A DNA stretch of 64,000 nt from Platycnemis pennipes (taxonomy: Eukaryota; Arthropoda; Insecta; Odonata; Platycnemididae), in assembly GCA_933228895.1 (NCBI GenBank), contig OW121853.1, forward strand, positions 124,888,133 to 124,952,132, written 5' to 3'. This document shows, piece by piece, positions 1 to 64,000 of this stretch (its first letter is position 1; every line of letters begins with the position of its first letter). Below the pieces are notes generated by a model. The model searched no databases. It was not told the DNA's origin and was given only the letters and a program-made list of their open reading frames with translations. Both the position numbers and the translations under genes were made by a program.

Positions 1-880
1 ACGTCCTCCAAGATTGCTCCCGCAGCATTAAAAGCCCCCAAGTGCCATTTCGACCGAAGTGCTGAATCCTGACACGGCCTTGGTGCCACACTCCTCGGTG
101 CCCCTGTCGCACACCCTCCCCCTTTTCCAGCATGGTCCCTCGCCAACGCTGTTTTCGCTCCAGCCTCCGCCAGGCTCTCACAGTAAATTGGCGACGACAG
201 GGTTTCCGACGCCTAGGGAGAGCCTACCTCGCGCCCACAGGTGAGAAGAGCGACAAAGTGGTGAAAAAAAACAGTTCTCGCGTGGAATATGGGGGCGGAC
301 CGAAGCAAAGTGGATTCCTCTTTTTTTGGCACGCCACGGAAAAAATGAAATACTCAGGATCGACGGTTTAGAAAGCTGTTAGCTCTCTGCTTTATTGTTA
401 CCGACTAAATGGATCCGTGTAAAAAATTCACACGGGTTTAACATTACTCTTATGGCTATCTAAAAAAATTAAAATGATAAGGTAAATAAAATATAAAAAT
501 CTATTTATGAATATATCCAAATATTCAACGAAAACTCCATGAAACTTGGCCTATTTTGGGACAGTTAAAAATAGATATCTTGGAACACTGAGAGAACTCT
601 CAACATCAGCTTAGTTGACTGTTAAAGAGTCATCTATCACTGCGATAAAAATAATCCTGGGCCTGGCTCAAGCGCTTAAATGATATCTATTGGTAAAGCG
701 GCTATCGTAAGATTTCAACCTTCGATGTAGAGTGCACTTAAAGAGGCTTATTGTTTGCTTCAAATATATTCCCTTGCTGACATGAAATCCAAAATTTTCA
801 TTCAAGGAGTGGATCACTGCACTTTGCGTTGAAAAGGGAGGGAGGAACCGTAGAGAGGACGGATGCAGTGATTTGGGTTT
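1..880. other. Unassigned sequence
   Basis: I see no gene here. Short overlapping open frames at 59-371 lie in a slightly GC-richer block without a recognisable domain, and the remainder is AT-rich. No repeat family defined elsewhere in the window was recognised. Confidence 0.5.
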
Positions 881-1188
881 GCGAAAAGAGCCTAGTTAGG
901 CCCCACCTTGAGTATGCAGCCAGTGTATGGGATCCTAATGAATTAGGTTTGATCAGAGAACGAGACAGTGTGCAGCGTTGAGCAGCTAGGTTCGTTATAA
1001 GGTGTTACGATAGGTTGAGTAGTGTTTCAGAATTAATAAAAGAATTAGGGTGGGAATCATTATCAGAGCGTACGTTAAAGTACAGATTAAATATTGTTCA
1101 CAGTATCAGGCGTCACGTAGTGGAAGTGAGACATATTGATGATTAAATACTTTAGCACTTTTCCACAATGTATTTAAAATAATAAAAT

Positions 1189-1231
1189 TACACAACACGT
1201 GTTTCGGCTTACTAAGCCATCATCAGGTGTA
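1189..1231 (-). ncRNA. Hammerhead ribozyme (near-canonical)
   Basis: Read on the minus strand: stem I UACAC, core CUGAUGA (1226-1220), one extra U, stem II GGCUU/AAGCC, GAAAC (1205-1201), palindromic ACGT, then GUU as the NUH cleavage triplet (1196-1194), then GUGUA, which closes a 5-bp stem I. All invariant core positions of the family are present. The unpaired U between the core and stem II deviates from the textbook form but recurs in most other copies in the window. The very short stem III suggests activity as a dimer, by analogy with Penelope-type hammerheads. Confidence 0.75.
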
Positions 1232-1237
1232 CACTCA

Positions 1238-1278
1238 CTGATGATGGCAAAGTAAGCCGAAACAACTGTTGTGTAAGT
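1238..1278 (+). ncRNA. Hammerhead-like motif, right arm of copy 1
   Basis: CUGAUGA at 1238-1244, an extra U, GGC..GCC stem II, GAAAC, AACT, GUU. The stem I partner is displaced by three bases (TCA) and the stem III tetranucleotide is no longer palindromic, so this arm looks weaker than its minus-strand partner. Confidence 0.5.
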
Positions 1279-1726
1279 TTATTATTTTAAATACATTGTG
1301 AAAAAGTGCTAAAGTTTTTTACTCATCCAATACAGATTAAATCTATTAGAGAAATTTCAATCGGATAGCTTTACTGAAGATGTTAGGCACATATTCAAAA
1401 AACCAGCGTATTATGCTAGATTCGACCAGATAAATAAGATTAGAGAGATAGATTGTCGTTCTGACAGATTCAAAATGGCATTTTCCCCCCGTACTATAAG
1501 AGAACAGAATAGGCAGCATAGCAAAGGGATAGGTAGGGGAAATATTTTAGAGTAGTCTGTAGTGCATGATGCATGTATTACCCCTTAAATACTATAGATA
1601 CTAACAATCTAGTTGCATGAGACCCTATAGTTGCTTGTTTGCATGTTAGAAGTGCATGCTTGGTGATCTTCACCCCCTGCCACATACCCTCGCGGTGGCT
1701 TGCAGGGTATCGTGTAGATGTAGATG

Positions 1727-1850
1727 GGTAATGGTAGGGATTTTCAAGGGAACGGAGAAAGGGTGGAGAGAAACCCGGCGACGGTCCTAGCCTAATCTTA
1801 ACGACAGGCGCCAAGGGGACCCGTGCTTAACGCCTCATGCAACGGATCTA
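1727..1850 (-). repeat. SINE2 body fragment
   Basis: Matches, on the minus strand, the body seen at 49838-49975 and partly at 54380-54440: the block GGTCCCCTTGGCGCC, then a GCTAG-containing stretch, a CTCTCCACCC block and a CTCCGTTCCCTGAAAA-like end. No tRNA-like head is visible here. It lies directly against the tail of the LINE-A copy ending at 1722. Confidence 0.6.
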
Positions 1851-2045
1851 CATCTACACAATATCCTGCAAACCACAATAAAGGTGTGTGGCAGAGGTAT
1901 AAGACTACTTCATTGACACATGTTAGATAACATGGTCGCGTGCAGCTAGATGGTTAGTATGTTCATAGTAATAAAGGGATTATTGGTTGTTAATACATAC
2001 ATAATGCGCTACAGACTACTCTTAACAATATTTCACATACCTACA
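1850..2045 (-). mobile_element. LINE-A 3'UTR fragment
   Basis: Begins with the tail complement (TCTACATCTACA), then the decayed 3' hairpin (ATCCTGCAAACCAC..GGTGTGTGGCAG) and the UTR landmarks TGCGCTACAGACTACTCT and AATATTTCAC found in other copies. No coding part remains. Confidence 0.7.
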
Positions 2046-2990
2046 GAGGCGTATCAACATGGTTGGGGGCCTGGGACGCTATTCGATATGGGGCCTATTC
2101 GGAATTTATAACATTGACATAATCTACGCAAGTATAATAGGAAGATGCCTTTTTCTTGTATTCCTGCAAACCCAGAATAAATTATTTATCAATGGATTAC
2201 GTCATGCATCTCAGCATTCACAGAATACTAGGTTAAATGCATCCTAACACTCTTTTAATAACTTTGATGTAAGTACCAGTACCGTCTTATGATCATCATC
2301 ATCATTGGTCAACATTCCTAGGGTAGGTTTGATGCAACTTTCCAGTCGTGTAGATTTAGATGTAGTGGAGGAGGGAGGGAGGGGGACCCCTTTGAGGGTC
2401 TTAGGGCGGCGAGACGCCGAAAGGATGGGGCGCCCGTCTGTTGCGGTGGTCGGAGGTCATCTTCTCCTCCTGCTATTTCCCTCTCAAACACATTAAGCGC
2501 CCACCCTGTGCTTTCAAAACGAAATTGATACATTTTATTGGTTCCCTTTCATGCCAATACATGTCAGAATATTCAAATAAGGTTTACACAGAATTGGACC
2601 TACATGATATGTTATAATAAACTCTGGCTTCATCCAAAATGTTTTTACTTGAGGATCTTCACCAGAGGCATTGCCCATAGATATTACCTATAAGAATCAT
2701 ATAAGATTACATATACCCTATAATCACGCCAATAAGTTAAGAGTATACGGAAAGTAAGCTAACTGGATTTCGTCTTACGTTTGTTTAATTTGAATCCTCA
2801 TCAACCCGCTCAAAAAACAAAGACGGACGTCGTGAGCTTGTATCAAGTGATCAAATTTAGAAGATGTTCTAAATTTTATCGCATGATTCCTTGAATGATC
2901 GCATGATACGAGCGCACGATATTGGCAAAATATGGAGTTATATATCAATATAATGATAAAAATGTATGTACATCAAAGGGTGAACAAGGC
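2046..2990. other. Mostly unassigned; tiny LINE-B 3' tip
   Basis: At 2291-2335 the sequence CATCATCATCATTGGTCAACATTCCTAGG is the antisense 3' end of LINE-B (triplet tail, then the conserved CCTAGGATTG-like block and GACGCAGC-like block). The rest, including overlapping short frames at 2305-2533, shows no recognisable feature. Confidence 0.5.
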
Positions 2991-3165
2991 ATCTAACCTC
3001 TTGTCACAGACACTGCTCCTCTCGTCGTCGTGGCCGATCTTTCATATTCTCATTGAGTGATATTTAATAAAGTAAGAAAATGCTCCAGCGTCTTTCTTAA
3101 TAAATTACAACAGACCTCACAATCCTACAATAACAGTTCATTTTGAATCAGGTCTAACATATCTC
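2991..3165 (+). repeat. Diverged direct repeat, unit A
   Basis: Starts near CTTGTCACAGA, passes TGCTCCTCT, TCGTCGTG and TTTCTTAATAAATTAC, and ends near AACAGTTCATTTTGAA. A diverged second unit begins about 360 bp downstream (3352-3504, continuing at 3735). Function unknown; an old local duplication or two copies of one interspersed repeat. Confidence 0.6.
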
Positions 3166-3351
3166 TACTATTTATCCTATCTTATCTGTCTCCTTCTAGC
3201 TTTCTACGACAAAATTGTGGCTGCCCCCAGTAAGATGGACACTTTAGTAGTGGAAACGAAAATTAAACCGTACCGATCCCTGATTAATAGCTCTACTTCT
3301 AATAGCTTCACTTTATATTAACTTAAACCTTAGTCTCTAAAAAGCTTTGTT

Positions 3352-3770
3352 TCTCTTTGAATCTCTTGTCACAGAAGTTGCTCCTCTAATCGTCGTGTCC
3401 GATCATTCATCATAATGTCTAGTGAGATTTAACATAGTATGAAATGGTACCAGATCTTTCTTAATAAATTACGTCAGGACTCACTACATGTCCTTTAACA
3501 ACAGATAGGACTGAAGGCGTACTTTGTGGAATTTTACGGTATTCATGGTAACGAATAAAATAAAACTTTTAGTCAATTCCACACTTTTTTAATAACCGAC
3601 CTAGGTTTCGAAAATTTTTTGTCATTCTCACCTGGATAATGACAATTTGTCGAAATCTAGGTCGATTACTAAATAAGTGTGGAAATGTTTAAAAGTTTTA
3701 TTTTATTCGTTACCATGAATAACTTTAATAACAGTTCATTTTGAACCAGGCATAGTATTGCATATTTGGT
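3352..3770 (+). repeat. Diverged direct repeat, unit B, split by insertion
   Basis: Repeats the order of landmarks of the unit at 2991-3165 but is interrupted at 3505-3722 by a foldback element. The AACAG of the target is duplicated on both sides of the insertion, which dates the insertion after the duplication. Confidence 0.6.
3505..3722 (-). mobile_element. Hammerhead foldback element, copy 2
   Basis: A 218-bp insertion flanked by a 12-bp TSD CTTTAAYAACAG with one mismatch (3493-3504 and 3723-3734). Leader tag GGCGTACTTTGTGGA at 3516-3530. The inverted arms run ATTCATGGTAACGAATAAA to its complement near 3700-3720. Both arms keep GAAAC/T, CTAG and GUC, but the CUGANGA boxes are damaged (read on minus: GUGAGAA; on plus: CUGGAUAA), so both ribozymes are probably inactive. 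The arm sequence is unrelated to copy 1 apart from the ribozyme layout. Confidence 0.75.
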
Positions 3771-5048
3771 CAGTGCAGAAAATTCAAGGAATTAATTCGA
3801 ATGATCATTAGCCGAGCAAAACGCCCTTTATTAGAAAGCTTTTTCTGGTCATCACTTGATATCATTCGTAAATTGCGCATGCGCATGCGTATGATCGTTC
3901 GCCGTGTAAAAAGGCCTTTAGGCATTGATTTAACGTGCAGTGAAGATGAAATAACGCTAACCTCATGATGAAAATCAAGCGTAGGGAATAATACGAAAAG
4001 GAAATTTAGTCGTTTAGAAGGGCTAATGGAATCTTATCCTGCGGTTGACTATTTTTTTTGGCAATAATTGACATGCTTCTGTGAAAATTCGGGAAGACCT
4101 TTTACTGTGAAAATGCTTTCCTTTGTCACGCAATTAGGGTGCCTCGTACCGACAGGTGCTCCATTGCCGTTCATAATTCCGGCATATGAAAATAGGGCCT
4201 ATGTCATAGGTTGGCACTCGAGTGCGTAAATTTAATATTTGCCACCTGGATTATTATTTTGTACCCATGCGTTTTTTAAGCCACAAAAGTACGGGTACAA
4301 ACGTATGGGTACGTGGCTGCCGTCGCTTATATCAATTAATTTAATTTCAAAATCAGCAATTGTTATTCCTCTATTCCGCAACAATATCGTCAGGTATACC
4401 TCACCAATATGGTCCTAGATAACTACGCATTTAGAATGTCTATCACAGGTTACTTTACTAGTTTGGATTAAATTGAAGGATATTAGAAAGTAGGTTCCCA
4501 GTAAATTCCCATCGTACTAAGAAATAAGATTTCCTTCCTCTTCCGATTTCCTTTGGTCTCAGAGGAATAGAGAAAGCCCAAGATTGAGGAAGTTCAATGT
4601 TACTCTTGGGAAAAATTTCCGTAGTTGAATCAAATACTGGAATGAACCATCGAATTCATTTTTGCGTTTTTTAATGCTGTCATCTCCCTTTATACTGTCA
4701 AAAAAAATCCCATTTTTTCCCTCCTTCCTCTCCCGCACTCTCACTGTCCCTCAACATCCATCCATTTGTTCGTCCTCACTTTCCTCTCTGCTGCTGTCAC
4801 ATTCAACGGCCATACACACTCTCCGCATGGCTGCCGGCATCAATTTCCATCACCACCTACGAATCGCATGTCTCTAAATTCTGTCTTACATACACGATTA
4901 CGGAATCACATATAACCTGTAATTAACCCAAACTCAACGTTTTCCCTAATGATTCGTTGTTACGATTATTAAGCTTATTTTCCATATACATTCAATTGTT
5001 TCTTTCCCGACGCATCTTATTGAAATGATGTGCTAGACTGCTACACTA
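3771..5048. other. Unassigned AT-rich sequence
   Basis: No gene, no recognised repeat. There is a palindromic GCGCATGCGCATGCG stretch near 3876-3890. The frames at 4559-4877 are C/T-rich low-complexity translations. Confidence 0.5.
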
Positions 5049-5275
5049 CAGGGTGGTTGTTTTCGAAACCGTCGGGATGAACTCGAATAGGTAACCAAAG
5101 AGTCGCATGATATAAATACGAGTGGTTCGCAAATTTGGTGTGATAAAACCGTTGATTACGACCTCATTCATTGCTAATATTTGTATTTTATCTCATATGG
5201 GGGCTCTATAGTCAAAACAGAAGCGAAACACTGAAGAGAAAACAATTAATTATTATATTGCAACGAGCAATTCGG
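5049..5275 (+). mobile_element. MITE Z, truncated copy
   Basis: Shares the left terminal block (TCGAAACCGTCGGGAT..GAATAGGTAACCAA..CGCAAATTTGGTGT) and the internal GGGGGCTCTATAGTC with the fuller copy at 15870-16190. The right inverted end is missing. Confidence 0.65.
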
Positions 5276-5369
5276 AAATTCAGCTTTAGGGAGGTCCACA
5301 AAATGGTCGCTATGTCATTGTTAGTGGTAGAGTCGAGCTCGGGGTGTATAGAAAAAGTGGAATTCAAAT

Positions 5370-5514
5370 GTTACTAATGTAATATATACCTAAATTATGT
5401 AGAGTTAGTATAATACATAGATTTATTATAATATATACATAAATTATGTAAATTATGTATTAATCTAATTATACCTAAATTACTAATGTAATATATACCT
5501 AAATTATGTAGAGT
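5370..5514. repeat. AT-rich local duplication
   Basis: A block of nearly 40 bp beginning TTACTAATGTAATATATACC occurs at about 5371-5408 and again at about 5478-5515, with a shorter partial copy between. Local slippage or duplication. Confidence 0.7.
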
Positions 5515-5515
5515 C

Positions 5516-6090
5516 ACATTTCTGAAATATAAATAATAAACAATTTAAAATAGACAATATAAATATCAAACGACTTTTTTAGTTTTCAATTACGTAATAT
5601 TAAAGTAGAGGGGGAAGATGGAAAGAATTTCTTGGAAGGGGTGGACAGTCAATTGAGTGAGGGGACCTATACTCTGGAAAATGGACAAACTTACGTAAAA
5701 ATATTTTCTTACATAAGATTTGTAAGTATTTGTAGTAGAGAGATTTAATATTCACATTCCAAAATTTAATTGAGAAGAAATCAACCATGCAGCTTTCATT
5801 ATAGTCATAATAAAAAATTAAAATTAAATATGGAAAAGAATACGAGATTTCATTGGAGGATAGAATTTTTACATGCCACAATTATCCCTTTTATTGACGA
5901 TGTATCAATCCAAAATATATTGGACAAGATTGAATTCAATTATGGTGTCTAGAATGAAATGTTGTCACATTTTAAAGCGTTTATTAAATAAGTTTATATT
6001 ATGAATATAATACAAACGGTGTTAAGTTTTAAATTTAGATGGCAGCTATCTAGTGTCAATGACGATTACATATTAAATATTTTGGTTAAT
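5516..6090. other. Unassigned AT-rich sequence
   Basis: No gene or recognised repeat; the overlapping short frames on both strands have no recognisable domain. Confidence 0.5.
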
Positions 6091-6094
6091 GGTA

Positions 6095-6580
6095 GTTTAG
6101 CGGGGCCGTCGTTCAGGTAGCTAGTGGGACGGAGGTCAGGACCAAGGGTCCACCCTCGGTCTCCTCGAAAATCGACCCTCGCCCATCCCGAGAGCTCAGC
6201 TTAGGTAGACCTTTCCCAGCGGGTGGGGTCCTCGGGGAAATTGACCACTAGACATGGTTTATCGAAGTTATAAACTTTGGAACGTATCAACAATTTATCT
6301 TCTTCGTTGTATCGTTCATTCCAAGACGTCGAAAAACGTTTTTTGATTGATGCTCTACGATGAAAGTTAAGGATTTTCCTATTTTTCGCGTAAAAAGCGG
6401 ATGGGATGTGGCAACGTTGCTACCTGAGAGGGCGAGTTTGGAAAAAGAGAGCGGGAAAAGACAGACCGTGCGAGTCTTATCCTGGGATCTCAATGTTCGA
6501 TGCTCCATGTCTCTGATCCATAGAGTGCCTCGCTCCTTTCTTTTTGTTGATTCTCATATTAATTACCTAAATTACTAGTC
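6095..6580 (+). repeat. Composite repeat X, copy 1
   Basis: Nearly identical, in inverted orientation, to 13328-13822. It starts with AATGGTAGTTTAGCGGGG, is GC-rich (CCTCGGTCTCCTCGAAAATC), and ends in a piece that on the minus strand reads as part of a LINE (LYGSETWS-like). It is followed immediately by LINE-A endonuclease sequence in the same sense, so it may be a 5' region of that element or a unit carried with it. Confidence 0.75.
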
Positions 6581-6584
6581 CAAA

Positions 6585-7015
6585 GCCAAAATATTCTTTA
6601 TATGTGTATATTATAGACCACCTGATAGCGACGGCAGTTCAGTTTCAGGCCTGGAGAGCAACAGCAGTAAACTACATTCGCGCGGAAACGATCGAAACAT
6701 CATAATACGTGGAGATTTCATACTTCCGTCCATAGACTGGGACACGAATTGGTTTATCACCGGAGTAAAAGACAAGGAGCTCTGCGAGTCACTATTGTGT
6801 ACCTTCACTACACACTCAATGCATCAATTGGTAACAGCACCCACCAGAGGAAATAATACCTTCTATTTATAAGCGGCAAATGTACCAGAACATGTTGTAA
6901 AAGTAGTAGCCGAGAAAGGCATTAGAGGCCATAAAGTAGTCACGGCTCAATTTTCTCTGAGAGCTAACAAACTCACGAGCCGAAAAGAACCATTTATTTG
7001 CTCGGTAAGGCTGAT
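6585..7015 (+). mobile_element. LINE-A endonuclease fragment, copy 1
   Basis: The frame reads FFICVYYRPPDSDG, then IIIRGDFILPSIDWD, then HQLVTAPTRGNNTF, the central and C-terminal motifs of the apurinic-type endonuclease of CR1/Jockey-group LINEs (the GDF..P.IDW block and the APTRGNN block). A stop follows NTFYL. The N-terminal endonuclease part is missing compared with the minus-strand copy at 12470-12740, so this copy carries an internal deletion of roughly 0.9 kb. Confidence 0.8.
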
Positions 7016-7139
7016 TATGGTGATATCTCTTAGCCGAAGGAGGCGTGTACATGGGAGTCAGCCAAATTCCATATACTTCTTCGTGCCTCACATTATTTTG
7101 GCGATAAAATGTTCATAATTGTCCTCCGGCATTATGGTT

Positions 7140-7440
7140 TGAAAGCTTCAATTCTTTGCTTTACTATTTTTCGATGTCCAATGTCTCTGACCCATAGAGT
7201 GACTTTCTCCATACGAATGTCTTGATGGAGTGCTTTCTTGTTGGTAACTGAAGGTTTTTGAGCCATGTAGTTGCCTCTTCTTCAGGAAAGGCTCCTTGGC
7301 CAGTGCTATTCTTCGCTTGATGTTAGTCATGCTTCTTCCATCGCAAGATATTAACTGTTGCGGAGATAGCTGAAGTTCTTGACTTGCTGTAATTTCACTC
7401 CTCATATTTTGATATAGCGTATTCCCTTCAGTCATACATG
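7140..7440 (-). mobile_element. RTE-like LINE C-terminal fragment
   Basis: A 95-codon open frame reads CDGRSMTNIKRRIALAKEPF, then LKKRQL, the block that follows the reverse transcriptase in RTE-like elements (usually DGR....I..RI..AK.AF..KK.L), and ends near a remnant of the LYGSETW motif. It is in the opposite sense to the flanking LINE-A pieces. Confidence 0.65.
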
Positions 7441-7479
7441 AAAATATGTTTTTTAAGTCGCCTTCAAATATCTTAGAGA

Positions 7480-8708
7480 GGGGATGGTTTCGTCAACTCA
7501 TAAAGAGGAATTAGGGAATCGTATAATGTATTTAGCGAACAAAGCAAAGGATTAGATACAGAGGATTCGTGGAGAGAATTTCTTGAGGTCACCCGTAAAG
7601 CAGTTAATAAATACATACCTAGTAAATTCATTAGTGATAATACAGAGCCAAGGTGGTATAACGCGGAGATTAGGAAATCACTAAAGCGACAAAGGGTATG
7701 TCACGCTAAGATGAAAAATGCAGGACGGGGTCTATCGGTAGAGGAAAAAAATAAGCTAGTTCAAAACTATAAAAAATCGAGAGCATTAGCAAGGAAATCA
7801 TGTCGGCAAGCGTTATCACATTTCAAGAGCAAGATGTTAGGAGAATATTTAGATAGCAATCCTAAAGCGTTTTGGTCATATGTGAGAGAGCTTCAGGGAA
7901 ATAGGTCCACAGTGCACACACTTAAAAACGATAAAGGAATTAGAGCCACCAGCAGTGTAGAAAAAGCCAATACTTTAAACACATTCTTCCAAAGCGTATT
8001 AAACTCATCGTCACACAACGCATTGGAACCACCGCCGAACACTTTCAGGGAGCAAATGCGCGAAATAAAAATTTCATGTCGCGGAATAGAGCAGCAGTTA
8101 AAAAACATTAGTAAAAAAAATCACGAGTTCCCGATCAAATTCCTTCCAGAGTATATAAAACATTAGCTTCTGAAATAGCTCCATATCTAGAAATAATATT
8201 CAATAAAACACTAAAGAACCACACAGTACCCAAGGATTGGAAAGTAGCTAACATTACACCTATTTTTAGAAACGGCGATAGGGAAGAACCTAGTAACTAC
8301 AGACCCATTTCACTCAAGTCAATCTCTTGTAAGATATTTGAGCACATTGTAGTCAGTTCGATCATGGGGCATTTGGAAAGTCAGGGATTACTCATAATAG
8401 AGCCAACATGGGTTCTGGAAAGTTTGATCTTGCGAGACACAATTAGCTCTATTTGTACACCATATATTAGTCTACGTCGAAAACAGTAATGAAGTTGATG
8501 CGATATTTTTAGATTTTAAAAACGCATTCGATAAAGTTCCTCATGATAAATTTATCTTGAAGTCAGAGAGTTTTGGTATAAATAAAGACGTATGTTGGGT
8601 AAAAGAATTCTTAAGTGGGCGAGAGCAGAGGGTTGTCATATATGGTATCATGTCGGACACAATCAAAGTCACATCGGGAGCCTCAAATTTCCAGTGGAAA
8701 TGCTCTTG
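7480..8708 (+). mobile_element. LINE-A linker and reverse transcriptase fragment
   Basis: From about 7500 the sequence encodes the endonuclease-RT linker (RWYNAEIRKSLKR near 7650; a 151-codon open frame at 7711-8166 with NPKAFWSYVRELQGN). RT fingers follow with a frame change: VPKDWKVANITPIF, GDREEPSNYRPISLKSI and FEHIV (about 8225-8350), then DFKNAFDKVPHDKF (about 8510-8550) and a decayed palm. Stops and shifts show it is dead. It is cut at 8708 by the tail of an opposite-strand LINE-A 3' end. Confidence 0.85.
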
Positions 8709-9035
8709 AATACAAATCTACATCTACATCTACAAAATACCCTGCAGGCCACCATAAAGGTGTGTGGCAGGAGGTGAACTCTCACCAAACATGCACTAAA
8801 TATCATGCATAAAAAAGATTACTGCTTGTATAGGTACTGTTCAAAACTACGCTGTTTATAAAAAAGATAAAAATAGCAAAGCATACATATAAAAACATGA
8901 TGTTAGTTGGGTTAGCTTTAAGTCCTTATACCAACATGCAGCTACCAATGTTATCCATTGCTACACTCGTATTGGATATATTTAGTTATTCATATCCCTA
9001 ATAGTACGAGGAAAAAAGGACATTTTGAATCTATC
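8709..9035 (-). mobile_element. LINE-A 3' end
   Basis: Antisense tail (TCTACATCTACATCTAC), 3' hairpin (ACCCTGCAGGCCACC..GGTGTGTGGCAGG), then a 3'UTR with ATCATGCATAAAAAAG and GTTAGTTGGGTTAGC, also seen at 35505 and 58130. Its 5' side is truncated at the last codons, where another LINE-A tail abuts it. Confidence 0.8.
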
Positions 9036-9042
9036 TACATCT

Positions 9043-9690
9043 ACATCTACATAATACCCTGCAAGCCACCACAAGGGTGTGTGGCAGGGGGTGATTTCTC
9101 ACCAAACATGCACTACATATCATGCATAAAAAAGGAATATTGAATCTGTCAGTTCGGCAATCAATTTCTCTAATTTTGTGATTATGGTCCACTCTACCAT
9201 AATAAGTTGGGGTCCGCCAAATATTTTTTACATCATCACTGAAAATATGGTCTTGGAATTTATTTAAGAGATAAAGTCTAAATTTTAATCTGCGATCTGA
9301 CAATGATTCCCAATTTAATTCATCTATTAGACTGGTTACGCTAATAAGGTTATCGTACCGTTCCTTTACAAATCTTGCCGATCTTCGCTGCACACGTTCA
9401 AGTTCGTTATTTAGACCGATTTCGTAGGGATCCCATACACTGGCAGCATATTCCAAATGAGGTCTTACAAGGGTAAAGTAGCTGATTTCTCGTACATGAT
9501 CGTCACATTTGCCCAGTACCTACTCGTTTGACGAATCCCAGTTTACGATTCGCTTGAACCATTATTTCACGAATGTGTTTACCCCAGGAAAGATCATTTG
9601 TCAGTCTTTTTCCAAGATAAAACAAACAACGCCCTACGATATGCTTTAATTGCTATGGAGTTTAGTTTATAATTTTGAATAATCTCTTTA
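9043..9690 (-). mobile_element. LINE-A 3' fragment with ORF remnant
   Basis: A 141-codon frame (9031-9456) reads MEYAASVWDPYEIGL, ELERVQRRSARFVKERYDN and REIDCRTDRFN. Upstream, frames contain LSWGKHIREI and ANRKLGFVKRV, typical of the CR1 C-terminal domain. The 3' hairpin and hexamer tail lie at 9043-9095. Its tail lands in the final codons of the copy at 8709-9035, so one LINE-A inserted into another. Confidence 0.85.
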
Positions 9691-10245
9691 CCTCGTCAAT
9701 GGATGGATTGGTTAGAGAACTTTTCAATCCAGATTGACTCTGCCTTTGTCATTTCAATGACTTCCACACTCTTGCTTACTATATACACTATCTAGGTTCT
9801 GCGTTTCCCCATTTTATTTTATTAGGTACGTATTTGTTAACTGCTGAGCGGGTATGCTACAAAACTTTACTATTTTGGCTTAAAATAACTTTCTTAACTT
9901 TATTAAACGACTTCAGTAACTCCTGTTCATGTCGTCGTATTTAAATCTACAAATGCTTCTCTCTATGCCAACCTTGCTTGACATGTGCTTGAGCTTGGAC
10001 GCCAAATCCGAATAGAACAAGTGACGCACTGAAGGGACTCCAGGACACAGCAGGAGACCGTTGGGGGAGGATTGGGGGAAAGTGAAAGTTCGTCGCGGGG
10101 CGACCACGCTATTGAACGTCTAAGCCGAAAAGAAGTGCATGGTTTCTTCGTACCTTTGTTCTCATCTCCAGCCCACGAGGGTCGCGTCCGGTGCTTTTAA
10201 CTCCCAATATTTGTTTGCTTGGTTTTAAACGGAAGCGGAAAGAGA
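9691..10245. other. Unassigned
   Basis: No recognisable gene or repeat. A short GC-richer segment near 10040-10110 carries only spurious frames. Confidence 0.4.
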
Positions 10246-10249
10246 TAGT

Positions 10250-10445
10250 TAGGGGAAATATTTTAGAGTAGTCTGTAGTGCATGATGCATGTATTACCCC
10301 TTAAATACTGTAGATACTAACAATCAAGTTGCATGAGACAATATAGTTGCTAGTTTGCATGTTAGTAGTGCATGCTTGGTGATCTTCACCCCCTGCCACA
10401 CACCCTCCCGGTGGCTTGCAGGGTATCGTGTAGATGTAGATGTAA
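10250..10445 (+). mobile_element. LINE-A 3'UTR
   Basis: Shares the landmarks AATATTTTAGAGTAGTCTGT, GCATGATGCATGTATTA and CAAGTTGCATGAGAC with the copy at 1540-1722, and ends with the hairpin and a GTAGATGTAGATGTA tail. Confidence 0.85.
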
Positions 10446-11355
10446 ACGTAAGGGTCATGCATATAGACTAGGAGATCGTAGCAGACTAGGAATAAAATCG
10501 CCAAGTCCAAAGGAACACCTATGGACAGGAGTGAGATTTCTCAAATGTACATGATGCCTTTAAATATCTCCTCAAGGGGGTGTGGCAGGGGGCATGCATT
10601 AATAAGGAAACACTACCCAAGCTAATAAATAAGTAATAATAATCAACAAGATATATCCGTTATGCAATGAAACTGGATGAATCTTTCAAACCCTAACTTT
10701 GCAAGGTCATTTATAACGTCCAGAAATAGGTTTTGAAGTAGTTATATCCCGATACGTTGATATTTTTTTATCCCATGTTCGAAAATATTTCTGCGTTGAA
10801 TTCAATTGGGATACCAGTTTTTTTCGGAGAGAGGGTTCCGATTTTTACTCATTACAATGCCTAAATGTTGTAATTAAAAATTCACCATTTAGAGGCTTAA
10901 ACTTAGAAGATTCTTATTCTGCTCGAAAAAAGTACTAAATTTCCGTATATTTGAGCATTTCTTAATTGAAGAAAAACTGTGAGCCTAAAATGTTGATTTT
11001 TAGGTCTGATTACTTCAGTAACCGAAGAGCATTGCTGTCGAAGTGAAGTCAGTTTCGAATGTGCTATTACAATACCCTCCCTCGTATGACTATTGAACGC
11101 GGGTGCCCGCGACGGAAAATCCTGCCTTATGTGATGAAAGCCACAATTTTGATTGTAACCTGCAAAGGGAAAGGGCGAAATAATGCAGAAGACACATTCT
11201 GCATGATTATTAACGGGAAGTTAGTGTTTTATGCGATGAAAACTATAATTAGAACTGGAATGCCTATTGAAACTTAGTGGAAAGTTGTCCAAGCCGGGTA
11301 AATACACCATACATAGGCATGTATTTTCCAATTATTAATATGTTATTGACGTCTT
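10446..11355. other. Unassigned AT-rich sequence
   Basis: A worn hairpin remnant GGGGGTGTGGCAGGGGGC lies at about 10574-10591. The rest shows no gene. The frame at 11059-11277 contains a weakly repeated GTGATGAAAGCCACAAT / GCGATGAAAACTATAAT pair but no domain. Confidence 0.45.
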
Positions 11356-11359
11356 AGGA

Positions 11360-11575
11360 GAAGTTATCTGTGTCAAACTTACGCATGAGGTTCAGCCTTT
11401 TCATCAACCTACTGCTAGATAGCGATTCCTATCCCAGTTCCTCTAATAACTTGGAGACAATGCTGAATTTATCTAAACATATTTTTACAAACCTACCTGA
11501 CTTTGTCTGTACGCGATCCCATATACTAGCAGCATACTCGGTGTGCGGTCCTACTAGTGAGAAATGACAGTGTTC
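11360..11575 (-). mobile_element. Diverged LINE-A-like C-terminal fragment
   Basis: The minus frame contains LVGPHTEYAASIWDR, GRFVKICLDKFS and LEELG followed by ESLSSRL, diverged from the main LINE-A by many replacements. Probably an older subfamily or a related CR1-like family. Confidence 0.7.
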
Positions 11576-11739
11576 TTTTACCATTTATCACTTTACAATG
11601 TAGTCTGAATGTATATATTAATTGATGAGTGTGTAATATCTAGGAAAGTAAACCAAAACCACCCACTATCTTGGCTAATGCTGACTTCTTGAAATGTATA
11701 AATTGAGTTGAGCAGTTCCTGTTTCATACCACCATAATA

Positions 11740-12015
11740 AGCCTTACTGGGGGCAATCACCTCTCCCCCCCCCCCCCCCCCCAGAATTTGCCCCGGGCCC
11801 TTGAGAAATGAGTCTTCATCAATAAAAAATAAATTTCACTTGTATCCAGCTTGCCTATTCCCTTCTGACGTATATTCTACCACCTTCATATGTACTTTTA
11901 GCGGAATTCTAATCTCTACTCCCTCCTATCCGCAAAAAAATGTGGGCCCTTTTCATAGGAGCCGGGCCCTTTTCAAGGTTGGCCCCTCCCAGCGAAAATA
12001 GTTCCGACGCCCCTG
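11740..12015. mobile_element. hAT-like MITE Y, copy 2
   Basis: Shares CCGGGCCCTTGAGAAATGA, TTCTACCACCTTCATA, CCTATCCGCAAAAAAA and GGGCCCTTTTC blocks with the copy at 17582-18578. Its right end (TTCCGACGCCCCTG, 12002-12015) is the complement of CAGGGGCGTCGGAA, a hAT-type terminus. It interrupts LINE-A endonuclease sequence. The left end is degraded around a C homopolymer (about 11765-11782); a diverged 8-bp duplication (TTACTGGG / ATACCGAG) is possible. Confidence 0.65.
11765..11782. repeat. Poly-C run
   Basis: An uninterrupted C run of about 17 bases inside MITE Y; possible assembly or slippage site. Confidence 0.9.
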
Positions 12016-12432
12016 ATACCGAGCAAATAAATGTTTCCTTTCGGCTCGTGAGATTGTTAGCTCTCAGAGAAAATTGAGCCGTGACTACTTTATGGCCTCT
12101 AATGCCTTTCTCGGCTACTACTTTTACAACATGTTCTGGTACATTTGCCGCTAATAAATAGAAGGTATTATTTCCTCTGGTGGGTGCTGTTACCAATTGA
12201 TGCATTGAGTGTGTAGTGAAGGTACACAATAGTGACTCGCAGAGCTCCTTGTCTTTTACTCCGGTGATAAACCAATTCGTGTCCCAGTCTATGGACGGAA
12301 GTATGAAATCTCCACATATTATGATGTTTCGATCGTTTCCGCGCGAATGTAGTTTACTGCTGTTGCTCTCCAGGCCTGAAACTGAACTGCCGTCGCTATC
12401 AGGCGGTCTATAATATACACATATAAAGAATC
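12016..12432 (-). mobile_element. LINE-A endonuclease fragment, copy 2
   Basis: Minus-strand counterpart of 6585-7015. It encodes the same YYRPPDSD, HQLVTAPTRGNNTF and NVPEHVVKVVAEKGIRGHKV segments at high identity, with an uninterrupted frame through HQLVTAPTRGNNTFYLLAAN where copy 1 has a stop. Confidence 0.8.
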
Positions 12433-12469
12433 TTTTGGCTTTAGGCTGTCGAAGTGAACACCATACGCT

Positions 12470-12740
12470 CTTTAACCGACTCTCAGATTAGAACTCCCAA
12501 TTATTGGTGTAGTAATCCTTAGCTGTAATAAAGAAGAACATATAGGAGTCACTAAGAGGAACGTAGCTTTCTTGTCACGTGCATTGAAAACAGTTACTAA
12601 AATAATCAGCCGAAAATTGGAAGGAAAGATTGGAGGAAACCTGTCGGAGAACCTATAAATGGTAAATGATTTTGGAAAATATTCATTATCTGCGATTTCG
12701 TTTGATAACCAACTTTCTGTCCCTATAATTACATCCAAAT
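12470..12740 (-). mobile_element. LINE-A endonuclease N-terminal fragment
   Basis: The minus frame reads MDVIIGTESWLSNEIADNEY, then FPKSFTIYR and DR, the start of the CR1/Jockey-group endonuclease domain (GTESWL motif). It lies just upstream, on the minus strand, of the endonuclease piece ending at 12432, with decay between them. Confidence 0.8.
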
Positions 12741-12985
12741 CGGTGCCTTTAATGATATGGTAGCATTAAACTACTTTATTTTTATACTACGGCAGTTTAG
12801 TATCACCAAATATATTATATAACTATTTAGCAACTTCTCTGGTCGTTGATAGTAACCTCCATTAGCCATCTTAGGAAAACTAATTGTCAATAATTTGTCA
12901 TCACTGAAAAATTACTTCTGAAATTCCTCATCTTTCCCGTGACTCATGTGAAAGCCTCCATCAACTAGCCATTTCACAACGTGGA
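12741..12985. other. Unassigned
   Basis: AT-rich spacer between LINE pieces; no feature recognised. Confidence 0.4.
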
Positions 12986-12989
12986 ATGG

Positions 12990-13420
12990 AATAAGATGTT
13001 CAAGATACTGAAAGCAGTTGAGATGGACTACAACGACAAATAAATACTCTGTCGCCTCCGCAAGAATCAGGTCACAACAGTACGAATGAATGATGGAAGG
13101 AAAATAGAAGCCAAAACAAATGAGGAGTTAGACAAAGATAGAGCCTCTCGCCAATATTATTTGATATAATATATAACAAAAAGAATCAAAACGAGAAGCA
13201 GAAGAAATTGGTATAAAAGTAATCAAGGTTAATGTTGAAGAAATAAACATGCTTCCGGTTCGCAGATGGCTATCGCAGTTCTAACAGAAAGGCAAGTGGA
13301 CCTGTAAACATCTTGGAATATTACGGACCTAGTAATTTAGGAAATTAATATGAGAATCAACAAAAAGAAAGGAGCGAGGCACTCTATGGATCAGAGACAT
13401 GGAGCATCGAACATTGAGAT
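12990..13420 (+). mobile_element. RTE-like reverse transcriptase fragment
   Basis: Plus-strand frames give LCRLRKNQVTTVRMNDGRK (RT palm region), a broken FAD block around 13257-13290 (RFADG, then IAVLTE-like residues), MRINKK and a LYGSETW-like motif near 13380-13400. Heavily decayed. Its 3' part is included in composite repeat X. Confidence 0.6.
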
Positions 13421-13822
13421 CCCAGGATAAGACTCGCACGGTCTGTCTTTTCCCGCTCTCTTTTTCCAAACTCGCCCTCTCAGGTAGCAACGTTGCCACA
13501 TCCCATCCGCTTTTTACGCGAAAAATAGGAAAATCCTTAACTTTCATCGTAGAGCATCAATCAAAAAACGTTTTTCGACGTCTTGGAATGAACGATACAA
13601 CGAAGAAGATAAATTGTTGATACGTTCCAAAGTTTATAACTTCGATAAACCATGTCTAGTGGTCAATTTCCCCGAGGACCCCACCCGCTGGGAAAGGTCT
13701 ACCTAAGCTGAGCTCTCGGGATGGGCGAGGGTCGATTTTCGAGGAGACCGAGGGTGGACCCTCGGTCCTGAACTCCGTCCCACTAGCTACCTGAACGACG
13801 GCCCCGCTAAACTACCATTAAC
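13328..13822 (-). repeat. Composite repeat X, copy 2
   Basis: Inverted, nearly identical copy of 6095-6580, followed on the minus strand by LINE-A endonuclease sequence (12740-12016). The two copies differ by a few substitutions and by a segment present here but absent from copy 1 between X and the endonuclease. Confidence 0.75.
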
Positions 13823-14640
13823 CAATATTTTAAATGAAACGTGAGTTAAGTTGAAGTTAAATGATTTATTAGTTTTACACAACATCTGTGTTACACTCAC
13901 AGTGTTCATTCTGAAGTTCAGTGATGGTAGTGCTCACCGAGATGATGCCCAATGCCGAGTGAAGTTCACACATTAGAGGTAATCGTCAAGGTCGTTCTCT
14001 TCCCTGCGACGATGCATCGTTTCACCACCGTCACCACAGACGTCGCGACGTCTGTGGTGACGTCAGAAATGTCTTATACATGACAATCTGGTACCATGAC
14101 GATCACACTGTTTGAATTTTATAGTAAGTCCAGCGTTCTTCCCAAAGAGTAACGACGCCTTCTGTTATCCGTTACGTATATACTACATATATTCATTCAG
14201 GATATCACCCATTCAATTTTCAATATTTATACATTTTTTCAATGTTACTGTTCAAATTTATTATTTTGTTGATAATATTATATATATTTTATTGCCGGTC
14301 CGCGTATCTTTTACGGATTTCTCTGCACTTCAGGTGAATGCCGGACCAATAGCCTTCCCGTGGTATCAAATGATTGATCTCATATATGAACACAATGTTA
14401 AAAAGACTATTCGGAACAAATTAGACCCTGAAGTAGAAAATGTTCCTAGATCAGGGCTTCTCAAATGTTTATTTTTGGCTACTGTTATTGAGTTTTAGAC
14501 TCATAATTTATGCAATGTTATTTGGGAAAAATGAACATACATTGACTTAATTTATGATTTGTATCTACTTCCGCTCAGTCTGATTTTCATACATAAGCAT
14601 TGAAGTACGAAGTTTTTTTTTCTCGGACTACTGGTCGGAT
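13823..14640. other. Unassigned
   Basis: No gene recognised; the 128-codon frame at 14112-14498 is AT-rich without a domain. It contains a perfect 34-bp palindrome listed separately. Confidence 0.45.
14029..14062. repeat. Perfect 34-bp palindrome
   Basis: The half-site CGTCACCACAGACGTCG is followed directly by its exact reverse complement, with no spacer. It holds TGACG and GACGTC words (bZIP-type half sites), which may be incidental. Confidence 0.9.
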
Positions 14641-15200
14641 GCTGAGTAACCAGCAATGGACGAAGTAAAAGAGAAATTGCCAGTGGAATTGCCCAGGCGA
14701 AAAGGGCATTTTACCAGAAGAAGATTCTGCTTACAGCTACAAATACAAGCGTGGAAGTGAGCAAGCATTTCATTAGAACATACATCTGGAGCATTTTACT
14801 ATATGTCAGCGGAGAATGGACGATAACAGCTGCTCAAGGCTGGAAGCATTTGAAATGTAGTGCTACCGAAGAATGATGAAGATTAAATGGACCGAGTGAC
14901 AAACGAAGAAGTCCTAAGAAGAGTGGAAGAAAAGCGATATCTACTGAAAACCCTGAAAAGAAGACGGGACGAATTAATCGGCCACATCTTAAGACTTGAT
15001 GGACTAATGAAGACTATCGTAGAGGAAAAAATGAACAGGAAGAATGGAAAAGGCAGACCTCGTACGAGATGTATAGAACAAGTTGTGAAGGATGTAAAAG
15101 AGAAGAATTTACGTTGATAGGAATAGATTGATCGATAGAAGAATCGAATGGAGGGCTGCGTCAAACCAATCTTAGGATTGTTGACCGATGATGATTATTC
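14641..15200 (+). mobile_element. LINE-B (RTE-like) 3' fragment
   Basis: 5'-truncated. Frames give AKRAFYQKK, then an IRTYIWSILLY-like block, RVEEKRYLLKTLKRRRDELI, GHILRLDGLMKTIVEEKM and NGKGRPRTRCIEQVVKDVKE. The element ends with the conserved ATCTTAGGATTGTTGACC and a short GATGATGATT tail. Frameshifts and stops are present. Confidence 0.85.
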
Positions 15201-15869
15201 CTTGAATGGTCATTATTTACACTAAATTTCACACAGTTTCCGAAATGGATTTCAAGTATGAACGGAGGATAAACACCCATATTTTTTTCATTCTCATCAA
15301 CACCCACCCTGAGTTCAAATATGTCCTGCTTGGTGCAACTGAAATCGGGACATGGCTATTTCCTTCGAAGCTGTACCCACGTCCACACTCGACGCGCATG
15401 AAGGCGTTCGCTCCGAATCCGTTTTTTTTTCGCGGAGGAACGTCACAAACCAATGACGCAGCTGATATTTCGCCCCCGGAATGACAGCGTTCGGCGTGGG
15501 CGGTTCGCGCTTGTATCGGCGCATTTCACGCAACGCCGAGGGAGACGGAGATATTCGTGTGACCACGGATGGGAGGGGGATGTATTCATCGCCCGGGGAG
15601 GGAAAGCTGGGGGGGGGGTGGGGGGGGGGAGTGGAGTGGAGGAGGGGGGGGACGCCAGACCAGATGAATCGTAGTGAAAGACCTCCAGCACTCCTGCGGG
15701 CTAATTATTGTGGGCCACCACTCACTCCGCAGTGGGGCCTACTCGCGTAGGAACCTCTGAACGTTACTCTCCGGTGTCGTTCGAAGGGCATGCAGATAGT
15801 GTCCTAAGGTCACTTGCCACGATAGAGGGAGCGAAGAGGAGCAGAGTTATCGGAGAAAGACCAGACCAA
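15201..15869. other. GC-rich unassigned block with G-runs
   Basis: From about 15360 to 15870 the sequence is GC-rich, with CpG, overlapping spurious open frames on both strands, and G homopolymers at 15609-15657. No domain or splice-consistent exon was recognised. It could be a CpG-rich regulatory region or an old repeat. Confidence 0.4.
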
Positions 15870-16190
15870 GGGGGATGCGTTCGAAACCATCGGGATTATC
15901 CAGAATAGGTAACTAAGGAGTCACGTGGTATAAACACGAATGCTTCACAAATTTGGTGTTTAAACCACTGCCTACAAACTCATTTATTGTTTACGCATAT
16001 GTTTTATCTTTACCTTTGTGTCTGGGGGCTCTATAGTCGAGATTGATGAGAAAAACTCAAGTGAAAACAATTAATGATGTCGTAACGAGCGATTCAGACA
16101 CACTAAATTTTCGAACCATTCGTGTTTATAGCACGTGACTTCTTGGTTACCTATTCGAGATAATACCTAACACAGCCTCCCTTGAATGAA
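15870..16190. mobile_element. MITE Z, full copy with inverted termini
   Basis: The left end (GAATAGGTAACTAAGGAGTC..CACGAATGCTTC) and the right end, reverse-complemented (GAATAGGTAACCAAGAAGTC..CACGAATGGTTC), form about 85-bp terminal inverted repeats around an AT-rich centre containing GGGGGCTCTATAGTCGAG. No coding capacity. A truncated copy lies at 5049-5275. Confidence 0.75.
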
Positions 16191-17573
16191 AATGAAGAAA
16201 TATTTTGGTGCTTTAGCACCAACTACAACCCTGTGTTCGTGAACGGTGCGTAAAGGAAAAGCTTGAATCTGTTTGACAATCACGATATTGATAATTTTGC
16301 TTTGTCCTGTCAAATTTTTTCCAAATTATTGATCTCAAATACATATGAAATACATGAGTACAGTCAAAGTTAACAGAAATTATTATTGTATTTGAAACTC
16401 GGAGGGAAAATATTAGTTCTTGTTTCCAAGTAATCCATCCAATTCTTTCTTGAATATTTATACATTTTCAATTCCCTTTCTAGCACTTTATTTTTTCCAC
16501 TAATTAGACCTTTAGATATGATGCGGAGATAGAATTAAATGTTTTCTCAGCCTCAACCTCACAGGACTTTATTTTTTTCAGGTAAAACTAATAGAATCCA
16601 TTGGTCATCGCATGCACATGGAGGTAATGCAGTTCATATGAGCGAAGGGCCGTAAAAGAAACACTAGTTTACATCAAACATTTCGGTGTGAATCGCGTAC
16701 CTTATTTAATCGATTCTGCTGGGTCGCAGCTCGAGTATCAGATAGTTGAATTGAAACTTGGTGACAGTATACTTACTTTCATGGCAGCATTCAATATGGC
16801 ATACGATGCAATGAATATTAGGGCACAGACTTTAGGGATAAAAATTGAACTCGTGGTCCGTAAGTTTACATGTACTCTAACAATCATGTCACATTTATAA
16901 AAATTATAATCTCCCTAACATGTTACATTTTTATTTTAATATTAGACCTTGGTTGGGTTTTACTTTACCAAATTGCTTGGAAACAGGGTTGTTGACAAAT
17001 AAACAGAGAACAATTTGGGGGATTGGATAGTTAGAAATAAGTGAATTGACATGTGGTTCTTTTGTGGACACAAAATTTAGAGGATAATAAGTTTGAGAAT
17101 TGTGAGTGATATTGTGTTATCAATTGCTTCTTTTTAAACTTAGTGTGCACCAAACTTTGGCGTTAATTTGTTACGGTATAGTACCCTGTCGCAGTGGGTT
17201 AGAGTCAATGGATGTATCTTAACTAGATACAAGGATAGTAGATACGAGTAGTAGGCTCGCATTTGAGACCAGAAATTAAGATTGTTTCCATTACGTAACA
17301 ATACTGTGATACTGAAAGTAACTGGGAAAAAGGATGCTTATGCTCATGAAAAGCATCCTCGGTAAATATCTACAAAATGTGTAATGTTTGTTAATTCAAT
17401 CAAGTTTTCGATGTCAATGGACCATTATCGAGATAAATGTAATTTCACGTAGAAGACAACTAAGAAAACTTCTAGCCAACGATAGATCCTATTTTTTGCA
17501 TAAAGCACCGGCAGCAGGATACAGCTGTATCGGGAAAAATATGATTCACTCCAATTCCTTTTTCCAATTCTGT
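16191..17573. other. Unassigned AT-rich sequence
   Basis: No domain or recognised repeat. The 70-codon frame at 16688-16900 (LIDSAGSQLEYQIVELKLG) is not a family I recognise; an acceptor-like TTTTTTTCAG lies upstream at about 16571-16580, so a host exon cannot be excluded but is not supported. Confidence 0.4.
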
Positions 17574-17676
17574 TCTTCATCCAGCGGCGTCGGAAAAGGG
17601 GGACAGGAAGGGCCGAAGAATTTTCTCCGGCCCTTGAGAAATGATGTCTTCAAATATAAAACTTTACCTTGTTTCA

Positions 17677-18366
17677 TCTACATCTACATCTACACGATAC
17701 CCTGCAAGCCACCGCGAGGGTGTGTGGCAGGGGGTGAAGGTCACCAAGCATTCACTACTAGCATGCAAGCAAGCAACTAAAGGGTCTCATGCAACTAGAT
17801 TGTTAGTATCTATGGTATTTGAGGGGTTAATACATGCATCATGCACTACAGAATACTCTAAAATATTTCCCCTACCTATCCCTTTCCTATGCTGCCTATT
17901 CTGTTCTCTTATAGTACGGGGGAAAAATGCCATTTTGAATCTATCTGTACGACAATCTATCTCTCTAATCTTATTTATCTGGTCGAATCTAGCATAATAC
18001 GCTGGTGTTTTCAATATGTGCCTAACATCTTCAGTAAAGCTATCCGATTGAAATTTCTGCAATAGATTAAATCTGAACTTCAATCTACGCTCTGATAATG
18101 ATTCCCACCCTAATTCTTGTATTAATTCTGATACACTACTCAACCTATCGTAACACCTTTTGACGAACCTAGCTGCTCTACGCTGCACACTGTCTAGTTC
18201 TCTCATCAAACCTAATTCATTAGGATCCCATACACTGGCTGCATACTCAAGGTGGGGCCTAACTAGTGAAAAGTAGCATCGCTCTTTTGTCTTCTCATCA
18301 CATTTCCCAAGTACTCTTTTTATAAATCCTAGCTTTCTCTTCGCTCGGCCGCATATTTCCCTTATG
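17677..18366 (-). mobile_element. LINE-A 3' fragment, youngest copy
   Basis: A 690-bp 5'-truncated insertion into MITE Y with a 7-bp TSD TGTTTCA (17670-17676 and 18367-18373). The antisense hexamer tail and 3' hairpin lie at 17677-17735. The coding frame is intact from the truncation point to the stop, making this the best-preserved LINE-A C-terminus in the window. Confidence 0.9.
17787..18366 (-). CDS. LINE-A reverse-transcriptase C-terminal domain (partial, frame open)
   Basis: About 193 codons of the C-terminal part of a CR1-like ORF2 protein. In order: KHIREICGRAKRKLGFIKRV, LVRPHLEYAASVWDPNELGL, RRAARFVKRCYDRLSSVSEL, IQELGWESLSERRLKFRFN, REIDCRTDRFKMAFFPRTIR, then a short tail to a stop. 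This is the thumb and post-RT region that follows the palm in CR1-like LINEs; the endonuclease and catalytic RT motifs are absent because of 5' truncation, so it has no activity. The apparent initiator Met comes from flanking MITE Y sequence and is not a real start. The uninterrupted frame, unlike the other copies, suggests a recent insertion. Confidence 0.85.
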
Positions 18367-18586
18367 TGTTTCAAGATTGCTTATTCCTATCGGACACATA
18401 TTCTCCCACCTTCATAATGCTCTTCTAGCTAAATTCTAGTCTTTACCCACTACTATCCGCAAAAAAAACTGTGGGGCCTCCTCTTAGGCACCGGGCCCTT
18501 CTCTTAGGAGCAGGGGCCTTTTCTTAGGAGCCTGGCCTTTTTCAAGGCCCCCTAAAGGAAATAGCTCCGACTCCCTTGTCTTCATC

Positions 18587-19640
18587 TCAATACGGTAACA
18601 AATTAAATTGAACATTAAATTCGAGTGGTTTGAGCATACAGTGTTGGAAACATAGAAATACAATGAAATAATTATTTAGTCGTTTCCATTAAGAGGAGGC
18701 TACATAATACATACATTTTTAACTCTGTTTACCACCTTGAATCTTCAGAAGAAGGTGAAAGGCACAAGAAAGGGAGTAAACAATTTTAATTATAGCTTTG
18801 ACATCAGCGTTGACATCTTTTGCAACACGAGTGAGGAGGTATTAATTTCCTATGCGGGGTATGAGAAGAGTCTGATCGGAAGATGGGAGTAAATAGCCTC
18901 TTGGTTCCCAATTCCGCCCACAATAAAGACGTTCAACTTTCAATCAGTTGCCCGAAACAATTTGCTTCCATGGTTGCAACTCCCGATGGTCGCGACGCCG
19001 CCGGAGTCTCCGGAATTTCCCGTCCCGAGCGCCACCGTCGCCGCTGCAATCTCGAACGCTCTGCACTCCGGGCCAGCCGCCGGAAATATCCAGAGGGCTG
19101 TTCCGGAAATGACGCGTGGGCGTCGTGGTGCGGAGCTGTCAAGATTGCGTGAGGGGGAGGGTTGATTCGCAAGGGGGAAGGGGAGGTGGTGACGAGGGGG
19201 GGGGGTGAGGAGCAGCAGATTAATACCATTGGCGTGTGGGAGGGCCACAGACACGCGGAAATATTTGCTTTCACTTACTCTCCGTGCATACGCATATTCC
19301 GGCCTTTACGACGGCTACTTCACACAATCCACGGCCTATTTCATCCAATGTGCTCTTTCAAGCGGTTTAAGTAGCCATGCGCGTGCGCACCATATTGTTA
19401 AAGCATCAGAACGTTAAAAGATGGCTGCATTCATTCCGCTCAATAAACTACCAACTCCATGTAAAGCTACGTTCCCATTACTTCACCGCATTCCCATTCG
19501 AGAGAGGATGACTTCTCGTTGTAGAGCCGCTCGTGTCAAATAGGAAAGATGGTAAACCGTCCATAGGGTCGTGATTTCAGGCATCTCTACCTTTGGAAGG
19601 CGTCGATAAAGATCGAGTCGTGTGTTGACGTCCTGAAACT
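18587..19640. other. Unassigned; GC-rich core at 18940-19270
   Basis: The GC-rich, CpG-rich core has overlapping frames on both strands and no recognised domain. The flanks are AT-rich. It could be a CpG-rich regulatory region or an old repeat; nothing decides. Confidence 0.4.
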
Positions 19641-19763
19641 AGTTATAAGTTATTCTTTTGTTGTGGCAAAGAATATCTGGAAGGAACGGAACATTAGCTG
19701 TTTATCCACTCCATAAATTTTGAGCTTTTGATTGAAAATGAAGACAAAGAGAAGAGATGGAAA

Positions 19764-19912
19764 AAATGGAAAATAAAAGAATGAAACTGTGTAAGGTTCA
19801 CTTTATATTTGAATAAGCACGACCCGGGTTTCATAACATAGTTACATCTTCAGGTAAACCTGAAGGTAATATAAAGTGAACCTTACACAGTTTCATTCTT
19901 TTATTTTCCACT
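19764..19912 (-). mobile_element. Hammerhead foldback element, copy 3
   Basis: The inverted arms TGGAAAATAAAAGAATGAAA..AAGGTTCACTTTATAT and their complement close on a short loop. The right arm lacks the GAAA half, so the foldback is asymmetric. ATGGAAA occurs on both sides (19757-19763, 19913-19919) as a possible 7-bp TSD. The GGCGT..GTGGA leader tag of the other copies was not found. Inserted within LINE-B. Confidence 0.65.
19815..19857 (-). ncRNA. Hammerhead-like ribozyme motif, copy 3
   Basis: Minus strand: CUGAAGA (19853-19847), one extra U, stem II GUAAC/GUUAU, GAAAC (19832-19828), palindromic CCGG, GUC cleavage triplet (19823-19821), then GUGC. Core and stem III are intact; stem I is only about three pairs, with one a G-U wobble. 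Confidence 0.6.
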
Positions 19913-21023
19913 ATGGAAAGGTATCACATAGTCAAGCCCGAAGTTATCAGCTATAGATGGAAAGAATATCTGGAAGAGTTATACCACGGAATAAATCTTA
20001 GCACGAAAGTGATCGAAGAGGAAAGCGAAGTCGAAGAGGATGACATGGGAGCATCAATATTTCGGAATTTGACGCAGCAGTAAGGGACCTTCGGATGAAT
20101 AAGGCTTCTGGAATTCATGATATTCCTGCAGAACTAATTAAAAATGCAGGAGAGAAGACTTGAACTCATTTTCACAAAACCATCTGCGACATGTACTTAA
20201 CAGGAGGAATACCAATGGATCTCAAGAAAAACTTCATCATTCCTATTCCAAAATAGAGGAGATGGGGAAATGCGAATATTTTTGGACTACAAGTGTTACA
20301 ACACATGCATCAAAGATATTGACAAGGATTATCTACAGAAGAATAGAACAAAAAGCTGAGGAGTTCCTGGATGAATATCAATTTGGATTCAGGAAAAGTA
20401 AGGGTACAATGAAGCAATACTGGCCCTTAGGCTTCTCATAGAGAAGAAAAAGGAGAAGAACAAACCGACGTTCATTGCATTTGTGGATTAAGAGAAGGCC
20501 TTTGACAACGTGGATTGGGATTCAATGCTTGGAATTCTGAAGGCAATTGGAGTGTCCTACAATGACCGAAGAATTATACACAGTCTGTACAAAAACCAAG
20601 TAGCTGTGATTAAATCTGGACCCAGCTCTGAAGAAGCAAGAAGAGAAAGAAGAGAGAGTAGGCTGTGCGCTGTCTCCCGTTATTTTCAATGTTACATCGA
20701 GAGAGCCATTAACGAAATCAAAGAGAAGTCTTCTGGAGTAAATATCCACGGAGAAAAAATTAGCATGCTGCGATTCGCTAATGACATAGCACCCGTAGCA
20801 GAGACAGAGAAGGATCTGAATAAGACTCTAATAACCATGGAAAGGACAATGGCCAGATACCATCTGAAGATCTATAAGAATAAAACTAAGATATTGGTGT
20901 GCAGCAAAAGAGAAGAGGCCAAAAACAACGTTAAACTAGGAAAGCAAAAACTGGAAGAGGTGAAAGACTTCTGCTACCTGGGAAGCCGAGTAACCGACGA
21001 TGGACGAAGCAAGAAAGAAATAG

Positions 21024-21320
21024 CACTGTAAAAAGTTGATCTGATTTTCAGTGCGATCTGAATTTAAGCGCTGTCTGGTTGTAAGGCAGGAACACGGATT
21101 TAAGGTACGGAAGAGGCAGGAACATGGATGGTTGGTACAGGAACAGTTGAGCAGGAAGCAGAGGAAGCAGGATTCTGGATGGTCTGATTTTCAGCCGTTC
21201 ACCTGCCTTATTTTTAGACAAGATATTACTGGTCAAATTCAACATACCCTGTCTTAAAATTGTTGCATCTGAAATTCAGATCGCTTTTGTACCTTAAAAT
21301 CAGATCTACTTTTTACAGTG
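21024..21320. mobile_element. CACTG-terminated non-autonomous DNA transposon
   Basis: A 297-bp insertion into LINE-B with inverted ends CACTGTAAAAAGTTGATCTG and CACTGTAAAAAGTAGATCTG, flanked by an AG dinucleotide on both sides (21022-21023, 21321-21322). LINE-B reading resumes after it (compare AAATAGTCAGTAGAATAG in other copies). CACT-type ends with a 2-3 bp TSD fit the CACTA/EnSpm group. The interior contains GCAGGAAC-type repeats and no transposase. Confidence 0.8.
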
Positions 21321-21645
21321 AGCCAGTAGAATTGCTCAGGCAATGAGGTCATTCCTTCAAAAGAAGAATTTACTTACATCTGAAAATACAAGCTTAGAAG
21401 TAAGGAAACAATTCATCAGGACGTACATCTGGAGCATGTTTCTTTACGGCAGTGAGGCATGGACGATGACAGCAGCCAAGAAGGAAAAGGTGGAAGCATT
21501 CGAAATGTGGTGCTGCGGAAGAATGATGAAGATAAAATGGATCGACCGATTGACAAACGAAGATGTCTTAAGAAGAGTGGGAGAAAAGAGAAGCCTGCTG
21601 AAAACTCTAAGAAGAAGACGGGATAACTAAATCGGCCATATCGTA

Positions 21646-21812
21646 GTAATAGTAGTAGAATTAATTTTTTTGGGTGCATCGACACCTACTAGCACGCGTG
21701 TCATTTAGCACCTTCATTTAGCATTTAGTCACGCAGTAAGGTCATTTAGCACCGCTTCTAAAACTTGAAAACATTAGCTAGTCCGTGGGATCTAAATATT
21801 TCAAAAACTACT
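21646..21812. mobile_element. Unclassified 167-bp insertion in LINE-B
   Basis: Flanked by a 13-bp duplication CGGCCATATCKTA (21633-21645 and 21813-21825), one mismatch. The long TSD implies retro-insertion. The interior contains three ATTTAGCA-like words (GTCATTTAGCACC) but no family I know. Confidence 0.65.
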
Positions 21813-22030
21813 CGGCCATATCTTAAGACACGTTGGCCTGATGAAGACAATCGTTGAAGGGCAAGTGGATGGGAAGAATGGCAATTGAAGGCCTCGAGTG
21901 AGATAAATGGAACAAGTGATGAAGGATCTGAAGGATAAATACGTAAATATGAAGAGATTAGCCGATAAAAGAACGCAGCGGGGAGCTGCGTCAACACAAT
22001 CTGAGGATTGATGACTAATGATGGTGAATG
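21813..22030 (+). mobile_element. LINE-B 3' end (continuation)
   Basis: Continues the copy ending near 21645: a GGCCTGATGAAGACAATCG block, an AACAAGTGATGAAGGATCTG block, AATATGAAGAGATTAGCCGA, then GGAGCTGCGTCAACACAATC and the AGGATTGATGACTAATGATGG tail. Confidence 0.85.
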
Positions 22031-22604
22031 GCAAAATCGGAAGTTTTTGTTTGGTGTATTTCCCGCAATGAGATATTCTGAATAATCAAGTTATGATCGT
22101 GAGAAGGATGTGATAACTATTTTCTGGATGTGTCGTACTAAGAGACAATAGCCAAACTGAGTTGAAGAAACTAACCGTGCGCCACCATTGATTTTTTATA
22201 GAGTATCTTGCTTTCAGATATGCCCTTTTATCACGGCGAGAACATATTGAAACATTCAACTTGAATAGATACAAGAATATTTGAGATGGGAAAAGCCTTA
22301 ATTTTAAACTTTAAAGCCTTTCCCTATGACTTTCCTATCTACTCTCGGTTGAAGTTAAATCCTTATAAAATTCAGTCGCAAAGAATAACTGTAGTTAATG
22401 TATTATTTTAATGACTTGTTTCTGCCATGAAATGACATGCTAGAATGAAGTACTTTCCAAGGGAGTGCTAATGTCACCAGGGTCCGGCCAATATTTGACT
22501 GCAAGTAGGTACCGACTCGGGATAGTTTCCTCGTATGTCTACAAGATAGTAAGTGTAAATTTAACTATATTGTAATCTATATCTGGTGATCATTCATCCC
22601 CATT
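22031..22604. other. Unassigned
   Basis: No gene or recognised repeat. Confidence 0.4.
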
Positions 22605-22614
22605 CACACACTCT

Positions 22615-22700
22615 TGTCTACATCTACGTTATACCCTACGAGCCACCACGAGGGTCTGTGGCAGGGGGTGAAAATCATCAAACATGCACTACTTACATGC
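22615..22700 (-). mobile_element. LINE-A 3' end, short
   Basis: Antisense tail CTACATCTACG, then hairpin ACCCTACGAGCCACCACGAG..CTGTGGCAGGGGG and AAACATGCACTAC. A worn plus-sense remnant (GTGGTGAGTTGCCGGGTATTATGTAG) follows at about 22760-22795. Confidence 0.75.
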
Positions 22701-22800
22701 ATATAAAATGTATAATGTTACTACTTCATGGGGATGTGTTAAATATAAGAGTCAAGTGTGCAACCTTGTGGTGAGTTGCCGGGTATTATGTAGATTAGAC

Positions 22801-24490
22801 GAAAATAAATAACTAAAACTCGGTAAATATTCCATGTTTTCACTGTACTCTTCTTTCACTAATTCTTTCATCTGTTGATTGCGTTGGACAGGTCTAAATT
22901 AATGAAATTACGCTCTTCGTACTGTCATACTCTTCGCCGTTTTCTTCAAGCCGAAACTTAATTGCAAGAGAGTACGAAGGCTCGTCACCGCAACTCTCAC
23001 CCATTTCAATTCGGGCCGCGACACACAAATTGCAGTGGAATCGGCGCTGTCACTCCGTTGTCCGAATCCTCTCTATTCACGAGGGTCCCCTGCTGTGTCG
23101 TCCCTCTTCATCCATCGCATCCCGTGCCCCAGACGGACGCGTTGCAAAGCCGAGAGCGGTTCCGGTCGGATGCCTCCTCTATTTGGAGCACTCCTCCAAT
23201 AGTCTGCGACTCCGGCGTGACGCAGGATCCTCAGCGCAGGGGCCAGAAGAGACTGCCGTCGACGTATTCTCGTCGCCTCCGGTAGGGCCCTCTGTGGAGC
23301 AGCACTGATTCAACCCCTGTTTCGTGGCTCACTGAGACGTATTTTCACTTTCATTGTCCAGCCACTGCTGAATAGGTTTACATTTTTTTGCGAGGGGTGC
23401 ATCTGTCTTTCAGCATTTCGCGAAGAGTAAAAAAAGACTATTCCCATCCTTTATTTCTATGTATTTGTTTCTCTAGAACATTCAAAATGTAGGCAATCCA
23501 TGATTTTAGTCTTAAATCAATTGACGAAAATTTGAAACAAAATAGCTAGCAATACGGGATGAAGATAAAAGAGGACCATAACTGATACAGCAGGGCTTGC
23601 AGAAATGAAAATCAAATGTCGGACCGAGATACATGATAATTCATGTTTTTTCATGTGCAATACTTGACTAAATACTTGACTAAAACACTAACAAAGTATA
23701 ACTTATTCTTTCTAGCACATTGTAAACCATGCCTGATAATTAATTAGAAAAGTTTTGGCTAAACTTCAACTTAAGCTTCAAAGCTGGTAACCTTTCACCC
23801 CCTGCAATATGCCCTTACGGCGGCTCGCCTCAGGATAAAACAGAGACGTAGATGTATATGTCAGCACGATACGTTACAAGAACATATTTCCCAGTCACGA
23901 ACTCCTTTTATTTTCCTGAATTGGGGGCACTCTTCTCTTCAAAATTTGACCTGTAATTTATACAATGATATTTCTTTTGCTCATACGCCACCTTGACTAT
24001 TTTGTTATTTTAGAGTTTTAACAATTCAATAATTAATTTTAATGTTCAATTAAAAAGATAAATAATGTCCTTTGATTTTCCTTCGTATTTTCTCCAGTTG
24101 TGGTGATACGAAATTTAAAATTCCTTAACATAATCTCATTTTTATTTATTTAGTACTGTATCTGTTCTTTGTTGACGACTCAATTCAGGTGAATCATTCT
24201 TGCAAACCATTTTAAGCCATTCAGAATGTTTTTCATAGATATCTGTTCTTCCTAGGAAACAGCAGATGGCAAAGAGTAATGGAATACCCATGATATAAAT
24301 ATGTAGTTCACGCACCTTTGATCATGCCATCCACCCTCGTCAACGGAACCGATCTCTGGATCTGAAGCTGTAGGCACTTGATAAACTGGGTTTCTCTTCT
24401 GCTGATTATGATGTTATCAGCGATACACATAAGCTTTCGCGTAGGCATTCAAAATGTGTTTTTAACTCCATGATTGATTATATTCTTTAA
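22801..24490. other. Mostly unassigned; GC-rich block 22990-23310 and LINE-A scrap
   Basis: The GC-rich block 22990-23310 has open frames in two phases but no recognisable domain. At about 23795-23860 a plus-sense worn LINE-A 3' hairpin (CACCCCCTGCAATATGCCC..GCGGCTCGCC) with a GTAGATGTATATG tail is visible. The rest is AT-rich. Confidence 0.45.
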
Positions 24491-24496
24491 TTGGAG

Positions 24497-24772
24497 GTCG
24501 TGGTGGTCTAGTGGGTAGAGGCTTATGGGCTACCGAAGTCCAGGTTAAAATCCCGGGCAGATGCCTTTGCTTTGAACACCCCCACCCAAAATCCTCGCGA
24601 TCCGATTTTCTGTGTGTCGGTACTTGGTAGGAAATCGGAGGGATAGGAACATGGCCTCTCTACCCTGACTGCGTGTGTGAAATTGACACGCTAATGACCT
24701 TGCACAAGGGGAGCTCTGCCATCGCCTATCTAAAACCAACCATCGGGTTGAACACTGAGTGAGTGATTCATT
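24497..24772 (+). repeat. SINE1-type tRNA-derived element, diverged
   Basis: Head GTGGTGGTCTAGTGGGTAGA (A-box-like) and CCAGGTTAAAATCCCGGG (worn B box), then the SINE1 body with CACCCCCACCCAAAATCCTCG, CTCTACCCTGACTGCGTG, GGGGAGCTCTGCC and the end CATCGGGTTGAACACTGAGTGAGTG. Related to the copies at 40493, 44569 and 48180, but with a longer middle. Confidence 0.75.
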
Positions 24773-24796
24773 GATTACACTGTCAATGGAGGTGAT

Positions 24797-24998
24797 ATGT
24801 CATCATCATCATTGGTAAACAATCCTAGGATTGTTTTACGCAGCCCTCCACTCGATTCTTCTATCGACCAACTTCTTCATATTGAAGTAGCTCCTCTCTT
24901 TTACATCCTTCACAACTTGCTCCATATACCTCATTAGAAGCCTGCCTTTTCCATTCTTCCCGTTCACTTTTCCCTCGACGATTATCTTCATCAGGCAG
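24797..24998 (-). mobile_element. LINE-B 3' end
   Basis: Starts with the antisense triplet tail (CATCATCATCATTGG) and AATCCTAGGATTGTTTTACG; minus reading gives a CIEDCC-free RRIEWRAA-like end, VKDVKERSYFNMKKLVDRR and GKGRLLMRYMEQVV. Truncated at about 24998. Confidence 0.85.
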
Positions 24999-24999
24999 G

Positions 25000-26505
25000 T
25001 GATATGTACCCGTGAAAAACCGAGGACGGAAGCAAAGTGGAGAGAGAGAGGGAATTAGCAGAGGGGCGCGGGAGTAGAAGGGTGGGAGGGTAGGGGAGAA
25101 TGTGGGGCAGGAGCCGCTCGCTGTCGAACACATTGGGGTCACCTGTTGACACCGAGGGTCGATATTTATTAGGATCATTTGGCTCTATATCTCGGAGGAA
25201 TCATTGTCATCGGCACTCTCTCAGATTGCTTTCGCTTCCTCTTTCCGCCTCCCCTTATCTCCCCTCTGGTTTCCCTCCCTTTCGGGTCCTCTCCCCAACC
25301 TCTCGGGGGCGAAGGCGACGCAGTCGTAAGAATCCTCGGGGAAGGGTACCGAGGCGGGCGTTTTGGGAGGGAAGTCCTCATGGCGAGGGTGGAAGCGCTT
25401 TCCCATCTCTCCGGTCATCTTCATATTCCCCGACCCATCAATTTCCCCAATCACTGAGGGAATCAGGCATCTCAGCTGAAGTGGGGCATTCGCAAATTTA
25501 AAATTTTACTTGACGAACTGAGTGCTGATTCTTGCATTATTTTCCGAATTTTCCCAACTGCTTTGATCACTACCCTCAGATTGCGGACGGGTAACGAGTT
25601 TACCCGTATTTTGCGTGCCATCTGTTGAGGAAGGGTCACGACTACTTTCCCCTGATTCTGTACAATAAATTCATGCCACAAGTGACTGAGACGACATTCC
25701 TAGGAGTAACCCTTTTAACGAAAGACTTTCCTTCTCCGAACACATCACCAAATTCCTCTCTACTCTGCAGTGTCTCCCGAATGAAAAAATGATTTCACGA
25801 GAAACGCTCGTCCATGGGACAAATTCTTTCCAAACTCGGGTGAGCAAGATGAGGTCAAAATAGAACAAAAAACAAAAGTATGAGAATCTAACGATAACAA
25901 ACAATGTATTTCAACAAAAATAGACAAAGCAACTACAAACCAACAATTTAAAATACTCTTCCGAATTCAGGGAAACCCTAATAACTTGCAACAATAGACC
26001 ATGGCCCCTTGGAGACTCGAGCATGACGAAGTCTCCAAAAAACTAACTCGAGATCGGCGGACGTAGCCAAGAAGTGAACTCGTTGCCGTCTCGACTCGAA
26101 CAGCGGGCGTGAGAGGGGAGGTAGTTTCTGGCATAATGAGGGGGTGTTTTTGGTAAGGTCAAAGTGGAATGGGGCTATATTGTGGGAACAGTCGATAGGT
26201 AGATTAGGAGGGGAGGGAAAGTGGTATGATTGAAGTGGGCGAGGTGGAAGTTTATCATTGGAGCATCAGGAACTCTGTTTTGACTCCGGCTGGAGAGCAC
26301 CAAATAACGGCTTGTACGATGGCCAAACCTCTGGTCTTCATCCACAGTCAGGGGGTATATGTATAAGTGATGGCAACCCCGGTGAGGCGGCAGCGCGGTA
26401 TGACGGCGCGGTATGGTGGCGCGATTTGGGGGCACGCTTTGTCGGAATCGATGCGTTTTGGAATCGTAGGCATTGTTGGCGTCGTTGGTTCCGCCTGTCA
26501 TTAGC
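25000..26505. other. Unassigned, partly GC-rich
   Basis: 25180-25460 is GC- and C/T-rich with frames open on both strands; 26230-26520 likewise. No domain, splice pair or known repeat was recognised. The frames look like composition effects. Confidence 0.4.
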
Positions 26506-26544
26506 CTGTCTTTTCCCGTCCTAAAAAATTAATAAAATTAGCAG
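26506..26544. repeat. 39-bp inverted repeat, left partner
   Basis: Exact reverse complement of 31884-31922 (CTGTCTTTTCCCGTCCTAAA and onward). A hairpin GGACTTGC..GCAAGTCC overlaps its right edge at 26544-26566. Probably two copies of one small repeat rather than the ends of a single element. Confidence 0.8.
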
Positions 26545-26633
26545 GACTTGCCTGTCGTGCAAGTCCTTCGGTTAAGTCCGGAGGGCAAATAGTCCGCCCA
26601 GGGGTAATATCCAACGAGGGGGAGTACCAAAAA

Positions 26634-27110
26634 ATGCCACAAATGAAAAACAAATCTAAGCATGCTCTTTACTCCCTCATCCATTACAATAGTCCGACAT
26701 CCTTAAATAACAAACTTCGCATTTTCTTCAACATCATTCTTACTCAAATTCTTTATGCCTGTCCTGTATGGTGCACCATTGGAATCACCAACGAAAAGAA
26801 ATTACAAAAAACCATCAACAAAATAGTGAGGCAACTGGCCGGGGCTCCCTGTGGATTCAAGTGGATCTCGGCATCCCGCAGCTCCAATCTTTATTGGATG
26901 CAAATATCAGAAACTACGGCGTCTCTGTGAGATATTACACTAATTCCCTCATCTCCTCCCTCTGGTCTCCCGAACTCCCAACCGGCAAATATCCATGCCC
27001 CAAAGACAAAATCCCTAAAAACATCCCAAACAGCAAACGCAAAATCCCCTAATTCCAAAAAGACCTATCCCACCTTCCAACAATTCACCTTCCTCACCGT
27101 CAATTTCCAA
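26634..27110 (+). mobile_element. Jockey-like LINE C-terminal fragment
   Basis: The frame at 26634 reads LIHYNSPTSLNNKLRIFFN, ILTQILYACPVWCTIG, EKKLQKTINKIVRQLAGAP, then shifts to VDLGIPQLQSLLDANI. The YACPVWG-like motif, NK.LR..+.AP and the IP.L...+ block are the C-terminal RT region of Jockey-group LINEs. At least one frameshift near 26860. Confidence 0.8.
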
Positions 27111-28440
27111 CATAATCTACTCCGACTCCGAGAACCCACAGTCAGCTGCCCACCAGCATGCTGAGCCAATCATCGGAAGAAGATGAGATTACGTCTCCCA
27201 CTCCCTTACCTTAAACAATTTCTTCTATCCAACGTACAGCAAACCCTCCGACCCTAACCTTCCAACTTTCTCCTCATCCCGGTGGCGGTAGAAGTGGGGC
27301 AACCCTGAAAAATCTTTTACCCCCTTTCCCAGATTGATCCTCTCCAAATTAAATCCTTCCCTAACAAAATTCTATCCATGCCAAAAGAAAAAAAAACACA
27401 AAATTACCCTAATAATATAACCCACCATAACCCTTCTAAACCCTTATAAAATAACCCTTCTGCCCTTATGCCAACATAGGCAAAAATATCATTCTAACAA
27501 AAAAAATCCTTCCCTATATCTCAAAATTCCTACAGTATCAGGCTCTCTTCCATTATATTATACTCCAACCACTGCCAGCAAGAGCGAAAGCTCGAAATAG
27601 TGTTGTAGGAATTACTGCTACAAGTGTGAAGTATGAAGCACGGGTCACTAGCCATGAGCCATGTGCCACTTGCTTTTTTCACAAATGGTGACTCATCAAG
27701 CCAAATGTTTTATAAAGTTGATGAGATATAAACTATTAAATATCGGTGTGCAAAGCAGTAGGAGAAAATGCAAGGCCACAGAGGAAAGATACGAAAAAAA
27801 AGTCCGGTCTACAATGCATCAGGAAGTCTTAGGTCTATGGGATTGAGAAAAATGACTAAATTACTTGCGATCTCAGGACGCTCCATAAAGCTTTTTTTTC
27901 TAAAAATTGCTGAATTGATAAGGAAATAACCAAACGGTATGTATAGCTCACTAAGGGAAGTATTTAACTAAAAACTCTCAATTTTCAGCGGTTTAAAACT
28001 TATTTAAACTAAGATAAAGCATCATACCCCTGTTTCTCCTTATGTGAGCTTATGCATGGCTGTACTTCACGTCTAATTTGGAGAACATGGAATATAGGAC
28101 AAACTAGGAAGAGGAGTCGTAAAATTTTCTGAAGCTCATATTTTCTCTCGTTTTAAATGAGAAATACATTTAGCACAATTTTAAATTAATGAAACTCGTT
28201 ACGATTCCGTTAACTTACAGGTCCCTAAATATCAGGGTGGCATTGGATAACAAAAGAATACCGAAATTTGCAATAAAACTTCTGAACATTCACCTATCAC
28301 AATTTTGTATTGTGCAATTTAATCTAAACAGTTGTGTTCGTTATGTCATATATTAATAAGTTATTGCGTATTTTAAATTTTACGACACTTAAGAATGAGT
28401 TCTAAATTCTTGCTATTTCGAAAGAAGTAAAAATAAAATT
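27111..28440. other. Unassigned
   Basis: 27111-27530 is A/C-rich with no domain; it may be a 3' continuation of the Jockey-like element. 27610-28440 is AT-rich with no recognised feature. Confidence 0.4.
27563..27610 (+). ncRNA. Degenerate hammerhead-like motif
   Basis: GAGC-GAAA-GCTC followed by GAAAT, AGT and GTT matches hammerhead stem II with a tetraloop, the GAAA box and an NUH triplet. The expected CUGANGA box is damaged (CAGCAAG in CTGCCAGCAAG), and TCCAAC/GTAGGA gives an imperfect stem I with the wrong spacing. Confidence 0.3.
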
Positions 28441-31025
28441 CGCTGGAGAGGCTTGGTAACCTGTGTCGAGCTACCGACAAGAATGAGGGGAAGGGTCTCG
28501 TTTTTGTAGGTTTTTTGTCGAAATTGAGCAATAATTTAGTTGAGCGTTATTCTCAGAAACAGATAACTGCCAGTAACCACAGGTGGATTCTGTAAGAACA
28601 TGAATTCTTCATATGAATCGTCCCCTTACGCCGGAAGATTTCGCAGATTGCTAGCGCAATATCCGGTCACCTATACCACAATTTCTATCCAATGGACTCT
28701 CTTCTGGGAAGAAGTCTGTTCCAAATATTCATAATCCCGGTTTTTAACCTTAACGGTTAGTTTATAGCCATTACGGTACTTTAACAGTAATTAAAAACTA
28801 TAGTTTTAATAAGTGCACTAGGTGAAGGGTTGTAGTTTCTATCAGAATCGTTTAAAAAAAGGCATAACTATTATACCTTTTTAAAACAAGTCTTAGAACC
28901 TCAAAAGCAGTCGATAAGACATTATCAAACTGCGCCTTAGTGTTTTTTTCATCCAGACGGGCTAAAGTTCTACCAATGTATGCACTCATGGTATTTTAGC
29001 ATTATTCTCCCACTCTTAGTCAATAATCATTTAGTGGACCCTCAAAACATTTGGTTAGTTCGCGTTAATCCCCTGATTACCAGGTTTGACTGAAGGTGTA
29101 GTTGAGTAATCAAATGGGCTTGGATGTCAAATCATCATTCACCAAATACTGAGTATGCCACAATGAAGTTTTCGTCGTACCCAGCTGAATTTAACCCTGC
29201 ACCAACATAAGGAGGAGAACAGGGTAGGTACACATATGTATGTACTATCTGTGAGAGGATGGGCTCGATGCCTGACGAATATAAATGATGCGAGTGGAAA
29301 CACTTTTCTCGCTTACAAAGCACGAGGGAACTTACAACAGGTGTTCTTGGATCCTTTCATCCCACTTTTATCGAACCGCGCGAGGTACATAGGTATAAAT
29401 TTGTTCTCCATAAAATTACTCACAGGTTCTTCAGGTAATCTTCTGCCCTCGTTTATCCGTAAGGGCAACGTCTTAAGAGCAGTGGAGAAATATTTGACGA
29501 TGCATTATAATTTTTTGATTCACTTAGCTTGACAGCCCAATACTCCCTCACTCGAGAGGCAATCCGTATCTGGTATGATTTCCACTGATTATACAATCGA
29601 TTAATCGAATCTCCGTGGGCTCGCATGCTGGCGCTCGTCCTTCTTCGAGCGATCGATCTAAATCACGAGGGTGAAACTACATAAATTTCCTTTCGGTGCG
29701 TCGATTCTAAATTTGGATCCGCGTCCACCAATCATTATGTTTCATTAAATTCCACGGTTGAGTGATGGGAAAGATGTACTTTTTTCCAATCCATTCCGTT
29801 GATAGGACGCCAAGTCATTAATCATGATCGTGCGAGGACTTTTTTTTTCTTTTCGATTAGGGAAGAGCACCTCTCTTCCTTCGCATTACTATTTCACGGC
29901 CTCTGACGTGAGAATATTCCGGATTCCTGTAGAGAAAAATACATGGGGCCCTCGAAAAATAATCAAAATTACGAAATCCATCCGGTGACAGCAGTCTCTT
30001 TATTTATTTTATGAAAGAGTGGAGCGAGTTGGCAGGGACCATCCGTCATTTGCTCGCCCACGCCCCCTCGTGTATTGAGAGCCTCCCGCCCCCATCAGCA
30101 GTGGTAATAGAATACTCATATTTATCAGATTTGAAGGAGAGACGCGTGTCCACACTTACAAGAAACAAACAAATTTTACGATTATGATGGATCACAGGCC
30201 TCTTCATTTTGAGAGGAGCAACGAGTTGAAATATTTCTGCAAGAGTCCACTTTGTAGCAAGTTGTAAAAAAAAGTGGAAGGAGAAATTTCGAACGCCACC
30301 TAAGATTCTATTGCGTATAAGGATGCTCACGCAAACCAGTTTAAATTATTCTTTAATGAGAGCATACGGATGATGATAGAAGCCGAGGGAAAAAACTCCC
30401 TGGAGTAATATTTCTCAGTGAACAGCAAGTACTGAGCATATGATGACGACGCATTCTATTTGGTATGACGCATCGATAGTCAATCCGTTGCTCGATAACG
30501 AGTTTACCGCTTAAACATGGGTGGGGAACTGTTTCGAGCCTGCGTTTCAGGGAGATATTGTACTCATTTCTCCAAAAACATGCATTTAGGTTTAGGCAAC
30601 ATATCTTAATAAAAATAAAAAAATATGTTTTATCTGAAATGTTGGCTTTAATATAGCTACTGAGCATGAATCCACAGAGTTCGTCTACAGGGTTGCGGAT
30701 AAAGGGTCAACCTCCAGATATAGAATTAAACTGCAGAATAAGTGAGTCTACTCGTTGTATAAGCAGTTTTGGACAAAAAGCAACGTCATTTAGAGGTGGT
30801 GTTGATATAAGTCCCTGGGTGTGTTGGTATGGTCCTTGGGTAAGGTGGGCCTACTAAATGATACAGAAACCTGTGAAGGTGCCGTGACTTGGTGTGAAGA
30901 GTCATCAAGCCGGCTTATCACCGGCAGAAGAGGAGAGCAGCTCAGCTTCTTATGAGTAAAGGTAGGGACCTCGTTCGTCGGTGCACGACACTCATTTCAC
31001 TGCAGGGGTGGTAGCATATACTTTT
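28441..31025. other. Unassigned
   Basis: No gene, RNA or recognised repeat. The open frames in this stretch (for example 29236-29532, 30046-30330) match no family I know and overlap antisense frames. Confidence 0.4.
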
Positions 31026-31029
31026 AAGT

Positions 31030-31880
31030 ATGATTGGGGAGACTTAGTTCAGATATCAAAATTCGACGCAGCAGTAAAGGTCCTGTGGCTAAATGAGACT
31101 TCTGTCATTGACGAAGTTCCTCTCTAATGATCGAAACGGCAGATGAGAAGACATTAACCTAGCTAAACAAAACCATCTTCGACATATACTTAATGGAAGT
31201 GAAACCAGCGGAATTCGAGAAGATTATCATTAATCCTATTCCCAAATAGAGAAGGACTAAAAGGGTGAAAGGTTTAGGACAATAAGCCTGAGGACCGCGA
31301 CGCATGCTTCGAAGATATTAACAAGGATAATCTACAGAAGAATAAAAGGTGAAGTATAAGAGTTCCTGAGTGTTAATCACGCTCTGCTACCAAACACCTA
31401 TGAAAGCTACTTTTACTCTAACCAATGTAAGAGAGAACTAAACCCTGAAGAGGATATATAATCTTAGAGCATGGCTCCCCAATATTGTTATTGTTTTTTT
31501 GTTGTTATTTGCTTTTTAATATCTATTGTATTTTTATTGGTGAAAATAATCGATTTTTGAATTGAATTGAGTTCCTGGAGGAGAACCAATTTGCATCAGG
31601 GTACGCAAAAGCACAAGAGGGGCTCGTAGAGAAGAGAATGAAGAAGAAGAACCCACCTTTATTACTTTTGTGGATTTGGAGAAGGTATTTGACCGCGTGG
31701 GTTGGAATGCAATGCGTGAGATTCTAAAAGGTGTTGGAGAAACTTATGAAGAACTGAAGAATTATCTACGGGTTGCATAGATACCAGGTGGGTGTAATTA
31801 AGTCTGGACCGTCTGGACACAGCAGTGAAGGAGCAAGAATTAACTCCTCAATGCCACCTTGCGTACCCAGAAAGCTTCCT
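31030..31880 (+). mobile_element. LINE-B RT fragment, old and interrupted
   Basis: Parallels 20060-20640 of the longer copy: TTCGACGCAGCAGTAAAGG, AACCATCTTCGACATATACT, ATCATTAATCCTATTCCCAA, AACAAGGATAATCTACAGAA, then after an insertion TTTGTGGATTTGGAGAAGG (FVDLEKVFDRVGWNAM) and AAGTCTGGACC. Many stops and indels. Confidence 0.8.
31369..31568 (+). mobile_element. Retroposon-like insertion in LINE-B
   Basis: A 200-bp insertion bounded by an exact 9-bp TSD GAGTTCCTG (31360-31368, 31569-31577). It ends in GATTTTTGAATTGAATTGA, a short tandem A/T tail before the TSD, which suggests the 3' end of a LINE or SINE of unknown family in plus sense. Confidence 0.75.
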
Positions 31881-31883
31881 GTA

Positions 31884-31922
31884 CTGCTAATTTTATTAAT
31901 TTTTTAGGACGGGAAAAGACAG
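31884..31922. repeat. 39-bp inverted repeat, right partner
   Basis: Exact reverse complement of 26506-26544. It sits at the 3' edge of the decayed LINE-B copy. Confidence 0.8.
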
Positions 31923-33505
31923 CTTGTTTCGTGATAGTAAGCTTTAATCTACATCATATATAATACTCTTGATTTTTTCATCCTTTTATTTTTTGGTAAT
32001 ATTTTAGTCAGTAGTTGTGATTAAATGTTTTTAAATTTCTGTCAGTGATGGACTTTTAACACTCGTGAAAAGACTGTGTTTCAAATGAGATTCAGGTAAT
32101 TGTTTTATATACTATTATATTAACCATGTCATTCAAGTAATCGGAATTTTGGGAAAATCAATTTCAGCCTAGCTTATTAAATTGCGCAAGCATAGCTGGG
32201 AAATATTTGAGCCTCTCCCCGAATGATGCTTGAATATTTTTGATTTGTTCAACGATCTCGGGTAGTTCTTAACCACCTCACCACTAACTTGATGATTTAA
32301 ATTGCAGCGATTCTTCATCATTATTCATTTCTACAGTGAAATATTTCCACAGCGTTAGACCCAAGACTATTAACTATGATAATTAAACGTCTCGCATTGA
32401 ATCCGCGGGACGGTTGAATGTACGCTCTCTCTGAGAACCCTCTGAAGTTACCAAAGCTATCTTAAGTACAACTGGAAATATTTACTCACCAGTGCTTCAT
32501 CCTGATGTTCAGGGCATTTCAACGTTGGATTTGGATGCAATTTTTCACCCATTCCTATAACAAAACAAGATTTATTACGACACTTGTATAAAACACTGAT
32601 TACAACATGCAAAATTTATTCCTGTTGTTTGAGCGAACCCGAGAATGTCATGAAACGTTAAGCAATAATGTTAAAATAATACTAAAAATGCGATGGCACC
32701 ATTACATATACACCATTTTTACTATATTTTAACCACATTTTTCGATTGATGGTTAAATGCAATTTTTACGATACCTTACAAGACAAAAAATGTCGTCTCA
32801 TTAAAGCGCTGAAAACATTATGCAAGGATTGAAGACGCCTAGATAGGTTAGCTGACTGAAGTATTATATGCGATATAAAAGGAATCGGGTTCCAATGCCA
32901 GTCGGAGAAAATTAATTGGTCTCTGTGAAATTCGCGAATTGGTATGAATATCGCGAGGAGACTCTGGTTTTGTCATGGTCTTTGCACAGTTCCTTGAATT
33001 AAAAAAAAAATTTCATTTCAAGCTGTAATGCGGATGCACCTACTCTATCCTCGTCTATATATCCTACTTTCTATACTCTATCCTTCGCTTGGATTATCCA
33101 GGGAACGACCGCAAATACACTTCGGAATCTCGACTCAATCCCGTAGAAACATATCATATTTTTGCTTGGGGCATACCATATTTATTTTGTTTTTCTATTA
33201 AAACACATTAATTCTGAGAACGGGGTATGATTTAATCGGCCATTTACAAAGTTACTTATTGCTACCTTCTGAGAATTTTATCTGTTATTTTATCTGTTAT
33301 CGAGCAATTTTTGTACTCAGTTTTTGATGAATATTGAATTTTTCCCTTTCCCGTTTTCCCATGGCATTTCACTCAAGTGTCAAGTTTTAATGTGCACCGA
33401 TGAGGAACTAGCAGATTTCACGAATGGACACGTTTATAACTTTGCAATATGTCACCAATTTCCCTATTACTCCTCATATCTAATCATTTGCAATCTTTTT
33501 CGCAG
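31923..33505. other. Unassigned; intron or upstream flank of GPA2
   Basis: AT-rich, without an exon I can recognise. If the missing GPA2 exon lies upstream in this window, this stretch is intron. The final bases form the polypyrimidine tract and acceptor TTTTTCGCAG at 33496-33505. Confidence 0.6.
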
Positions 33506-33681
33506 GTCACACAAGGAAGATAAGCATCCCAGACTGCATTGAGTTCCCGATCACGACGAACGCATGCCGCGGCTTTTGCGAATCTTGGTCCGTGCCTTCG
33601 GCCATCGAAACACTGCGCTACAACGCCAACCAAGCGATAACATCGGTGGGACAGTGCTGCAACATTATGGACACAGAGGAT
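33506..33681 (+). CDS. Glycoprotein hormone alpha-2 (GPA2), central exon
   Basis: Encodes the central part of the thyrostimulin alpha subunit, a secreted cystine-knot hormone that pairs with GPB5 and signals through an LGR1-type receptor. The frame reads HTRKISIPDCIEFPI, TTNACRGFCESWSVPS, then NQAITSVGQCCNIMDTED. The CRGFC and GQCCN motifs are diagnostic; five of the ten conserved cysteines lie here. The exon starts two bases into a glycine codon after acceptor TTTTTCGCAG (preceding intron phase 1) and ends at GAT before donor GTGAGT (phase 0). 176 bp, no stop or indel, so under constraint. The exon with the signal peptide and the first cysteine (expected before GHTR) was not found in the window. 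Confidence 0.96.
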
Positions 33682-33779
33682 GTGAGTATTTAGGATTGCT
33701 GATCGGTATTGTTACTATTTTTTGGTGAATGAATTGGCATATTATTATTAGTTCTGTCCTGGTGAAGGTAAGGCTAATG

Positions 33780-34215
33780 CATATTTAATTCTTCTGACCC
33801 CCAAAATTTCATCCGATATCCCTCTTCAGCCCCTCATACCTCCTGACTCCAATCATTCTATCCAAGCTACCCGTCCTTCTCCTCCCGCTTCCTCCCAATT
33901 TTTCCCCTCAATCACTTCTTTCAAAACACCATCCCCTTTTATTGCTTCCTCCATGCACAAATTCTGCCTTATAATTTCATCTATCAAATTTCTTTCCTCT
34001 CATACCAATTATAGCTCTTCATCGTTCGCCTTCCTTTCGGCCCACCTTACTTTTTCCATCCTTCTCCACACCCATATCTCAAAAGCCCCAAGTCTATTTT
34101 CATCTTCTTTTCGCAAAGCCCACGTTTCCGCCCCAGATAGTGCAACGCTCCATTTTAAACTTTTCCCTAGTCTTTTCTTAACTTCCCCTCTCAAGGCCCT
34201 TGTCATTAGCTCACA
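33780..34215 (-). mobile_element. RTE-like LINE C-terminal fragment (third subfamily)
   Basis: The minus frame reads TRALRGEVKKRLGKSLKWSV, ALSGAETWALRKEDENRLGA and FEIWVWRRMEKVRWAERKAN, the post-RT block (LYGAETW....ENRL.AFE.W.WRRM.K..W) of endonuclease-RT elements. It differs from LINE-B in sequence. Decayed after KANDEEL. Lies in the GPA2 intron. Confidence 0.75.
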
Positions 34216-34523
34216 CTACGAATAAAATTAGCCAATGCGATTTTCCTTCTGACATCAATGCTGCTATACCCTTTCCTCCAACACACTACCTAGATGGCTA
34301 AATTGCTATACCTGCTCTAGCTTCTGACTTCCCATGTTTATAGTTAAACTGGCCTATTTTGTTCTTGAAAATTGCATTATTTTCGTTTTATTCTGATTTA
34401 TATGTGAATGAACTCAAAAGTCTTTAAATAATACCAAACTGGGGAAAATACCCTGGAAACACCGATAATACTGGTGTGACGATTAAACATAGAACTAAAA
34501 AGGAACACCACCCAGAAATTATG

Positions 34524-34560
34524 GACTATTTCGGTGGCCACAGCCACCTTCTTCAGCGAG
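34524..34560 (-). ncRNA. Hammerhead-like motif in GPA2 intron
   Basis: Minus strand: CUGAAGA (34556-34550), one extra A, a perfect 6-bp stem II GGUGGC/GCCACC, GAAA (34532-34529), UA, GUC (34526-34524). Core and stem II are intact; stem III is minimal and I find no convincing stem I. It is antisense to GPA2. Confidence 0.45.
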
Positions 34561-34708
34561 GTGAGAGATGACAAGGAAGGGCAGGAGAAGGTGGGACTGA
34601 AGAGGGCATGGGGGGCTAGTACGTCACATTTAACCCGGGAAATTAGGAAGCATTTAAGATAAAATACATGTGAGTTTCATGGCATGGAGTTTAAGGGCTG
34701 AAATGGAC

Positions 34709-34757
34709 GGGGTGGAGAGAGAGAGAGAGGGAGGGAGAGAGAGAAAGAGAAAATAGA
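34709..34757. repeat. GA-rich microsatellite
   Basis: An interrupted GA/GGGA repeat in the GPA2 intron. Confidence 0.9.
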
Positions 34758-35504
34758 CACCTTGAAGCAGTTACTGAAGAACGAATCATGGAATGAAGCT
34801 AGTTATGCGACGGGGATAGAGGTGTGGGAAGAAGATGCGTTGCTAGAAGAACGGTAGTTATCGATACGGACATCGATGGGCGTAATAAATTGGCCATTGC
34901 ATAAAGCGTGACTAAAATGATATAGAAAGTGGAAAATGATGTTAATAGACACACATGTGAGAGATGGAAAGTGAGCGAGAGAGTTGTAGGAGTGGTGTGG
35001 GTGGTGAAGTGAAAAAAGGACATGTTTTACACCTCGTGTGATTGCATGGGGTGGGAAGGGCTTTAATTGTAGGATGGGATTTGAGGAGAGGCACAAATGA
35101 AGATCAGTCAGGGAATACCTTTACTGCGGTTGGGCTAATATCAGATTGAGGAAAAGTTCTTTGAGCATCGTTTTCAGGGACCGTGCGCCAGGAAAGTAAC
35201 TGATGCAGATGTAGAGCATTTTGCGACGATTGAATGGAGGAGGTTTAGGGTTGGAGGAAAAATTGAGGATCTTTTTATTTTTAAGAGATTTTGAGTTGCC
35301 ACGGCGATAGAAGAGAGGTGGGTAAGGTTGAAAGGTATTCTTGTAGGGAGTCAGAGTTATTACAGGTGAGATGACCCCAAATGGAAAGACAGGGAATTTG
35401 GTGTGCGAGGTTATTGCAGCTGCGCAAATAACGTAGTGTATCAGTTTGTTTGATGTGGACGGTGGAGTAACGTGAGAATTGAGGCTGCATGCATTGATTG
35501 CAAT

Positions 35505-35720
35505 CTACATCTACATCCAAATAATACCCTGCAAGCCACCTCAAAGGTGTGTAGCAGGGGGTGAATTCTCACCAAACATGCACTACATATCATGCATTTA
35601 AAAGGATCAGTATTAATATATTAGCCTAAACTGGAATATTTAAAAAGATAATAATACCAAAATATGCATGCAGAAATGTGCTGTTAGTTGGGTTACCGCA
35701 ATGGCATGCGGTAAAATTAT
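35505..35720 (-). mobile_element. LINE-A 3' end
   Basis: Antisense tail (ATCTACATCTACATCC), hairpin ACCCTGCAAGCCACC..GGTGTGTAGCAGGG, then the UTR with ATATCATGCATTTAAAAGG and CTGTTAGTTGGGTTACC, as in 8709-9035 and 58130-58425. Confidence 0.85.
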
Positions 35721-36226
35721 TCGAACCGAAGAATGGATAACTTAAATAGGATAACTATATAGTGGATTGTGTGCTTTTGAAATAAAGGCGTCAGTAACAC
35801 TTAGTCTCAAACAATTTCGTTACTTATTTGAGAAAAACATCTGTCTTGTTGAGTTGTTTTGCTTCCACTATTTCAATAAAGTAAATAGGATTCTTAAGTA
35901 TTCAAACGTTGAAAATACTTGCTTTCTTATGCTGCTACTTTTACAAATTCACATCACTTAATTACTTTTACTACTCCAAATTTTATTCATAAGCTACTTT
36001 AAAATCATGCCATACATCACTTATGTTTTCTAATTCATCAATTTCATACGATTATGTGAGGCAAAAATGCTCCAATTGCCGTAATAGTTTTTAATGTGAG
36101 TCTTATAATCACGGGGCAAGGAAAACCCTTGACTCGTGATTCCCTATTTACCTCGTTTGAGTAACTAATAGACCTCATATTGATCGGCACATATGTGTAC
36201 TGATGCGTTTTGTTCTCTGCCTCCAG

Positions 36227-36319
36227 ATCATGGTGAAGGTGTTGTGCCTGGACGGACCGCGGGAGCTCACCTTCAAGTCGGCCAAGAGCTGTTCGTGCTA
36301 CCACTGCAAGAAGGACTGA
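36227..36319 (+). CDS. Glycoprotein hormone alpha-2 (GPA2), terminal exon
   Basis: Encodes the last 30 residues and the stop: MVKVLCLDGPRELTFKSAKS then CSCYHCKKD. The CSCYHC end is the conserved C-terminal motif of invertebrate GPA2 and supplies four more cysteines, completing nine of ten with the exon at 33506-33681. Acceptor CTGCCTCCAG at 36217-36226, phase 0, matching the upstream donor. The stop TGA is at 36317-36319. I see no NXS/T glycosylation site in the two exons. Confidence 0.96.
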   Translation: MMVKVLCLDGPRELTFKSAKSCSCYHCKKD

Positions 36320-36540
36320 AGCGGAGGGCGAATTAGAATAGGAGGTGGGAAGGAGGGGGAGGAGGACAGAGGAGAGGACGGGAGAAGAGGAGCCTTTTGG
36401 GAGAAGAGAGCCGCACTGCAAACAGCCGCGCGAGTTTCGCGGGAAGCGCCGAAATGGACATATCTCTGCTACAAACATTGCAATTTTACAAACACACAGC
36501 ACGGACACACGCGAAAATAAAACGATACTCTCGTTGATTA
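36320..36540 (+). other. GPA2 3'UTR with candidate poly(A) signal
   Basis: GA-rich sequence downstream of the stop; AATAAA at 36516-36521, about 200 bp after the stop, is the first canonical signal. UTR end not otherwise defined. Confidence 0.6.
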
Positions 36541-38293
36541 TCAACGTCCCCCTCGACACACAATAACCGTAGGATCGCCAACTTTATTTCTGGCTTCCTC
36601 TGCCTCCTCCGCCTCCTATTGTCAACCTCGTCACCAGAAGAAAACCATGCACATATATCCACTGACTTGACCCACTGGACACGATGGAAACAGTAATACA
36701 GCGAGTGCAGCCACATTCGTCTCTGCCACATGGAACAGACGCAGTTAACGATTATTTGCTGATCAATGATCACCAAACTCCCCCGAAACATAGCATCGAC
36801 CTCCTCAGTACGTCTCTGTCTCATTCCCATCCTTCGAGGAAACCATGTTCTTTGGTAGGCTTAGCTCGCATAGACAACCAATCCTAAATACTCCCGTTCC
36901 CTGATCCTCATCCTCTTGAAAGACATTCTTTTGAAATGATAATGTGGCGTCTTATACATATTATATATATGATGAAAATGTATACATCCATAAATACATG
37001 CATATATTTTTAGGAAATAATTATTCAATACATGTCCCTGGTCAAAAAAAGTTTTAATAATATGACAATTCCGAAATTTCAAATCTAAATTATTGAAATA
37101 AAAAAGCATTTTTGCGATTGCATATTGGTTTCACTCATCTAACGCCTATCGGCGGCTCACTTAGTAAGAGGCGATCACTATCCGCTCTGTAAAAGACTTT
37201 CAGAGAAATTAAGTAGCCAAATTTGAACATTAATTAAGGATGTAGGGATTTACGAAGGAAAGGTAACCATATGAGTCATCTCGTGCTTATTCACAGACAT
37301 ATATTCGTTGTAGGGTGGCGCCTGTTGGGAGTGCGCGGTAAGATTTTCCACATAAGTTTGAAGTGGTGTCGTCCATTTATTTTGTGTCATTTGGGTTGAC
37401 ATGAGCTCTCTCTCTCTCTTCCACTACTTTTACTACTATTTTCAAGCATGTAAATCGTTGGAAATGTTGGAAATAAACTTTCAAAGCTGCAAAGAAATTG
37501 TTTCAATGTCTTTGATTTTTAATCTGCATTGCTCAACTGAAAAATGTGTACCGAAAATGTGGGTAAACCTTATAAAGTTCTTGAAGACAAATTTTAACGA
37601 TTTTACATAACACATGGATACTAATGCAGTTGCTGTTTACAATTCTGATGAGTTTTTAAAATAATTTTTATAGTTATGATCTCAAAATAACAACTTTCAC
37701 GTTTGGAACATAATTCGTAGAAGAAGCTTGGTAAAAGAACAGATACATAGGTTGGAAAGTAATATTTGATGGAGCTTTGCAGAATAAAGAGGAGCAAAAG
37801 GTAAGTTTGTCCATTACCTTGTTTGAAAAAGGAAAAAGAGCGGCATGGGTGTATTTGATATTCTGCTAATTCATTAAGAATAATTCCTTTCACAAACGCG
37901 AGAGATGTGATGATGTCACTAAATCGACTCGTTGATTGAATTCTAAATCACCTTGATTGAATTCCGTTTCCACCTCTCGAGTGCCATGATGTGACATGAT
38001 TGACCACAATGGTGAGGGAGAAGATTCACCTAAAATGGATGCACTTATAAATGACTTCGGGAGTCACCCACGTATTATGCAACGCTGATTTTCCACGTTT
38101 TTAACACCCTTCCCCAGATAACGGTACATAACTTTCTCATAGGCCCATTAATTAAGTTACGCCGCTAATGAATCCTTTCTTTGTAAAGGATATAATAATA
38201 TTTTTAATAAGTTCTTAGTTTCTGAATATTGCCACTTTTATTCACTAATTATTACTTGCACCTATCATCATTACTATTGCGCCGTAGATGGGA
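36541..38293. other. Unassigned downstream flank
   Basis: No gene or recognised repeat; AT-rich with TATATATA and CTCTCTCT stretches. A GPB5 partner gene, sometimes adjacent to GPA2 in animals, was looked for on both strands and not seen. Confidence 0.45.
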
Positions 38294-38305
38294 AAGAAAA
38301 ATGAA

Positions 38306-38514
38306 TTGGATACTGTTCGGCGTAACTTGGTGGATATTCGTGATGAATTAACAATTAATAACTTTGTATATTTCCACAAAAATTATTAAACCACGACCGG
38401 TTACACCCACTTAGGGCATCATCTTATTGTACCTGATGATACCCGAAGTGGGTGAACCCGATCGTGGTTTAATACATTTTTGTGGAAATATACAAAGTTG
38501 TTACTTGTTAATTC
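38306..38514 (+). mobile_element. Hammerhead foldback element, copy 4
   Basis: A 209-bp insertion with an exact 12-bp TSD AAGAAAAATGAA (38294-38305, 38515-38526). Leader tag GGCGTAACTTGGTGGA at 38319-38334, then inverted arms GAATTAACAATTAATAACTT and complement around a TTATTGTAC loop. Same plan as the copies at 1093 and 3505 but with different arms. Confidence 0.8.
38428..38470 (+). ncRNA. Hammerhead-like motif, copy 4
   Basis: CUGAUGA (38433-38439), one extra U, stem II ACCC/GGGU, GAAC in place of GAAA (38454-38457), then CCGAUC before GUGG. The A15.1 change and weak stem I suggest loss of activity. The minus-strand arm has AAGAUGA and GUAAC, also damaged. Confidence 0.45.
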
Positions 38515-38529
38515 AAGAAAAATGAAAGT

Positions 38530-38924
38530 TGCTGATAGGCCTCTATTGCTTGTTGCGTAAATAACCTCCTTGGCACGTTGAAGTGTAGGCTACGGAATGA
38601 ATTGAAACAGCAGGGTAAAGAGGTGAAGGAATAGGTGTGGCAACGAGGCATCCCGAAGGGCGGCTGCTGTGGATGCGCAGCAGCGTCCAAGAACATGTCA
38701 CCCACGCGCACTCAAGGAAGTCTCCGTGACTCTCACCTGGGCCCCCACTTAGTGAATTGGAACCCCAGTTCACCCAGGGTACTGTCCCTTTTCATTGCGG
38801 GTAGGCCGTGACCTTCCAGGTCCGACCTGCTTTCAGATCGGTCGTTCGCGAGGCGGACGGCACTTCCTCCGCCTCTATCTGGCGCCCTTGTCTCCTCGGC
38901 GCTAGCAGCGCACTGTATGGTGAA
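38530..38924. other. Unassigned
   Basis: Moderately GC-rich with spurious frames; no feature recognised. Confidence 0.4.
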
Positions 38925-39000
38925 TGGGGTCGTTTACGATATTTTTTTATCGCCGAATCTGATAGAGCTTGTAAAATAAAAAGACCCTGTAAGGCTGTAA
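38925..39000 (+). mobile_element. MITE W terminal fragment
   Basis: ATGGGGTCGTTTACGATATT, CCGAATCTGATAGAGCTTGT and AAAAAGACCC match one end of the full copies at 39219-39754 and 54631-55155. Confidence 0.75.
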
Positions 39001-39218
39001 TTCCTACATACAGCTATGTGAGGCTGAAGAGACTGTCGGGAGATCGTTGAACCTAAGAGAACTGTAACCAAGCAACTCATAGGTTGAAAACTAACAGATA
39101 GATTGATAATATAGGTCAGTACCGTTGTCGAGTTCTTCAAAGAAATTCATGTATGCGCCAGACAGATACAAATACATTGAGCAAAGAAAGATAAAATCTT
39201 CCCCAATTCAGCTCCATA

Positions 39219-39754
39219 ATGGGGTCGTTTACCATATTTTTATTGACAAATCTGATAAGAGCTCGTAAATCAAAAAACCCGTATTTTTCCGTTTTTTGAT
39301 CCGTCAATTATTTATCGAGGTATAAGCGGCGAAAAACTGATGTTTTCAATCCTTTCGGAAAAGTGGGTGTGGTGCCACCTCTGACGTATAGCGACTTCGT
39401 CCAATCACAACTGAGCCCGCGAAGCTACTTCGCCTCATCACAATGGGGGGGGGACACACAGCTGACTCTGCCAATCGGAGCAGTTGCGACAGCATCTGTG
39501 CGAGCAGACCTTCCGAGAACCCCCCTCCACTTCCTTCCCTTCCTCGAAAAGCAGTCAAGGACGGGAGGAAAATGACGTCAATGTCATCAAAGCCGATTTT
39601 TCGGTGGGCGTCACCTTTTGCTTATTTTAATTTTTGATTTATGAGTGAATGGTTGCGGTTAGAAGATTAATTTTTTCACTAAAATTCTTTTTTCGTTTCC
39701 ATCTAACAATTTCGTGTACAAAATTGCGATTTTGGTTCCAAGTAAACGCCCCAT
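39219..39754 (+). mobile_element. MITE W, full copy 1
   Basis: About 536 bp with inverted termini ATGGGGTCGTTTAC and (reverse complement of the right end) ATGGGGCGTTTACTTGG. Internal CCAATCACAACTGA, GCGAAGCTACTTCGCC and CACCTTTTGCTTATTTTAA blocks are shared in inverse orientation with 54631-55155. No transposase. Superfamily uncertain; no clear TSD. Confidence 0.8.
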
Positions 39755-40490
39755 TTACTACGCGTGACATTTAAGTGCTTCTGTGGCCGAAGCCCTCCTT
39801 CAGCCCACATCTCTGTCGTCATTTGTTGCTTCATGCAGGATGAGGGGAGGGAGGTTCAGAGAGGAAGGTAAAAGATCGCCAAGGCGTGCTCAATACAAAG
39901 ATTCGTTTCCCCTTCCTCTGTACTACTTCACTTGTTTTGTTTCATTTATTCATAACATATCATGAAGTGGTATTCTTCAAAAATAAAAATAAATCAAAGG
40001 TATTATTTTGGGTTGACTAGTAACGAAAAACTAGCTATAATACAAAACATTCAACAGCAATAACGTCATTCTGTCCATTTTTACCATAGGAAGGAACATT
40101 AGTAAACAAGTAAGTTAAAGTACTTCAGTAATTATTAAAGCAAATAAGCAATCGAGAAAAGTAAATGAAGTATGAATTTGAAGAAAAGTGTTTGTTATGT
40201 TATGTCTCTCAAATACTGTAACCCACAGGCATTAAGACGCCCAGAAGCCCAGAGCAAATAGAAATTTCCATCCCCCGTCGGGGGAAGCAGAAATCAGAGC
40301 AACCGAAGAAAAGAGGGAGCTAGTAAAAACTAAATCCTTCCAAAAAGGACAAGAGAAAAGATAACTGCCCTGCCGTCCATTTTCAAATCTTCCGTGAAAC
40401 GCCACTTAAATGACTCACCCCTCTCCAATCCCTAAGTGCCTTTCCTGCGATAGCCTCATTACTGTTTAATGTTTTGAATACTCTTGTCAG
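39755..40490. other. Unassigned
   Basis: AT-rich; no gene or recognised repeat. Confidence 0.4.
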
Positions 40491-40492
40491 TG

Positions 40493-40737
40493 AGGGGGAG
40501 CGTGGTGGCATAGTGCGTAGAGCGCTGAGGTACTAATCGAAGGGTCCTGGGTTCAAATCCGGGTGAAGCCTTTGGACGCCCCCAAACGAAAAATCCTCGG
40601 AGTGCGAGGTGGCCCAGGGAAAGGATCTGGTCCCCCTACCCTGAATGCGTGAAACTCACACGCCTGTGGCTTAGTTCGGGGTGACCTCTACCCTCACCTA
40701 TCCAAACCAAGCTTCGGGTTGAATCACCGAGTGAGTG
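40493..40737 (+). repeat. SINE1, tRNA-derived
   Basis: tRNA-like head: GTGGCATAGTGCGTAGAGCG (A box) and GGGTTCAAATCCGGG (B box), then CCTTTGGACGCCCCC, GGATCTGGTCCCCCTACCCT, GGTGACCTCTACCCTC and the end CTTCGGGTTGAATCACCGAG. The promoter boxes are for RNA polymerase III. A diverged TSD (GTCAGTGA / GTTAGTAA) is possible. Confidence 0.85.
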
Positions 40738-41528
40738 TTAGTAATATTTTTGTTTATTTATCAGCCAATATAATAGCCTTTGTGCTGTTTTTGGTGTTGA
40801 ATGAAATAAATAAATTACAAATCCCACCACCCACTCACATCAGCTGATCACTCCAAGGCAGCTCGTGGGAAAATTGGTGATATGGGAGTAGTGGTAGAGT
40901 ATGGGACGAAATATTTACCCCTCGTAATGAGGTGTAATTTGTGATAAATTATACCAATACCTTGGCGTGTCGTTTTTCAATTCTCTAATTGAAGTATAAC
41001 AGTACTGGAAAGTCTCATAATTTTCTGCGGATTTGTGGTTTGGTGCTCTTCGGCACCTGTTTGCAGGAAATTTTATTTGATTACGAACCTAACGGGTGCG
41101 TTTCGTAAACCAAGGTTTGGCCAACGTGAAATTGTTGGCTTATCCTGATTGTATTGCAGTATGAATCGTTGTTTGGCACGCTTTAAGCATCGGAGGTATC
41201 TTTTATTTTTTCCTATAGTTTTTTATCTTTTGGGGGTAGCGTAATATCTCCGTCATTTGGATGGTCATAGGATGGCTACCTTTGCGCCCGAAGAGAAGGC
41301 TGCCGGGTACACATTGAGCGCTTTTATGTTGTTTATGTATTAAGGTCGTTGTTTTGTTGGAGTTCGCCACTTTTTAGGGTGCCTGAGGATATGCAAAATG
41401 AACCTCAATGAACCCCGGGGTCCGGGAGGAACTCCCCTGGGTAAGAAATTAAGTCCTTGAGTTCAAAACCACAAGAAGGTAACTGAGTACATTCTTCTTC
41501 AGTTTTTATTCAAGTTAGACTCTCAATA
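40738..41528. other. Unassigned
   Basis: No gene or known repeat recognised up to the hammerhead-bearing repeat. Confidence 0.4.
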
Positions 41529-41530
41529 TC

Positions 41531-41572
41531 CACCGACGTTTCGATGACCGACCCCCTCATCATCTTCAGGGT
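41531..41572 (-). ncRNA. Hammerhead-like ribozyme motif (solo, minus)
   Basis: Minus strand: ACC stem I, CUGAAGA (41569-41563), one extra U, stem II GAUGA/UCAUC, GAAAC (41542-41538) directly followed by GUC (41537-41535), then GGU pairing with ACC. The core is intact; stem III is reduced to a single C-G pair, a form that could only work as a dimer. Confidence 0.6.
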
Positions 41573-41640
41573 TTACTTTGAGGAACTTAATCATCTTGAA
41601 AAGAAAAAACAGTTAAGTGTAATCCACAGAGTTTATTTCC

Positions 41641-41675
41641 TTAATAATGACGGTGACCCGTCGAAACCTTGGTTG
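41641..41675 (+). ncRNA. Degenerate hammerhead-like motif (plus)
   Basis: TTAATAA replaces CUGANGA, but an extra T, stem II GACGG/CCGTC, GAAAC, CTTG and GTT follow in the usual order. It lies 70 bp from the opposite-strand motif at 41531-41572, probably two arms of one worn element. Confidence 0.35.
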
Positions 41676-41699
41676 GTGAAAATAAATTATGTAGATTAT

Positions 41700-42352
41700 G
41701 CTATTGGTGTGCAGCAACAAAGAGGAGGCCAAAACTAACGTTATACTAGGAAAACAAACTGGGAGAGGTGAAAGAGTTCCGTTACTAGGGAAGCAGAGTA
41801 ACCAATGATGGACGAAGCAAGAAAGAAATAGTCAGTAGAATAGACCAGGAAAAGAGGGCATTCTATCAAAAGAAGGATCTACTTACAGAACTTGGAAGTA
41901 AGGAAGCAATACATCAAAACGTATATCTGGAGCATGTTTCTTAACGGCAGTGAGGCGTGAACGAGAACAGCATCGAAGAAGAAAAGGGTGGAAGTATTCT
42001 AAATATAGTGCTATCGAAGAATGATGAAGATACAACGGATCGACCGAGTGACAAATGAAGAAGTCCTAAGAAGAGTGGGAGAAAAGAGAAGTCTGTTGAA
42101 AACTATAAAAAGAAGACGGGACAAATTAATCGGCCACATCTCAAGACAGGATGGCCTGATGAAGACAATCGTCGATGGAAAAGTGAACGGTAAGAATCGA
42201 AAAGGCAGGCCTCGTATGAGTTACATAGAACAGGTCGTAAAGGGCGTGAAAGAGAGGAGCTGCGTTAATATGAAGAGGTTGGCCGATAGATGAACCGAGT
42301 GGAGGGCTGCGTCAAACCAATCCTAGGATTGTTGACCCATGATGATGATGAT
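41700..42352 (+). mobile_element. LINE-B 3' fragment
   Basis: Begins at TGGTGTGCAGCAACAAAGAG, passes AAGAAAGAAATAGTCAGTAG and GCATGTTTCTTAACGGC; a 90-codon frame at 42021-42293 reads QRIDRVTNEEVLRRVGEKRS, KRRRDKLIGHISRQDGLMKT and GRPRMSYIEQVVKGVKERSC. Ends with AATCCTAGGATTGTTGACCC and an ATGATGATGATG tail. Confidence 0.9.
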
Positions 42353-43500
42353 GGATTATGTTACTTATTATTTTTCTTTTTTAGCTACCACCCCACCCCA
42401 TGGCGTTACGCAGTATATGAACGGCCACTAAGATCGGGAATCCTGGGTAGCATACTGGCCGATGCTGCAGCCAGGCCAGTCAGGGTGTATAGTTCAATAT
42501 CCAGTCAGAGAGACACTTATCCTCAGGAAATTTTCAGCTAAATTCTCTCCTTGCCTGAATTCACAGACATTAATCACGTTGACATATTTTTGCTGAACCA
42601 CTTTTGACGTTATAATGCAATTATTTGTAATTTCACAGCATTTCTTTCCATTTTACGTGGCACTTACCCCTCCTATTCACGATGATGCTGCTTTCCGCAA
42701 TATTCAGAAGCAGTATATAAGACGCTAGATTACGATCCAAATTATATGCACCACCCACAACTTTCCGAAAACCGTCGAGCCTTCAACTGAGAAGAAAAAT
42801 AAAAACTTTTGCTAATTTCCAGAATACGCCGCACGTTGCGACATGCCACAAAACCGGAGGTCACGAGGTACCCATAAATTTTGCGCGTGGAATATACAAT
42901 GGCACCACAGCCATTCATCATGAAGAGAGAGCGTTGAAAAAGAAGTCTCCGGAAAAGGATACTTTAGTGAGGGATCGTGACAAAGATGGATGGATATGTA
43001 TCAAATGGATTTGGGGTGAAGGGGGAAGGGTTTGGTGACCTCTATTTTAAAGGAGTTACTGCCCGCCAATTTTCGGGTGGTCGGCAGACAAATCGTTTTC
43101 CTGGAGATGGAGATGAAGAAAGAGAGAATGGAAGAGGTGCAGGGAAAGGTGTGAGGGCCAAGAAGGTGCTGGCGAAGTGGCGTCTGGAATTCACACCCTT
43201 CGAAGACACTGCTTCACCCCCTACCTCCCGGTCGCCTTCCACGGCAGCAACAGGCGTCTCCTCCCCCCCCCCCCCTCCCTCCACCTCCTCCCCCTCCTCT
43301 CCATGTCTCCGTCCCCCCTCTTGAAACATCCCCGGGAGAAAAGGAGGCAATGCTCCGAGGGAGCTATTAACATGCTCATCATTTGGGCAGAGGAGAAGAA
43401 TGAGTGGTACAGGAGACAGGATAGGTTGAAATCGACTACCTAATTGAAAACTATCAACTAGGTATATTACTTTGTATTAACTATCAATTTCGAGTCATGT
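42353..43500. other. Unassigned; C-rich low-complexity 43195-43325
   Basis: No domain. 43195-43325 holds CCCCCCCCCCC and CCTCC repeats with frames open on both strands as an effect of composition. Confidence 0.4.
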
Positions 43501-44332
43501 CGTCATCATCATCATCATCATCATTGGTCAATAATCCTAGGATTGTTTTGACGCAGCTTTCCTCTCGATTCTTCTATCGACCAAACTTTTCATTGTGACG
43601 TAATTCTTCTCTTTTACATCCTCCGCAACCTGTTCCATGTATCTCATACGAGGCCTGCCTTTTCCATTCTTCCCATTCACTTTTCCCTCGACGATTGTCT
43701 TCATCAGGCCATCATGTCTCAAGATATGGCCCATCAAGTTGTACCTTCTTCTTTTTAAAGTTTTCAGCAGGCTTCTCTTTTCTCCTAATCTTCTTAGGAC
43801 TCCTTGTTACTTGCTCGGTCGATCCATTTAATCTTCAGCATTCTTCTGTAGCACCACATTTCGAATGCTTCTACCCTTTTCATCTCCGCTGCTCTCATCG
43901 TCAATGCCTCACTGCCGTAAAGAAACATGCTCCAAATGTATGTTCTGATAAACTGTTTCCTTACTTCTACACTTGTATTTCCAGCTGTAAGTAGATTCTT
44001 CTGTTGATAGAATGCCCTCTGTGCCTGGTCTATTCTACTAACTATTTCTTTCTTGCTTCGTCCATCGTTGGTTACTCGGCTTCCTAGGTAACAGAACTCT
44101 TTCACATCTTCAAGTTTTTGTTTTCCTAGTTTGGTTTTACCTCTTCTTTCTTGCTGCACACCAATATCTTAGTCTTCTTATTATTTATTTTCAACTGATA
44201 TCTGGCCATTGTCCTTTCCATGGTTACTATAATCTTGTTCAGATCATTCTCTGTCTCTGCTATGAGTGCTATGTCATCAGCGAATCGCAGCTTGTTTATT
44301 TTTTCTCCGTGGATGTTCTGTGATTTTCTCGA
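43501..44332 (-). mobile_element. LINE-B 3' fragment
   Basis: An expanded antisense triplet tail (CATCATCATCATCATCATCA) precedes AATCCTAGGATTG. Minus frames read GKGRPRMRYMEQVAEDVKEK, KLGKQKLEDVKEFCYLGSRV, TNDGRSKKEIVSRIDQAQRA, FYQQKNLLTAGNTSVEVRKQ and FIRTYIWSMFLYGSEALTMR, then further upstream KINKLRFADDIALIAE-like sequence near 44300-44240 with the catalytic FADD-type codons kept. Truncated at about 44332, where a LINE-A piece abuts. Confidence 0.9.
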
Positions 44333-44334
44333 GT

Positions 44335-44568
44335 CATGTATAGAATTAAATAATGTACTGGAGCGTGTGCAGCGAAGATCGACAATCTTTGTAAAGGAAC
44401 GGTATGATAACTGTAATAGCGTAACCAGTGTATTAGATGAACTGAATCTCTTAAATAAATTTCAAGTTAATATTTTCACCGAAGACGTGAAAAATATTTT
44501 CTTATGGATTGTTAAGTCTCATGGTAGACTGGACCATAATCATTAAAGTAGAGAAACTGATTACCGAA
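44335..44568 (+). mobile_element. LINE-A C-terminal fragment
   Basis: The frame reads IELNNVLERVQRRSTIFVKE, RYDNCNSVTSVLDELN, LLNKFQVNIFTEDVKNI. Same subfamily as 9043-9690. It lacks the LSDRRLKFRLY part. Interrupted by a SINE1 at 44569. Confidence 0.85.
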
Positions 44569-44815
44569 GGAGGGTGGTGGCTTAGTGGGTAGAACGCTTG
44601 GCCACTGATCGAAGGGTCCCGGGTTCAAAACCGGGTGAAGCCTTTGGACGCCCCCGAACATAACAAATCTTCGGTGTGCGAGGTAGCCCAGAGAAAGGAT
44701 CTGGTCCCCCTACGCTGAATGTGTGAAATTATCACGCCTATGGCCTAGTCCGGGGTGAGCTCTACCCTCTCCTATCCAAAACCAATCTTCGGGTTGAATC
44801 GCTGAGTGAGAGAGA
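44569..44815 (+). repeat. SINE1 inserted in LINE-A
   Basis: A 247-bp tRNA-derived SINE: GTGGTGGCTTAGTGGGTAGA (A box), GGGTTCAAAACCGGG (B box), the same body as 40493-40737, ending GGGTTGAATCGCTGAGTGAG. Flanked by a 10-bp TSD GATTACYGAA (44559-44568, 44816-44825; one mismatch). LINE-A resumes immediately after. Confidence 0.9.
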
Positions 44816-44890
44816 GATTACTGAACTGACACATTCAAAATGTTCTTCTTTCCTCGTACAATAGGTCTCTGGACACATATTCCAATAAAG
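44816..44890 (+). mobile_element. LINE-A continuation after SINE1
   Basis: GATTACTGAACTGACACATTC then TTTCCTCGTACAATAG, the codons just before the LINE-A stop in related copies. Confidence 0.75.
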
Positions 44891-45114
44891 GCATTTTCGT
44901 AGAGTTTAAACAAAAAAATTACTTGCTGCGAAAGCAGTTTTGACAGAAAGTATTTTATTTTTAAAATATAAGCATTTGAATCGCCACGAGCTGGTCCCTC
45001 GCAAAAACGTAATTCGCATCGCTGCCATCTTGAATGACGTCAGGTCCTGCAACAGCGGTCGCGGTGCGTACATTTCTATGCGAAGTTTGAAGCGTTTAGG
45101 AGATCACTATTGAA

Positions 45115-45300
45115 ATGTCTTTCATGAACGCACTTTATTTTAATATGCCAAAGCGTTATTTTAATATGCCAAAGCGTTGTTTTAAATGTTGTCTTGTGCC
45201 AAAATATAATGACACCAACGGAAATGCCTCCCAACAAGTATTTTTTTTAATTACCCGAAACAGGATGATATGGGTGAAGAAAGAAGTGCAAGCGAAATGA
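45115..45300 (+). CDS. THAP-like zinc-finger ORF (possible transposase start)
   Basis: A 61-codon open frame, of which residues from about 18 on read MPKRCFKCCLVPKYNDTNG and NASQQVFFLITRNRMIWVKK. The initial C..C, a hydrophobic FF and a W..+ spacing resemble the first half of a THAP domain, used as DNA-binding module by P-element-, Kolobok- or Harbinger-type transposases and by host proteins. The second C..H pair was not seen before the stop, so it is truncated or spliced. An NMPKR motif is duplicated in tandem. Nearby inverted words (TGACRTCAGGTCCTGCAA at about 45033 and 47150) could be ends of a decayed transposon. Tentative. Confidence 0.35.
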   Translation: MSFMNALYFNMPKRYFNMPKRCFKCCLVPKYNDTNGNASQQVFFLITRNRMIWVKKEVQAK

Positions 45301-46180
45301 AACTTTGTCTATGCGATCAAACGTGTGCATTTTTGAACGTTCACTCTGTCTATATTCATTTTACCAATTCTGGAAACTAAAATAAACTTAATTGTGCAGA
45401 AACTAGGTCAAAATAAAGCGCCGCCAGTAGTAGTATTGATGCGATTGACATATGGGCTCAATATTATTCGGTAAAGTTTTTTCATTGATTGAAAAACTGC
45501 TAGGAAATTTAATGCATGCACAAATCAGTAATCAGAGTACGAGGGAAATGTGCTGGACATATGTCACGAAAAATCTTTTCCATATCAGGCAATATGCCAT
45601 GTTTGAAAAAGTTCGCTAAGCAACTTTCAATTATGATTAAAAGACTGAACCCACTGAACCTATCGCTGCTTACTTTTCAAGATTAGATGTCCTAACTTTT
45701 ATTAATCGCAAGCAGTAATTTTCACCGGTCAATTTCAATTTTCGAAGGTCAGCGTGAACGATGGATGCGTGAATGGCTACTTGTGCACATAAAAACAATT
45801 TATTAAACCAAAGTAGTTGTAGACGGGAATATTTATTTCTTTGCATTACCTTCACGATTTAACGCATTAGATTCACGTTTCAACATACCGCGTCTGCGTC
45901 GAGATCAGCTAATATGCCAAATACCTACACCAATATTACACCACACAACATTAGAATCTAGGATCACGATCGCACTTGCTTGCTTCGACACAGGTTGAAT
46001 TTTGAAGTTCCTCGGTATATTCGGTAATCAAGGGTTTTTTAATCCCCCTTTGTCTCAATAGCCCAATATATATTTCCCCAAAAGGAAGTTCTTGGAAATC
46101 GTATCAAAACTCATAACTGCACCATAAGGTTATGCCACTACAAACAAAAGATTTTCACGTTCATTGTATTTTTTATTTAG
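45301..46180. other. Unassigned
   Basis: AT-rich; no domain recognised. May be interior of a decayed DNA transposon starting near 44900. Confidence 0.35.
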
Positions 46181-46187
46181 GCCTTTA

Positions 46188-46409
46188 AGGCCTGGTTACA
46201 CGATACATTAACACGTACGGGTTAATGTACATTTGCGTGAATGGTTTCTGCTCAACTTGTACGTTAGTGCATGAACCAAATAGAACAGGTTCTATTTTCT
46301 GTTCACGCATTCATTCATTTGTACATTTTGGTGTAGTTACACGGTGCATTTTCGCGTTCATGCATTTACACATTAACTCGTACGGGTTAATGTATCGTGT
46401 AACCAGGCC
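46188..46409. mobile_element. MITE with GGCCTGGTTACACG ends
   Basis: About 222 bp, termini GGCCTGGTTACACGATACAT in both orientations, extending into long inverted arms (TTAACMCGTACGRGTTAATG). TTA follows the right end and precedes the left end (46185-46187, 46410-46412). The terminal motif resembles that of the element at 61108-61646. A TTA TSD fits PIF/Harbinger, tentatively. Confidence 0.75.
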
Positions 46410-46608
46410 TTAGTCCGAATCCTTGAAAACATCCCAAATGATACATGATATAATGTGCCTGAAAATATAGAGATGTCGACACATATTGGAGCAGTAATTC
46501 AAAGTAAACAAATGGATAAAGTAGATGCCCATTATACATCTTATTTTTGTGGTCCCGAACTTGACGTACCTACGCAATCCCTGCACGAAATGCTCACTAA
46601 AGTCTATA

Positions 46609-46642
46609 GCGAAGACAAGTAGGTATACCTACTTGTCTTCGC
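46609..46642. repeat. Perfect 34-bp palindrome
   Basis: Half-site GCGAAGACAAGTAGGTA directly followed by its reverse complement; no spacer. Confidence 0.95.
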
Positions 46643-47440
46643 CATCCATCAAAATATGTGCTTCCACGACATATTAGTTTATGCTCGGGGCATACACGAG
46701 CACGAACAACATTTTATCGAGCTTAACCTGCCCATAGCCGATGGCATCATCGTCGTGTTCCTCACGAACGACCCTAACACCAAAACATTCATCACCGCCA
46801 TATTATGAATATTACAAAATTCAAATGTGAACATTTATTTTCAAACATTGACATGCTTTTACCTCGCCATCTTAACTCTTTGGATTTCCGTTTGAATCAG
46901 GTTTTCTCTGAAGATTGAACGAAGTTACATTTAAACACGGTGTTGACACGTATGAAAACATTGCTAATGTTGAGATTTTCGGAAGATTTCTTGCCTCAGC
47001 TTTGACAAACTCAGACTCCATACCTTCTAAACAAATCATATATGTTCGCAGCCTTCCTTAACCACACCAAAGATATCTAAATCCGACAACAAATGTTGAA
47101 AACAACGTCCACAGGTACAGTACGTTCCGCCGTTTTCCTCTCCATTGCAGGACCTGATGTCACTTTCAGCCGGCCAATCACAATACGTTTTAGAGTGGGC
47201 GTGTTTTCTGGGCATTTATTTTGCTTATTTCTCGAAAAATACATTAAATAAATGCATAGTTTTCATCGCTAAGGTGTTTTAGTATGATTAACAATTTTTT
47301 AAGTAGCATTTCAAGGAGATTTAAAAAATTGTCCAGAGGTCTATTGTACGAGGATATGAATACTGTAAATACATCCAATAGTATAAATACAAGTGTAGTA
47401 ATAGAACCATAGGTAGTTGCATGTTACTATAATAATTTTC
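46643..47440. other. Unassigned; possible decayed DNA transposon interior
   Basis: Contains CCAATCACAATACG and GTGGGCGTG blocks reminiscent of MITE W composition, and the TGATGTCACTTTC region inverted relative to 45033. No intact ORF. Confidence 0.35.
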
Positions 47441-47838
47441 ATCTACATCTACACGATACCCTGCAAGCCACCGCGAGGGTGTGTGGCAGGAGGTGAAGAT
47501 CACTAAGCATACACTACGGACATGCAAACAAGCAACTATAGGGTCTCATGCAAATAGATTATTAGTATCTATAGTATTTAAGGTATTAATACATGCATCA
47601 TGCACTACAGACTAATCTAAAAGATATCCCCTACCTATCCCTTTGCTTTGCTACCTATTGTGTTCTCTTATAGTACGGGGGAAAGATGCCATTTTGAATC
47701 TATCAGTACGACAATCTATCTCTCTTATCTTATTTATCTGGTCGAATCTAGCATAATACGCTGGTGATTGTAATGTATGCCTAACATCTTCAGTAAAGCT
47801 ATCCGATTGAAATTTCTCTAATAGATTTAATCTGTACT
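47441..47838 (-). mobile_element. LINE-A 3' end
   Basis: Antisense tail, hairpin (ACCCTGCAAGCCACCGCGAG), complete 3'UTR (GTATTTAAGGTATTAATACA, CATGCATCATGCACTACAGA) and the last codons (REIDC.TDRFKM, KIREID, DVRH) up to about 47838, where it is 5'-truncated. Confidence 0.9.
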
Positions 47839-48177
47839 CGGTTTCAAAATATGGGCGATTGAATTTGAAGCTGAATATAGTTAAATGATGGAATACTGTT
47901 TTCTAAGGCAGGGTAGAGATACCGAAACCATCAAGATGCAGAGTACAGGGAGTGACCATTGGGACCAACGTATTAAAATTATTTTTAGAAAAAATAATAC
48001 AGAGCCTCCGATCGTCTGTTTTACCACGGAGGATTAAATAAAATAACAAATAGGATGCATATGAAAATACGCAATGAAAAATGGGAAATTAATGAGCAAA
48101 GAATATTACACAGAAAAGGTAAATGAGAGGGTAAGAAAATACATGCGCCAGGAATATAAATTGATATGTGTTTCACC
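47839..48177. other. Unassigned
   Basis: AT-rich; no feature recognised. Confidence 0.4.
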
Positions 48178-48432
48178 CGAAGGTTGTTTTCTGATAGGTG
48201 AGGGTAGAGCTCAACCCGTACTAAGCCAATGGCGTGCTAAATTCACAAATTCAGGGTAGGGGGGCCAGTTCCTTTCCCTGGACCACCTGCGATTTCCTAC
48301 GAAGTTTCGACATGCAGAATATCAAATCGCGAGGATTTTAGGTGGGGAATCCATAAAGGCTCTTGCCCGGGATATGAACCCGGGACCCTCCAGTCATTGC
48401 TCCACCATCTAGGTCACCATGACCCCCAAAAG
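48178..48432 (-). repeat. SINE1-type element, minus strand
   Basis: The complement reads GTCATGGTGACCTAGATGGT (worn A box), CCCGGGTTCATATCCCGGG (B box), then AAAATCCTCGCGATTTG, CCAGGGAAAGGAACTGGCCC, CTACCCTGAATTTGTG and GAGCTCTACCCTCACC. Confidence 0.8.
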
Positions 48433-48614
48433 GAATAAAACAGCATGTATTATTTATTCATGCTACATAAAATTATGTGAATGTATGGTTTGCCTTGTGT
48501 ACCTTGCCTTCTACACAGTAAATTAGTGCCCAAGTTGAGAAAGTCTTCTTTCTGTGAAATGATTATCTTTTCCTCAGTTGTACATTGAGAATTTTTTTTA
48601 CAAAGCATCCTTTT

Positions 48615-48978
48615 TAGGGATGGGTCGGTTCGGTTCTTCGGTTCTCGGTTCCACCGGTTCTTGAGCTTAGAACCGGAACTGGAACCGAGGCCAAAAATAA
48701 TCGGTACCGAAATAATTGGCGCGAAAATCAGTTTGAAACCTACTCACACTCCGAAAGTGGAGGCTTCACATTAAAACCTGGTGAAATAGTGTACTTAGAT
48801 GCTTCAAAGTCGCGAATTATTCTATTTCAGTCTCTGAAAATGATTATTGATTACTTTATTTACCATTGAGCAATGCAAAGTAAGTGGTAAATTAAGAACC
48901 GGAACCGAGAATCGGAACCGAGAACCGAAGTTAAGAACCGAACCGGAACCGAAAAAAAGTGGAACCGGCCCATCCCTA
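48615..48978. mobile_element. hAT-type MITE with CGGTTC repeats
   Basis: 364 bp, exact 8-bp TSD ATCCTTTT (48607-48614, 48979-48986). Termini TAGGGATGGGTCGGTTC and TAGGGATGGGCCGGTTC in inverted orientation. The subterminal regions are arrays of GGTTC/GAACC words (GGTTCTTCGGTTCTCGGTTC and complement), which could bind transposase. No ORF. Confidence 0.92.
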
Positions 48979-48989
48979 ATCCTTTTAAA

Positions 48990-49790
48990 TGATGAAAGTG
49001 ATGGAGATTCTCTTACATTGGAGAACCCGGGTAACTTGCTCTCTTAAATCAGTCCCCTTGCCACCAGCCTCAATAATATTCCTTTAACTTTGTATTTCGC
49101 TAGAGATTTTTATACCATTTTACTTCAATGGAATAGGTCGCGTACACGCCTGAGCAGTAAATCTCTGTGAATGGATGCATGCTGGAAGTGGAGAGACAAG
49201 GGCGAGGAAAAAAGCGCTGGGCGAGGGCACTCAGTTTGGGGGACGGTGCGGGATGGAGGGAGGGATCGATGGTGCCCTCCCCCCCTCCCCGCACCCTGGA
49301 ACCCTGGGGGAATGAGCACGCCCGCCCCTTACCTCGCCCCAACCCCCTGCACGGGATGCACCGGCCGCTGCAGCTTTCTTACGAGTTTATATGGCACTGG
49401 GGCGCCAGCAGCGGGTGACGACGGTGCGTGGGAGGTGCGATTGAGCACCACTGTGCAGTTACGGCGTTCCTCGGAGGCCGTTCGCGCGTAATCCCCGTCC
49501 AGAGAGGGAGAGAAAGAGAGAAAGCGCACCTCAAAAGTTGGAAGACTCCCTGTTCGGGATGAAGAGGGCCCTCGTAAAGTGGAGGCACAGTTTTCACATT
49601 ATTGCTACTTTGGTCGGGAAATTTCGCTCAAACTTTAAGGGAAAAGGAGAATAGCACCTTTCCACGCCATTTTATTTACAAATAAATTCCCATTTTATGC
49701 AAGCTGGAGAGGAAAATGGCTAACGAAGGAAAACACTTTTATAAGATAAGAGTTAGATGCCATGTATCCAACATATTAATAAGTGATAAG
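48990..49790. other. Unassigned, GC-rich 49190-49500
   Basis: The GC-rich core has open frames on both strands and no domain; likely a composition effect. AT-rich flanks. Confidence 0.4.
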
Positions 49791-49797
49791 ATGTTAT

Positions 49798-49975
49798 TTG
49801 GGGGAGACGACCAACAACCAGGCCATTTGCGCCAGAGAAGATAAGCGTATAAAGGTAGGAGTTTTTCAGGGAACGGAGGAAGGGTGGAGAGTATCCCGGC
49901 ATTGGTACTAGCCTGCTTTTAACGAAAGGCGCCAAGGGGACCACGGCTTAACGTCCCATACGACGGACAGAATAA
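49798..49975 (-). repeat. SINE2 body
   Basis: The minus strand carries TCGTATGGGACGTTAAGCCG, GGTCCCCTTGGCGCCTTTCG, GCTAGTACCAATGCCGGGAT, CTCTCCACCCTTCCTCCGTT and AACTCCTACC. Same family as 1727-1850 and the 3' part of 54240-54500. Confidence 0.7.
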
Positions 49976-49979
49976 TGAA

Positions 49980-50799
49980 CCTGAAATGCCCTCAATTAGG
50001 CACTCAAGTAGGGACCGGTGTATTCCCGTATGGTATAAATTGACTAACGAAACTTCTGCTTTATAGCTTGGTAGAACTGGCTGTAGCTCTTGAGGATGGT
50101 ACGCAATAAAAAAGTTTACCTAATTTCAGTGATTGAAACTCACTCTTGGAAGCTTCGGGTGTTTATGATTGCCCACTAGTTTCATCTTTCAGTTAGTGGG
50201 AACTAATCGTTAATTTTTAAATGCAATTAAGAATACTGTGACTTGAATAATCTACCTTTGTCTCTCATGATGGTCCAAGAGCATACACATACAGTTAAAT
50301 TTAAAAAGGGAATTCAATGAGTGAATCTTCTACCCTGACTTTGCATCCCAGACATGAAGAATATATTGTTACTCAAATGTGAAATATAATCAAAAAGGAC
50401 CAAAAATTATATTATTCTTTTTCTAGTATTAGAAGTAGATTTTATGGATGACTTCTCTTTTTGAAAACATTAAAAATGCTTCATTATTTATATTAGATGT
50501 ATTTAATGTTTTCGTAAATCTATTTCCCTCTCAATTCTTCTTATGTTCCACCCTCCTCCATTCCACACGAATAATTACCCATTATCTACCTACTTCACCA
50601 TTTTTTCCCAGCATTCAACCTTCAGCTACTTCTGCGTAATACCCAGCAAGCCACCGGAAGGGTATTTAGCAGGGACATCAAGACGCATTATCAATTAGAG
50701 AGATACTTGCTACTATGCAGGGATGCAAAAAATAAAGTTCCGTTAAGATACCACCTGAATAAAATTTTCTATAAAGACTTTAAGAAAAGAAGCATCGTC
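49980..50799. other. Unassigned; LINE-A hairpin scrap
   Basis: AT-rich. At about 50637-50680, ATACCCAGCAAGCCACCGG and GGGTATTTAGCAGGG are a worn antisense LINE-A 3' hairpin. Confidence 0.45.
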
Positions 50800-50819
50800 T
50801 TTAATTCCTCGCTACATCC

Positions 50820-51330
50820 ACGTGCAATGCATCCTTCTCTTTTTCTATTCGTCATCATCAACCGGTATTCTGCCAACTGGCAGGCCCCTAACACCAAAGC
50901 TGTCTCCAAGTCATCCTGTCCCGGGCCTCTTCCTTGGTTTCCTTGTACCCTCCTATCTTCACTTAGTCTCTCATTGTCAGCCTGCTCCTTCTTCTCTTTT
51001 CTCCCCCGAACGCTGTATTTAAAATCTCTTTCCCTCTTACAATAAGTCCGATCCAGTTTCCCTTCCTTTTCTGAATATTTTTCAGTAGTGTTCTTTCCTC
51101 CCTAACTCTTCCCAGCATTTCCTAATTTCTTACTCTATCCTCCCATTTCACTCTCTTTTACATCCTTCACACCCAAATCTCAAAAGCATTGATCCTATTC
51201 TTCTCTCTTCAATATCACCAAATTATTTTATAGTGTCTCTAAGACTCCCTCTTTTGTAGTTCTCACCTTCTCTCTCTCTCTATCTTCATCATTTTCTGGA
51301 CTCATTCTACACGCCTCCAATGTCTTCAAA
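50820..51330 (-). mobile_element. Decayed RTE-like LINE C-terminal
   Basis: Minus-strand pieces in shifted frames (AFEIWV; KWEDRVRN; RVREERTLLKNIQKRKGNWI; GLPVGRIPVDDDE) match the post-RT layout of endonuclease-RT elements. Similar to the subfamily at 33780-34215. Many stops. Confidence 0.6.
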
Positions 51331-51420
51331 TCCTTTTTCCACAAAATGCTAGTTTTTCTGCGTACGAAGCATAAAATCGTACGAAGTATCCAATCAAAAA
51401 TTTCGCGTAGTTTCAATTAC

Positions 51421-54230
51421 GCGGCTTATATTCATTTAACTGAGTACTACGTTATATTATCTGGAAGACGCACGTCCTTTCTTTCCAGAATTATTTTTTT
51501 TACAACAGTTAATGTAAAAATGTATTTTCGTCCGTGGCGAATTTAAATCGGGAACAGTCTTGCTTAACAGCATTTCTGCGAGAATCTCTGCTGTTTTAAT
51601 CATGGACAAATGGCTACAAAAGCTTCTGATATATTGGGGTAGACAAAATGATTCGTGGAAGCTGTTTTGAATTATATTTGCGTTTAAAAGCGATTGGTAT
51701 CATTTCAGGAGATCCAAGATAAGTCACTAAGACTTTTAAAATTAACTGATTATAGCCACGTGGCGTATCATCAGACTCTTGGGCGTTTATATGGATCATT
51801 TATAGCCAGAGGATTAGCGGAAGAGTGTCATGTATCTGTCAAACTGTAAATTAGTGCTAAAATAAGGAGTTCTTAATGAACTCCGAGAAAAAATTGGAAA
51901 GGAAAATCGAAGCTTCTGTGGCAGCAGTCCTCATTTCCTCAGCATGGCAGTGCGTTCACCGATTTAAACCATCATCATTTTGCAGAAAAGTTCTTTTCCC
52001 CAGCCACCTTATTCAGTTGACCTGACATCCACCAAAATGTTCCTGTTTTTAACTGCAATCAATGCAGAAAGGGAGACGTTTTCTGATCATTGGAAAAAAA
52101 ACAAAAATTCGAGGCAGTGTATTTTTCCGAATCAGAAACTTGCATTGAAAGACTGTTTCCTGAAGTAGAAATGACACGGGAAAAATGTATATAACAGTAT
52201 GAACCTTGTAGAGCTCTCTGATCAATATCCTCAGTACCTTTTCCAAAAAATCGTAACGGAGAGTCCTTTTTATTAATTCATTCGTATTCATATACCCCTT
52301 TTGTCTGCATATATATTTGGTAAAACGTCCACCTTCCTCCAAAATGCTACCCCCGTGACTCGATTGCTCCTTCTGCCCCAATTTCTCCACTCGATTTAGT
52401 GGGCTTTTCCTGTGCATTATCATTACTTTATTTTTCAAATGGGCAATATGCAATATGAATCACACAATCCGTAATGCATGGAAAAGCGAAGATACCCTTT
52501 AGCGTACGCTTAGTCATTGGGAAGCCTAGACAACCAAATCTCTTACAACTGTTATTCCCGTATCCAACTACTCCAAACTTCCCGTGCCATTTCTTTGGGA
52601 AAAATAATGGTATTAACCTTTTGTTATATTCACTTAATCACCACACACTCAAATTCTCAATCTACAAATCTTATCAGCGATGTCTTTTCATAAAACGTCT
52701 ATCCTTCCAATTTTATCGTGAATTACGCTGTACGTCCGTTATCTTTTACCAGTGGGCCATATTTCAAATGGGAATGGAACAAACAGCAAAACAATGAGTT
52801 TCATTAGCCAAAATACACAATAAAAAAGCAAATAGTCTACCCGAATTACGATACATGAAGAATCAATGTAAGATGATGAATGATTATTCACTTGGGAGAC
52901 AATGTATTAGGCTTTCTTTACTTTTGTCTACAGTACAACGTAATAAAACACTAACGCAAATAATTTTGCACTTAGCAACCATGCAAACAGACTAGAGACG
53001 AGGGTTAACTTTGGTTTAGGCATGACAGGGCAAATTTGTTGAGATTATAAGAAGGAATAAACATAAAAAACAATGAAATTGTTAATGTGAATAATAATAT
53101 TTAGGCAAAGGATGGGCAAAGGCAAAGACTCTTTTGGCAAGAAATTTTACAAAACTTCATTTTAGGGAAACGATCCACACGAAGCGGGTTTACTAGGTGT
53201 GACTTTGATTCCGATTTTGGAGGTAAAATCTCTAATCATAGTTTTTTCTCACTCACGTTAAAATATTAATTTAAGTTAAGAACCTTACATTAGTCGTTGA
53301 GAATATAACTTCAGCATGGTATAGATAGGACGTCGGACCGCTAAGCTGGAAAATTGTGTCTCTATGAATCTTTTACCACTTCGACGCTATCAAAGCGAAC
53401 TAAAAATTCAACGACATTGACTCTTTTCTTATATTTACTGTCTCACTATCCTTTATCTTCCTTTCTCATGACTATCACCGACCTACGCTCATCCCTGCGG
53501 GGGGTAGAATGCAAATAAAGGAAAATAGAATACCTTGAAGGCCGGATTCATGGATTGGGATAAAAATGGAAGAAGAATATTGCATCTCTGATACTACAAA
53601 GTTCACGTTATCAAGGAACAAAGGAAACAAATGCTCTATCTCTGCCACTCATATAGTTATCGTAGAAGCACAAAACTACAAAGTCTAGATTTTTATTGCT
53701 AGGAAACATCTACTTTTTTTGGCCTGAGGGTACCTTTAAATCGCAACGCGTCATTTTTTCTGCCCGAGGAAGGCAGCTTTGTCAGCGTAACGGCCTCGCG
53801 TGTTCTTTTTCCAATTACCCCCACCTACCCCTTATTTTATCTCCTTTGCCACTCCACTACTCCAAACACTACCCTCTAAATCCCGTTACCATAGCCACCA
53901 TGGTCATTCCGAAATGACAATAGGGCAGTCGTGGAAATAGCTCACCAAGCACAGAATGCCAAAGCAATTCAACATCCCCTGCCACGAATCCTTTTCCACT
54001 ACAAAAAGGAGCATTTCTCCAGGAACACCAAACAGATGCTGCTGCTGCTGCCTCTGCAGTGAACCTAGAGGGATGACCCCTGCGACAGTAGGTTACCGAG
54101 TCCATCTACGGGCTCCCGTATTTGATTGTATTCCATCCTAACCTAGTCGTAAAAATATAACAGCCAAACCTTTTTTTGTAGTATTGCCTTGATAGGGGGA
54201 ATTGGAGATTTCATCCAAGTCCTGAGGATC
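51421..54230. other. Unassigned
   Basis: Long AT-rich stretch; open frames such as 52049-52453 and 52474-52797 match no family I know. CTGCTGCTGCTGCC microsatellite at about 54036-54050. Confidence 0.4.
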
Positions 54231-54237
54231 GGATTTG

Positions 54238-54500
54238 TGTGGTGAATTAAGTATTGGCCTATCATCCCGAGGGCCTGGGTTCGATTCCCGGTAGTGGCGG
54301 ACCTATCCCTACTGGAGTGCCTAGTGGAGGATATTTCGGGTTCAGAACTCCGTCCGTCGCCTGTCGTAAAGAGAAAGCTAATGCCGGCGCCGAGTTTCTC
54401 TCCATCCTTCCTCCATTACCTGAAACATTCCTACATAACCCAATTACCCACCTATCCTATATGGCGTAAAGAACCTCAGCTGCCGATCCTCTCCCCGGAA
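54238..54500 (+). repeat. SINE2 with tRNA-like head
   Basis: GAATTAAGTATTGGCCTATC region (worn A box) and a canonical B box GGGTTCGATTCCCGG, then GGCGGACCTATCCCTACTGG, TTCGGGTTCAGAACTCCGTC, GTAAAGAGAAAGC, TGCCGGCGCCGAG and CTCTCCATCCTTCCTCCATT. Its 3' part matches the fragments at 1727 and 49838. Confidence 0.75.
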
Positions 54501-54630
54501 TAAGTAACCAACTCCAACTCCTATATTTTTTCTTATTAAAACGCCACGTAAATGCAAACATACGAGGATTTCTGCAGCAATTCGTGAAGAAAAGGAATGG
54601 TTATAGAATATTTATAGGAGGTTATGACCA

Positions 54631-55155
54631 ATGGGGGCGTTTACTCGGAATCTCTCGCAACTTTGTCCACAAAATCGTTAGTTGAAAACGAAAAAGAATT
54701 TTAGTGAGAAAATTAATCTTATAACCAGAGCCATTCACCCATAAATCAAAAATTTAAATAAGCAAAAGGTGACGCGCACCGAAGAAGCTGCTTTGAGACT
54801 TATTACGTCATCCACCTCCCGTCCTTGACTGATTTTAGGGAAAAGGGAGGGAGTGGAAGGGGTGTCGGAAGGTCTGCTCGCACAGATCCTGTCGCAACCG
54901 CTCCGGTTGAGTCAGTTGTGTGTCCCCATTGTGATAAGGCGAAGTAGCTTCACGGGATCAGTTGTGATTGGACTAAGTAGATGACGTACTAAGTCGCAGG
55001 CACGCCCACTTTTCCGAAAGGTTTGAAAAACATCAGTTTTTCTACGCTTATATCTCGAGAAATAATTGACGGATCAATCAAACAGAAAAATGCGGGTCTT
55101 TTTAATTTACAAACTCTATCAGATTCGGCAATAAACATACCGTAAACGACCCCAT
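54631..55155 (-). mobile_element. MITE W, full copy 2
   Basis: 525 bp, inverse orientation to 39219-39754. Ends ATGGGGGCGTTTACTCGG and (reverse complement) ATGGGGTCGTTTACGGTATG. Interior shares CACCTTTTGCTTATTTAAA- and TGTGATAAGGCGAAGTAGCT-type blocks. About 15 kb separate the two copies. Confidence 0.8.
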
Positions 55156-55404
55156 TATGTTTTCTCGCATTAACAGTAGTATCATACGTGGTGATATTGC
55201 TTCACATTTCATATAAAACATTGAAAACTTAGTATGCATCGTTTTGTTTTTAAGATTTACGACGAGTTTTGAGATGCAAATCAGTTTTTGTCCCCAATTT
55301 CTTTCAAAATATATGCAATCCCGGTTCTATTCTCAAAGTATCTTCAACACATAAGAGTTATTCAAATAGTCCTAATATTTAAATACCCTCCCCATTTTCT
55401 CTCC

Positions 55405-56125
55405 TTTGTATAAAAACCATGTAGCTGTGATTAAATCTGGACCCATCTCTGAAGAAGCAAGAAAAAGGAAAGGAGTGACACAAGTTTGTGCACTGTCTCA
55501 AGTAATTCTTAAAGCTCACATCGAACGAGCCATCTATGAAATCAAAGAGAGGTGTTCTGGAGTAAACATCAAAGGAGAATCAATCAGAATTCTATGATTC
55601 CCTGATGACATAGCACTCATAGCAGAGACAGAGATGGATCTGAATAAGATGCTAAATACCATGGAAAGGACAATGGCCAGATAAGATCAATAAGAAGAAG
55701 ACTAAGATATAGGTGTGCAGCAAGAGAAAAGAGGCCAAAACCAAAGTTATACTAGGGAAATAAAATTGGAAGAGATGAAAGAGTTCTGTTACCTGGGAAG
55801 CAGAGTAGCAAACGATGTATGAAGCAAGAAAGAAATAGTCAGTAGAATAGCCCAGGCAAAGAGGGAATTCTATCAAAAGAAGAATCTACTTACAGCTGGA
55901 AATGCAAGCGTAGAAGTAAGAAAACAATTCATCAGAACTTACATCTGGAGCGTGTTTCTTTATGGCAGCGAAGCATGGACAATGACAGCAGCGGAAAAGA
56001 AAAGGGTGGAAGCATTCGAAATGTGGTGATGCAGAATAGTGATGAAGATTAAATGGATCGACCGAGTAAGTAACGTGGAAGTTCTAAGAAGAGTGGTAGA
56101 AAAGAGAAGTCTTCTGAATGCCCTA
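55405..56125 (+). mobile_element. LINE-B fragment, upstream part
   Basis: From YKNHVAVIKSGPISEEARKR (55406) through ERAIYEIKERCSGVNIKGES, a worn RF.DDIALIAETEMDLNK (55590-55650), KEFCYLGSRV-like and FIRTYIWSVFLYGSEAWTMT (about 55925-55990), to KIKWIDRVSNVEVLRRVVEK. Broken by an inserted MITE at 56126. Confidence 0.9.
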
Positions 56126-56736
56126 CACTCGGCGACAAAATCTTGTAGACTGGAGTTTAAACCAAAAAGTTTGATGAAAAAACGCAGCGCAGAAAAGCGC
56201 TGCGTGCCGGCAGAGTGTCCTGCTCTGAGCTTGCACGTTTTTTCAGGAAACATAAAATTCGATATAAAATAAGGTGCTAACTTCAGCTAAATGATAATAT
56301 CTGATTCGCTTTGGAAATTTGAAGAGGAAAATATTAGTTTTAATCTCGTGGCGCCATGATGCATGTTGCCGATAAAAAGTGCTGTTATAAATGGAATAGC
56401 ATACCTATAAGTACTTAAGTTAAGACCTTGAAACTTCTTGGACGTAATTACAAATATATAATTTACCTTTTATTAAAATTTTGTTTTAACCAAAATCTTT
56501 GCTTGGCAGTTATTAGGCATCTAAGTGACGCATGGCGCCGTAGCGCTAAAATATGGGCCCTTTTCTTACTCTAACGTAAGAAACAGGTCCAAAATTAAAA
56601 AAAAAATTATTTTAACTATGTATTCAGTCAACAACAAAATTATATAAATTAATATGTTAATAATGTGAAAATTCGATGAACGGTTTCGGAGTTATTTAGG
56701 TTTAAACTCTAGTCTACATGATTTTGGCGCGGACAG
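56126..56736. mobile_element. TA-flanked MITE (Tc1/mariner type) in LINE-B
   Basis: 611 bp. Ends CACTCGGCGACAAAATCTTG and (reverse complement) CTGTCCGCGCCAAAATCATG, continuing into GTAGACTRGAGTTTAAACC: 38-bp imperfect inverted repeats. Flanked by TA (56124-56125, 56737-56738). No transposase. LINE-B resumes precisely after it. Confidence 0.85.
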
Positions 56737-56960
56737 TAAGAAGAACGCAGGATAAATTAATCGGCCACATCATGAGACATGATGGCCTGATGAAGACAAT
56801 CATTGAAGGACATTGAAGTGAACGGGAAGAACGGCAAAGGCAGGCCTCGTATGAGATATGTGGATCAAGTTGAGAAGGATGGAAAAGAGAAGAATTGCGT
56901 TAATAGATGAGGTTTGCCGATAGAAGATCGAGTCAAATACCGGGAACGCTGCGTCGTGAC
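56737..56960 (+). mobile_element. LINE-B 3' part, continuation
   Basis: AGAAGAACGCAGGATAAATT, CGGCCACATCATGAGACATG, GCCTGATGAAGACAATCATT, GGCAGGCCTCGTATGAGATA. Ends near GCTGCGTCGTGACACC without the triplet tail. Confidence 0.85.
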
Positions 56961-57059
56961 ACCAGAGTCAATTGTAGCAGCTGAAGCCATTGTGATAGAC
57001 AATCGTTGTGTGATGATAGATAAAATAATAGCCGCAAACTGAACATTATTCATGGCTAA

Positions 57060-57490
57060 TTACGTCACATTTTTCATGACGAGCTTTCAGAAAGTGTCCG
57101 CAATGTGAGTGTCACGGCATTTTACTTCAGAATTGAAAGAGGGACGCGTTGAAGAAAGTTTGCAGCGCTTGCTCGACCTCATACTGCCCGTGCAATAGTT
57201 GCAACCATTAACGATCTTCACTTTGCTACTCTGCCACATCCGTCATACTCACCAGACTTCGCCCCAAGTGGTTAACACATGTTTGAACCAGTCAGAGAGG
57301 TGATGGGAGGAAGGTAATTTCCTTCCCACGAAGAGGTGCACCAGCTGAAATCGAGTGGCCGCGCACGCGACCACATGATTTAAATTCCAGAGGAATCCGA
57401 GCATTTCCTGAGTGCTGGAGGATGTGTGTTAAAAGCCCGGGAGACTAAGTCGAAGAATGATTCACTTGAGTTCCACTTTTGTTCAATAAA
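57060..57490 (+). pseudogene. Mariner transposase C-terminal remnant
   Basis: The frame reads ARPHTARAIVATINDLHFAT, then LPHPSYSPDFAPS, followed by a stop where the DYHLF-type motif is expected, then FEPVREVMGGR and FPSHEEVHQ. HPxYSPDxAPSD carries the third catalytic aspartate of mariner transposases (kept here in SPD). Upstream RIERGTR and downstream FHFCSINY are worn ends. Two or more frame breaks. Confidence 0.85.
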
Positions 57491-57621
57491 TTACACGCAA
57501 AAAATATTTGAATACGTTTTCATTTGACTCCCACTCGCATCAACAGTTCAAAAGGGTTCTCCAATGGCCGTAAAATTTGGCACCACTCGTCAAATCAAAA
57601 AACTTCTCTACCAGAATACCC

Positions 57622-57985
57622 TCCTGTGGTAGTTTACGGGAATGTTACTTCCTCGCCAGGGACTACCACAGCCACACACGCACCGCCCGAATGGAAAACT
57701 TTGCAAGCCTGTAGGGACCCCGCTAAGGTAACCTCGGGTTGTAACCTGGGATCCTTCGTAGAGCTGATGGAACCATACTAAGGATGCCAGGTTATTGCCA
57801 CAATTACACTTCGGTGGCGGTTTACGGGAAGGTTACTTCCCCGCCAGGGACCACCATAGACCATGCACACCACCCAGATGGTTTCCTTCGCGAGGCTGAA
57901 GGGACCTCGCTAAGGTAACTTTGGTTACAACCTGTGGTGCTTCACAGAGGTGATGGGACCCTGCTAAGGATGCCAAGTTATTATT
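57622..57985. repeat. Tandem duplication, two units of about 185 bp
   Basis: Each unit has GTTTACGGGAAKGTTACTTC, CGCCAGGGACYACCA, CGCTAAGGTAAC, and AAGGATGCCARGTTATT. Units at about 57627-57800 and 57817-57985, clearly diverged. Confidence 0.85.
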
Positions 57986-58129
57986 ACAATCACACTCACA
58001 AGCAATCAACACATTCATTCACACACACAGACACAATTTTCTGGGAGAACCGCTCAGAGAGAGCGTGGTCAAAATTACACAAACACTAATACAAATGAAC
58101 GAGGGTTCATTTGTGTTAGTTCAATTACC

Positions 58130-58425
58130 TCGTACTATTAGGGATATGAATAACGTTAAATATATCCAGTACGAGTGTATCAATGGATAACATTGGTAGC
58201 TGCATGTGGGTATAAGGACTTGAAGCTAACCCAACTAACAGCATGTTTTTGCATGTATCCTTTGCTATTTTTATCTTTTTTTAAATAGTGTAGTTTGGAA
58301 CAATACCGATATAAATACTAATCCTTTTTTATGCATGATATGCAGTGCATGTTTGGTGAGAATTCACCCCCTGCCACACACTTGCAGGGTGGCTTGCAGG
58401 GTATTATGTAGATGTAGATGAAGGT
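58130..58425 (+). mobile_element. LINE-A 3' end
   Basis: CCTCGTACTATTAGGGATAT (last codons), then the UTR with CTAACCCAACTAACAGCATG and TTTTTTATGCATGATATGCA, hairpin CACCCCCTGCCACACA..GGTGGCTTGCAGGG, tail ATTATGTAGATGTAGATG. Same subfamily as 8709-9035. Confidence 0.9.
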
Positions 58426-58429
58426 GGGT

Positions 58430-60590
58430 GTCGGATACGCGTATTTCGACCACAAAGTGGCCCTCTTAAGCGAGCTGAAGGGAAGGAATTCACTTGCAAC
58501 ACGAGGTTGTAAGTATCTCACTCGCATATAAACGATAGGTATCAGTACATGATGATGAATCTAAACGTATTGGAAGCAATGACTGAACGAGGAATCTTTC
58601 CAAGTTTCGTCTTTCAACTTTCTTCATTATTGATGCGTATCACCGAACGGAAGCTGGCCGATTAAAAGTGGACGGCGAACTGTACCATGGATCGTCCGCG
58701 ATTGCTCCCGGTCGCTAACCCCCAAACTACGCCCTTCTCTTTCATGAAGGTGCCATCCAGGACGAGAAAGCTTTAGCGGGGAAGGAAAACTCCCACCCCT
58801 AAAAAAAGGAGAGGCCGGAGATGTGGGTTAGTTAGTTAAGAGGAAGAAATTCCTCTCCCGGCAATGGGTCTTTTGTTTTTGTTTCCCGGTCGAGGCGCGA
58901 GGGGGAATTGACTCGGAAATTTTTAATGGTATTACAACGAGAGCAAGGAATTAGCCCCTGGCAAACTCTGCGAAGGAGCCAAGAGCTGCCTCAAGGCTTT
59001 ATCCACAGCGAGTGCAAAAACATTTTACTGCTTTATCTTTCGCTCCCTTCGCCATGCGATAGGCTATGGGAGCAGTGGGAGTGGAGCTGAGGAAGTTATC
59101 TTTGGGATTCAAAGGAAATTGTTCGATGGAATTTTTTTCTGGGGAGGGAAATAGTCCTCTTTATCCAATTTAGCCTTTTTAAGGTTGAATCAATTTGAAG
59201 ACATTTGAGGAGCACTCCACCGGAGTTAACTTTCTTAAACCGTGTTAAAAATGTCGAGCTCTTAAAAATATAAGTTTTTAATTCCGTTTGCGAAAAGGGA
59301 TTTTTAACTCAGATGACTTTGAAAACAAAAGTATTGGAATACAAAATTAAATGAACATTGTGGCAATTAATGAATACCGTTATGGAGTTTTTAAATGGCA
59401 TTCCCATTACCATTTCCCCATGGAATGTAGAATTTGATGTGAAACGGAAAACCCGAAAATTGCCGTAAAATGGAAACAACTCTATTAATCGCGCATATCC
59501 AACGAGGCACGCCATTAATTCTTTTTATAGTTATACATAGAGAGGAACTTAATTATAACTTTTATAAATTTTTACCCTGTCAAATTGTATACCGTCAACA
59601 GCGACTTTTTGTTGGTAATTATTGCACTGAGATTCTTCTACGAGGTTCCTTAGAACTGAAAAAAATGTGACCCCAATTTCATAACTCCCCTGCAATTCGG
59701 CCATAATGCAACAGTTAGCAGTCGGAAGTCATATAAATTCTCAGAGTCACCACAAATATACTCCCCATGACTTAAAACACCAATATTATAGCCTAAAAAT
59801 AGATTAATTACGAGCATATTTCCTGAAGGTACGATCAAAGGTATCACTTTCAGGCATCTATGTTTGTGGCCTCAAAGTTAACGCAAATTGGTTAACTGAA
59901 TAGTATAATTTCCACAAAATATTTCGTGACTTCATGTTATGTACATACAAGGCGCTTGACAATTTATTCGACACATTAAATCGGTATAATGAACGGCACC
60001 TGATCATGTATTTTTGCTTTCTGAACATGTATTTTTGGTTTTTGGGAAGCAACTGGAACTTTTCGTACAGAAAGTAATGTCGGAAAAATTTTGTGATAAA
60101 ACTTTCACATTTAATTCAGATTTATTAAATTAATAACGCTAAATGAACCGATTGCATTTTCATCAAGACGGTCTCACAATTTTTTTCTGGTTAGCGCTAT
60201 TCAAAACTTAAAATTACGTCATAAATTAAGCTTTTTTTATGCTCACTGAAATTGAAGAGCTGTGGAATTAACTATATTTGTCTACATCTAGACTCTTACA
60301 ATAGCAAGGATTATTTTATATTTTAAGACACTTCGATAGCTGAAGGATTGACTTGGTGCATAACATTTGCAGTGCGCTTACATCGGAGCATTTTGTGATT
60401 TCACTTCAAATTCCAGCTTCATGTGCCTTCACGCAATACGCGGTCGAGTATTTCATTGTTCCACCCTTCTCCTTACTGTCTCTACACGCTCTTTTCTATT
60501 CAGACTCCCATTATTCATTAACTCCTTGTCAAAATGTGTTCCCAACTTTGATCCTTTAGTTCATATGTAATCTTCCGCACTCTATATCCA
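58430..60590. other. Unassigned
   Basis: No gene, RNA or known repeat recognised. Frames present are short and overlap. Confidence 0.4.
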
Positions 60591-60764
60591 ACCTAATATT
60601 CACCCTCCCCCTCTCTCCATCAAATGAACCCTGCGATTCCAAGTGTTATTTGTTCATATGGTTAAATTTTGTTATGTTCACTATTTATAATATTTTCTTT
60701 GTTATGCGTCCTTTTAAATTGCCTAGTGCTGTTTTGGACTATTTTTAATAAACAAATAATAAAT
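60591..60764 (+). repeat. Possible retroposon 3' end
   Basis: Ends with TTTTTAATAAACAAATAATAA immediately against a LINE-A fragment; composition resembles the 3' end of a retroposon with an A-rich tail. Family unknown. Confidence 0.35.
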
Positions 60765-62020
60765 ATGTTAAGCCCCACCTTGAATATACAGCTAGTTATG
60801 GGATCCGAATGAATTTGGTTTGATGAGAGAGCTATACTGCGTGCAGCGTAGAGCAGCTAGGTTTATTAAAAGGTGTTACGATAGATTTAGTAGCGTAACA
60901 GAATTAATTGGAGAATTAGATTGGGAATAATTGTCAGAAAATAGGTTAAAGTACCGATTAAATCTCATGCAGAAATTTAAAACGGGAAGCTGTACTCACG
61001 ACGTTACATATATATTTAAAACCCCTGCGTATTATGCTAGATTTGACCAGAGAAACACGATTGTCTACTAAGATAAATTGACCAGACATATAGATTGTCG
61101 TAAATTATGCCCAATTCACACGTTGCGTTTTTCCTTGAGTGCTAGCTTGCTGGATTTCGTGCGTGCTACTCAGCGGGCGACGAAAGTGGCCGCTAAGCTT
61201 GCTTCGCTGATGGTTGTCGGTTCACACGTAGCAGGAGCTATCCTCCTTGCTTACTCTTCTTAGAGACTCAGCACGAAGATTTTTATTGTGATAGTTCCGA
61301 TTACAAACTGCATATAAACAAGTTTCGTCTCTATATGCTTCGATAAGCACCACAACTTGATCCATAGTCTATAGATTTGCACTCATTTTTTAAACGCAAT
61401 ATCGACCATGCAATGCTATTGAAAGCAAAGGCAGAATCTTTATTGTGATCACGTGATGCAAAGCTGAACGATGATTGGCAACGATAGGCATCAGCAAAGC
61501 ACGCAAGGAAAATAGCACCGGGTTTAACCTCGAAATCAAGCAAGCTAGCCGTCAGGGCAGCCGGACAGCAGTCAGCGTTTCCAGCAAGTGGCTCGGCACT
61601 CCACGCAAGAAATCCATCCGGGAAAAACGCACCGAGTGAACCAGGCTTAAGATTCAAAGTGTAACTTTTCCCACCTACTATAAGAGAACACGAGAGAGAT
61701 AGATTGTCGTACCGATAGATTCAAAATGTCTTTTCTTCCCCGTACTATAAGAGAACACAATAGACAGCATAGCAAAGGGATAGGTATGTGATATATTGTT
61801 AGAGTAGTCATTAGTGCATGATGTATGTATCAGCATGCATGGTAGGTAAATGCAGATAAATATATTTACATAAATTCACTGTAACCAATAACCCCTTTAT
61901 CACTATGTAGATACTAACCATCTAGATGCATGTGACCATATTATCTAAAATGTTTCCATGTAGTAGCCTAGTTGCATGTCAATAGTTCATGTTTTGTGGT
62001 CTTCACCCCCTGCCACACAC
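60765..62020 (+). mobile_element. LINE-A 3' fragment, interrupted
   Basis: LEYTASYGIRMNL-like start, then QRRAARFIKRCYDRFSSVTE, RLKYRLNLMQKFKTGS, ILKTPAYYARFDQ, a MITE at 61108-61646, then a local tandem duplication of about 75 bp (TACTATAAGAGAACAC occurs at 61677 and 61742), then UTR and a hairpin truncated at CCCTGCCACACACCC (about 62020). Heavily decayed. Confidence 0.85.
61108..61646. mobile_element. TTA-flanked DNA element in LINE-A
   Basis: 539 bp; ends GCCCAATTCACACGTTGCGT and (reverse complement) GCCTGGTTCACTCGGTGCGT. Flanked by TTA (61105-61107, 61647-61649). LINE-A reading resumes at AGATTCAAA after it. Related by termini to 46188-46409. The ORF at 61331-61657 is within it and not recognisable. 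Confidence 0.75.
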
Positions 62021-62749
62021 CCATTTTTTTATTTATATTATGAGCATTCCTGGCCCAGCGGCACAGATATCTCTTAATATATCTCTTCAGGCCAAGAATT
62101 CATGACCCGATCATGGCAATGGAATACGGGTGCATTGCATTATAATTATGTTTTAGGAAAGCAAAAATGGGACGCTAGTTCTTCACACTATGTCCCGCGC
62201 TTCGAATATCACACATCCTTGTTGGCGAAGCAAGTCATTTAAGCGATTACCGTGAGCTGTGTGTTTCTAAGTGAGTTAGTTCATGTTATGGCGGCAACGC
62301 GAAAGATGGAACCGGGATCCGGATTTTACGACGCGGTATGCTTGAGAAATGTCGAGGGGAACTGTTCCATTGGCCACCGCTGTCTACTTAGCTCTCCGAA
62401 CAGAGAGAGCGCTGGAGATGAATGGGTCGTGCTCCGCGAGGGCTCTTCCGGCGATTTCATTCATTCACGCACGCACGCGTCCTCAGCTCATCACGGTAAA
62501 TGGTGACTGTGTTTTGCTAAGAACGCAGGCAGTGGCTGGCCTCCCGACGCACCATTCTCTCGCCGCCCCTTCTCCCATAAAAAGCTGCCGTAAAAAACTC
62601 TTCCGATCCTCTCCTCACATTGCCATCACCACTCCACCCTTCTCGTGCCAGTGAACTAATATGCGGCACCTCATCATTGCGAGGGGGGAGCCAAGAGAAA
62701 AAAAAGAGCACCACCCTTGAACACGATTTTCGACCCTGATTACACTTAT
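62021..62749. other. Unassigned
   Basis: A moderately GC-rich block 62280-62640 with spurious overlapping frames. Nothing recognised. Confidence 0.4.
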
Positions 62750-62751
62750 AT

Positions 62752-63262
62752 TTGTGTAATACCCTGTGAGCCTCCGCGAGGGTGTGTGGAAGGAGGTGAA
62801 GATTACCAAACATGCACCATTTACATGCAACTAAGGTCCGCCAAGCCATGTTGCTAAGAGATACCATGCAATTCTAAACATGTAACAAGAGCTACTGCAA
62901 CAGACTACTCTAACATTATTTCACCCACCTATCCCTTTGCTATACTACCTATTATGCTCTGTAACGGGACGCTGGAAAAATTACATTTTAAATCTATCGG
63001 TATGACAATCTTTATGATTTTATTTATCTGATCAAATTTAGCATAATACGCAAGGGTTCTTAATATATATTTAGCATCTTCAGTAAACGTATTCGTTTTA
63101 AATTTCTGGAGGAGATTTGATCTGAATATTAACCTACGACCTGATAAAGATTCCCAACCTAATTCTTCTATTAATTCTGATACACCACTAAACCTATCGT
63201 AACAACTTTTAACAAACCTAGCTGCTTTACGCTGCACACTGTCCAGTTCCCTGATCAAATCT
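62752..63262 (-). mobile_element. LINE-A 3' fragment
   Basis: Hairpin ACCCTGTGAGCCTCCGCGAG..GTGTGTGGAAGG, UTR, then minus frame DSVQRKAARFVKSCYDRFSG, VSELIEELGWESLSGRRLIF, TFTEDAKYILRTLAYYAKFD. Several replacements; the frame is open for about 110 codons. Confidence 0.85.
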
Positions 63263-63264
63263 AA

Positions 63265-63685
63265 TTCAAGGTAATTGTATAGAATTGGTTGGGAAATTGA
63301 ACTTTTTAGTCCCAACCAAAAAAATAAGGCTAAAAAGAACATTCTATATAAGAAGTGTGAACACAAATTATTGTATGAATTCACCTATTACTAGAATATG
63401 TATCTGATTCAATACATTTTCAAGTGAATTAAATATAAACGTACCTAAGGAAATGTTTCGTGGACAGATATTGTCGATGCTAGCGACATTATAAATTTGT
63501 ACAGAATTTTGTATGTGACATTCAGCCGGCCTTGACTGTTTTGGTAATTAATTGTACTATTAGTGTATTAGTTCTTCTTGTATTATGATTGTAATTATGA
63601 TTAATTGTGAAAAACGTTTACCCTATTATTGTGTTTTCATGTTGGGTGAACTTAAAAAAATATTAAATAAATAAATAAAAAATTC
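63265..63685 (+). mobile_element. Retroposon-like insertion in LINE-A
   Basis: About 420 bp separating LIRELDS from VWDP codons. Ends in ATTAAATAAATAAATAAAAA, an A-rich tail, and AATTC recurs at both edges as a short TSD. Plus sense. Family unknown. Confidence 0.65.
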
Positions 63686-63800
63686 GCATCCCATACACTG
63701 GCTGCACATTCAAGGTGGGGCCTAACTAATGGAAAGTGACATTGTCCCTTTGTCTTCTCGTCACATTTCCCTAATACCCTTTTGATGAATCCTAGATGGT
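63686..63800 (-). mobile_element. LINE-A continuation
   Basis: Complement of GTGGGGCCTAACTAATGGAA and ATCCCATACACTGGCTGC (LVRPHLECAASVWD) and further FIKRVLGKCDEKTK-like sequence to about 63800. Confidence 0.85.
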
Positions 63801-64000
63801 GAAAAGGGAATCGAGAAATGGTACAATGGGTCGTGTTTTCGCCCTTCGTCCCGACCCCATTGCCCCGAAAGATCTTTCACTCTCCCCCCAACCTGCTGAG
63901 CATACCCTTTGCCTTCCATTCCGTAACCTTACTCACCGAGAATCTACACAGTGAATTGCGTAAGAGAACAAGGCAGTTAGAATCTGCTGGAGGAGGCATC
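63801..64000. other. Unassigned end of window
   Basis: No feature recognised. Confidence 0.4.

Follow-up and report, generated by a model that had tools for sequence, protein, structure and literature searches.

The window, which is the whole 64,000-nt stretch analysed here, comes from Platycnemis pennipes (GCA_933228895.1, contig OW121853.1, positions 124,888,133–124,952,132, forward strand) and holds three foldbacks of 238, 218 and 209 bp. The first-pass annotation had noticed that these foldbacks share a short tag, GGCGT-N(4–7)-GTGGA, beside the left arm, as well as 12-bp target-site duplications (TSDs). Both features are real: the tags lie at 1109, 3516 and 38319, and two of the TSDs are exact, with the third matching at 11 of 12 positions. 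The window would be expected to contain a mean of 0.16 tags by chance, and three were reached in none of 100 shuffles. The arms are unlike between copies, and the tag is common to all. The features are as follows, with the limits of the copies set by the TSDs; PLE stands for Penelope-like element.

Copy 1, 1093–1330, minus strand (leader sense next to the tag): read as a PLE leader foldback, with sister copies L083 and L098
Copy 1 left TSD, 1081–1092, unstranded: TACAGATTAAAT, exact 12 nt; right copy at 1331–1342
Copy 1 tail, 1093–1134, minus strand: M S H F H Y V T P D T V N N, start codon 1134–1132; limits placed by analogy with PLE 3′ ends
Copy 1 tag, 1109–1124, minus strand: codes F-H-Y-V-T-P plus flanking bases
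Copy 1 arms: 1145–1226 and 1238–1319
Copy 1 hammerhead-like core CTGATGA..GAAA, 1202–1226, left arm, minus strand: mirrored at 1238–1262 on the plus strand; a motif match, unscored by Rfam
Copy 2, 3505–3722, minus strand: read as a PLE leader foldback, with arms and tail of the L035/L060/L063 kind
Copy 2 left TSD, 3493–3504, unstranded: CTTTAACAACAG/CTTTAATAACAG, 11/12 match; right copy at 3723–3734
Copy 2 tail, 3505–3546, minus strand: M N T V K F H K V, after which the frame is lost; start codon 3546–3544
Copy 2 tag, 3516–3530, minus strand: 15-nt form
Copy 2 arms: 3533–3617 and 3644–3728
Fourth foldback, 19767–19910, minus strand: no tag and no clear TSD; hammerhead-like core at 19829–19853, minus strand
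Copy 3, 38306–38514, minus strand: read as a PLE leader foldback, with a leader of the L094 kind
Copy 3 left TSD, 38294–38305, unstranded: AAGAAAAATGAA, exact 12 bp; right copy at 38515–38526
Copy 3 tag, 38319–38334, minus strand: I-H-Q-V-T-P; the upstream start codon is gone
Copy 3 arms, two nested pairs: 38344–38383 with 38476–38515, and 38378–38423 with 38435–38480

None of the three tagged copies contains an ORF, and a tblastn search with PLE protein found no match in the window. Copy 2 has an ORF-bearing relative, L118 (MNITNFDKVTPSVLSD); no ORF-bearing copy tied to the family of copy 1 or copy 3 was found. The fourth foldback is likely a PLE leader pair that lacks the tail. A ribozyme plan common to the three copies, as first described, stands in part: the CTGANGA..GAAA core is intact in both arms of copy 1, and is present in some relatives, but it is missing from copies 2 and 3. 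Rfam reports no hammerhead in the window, whether at the gathering threshold or with E values relaxed to 10. By eye, the inner ends of the arms in L059, L064, L090, L096 and copy 3 lie close to the hammerhead core's 5′ edge. Because the inner arms of L093 and L097 extend beyond that edge, a common RNA 5′ end at this point is only hinted at.

On the minus strand, the tag reads TTC CAC NNN GTN ACG CC, which translates as Phe-His-x-Val-Thr-Pro, the opening codons of a PLE gene. The ORF of L104 opens MMIQFHKVTPEGISSIRNAS (MMIQFHKVTPEG) and carries the exact tag. We took 63 unselected genomic tags, namely, the first ones along contig C1 rather than a random genome-wide draw, and 30 of the 33 with a 6-nt gap code for an FHx[VIL]TP-like peptide under a loose rule that lets in L047 and two stop-containing copies (L039 and L067). 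Foldback arms adjoin 13 of these 30. Among PLE proteins, 9 of the 23 examined (taken from 120 among 880 matches) start with F-[HR]-[KQ]-[VI]-T, for example, MNSKFHKVTPET and MDFRKVTPDS, and of 20 regions lying upstream of PLE matches, 8 contain an FHx[VI]TP-like ORF start. Among ORF families located without using the tag, the exact tag is present in L104 only; the L107-type, L116, L118 and L122 differ.

Judged from these sequences, the tag corresponds to the opening codons of the PLE ORF, which the foldbacks carry in reverse. It had been taken for an undescribed signal; it is instead the PLE ORF start, lying within the known PLE tail. The tag likely marks the place where the PLE enzyme starts copying RNA into DNA, and a structural or priming role is possible. 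A reading of the tag as a Pol III A-box was set aside, since the coding reading accounts for the fixed gap.

The tag could also be a mobilisation signal recognised in trans, in which case one PLE would mobilise a non-autonomous, SINE-like class with several subfamilies, and the peptide resemblance would be secondary. This would suit a tag common to families with unlike arms; a GTGGA motif, which 18 of 27 leaders carry 34–55 nt upstream; and the codon choice, as five ORF starts and the inverted copy in L121, located without the tag, use TTC for Phe followed by a codon with C in third position. However, the gap is fixed at 6 nt, the peptide matches PLE proteins, at least one foldback family (L017 and L084) shares its leader with the ORF-bearing L069, L082 and L104, and the exact tag is missing from some ORF families. 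We regard recognition in trans as quite unlikely. The proposal of one mobilising machinery survives in the sense that one kind, the PLE, accounts for all three copies; that a single machinery serves several subfamilies is not demonstrated, because families with their own ORFs exist. The arms differ between copies because the leaders belong to different PLE families.

The tag is enriched beside foldbacks: among the 63 unselected tags, arms adjoin 13 of the 33 with a 6-nt gap versus 0 of the 30 with other gaps. A separate count of foldbacks and TSDs gave 27 foldbacks from 56 tags, a ratio that is no measure of enrichment; it covers 53 genome tags (33 from the unselected run and 20 picked by tag form) and the window copies, with copy 2 entered under its 15-nt tag. 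Arms starting at less than 15 nt were left out; L098, L043, L087 and L092 fall outside the arm-start limits, and L022, L056 and L058 were set aside as not being clear PLE foldbacks. A matching duplication (score of at least 9) flanks 23 of the 27 foldbacks versus 7 of 702 swapped flanks, and the TSDs are thus not coincidental. Exact TSDs are 9–15 bp long with a mode of 12 (10/22), and their composition is 76% AT versus 60% across the window. L098 has the same foldback plan and a matching duplication.

In all 27 counted foldbacks, the tail is confined to one end. The 3′ ends of PLEs, 20 of which were selected via protein match without the tag as a criterion, fall into two kinds: 13 are tailless, stopping at most ~10 nt from the start codon, and 7 continue 44 nt through the tag, ending at nearly one point. 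This 44-nt extension is the previously described PLE "tail". Within one PLE family, copies stop near the start codon or 44 nt into the ORF. Long inverted arms, together with the type I-like hammerhead core of copy 1, might suggest MITE-like DNA foldback transposons or metazoan retrozymes. Yet ~40 nt at one end have no counterpart at the other, exact TSD lengths are spread, and the arms match PLE leaders beside reverse transcriptase (RT)/GIY-YIG ORFs, so that we hold this origin to be very improbable. A foldback DNA transposon, with arms reaching both termini and a single TSD length, was rejected on the unpaired ~40 nt and the 9–15-bp TSDs.

A source element with the tag at its ends had been proposed as something to look for, and Penelope-like RT/GIY-YIG copies of this kind were found. 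L069, a same-tag relative of the window copies, has an ORF with RVT_1 (E 4.7e-10) and GIY-YIG (E 4.3e-6) domains and the tag at its inverted end, and its limits carry a 13-nt direct repeat. Further PLE hallmarks are inverted head-to-head leaders (pLTRs), found in the window copies, L069 and L082; the optional ORF-codon tail at one end, in 7/20 PLE 3′ ends and at one end in the 27 foldbacks; and a short, variable TSD in an AT-rich target.

The tail is at one end only and PLE ends lie at the start codon or 44 nt in. The foldbacks are, with a probability of roughly 0.78, ORF-less PLE insertions, that is, two head-to-head leaders between 12-bp TSDs with the tag as reversed ORF codons, likely produced from two internal RT start sites, one per broken DNA end. 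The same PLE identity could go with a different origin of the head-to-head form, by snap-back, in which the cDNA 3′ end folds and copies itself, or by self-priming on an antisense template, rather than from two cDNAs on two DNA ends. Snap-back is the favoured model for rotifer PLEs in the available part of PMC3846280, and the arms of L082 would agree with it, being identical through 2583 bp (0 mismatches) and separated by a loop of 12 nt, with 2 nt of overlap at the turn. Against it, the arms of L069 are unequal (~85 nt vs. ~2.3 kb), as are, by eye, those of several small copies (L042, L087 and L088), and a self-copied cDNA begun in the tail should leave two tails, whereas the 27 counted foldbacks, from which arms starting at less than 15 nt are absent, have one. 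We consider such an origin rather doubtful.

For ORF-less insertion from two start sites, we suggest the following series of events. A staggered GIY-YIG cut would give rise to the TSD. On one DNA end, reverse transcription would begin at the distal site, leaving the tail; on the other end, it would begin at the start-codon site. Both cDNAs would extend toward the RNA 5′ end and then be joined. A template ending in the leader would yield a ~200-bp foldback; where more of the template is present, the product would be a longer PLE carrying an inverted leader. The GTGGA of the 5′ UTR may pair with the tag's TCCAC half, giving a predicted stem around the start codon. In the 27 leaders used for this comparison, hand-picked at 1–2 per look-alike family, GTGGA/TCCAC covariation in the flanks was no better than in shuffled sets (33 vs. 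34.9, P 0.69), and covariation on the inner side gave no support (26 vs. 22.0, P 0.18).

It is tempting, if tentative and at somewhat less than even odds, to combine these proposals. The tag would have a dual use, as start codons and as part of a GTGGA stem that places the two RT start sites; a fixed one-tail rule would assign the distal site to one DNA end and the start-codon site to the other; and run-off at the 5′ end of ordinary PLE mRNA would generate ORF-less leader foldbacks, probably thousands in the genome by extrapolation from 13/63 tags, as a class of by-products in which PLE integration can be read at single-base resolution.

An odd common tag thereby gives insight into Penelope insertion. 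The two discrete start sites demonstrated in vitro with a single lizard element have counterparts among the genomic ends of a second genome, and the one-tail asymmetry is a point that any model of PLE integration must account for. There is also a warning for annotation, in that a hammerhead foldback flanked by ~12-bp duplications can be an inserted PLE leader and need not belong to a transposon class of its own.

In the available part of PMC3846280, the Penelope of the rotifer Adineta vaga has inverted pLTRs, one of which may bear a 31-bp tail of ORF codons, and 8–10-bp TSDs. The P. pennipes elements resemble it in their inverted head-to-head leaders, optional one-sided ORF-codon tail, short TSDs and GIY-YIG domain. 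They differ in that inserts are often ORF-less (~200 bp) and far commoner, with a tail of ~40–44 nt vs. ~31 bp and TSDs of mostly ~12 bp vs. 8–10. For the Poseidon PLE of Anolis carolinensis, the accessible portion of PMC11167929 describes reverse transcription from two internal sites bounding the tail, with both strands cut and extended. The P. pennipes elements have AT-rich targets too, and would share the two internal start sites bounding a tail and the cutting and extension of both strands. Poseidon has a hammerhead near the ORF start, to which the hammerhead-like core of copy 1 and some relatives may correspond. In Poseidon, however, the start is 111–118 nt inside the ORF, whose beginning overlaps the hammerhead, whereas in P. 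pennipes the far end lies 44 nt inside and the hammerhead region precedes the ORF start; moreover, the ends here are read from genomic copies, and those of Poseidon from a reaction. In that portion, each of the two sites served on either strand in vitro, which does not account for the one-tail rule. Metazoan retrozymes, as far as the available section of PMC7229834 describes them, are likewise small repeats that lack an ORF and have TSDs of more than 4 bp; they carry type I hammerheads, which the type I-like core of copy 1 resembles. Retrozymes, however, are 150–450-bp repeats tied to small circular RNAs, whereas the foldbacks described here are one-tailed inverted pairs of PLE leaders.

The foldback tag, GGCGT-N(4-7)-GTGGA, is the start of the reading frame of a Penelope-like element (PLE), read on the opposite strand. 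The three window foldbacks reported in the first-pass annotation, with their tags and duplications, are all present, and their tails, the ORF-start stretch at one end, translate much like the ORF starts of regions of the same genome (L-numbers) and of fetched PLE proteins (P-numbers).

Translated starts
Copy 1, 1093-1330, foldback tail: MSHFHYVTPD
Copy 2, 3505-3722, foldback tail: MNTVKFHKV, frame lost after
Copy 3, 38306-38514, foldback tail: NIHQVTPNS
L107, L108, L114, ORF start: MEKFHKVTAE
L111, ORF start: MEKFHNVTAE
L116, ORF start: MSKFHKVNLP
L118, ORF start: MNITNFDKVTPSVLSD
L122, ORF start: MRFHQVKPE
P0009, PLE protein: MNSKFHKVTPET
P0019, PLE protein: MDFRKVTPDT
P0016, PLE protein: MSKFHKVTVKT

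Tag-like ORF starts occur in 8/20 regions examined in this genome, and that of L104, MMIQFHKVTPEGISSIRNAS, includes the exact tag. Of the 120 PLE proteins listed, 23 were fetched, some of which are truncated; nine of the 23 have an F-[HR]-[KQ]-[VI]-T start, including P0037 and P0038, named as butterflies; it is absent from nine (P0010, P0012, P0047, P0068, P0071, P0092, P0100, P0104, and P0113).

The 1.79-Gb genome (88 contigs) holds 15,202 matches to the tag pattern and 9,505 to the backwards pattern. The first 60 regions of the match list contain 63 tag occurrences. An FHx[VIL]TP-like peptide is encoded opposite 30 of the 33 gap-6 tags, by a loose rule that admits two sequences with a stop and, in L047, what is probably a chance match. 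Foldback arms adjoin 13 of these 30. The expected genome-wide association was thus recovered in this sample for gap-6 tags (13/33), with none among the 30 tags of gap 4, 5, or 7; the association is set by gap length. A reading frame accounts for the 6-nt gap being fixed, and variation is greatest across one entire codon and, within the Val/Ile codon, at the third base.

There may be a further constraint at the RNA level. Phe codon TTC followed by a codon ending in C, seen in five ORF starts and the L121 inverted copy, all found without the tag, hints at it among families that are related to each other. In 18 of 27 hand-picked leaders (the PLE stretch forming the foldback arms), GTGGA lies 34-55 nt ahead of TCCAC, the tag half read on the opposite strand; the best rival among 20 same-letter words reached five leaders. 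RNA folding pairs the two in 13/18, closing a loop that contains the start-codon region. Since flank pairing in these leaders is no better than among shuffled copies, a candidate bound motif is as likely as the predicted stem.

At least 68 PLE matches were found by protein search (65 scored of 25,365 candidates). A PLE with an RT/GIY-YIG ORF and the tag at its end, anticipated in the first-pass annotation, was reached via the tag alone: L069, bounded by a 13-nt direct repeat, carries the tag on its inverted left end and a tail-less leader on its right. As predicted, the tag and the RT ORF of L071 lie on opposite strands. The ends were compared in 20 of 24 L069-family protein-search hits reaching the ORF end (L069, both L082 arms, and one further hit were left out), with about 500 bp beyond inspected; as copies were chosen by protein match, selection is independent of the tag. 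All 20 have the leader. Thirteen end at most about 10 nt from the start codon, and seven extend past the tag, with endpoints at GGTATTTCTTC or no more than 4 nt beyond it, 44-48 nt after the first base of the start codon. The stretch between these two ends is the PLE tail.

The foldbacks end similarly. In 27 of them, counted with 15-35 nt admitted, the arm lacking the tail stops 19-31 nt past the start of the tag, near the start codon. Duplications scoring 9 or more flank 23/27, versus 7/702 swapped flanks, and in these 23, 12-20 nt separate the tailed end from the tag that follows it (15-17 nt in 15/23). Exact duplication lengths peak at 12 (10/22). Two-tailed foldbacks number 0/27 in a count that excludes them by construction; among the 30 coding gap-6 tags, a closer arm start occurs only in L056, an unclear case. 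Of all the observations, this one-tail pattern has the weakest explanation.

The likely mechanism is that GIY-YIG makes a staggered cut, as the target-site duplication (TSD) suggests, and that reverse transcription begins at internal RNA sites: the tail site for one DNA end, the start codon for the other. Both cDNAs would extend toward the RNA 5′ end and then join; a template ending in the leader would yield an ORF-less foldback. L082 (815-5991) is a scaled-up version of the ~200-bp foldback: two head-to-head PLEs with 2583-bp arms, 0 mismatches, and a 12-nt loop, limited by a 12-nt direct repeat, TCCCATAAAATA, with tag and tail at one end. Its head-to-head shape is equally compatible with a snap-back origin; the unequal arms of L069, about 85 nt versus about 2.3 kb, favour two cDNAs.

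Other repeats in the window
19767-19910: a fourth foldback, which lacks the tag; its 43-nt arms pair along their full length and it has a hammerhead-like core on the minus strand (19829-19853); probably a tail-less pair of PLE leaders
15892-16167: inverted repeat with a 140-nt middle (CAGAATAGGTAACTAAGGAGTCACGTG..) between arms of 68 nt; it differs from the PLE foldbacks and may be a TIR element
9031-9519, 17787-18380, 62929-63384 (minus): one recurring kind of ORF fragment (..VRPHLEYAASVWDP.. and relatives), possibly from a non-LTR retrotransposon

By eye, the ribozyme region of the L017, L060, L069, and L090 families reads CTTGANAATGAC or near it, not CTGANGA, and is perhaps a decayed or variant hammerhead. 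The turn of the L089 foldback contains several GGTACCTGAAG repeats, as would result from repeated copying of the RNA 5′ end.

A literature search with little subscription coverage returned no title or abstract describing leader-only PLE foldbacks or this tag. Inverted pLTR, tail, hammerhead, and TSD are each already known. A lizard PLE has a tail-like stretch bounded by two RT start sites within the RNA, with cutting and extension of both DNA strands (PMC11167929); in rotifers the tail consists of ORF codons, and one of the inverted pLTRs optionally carries it (PMC3846280).
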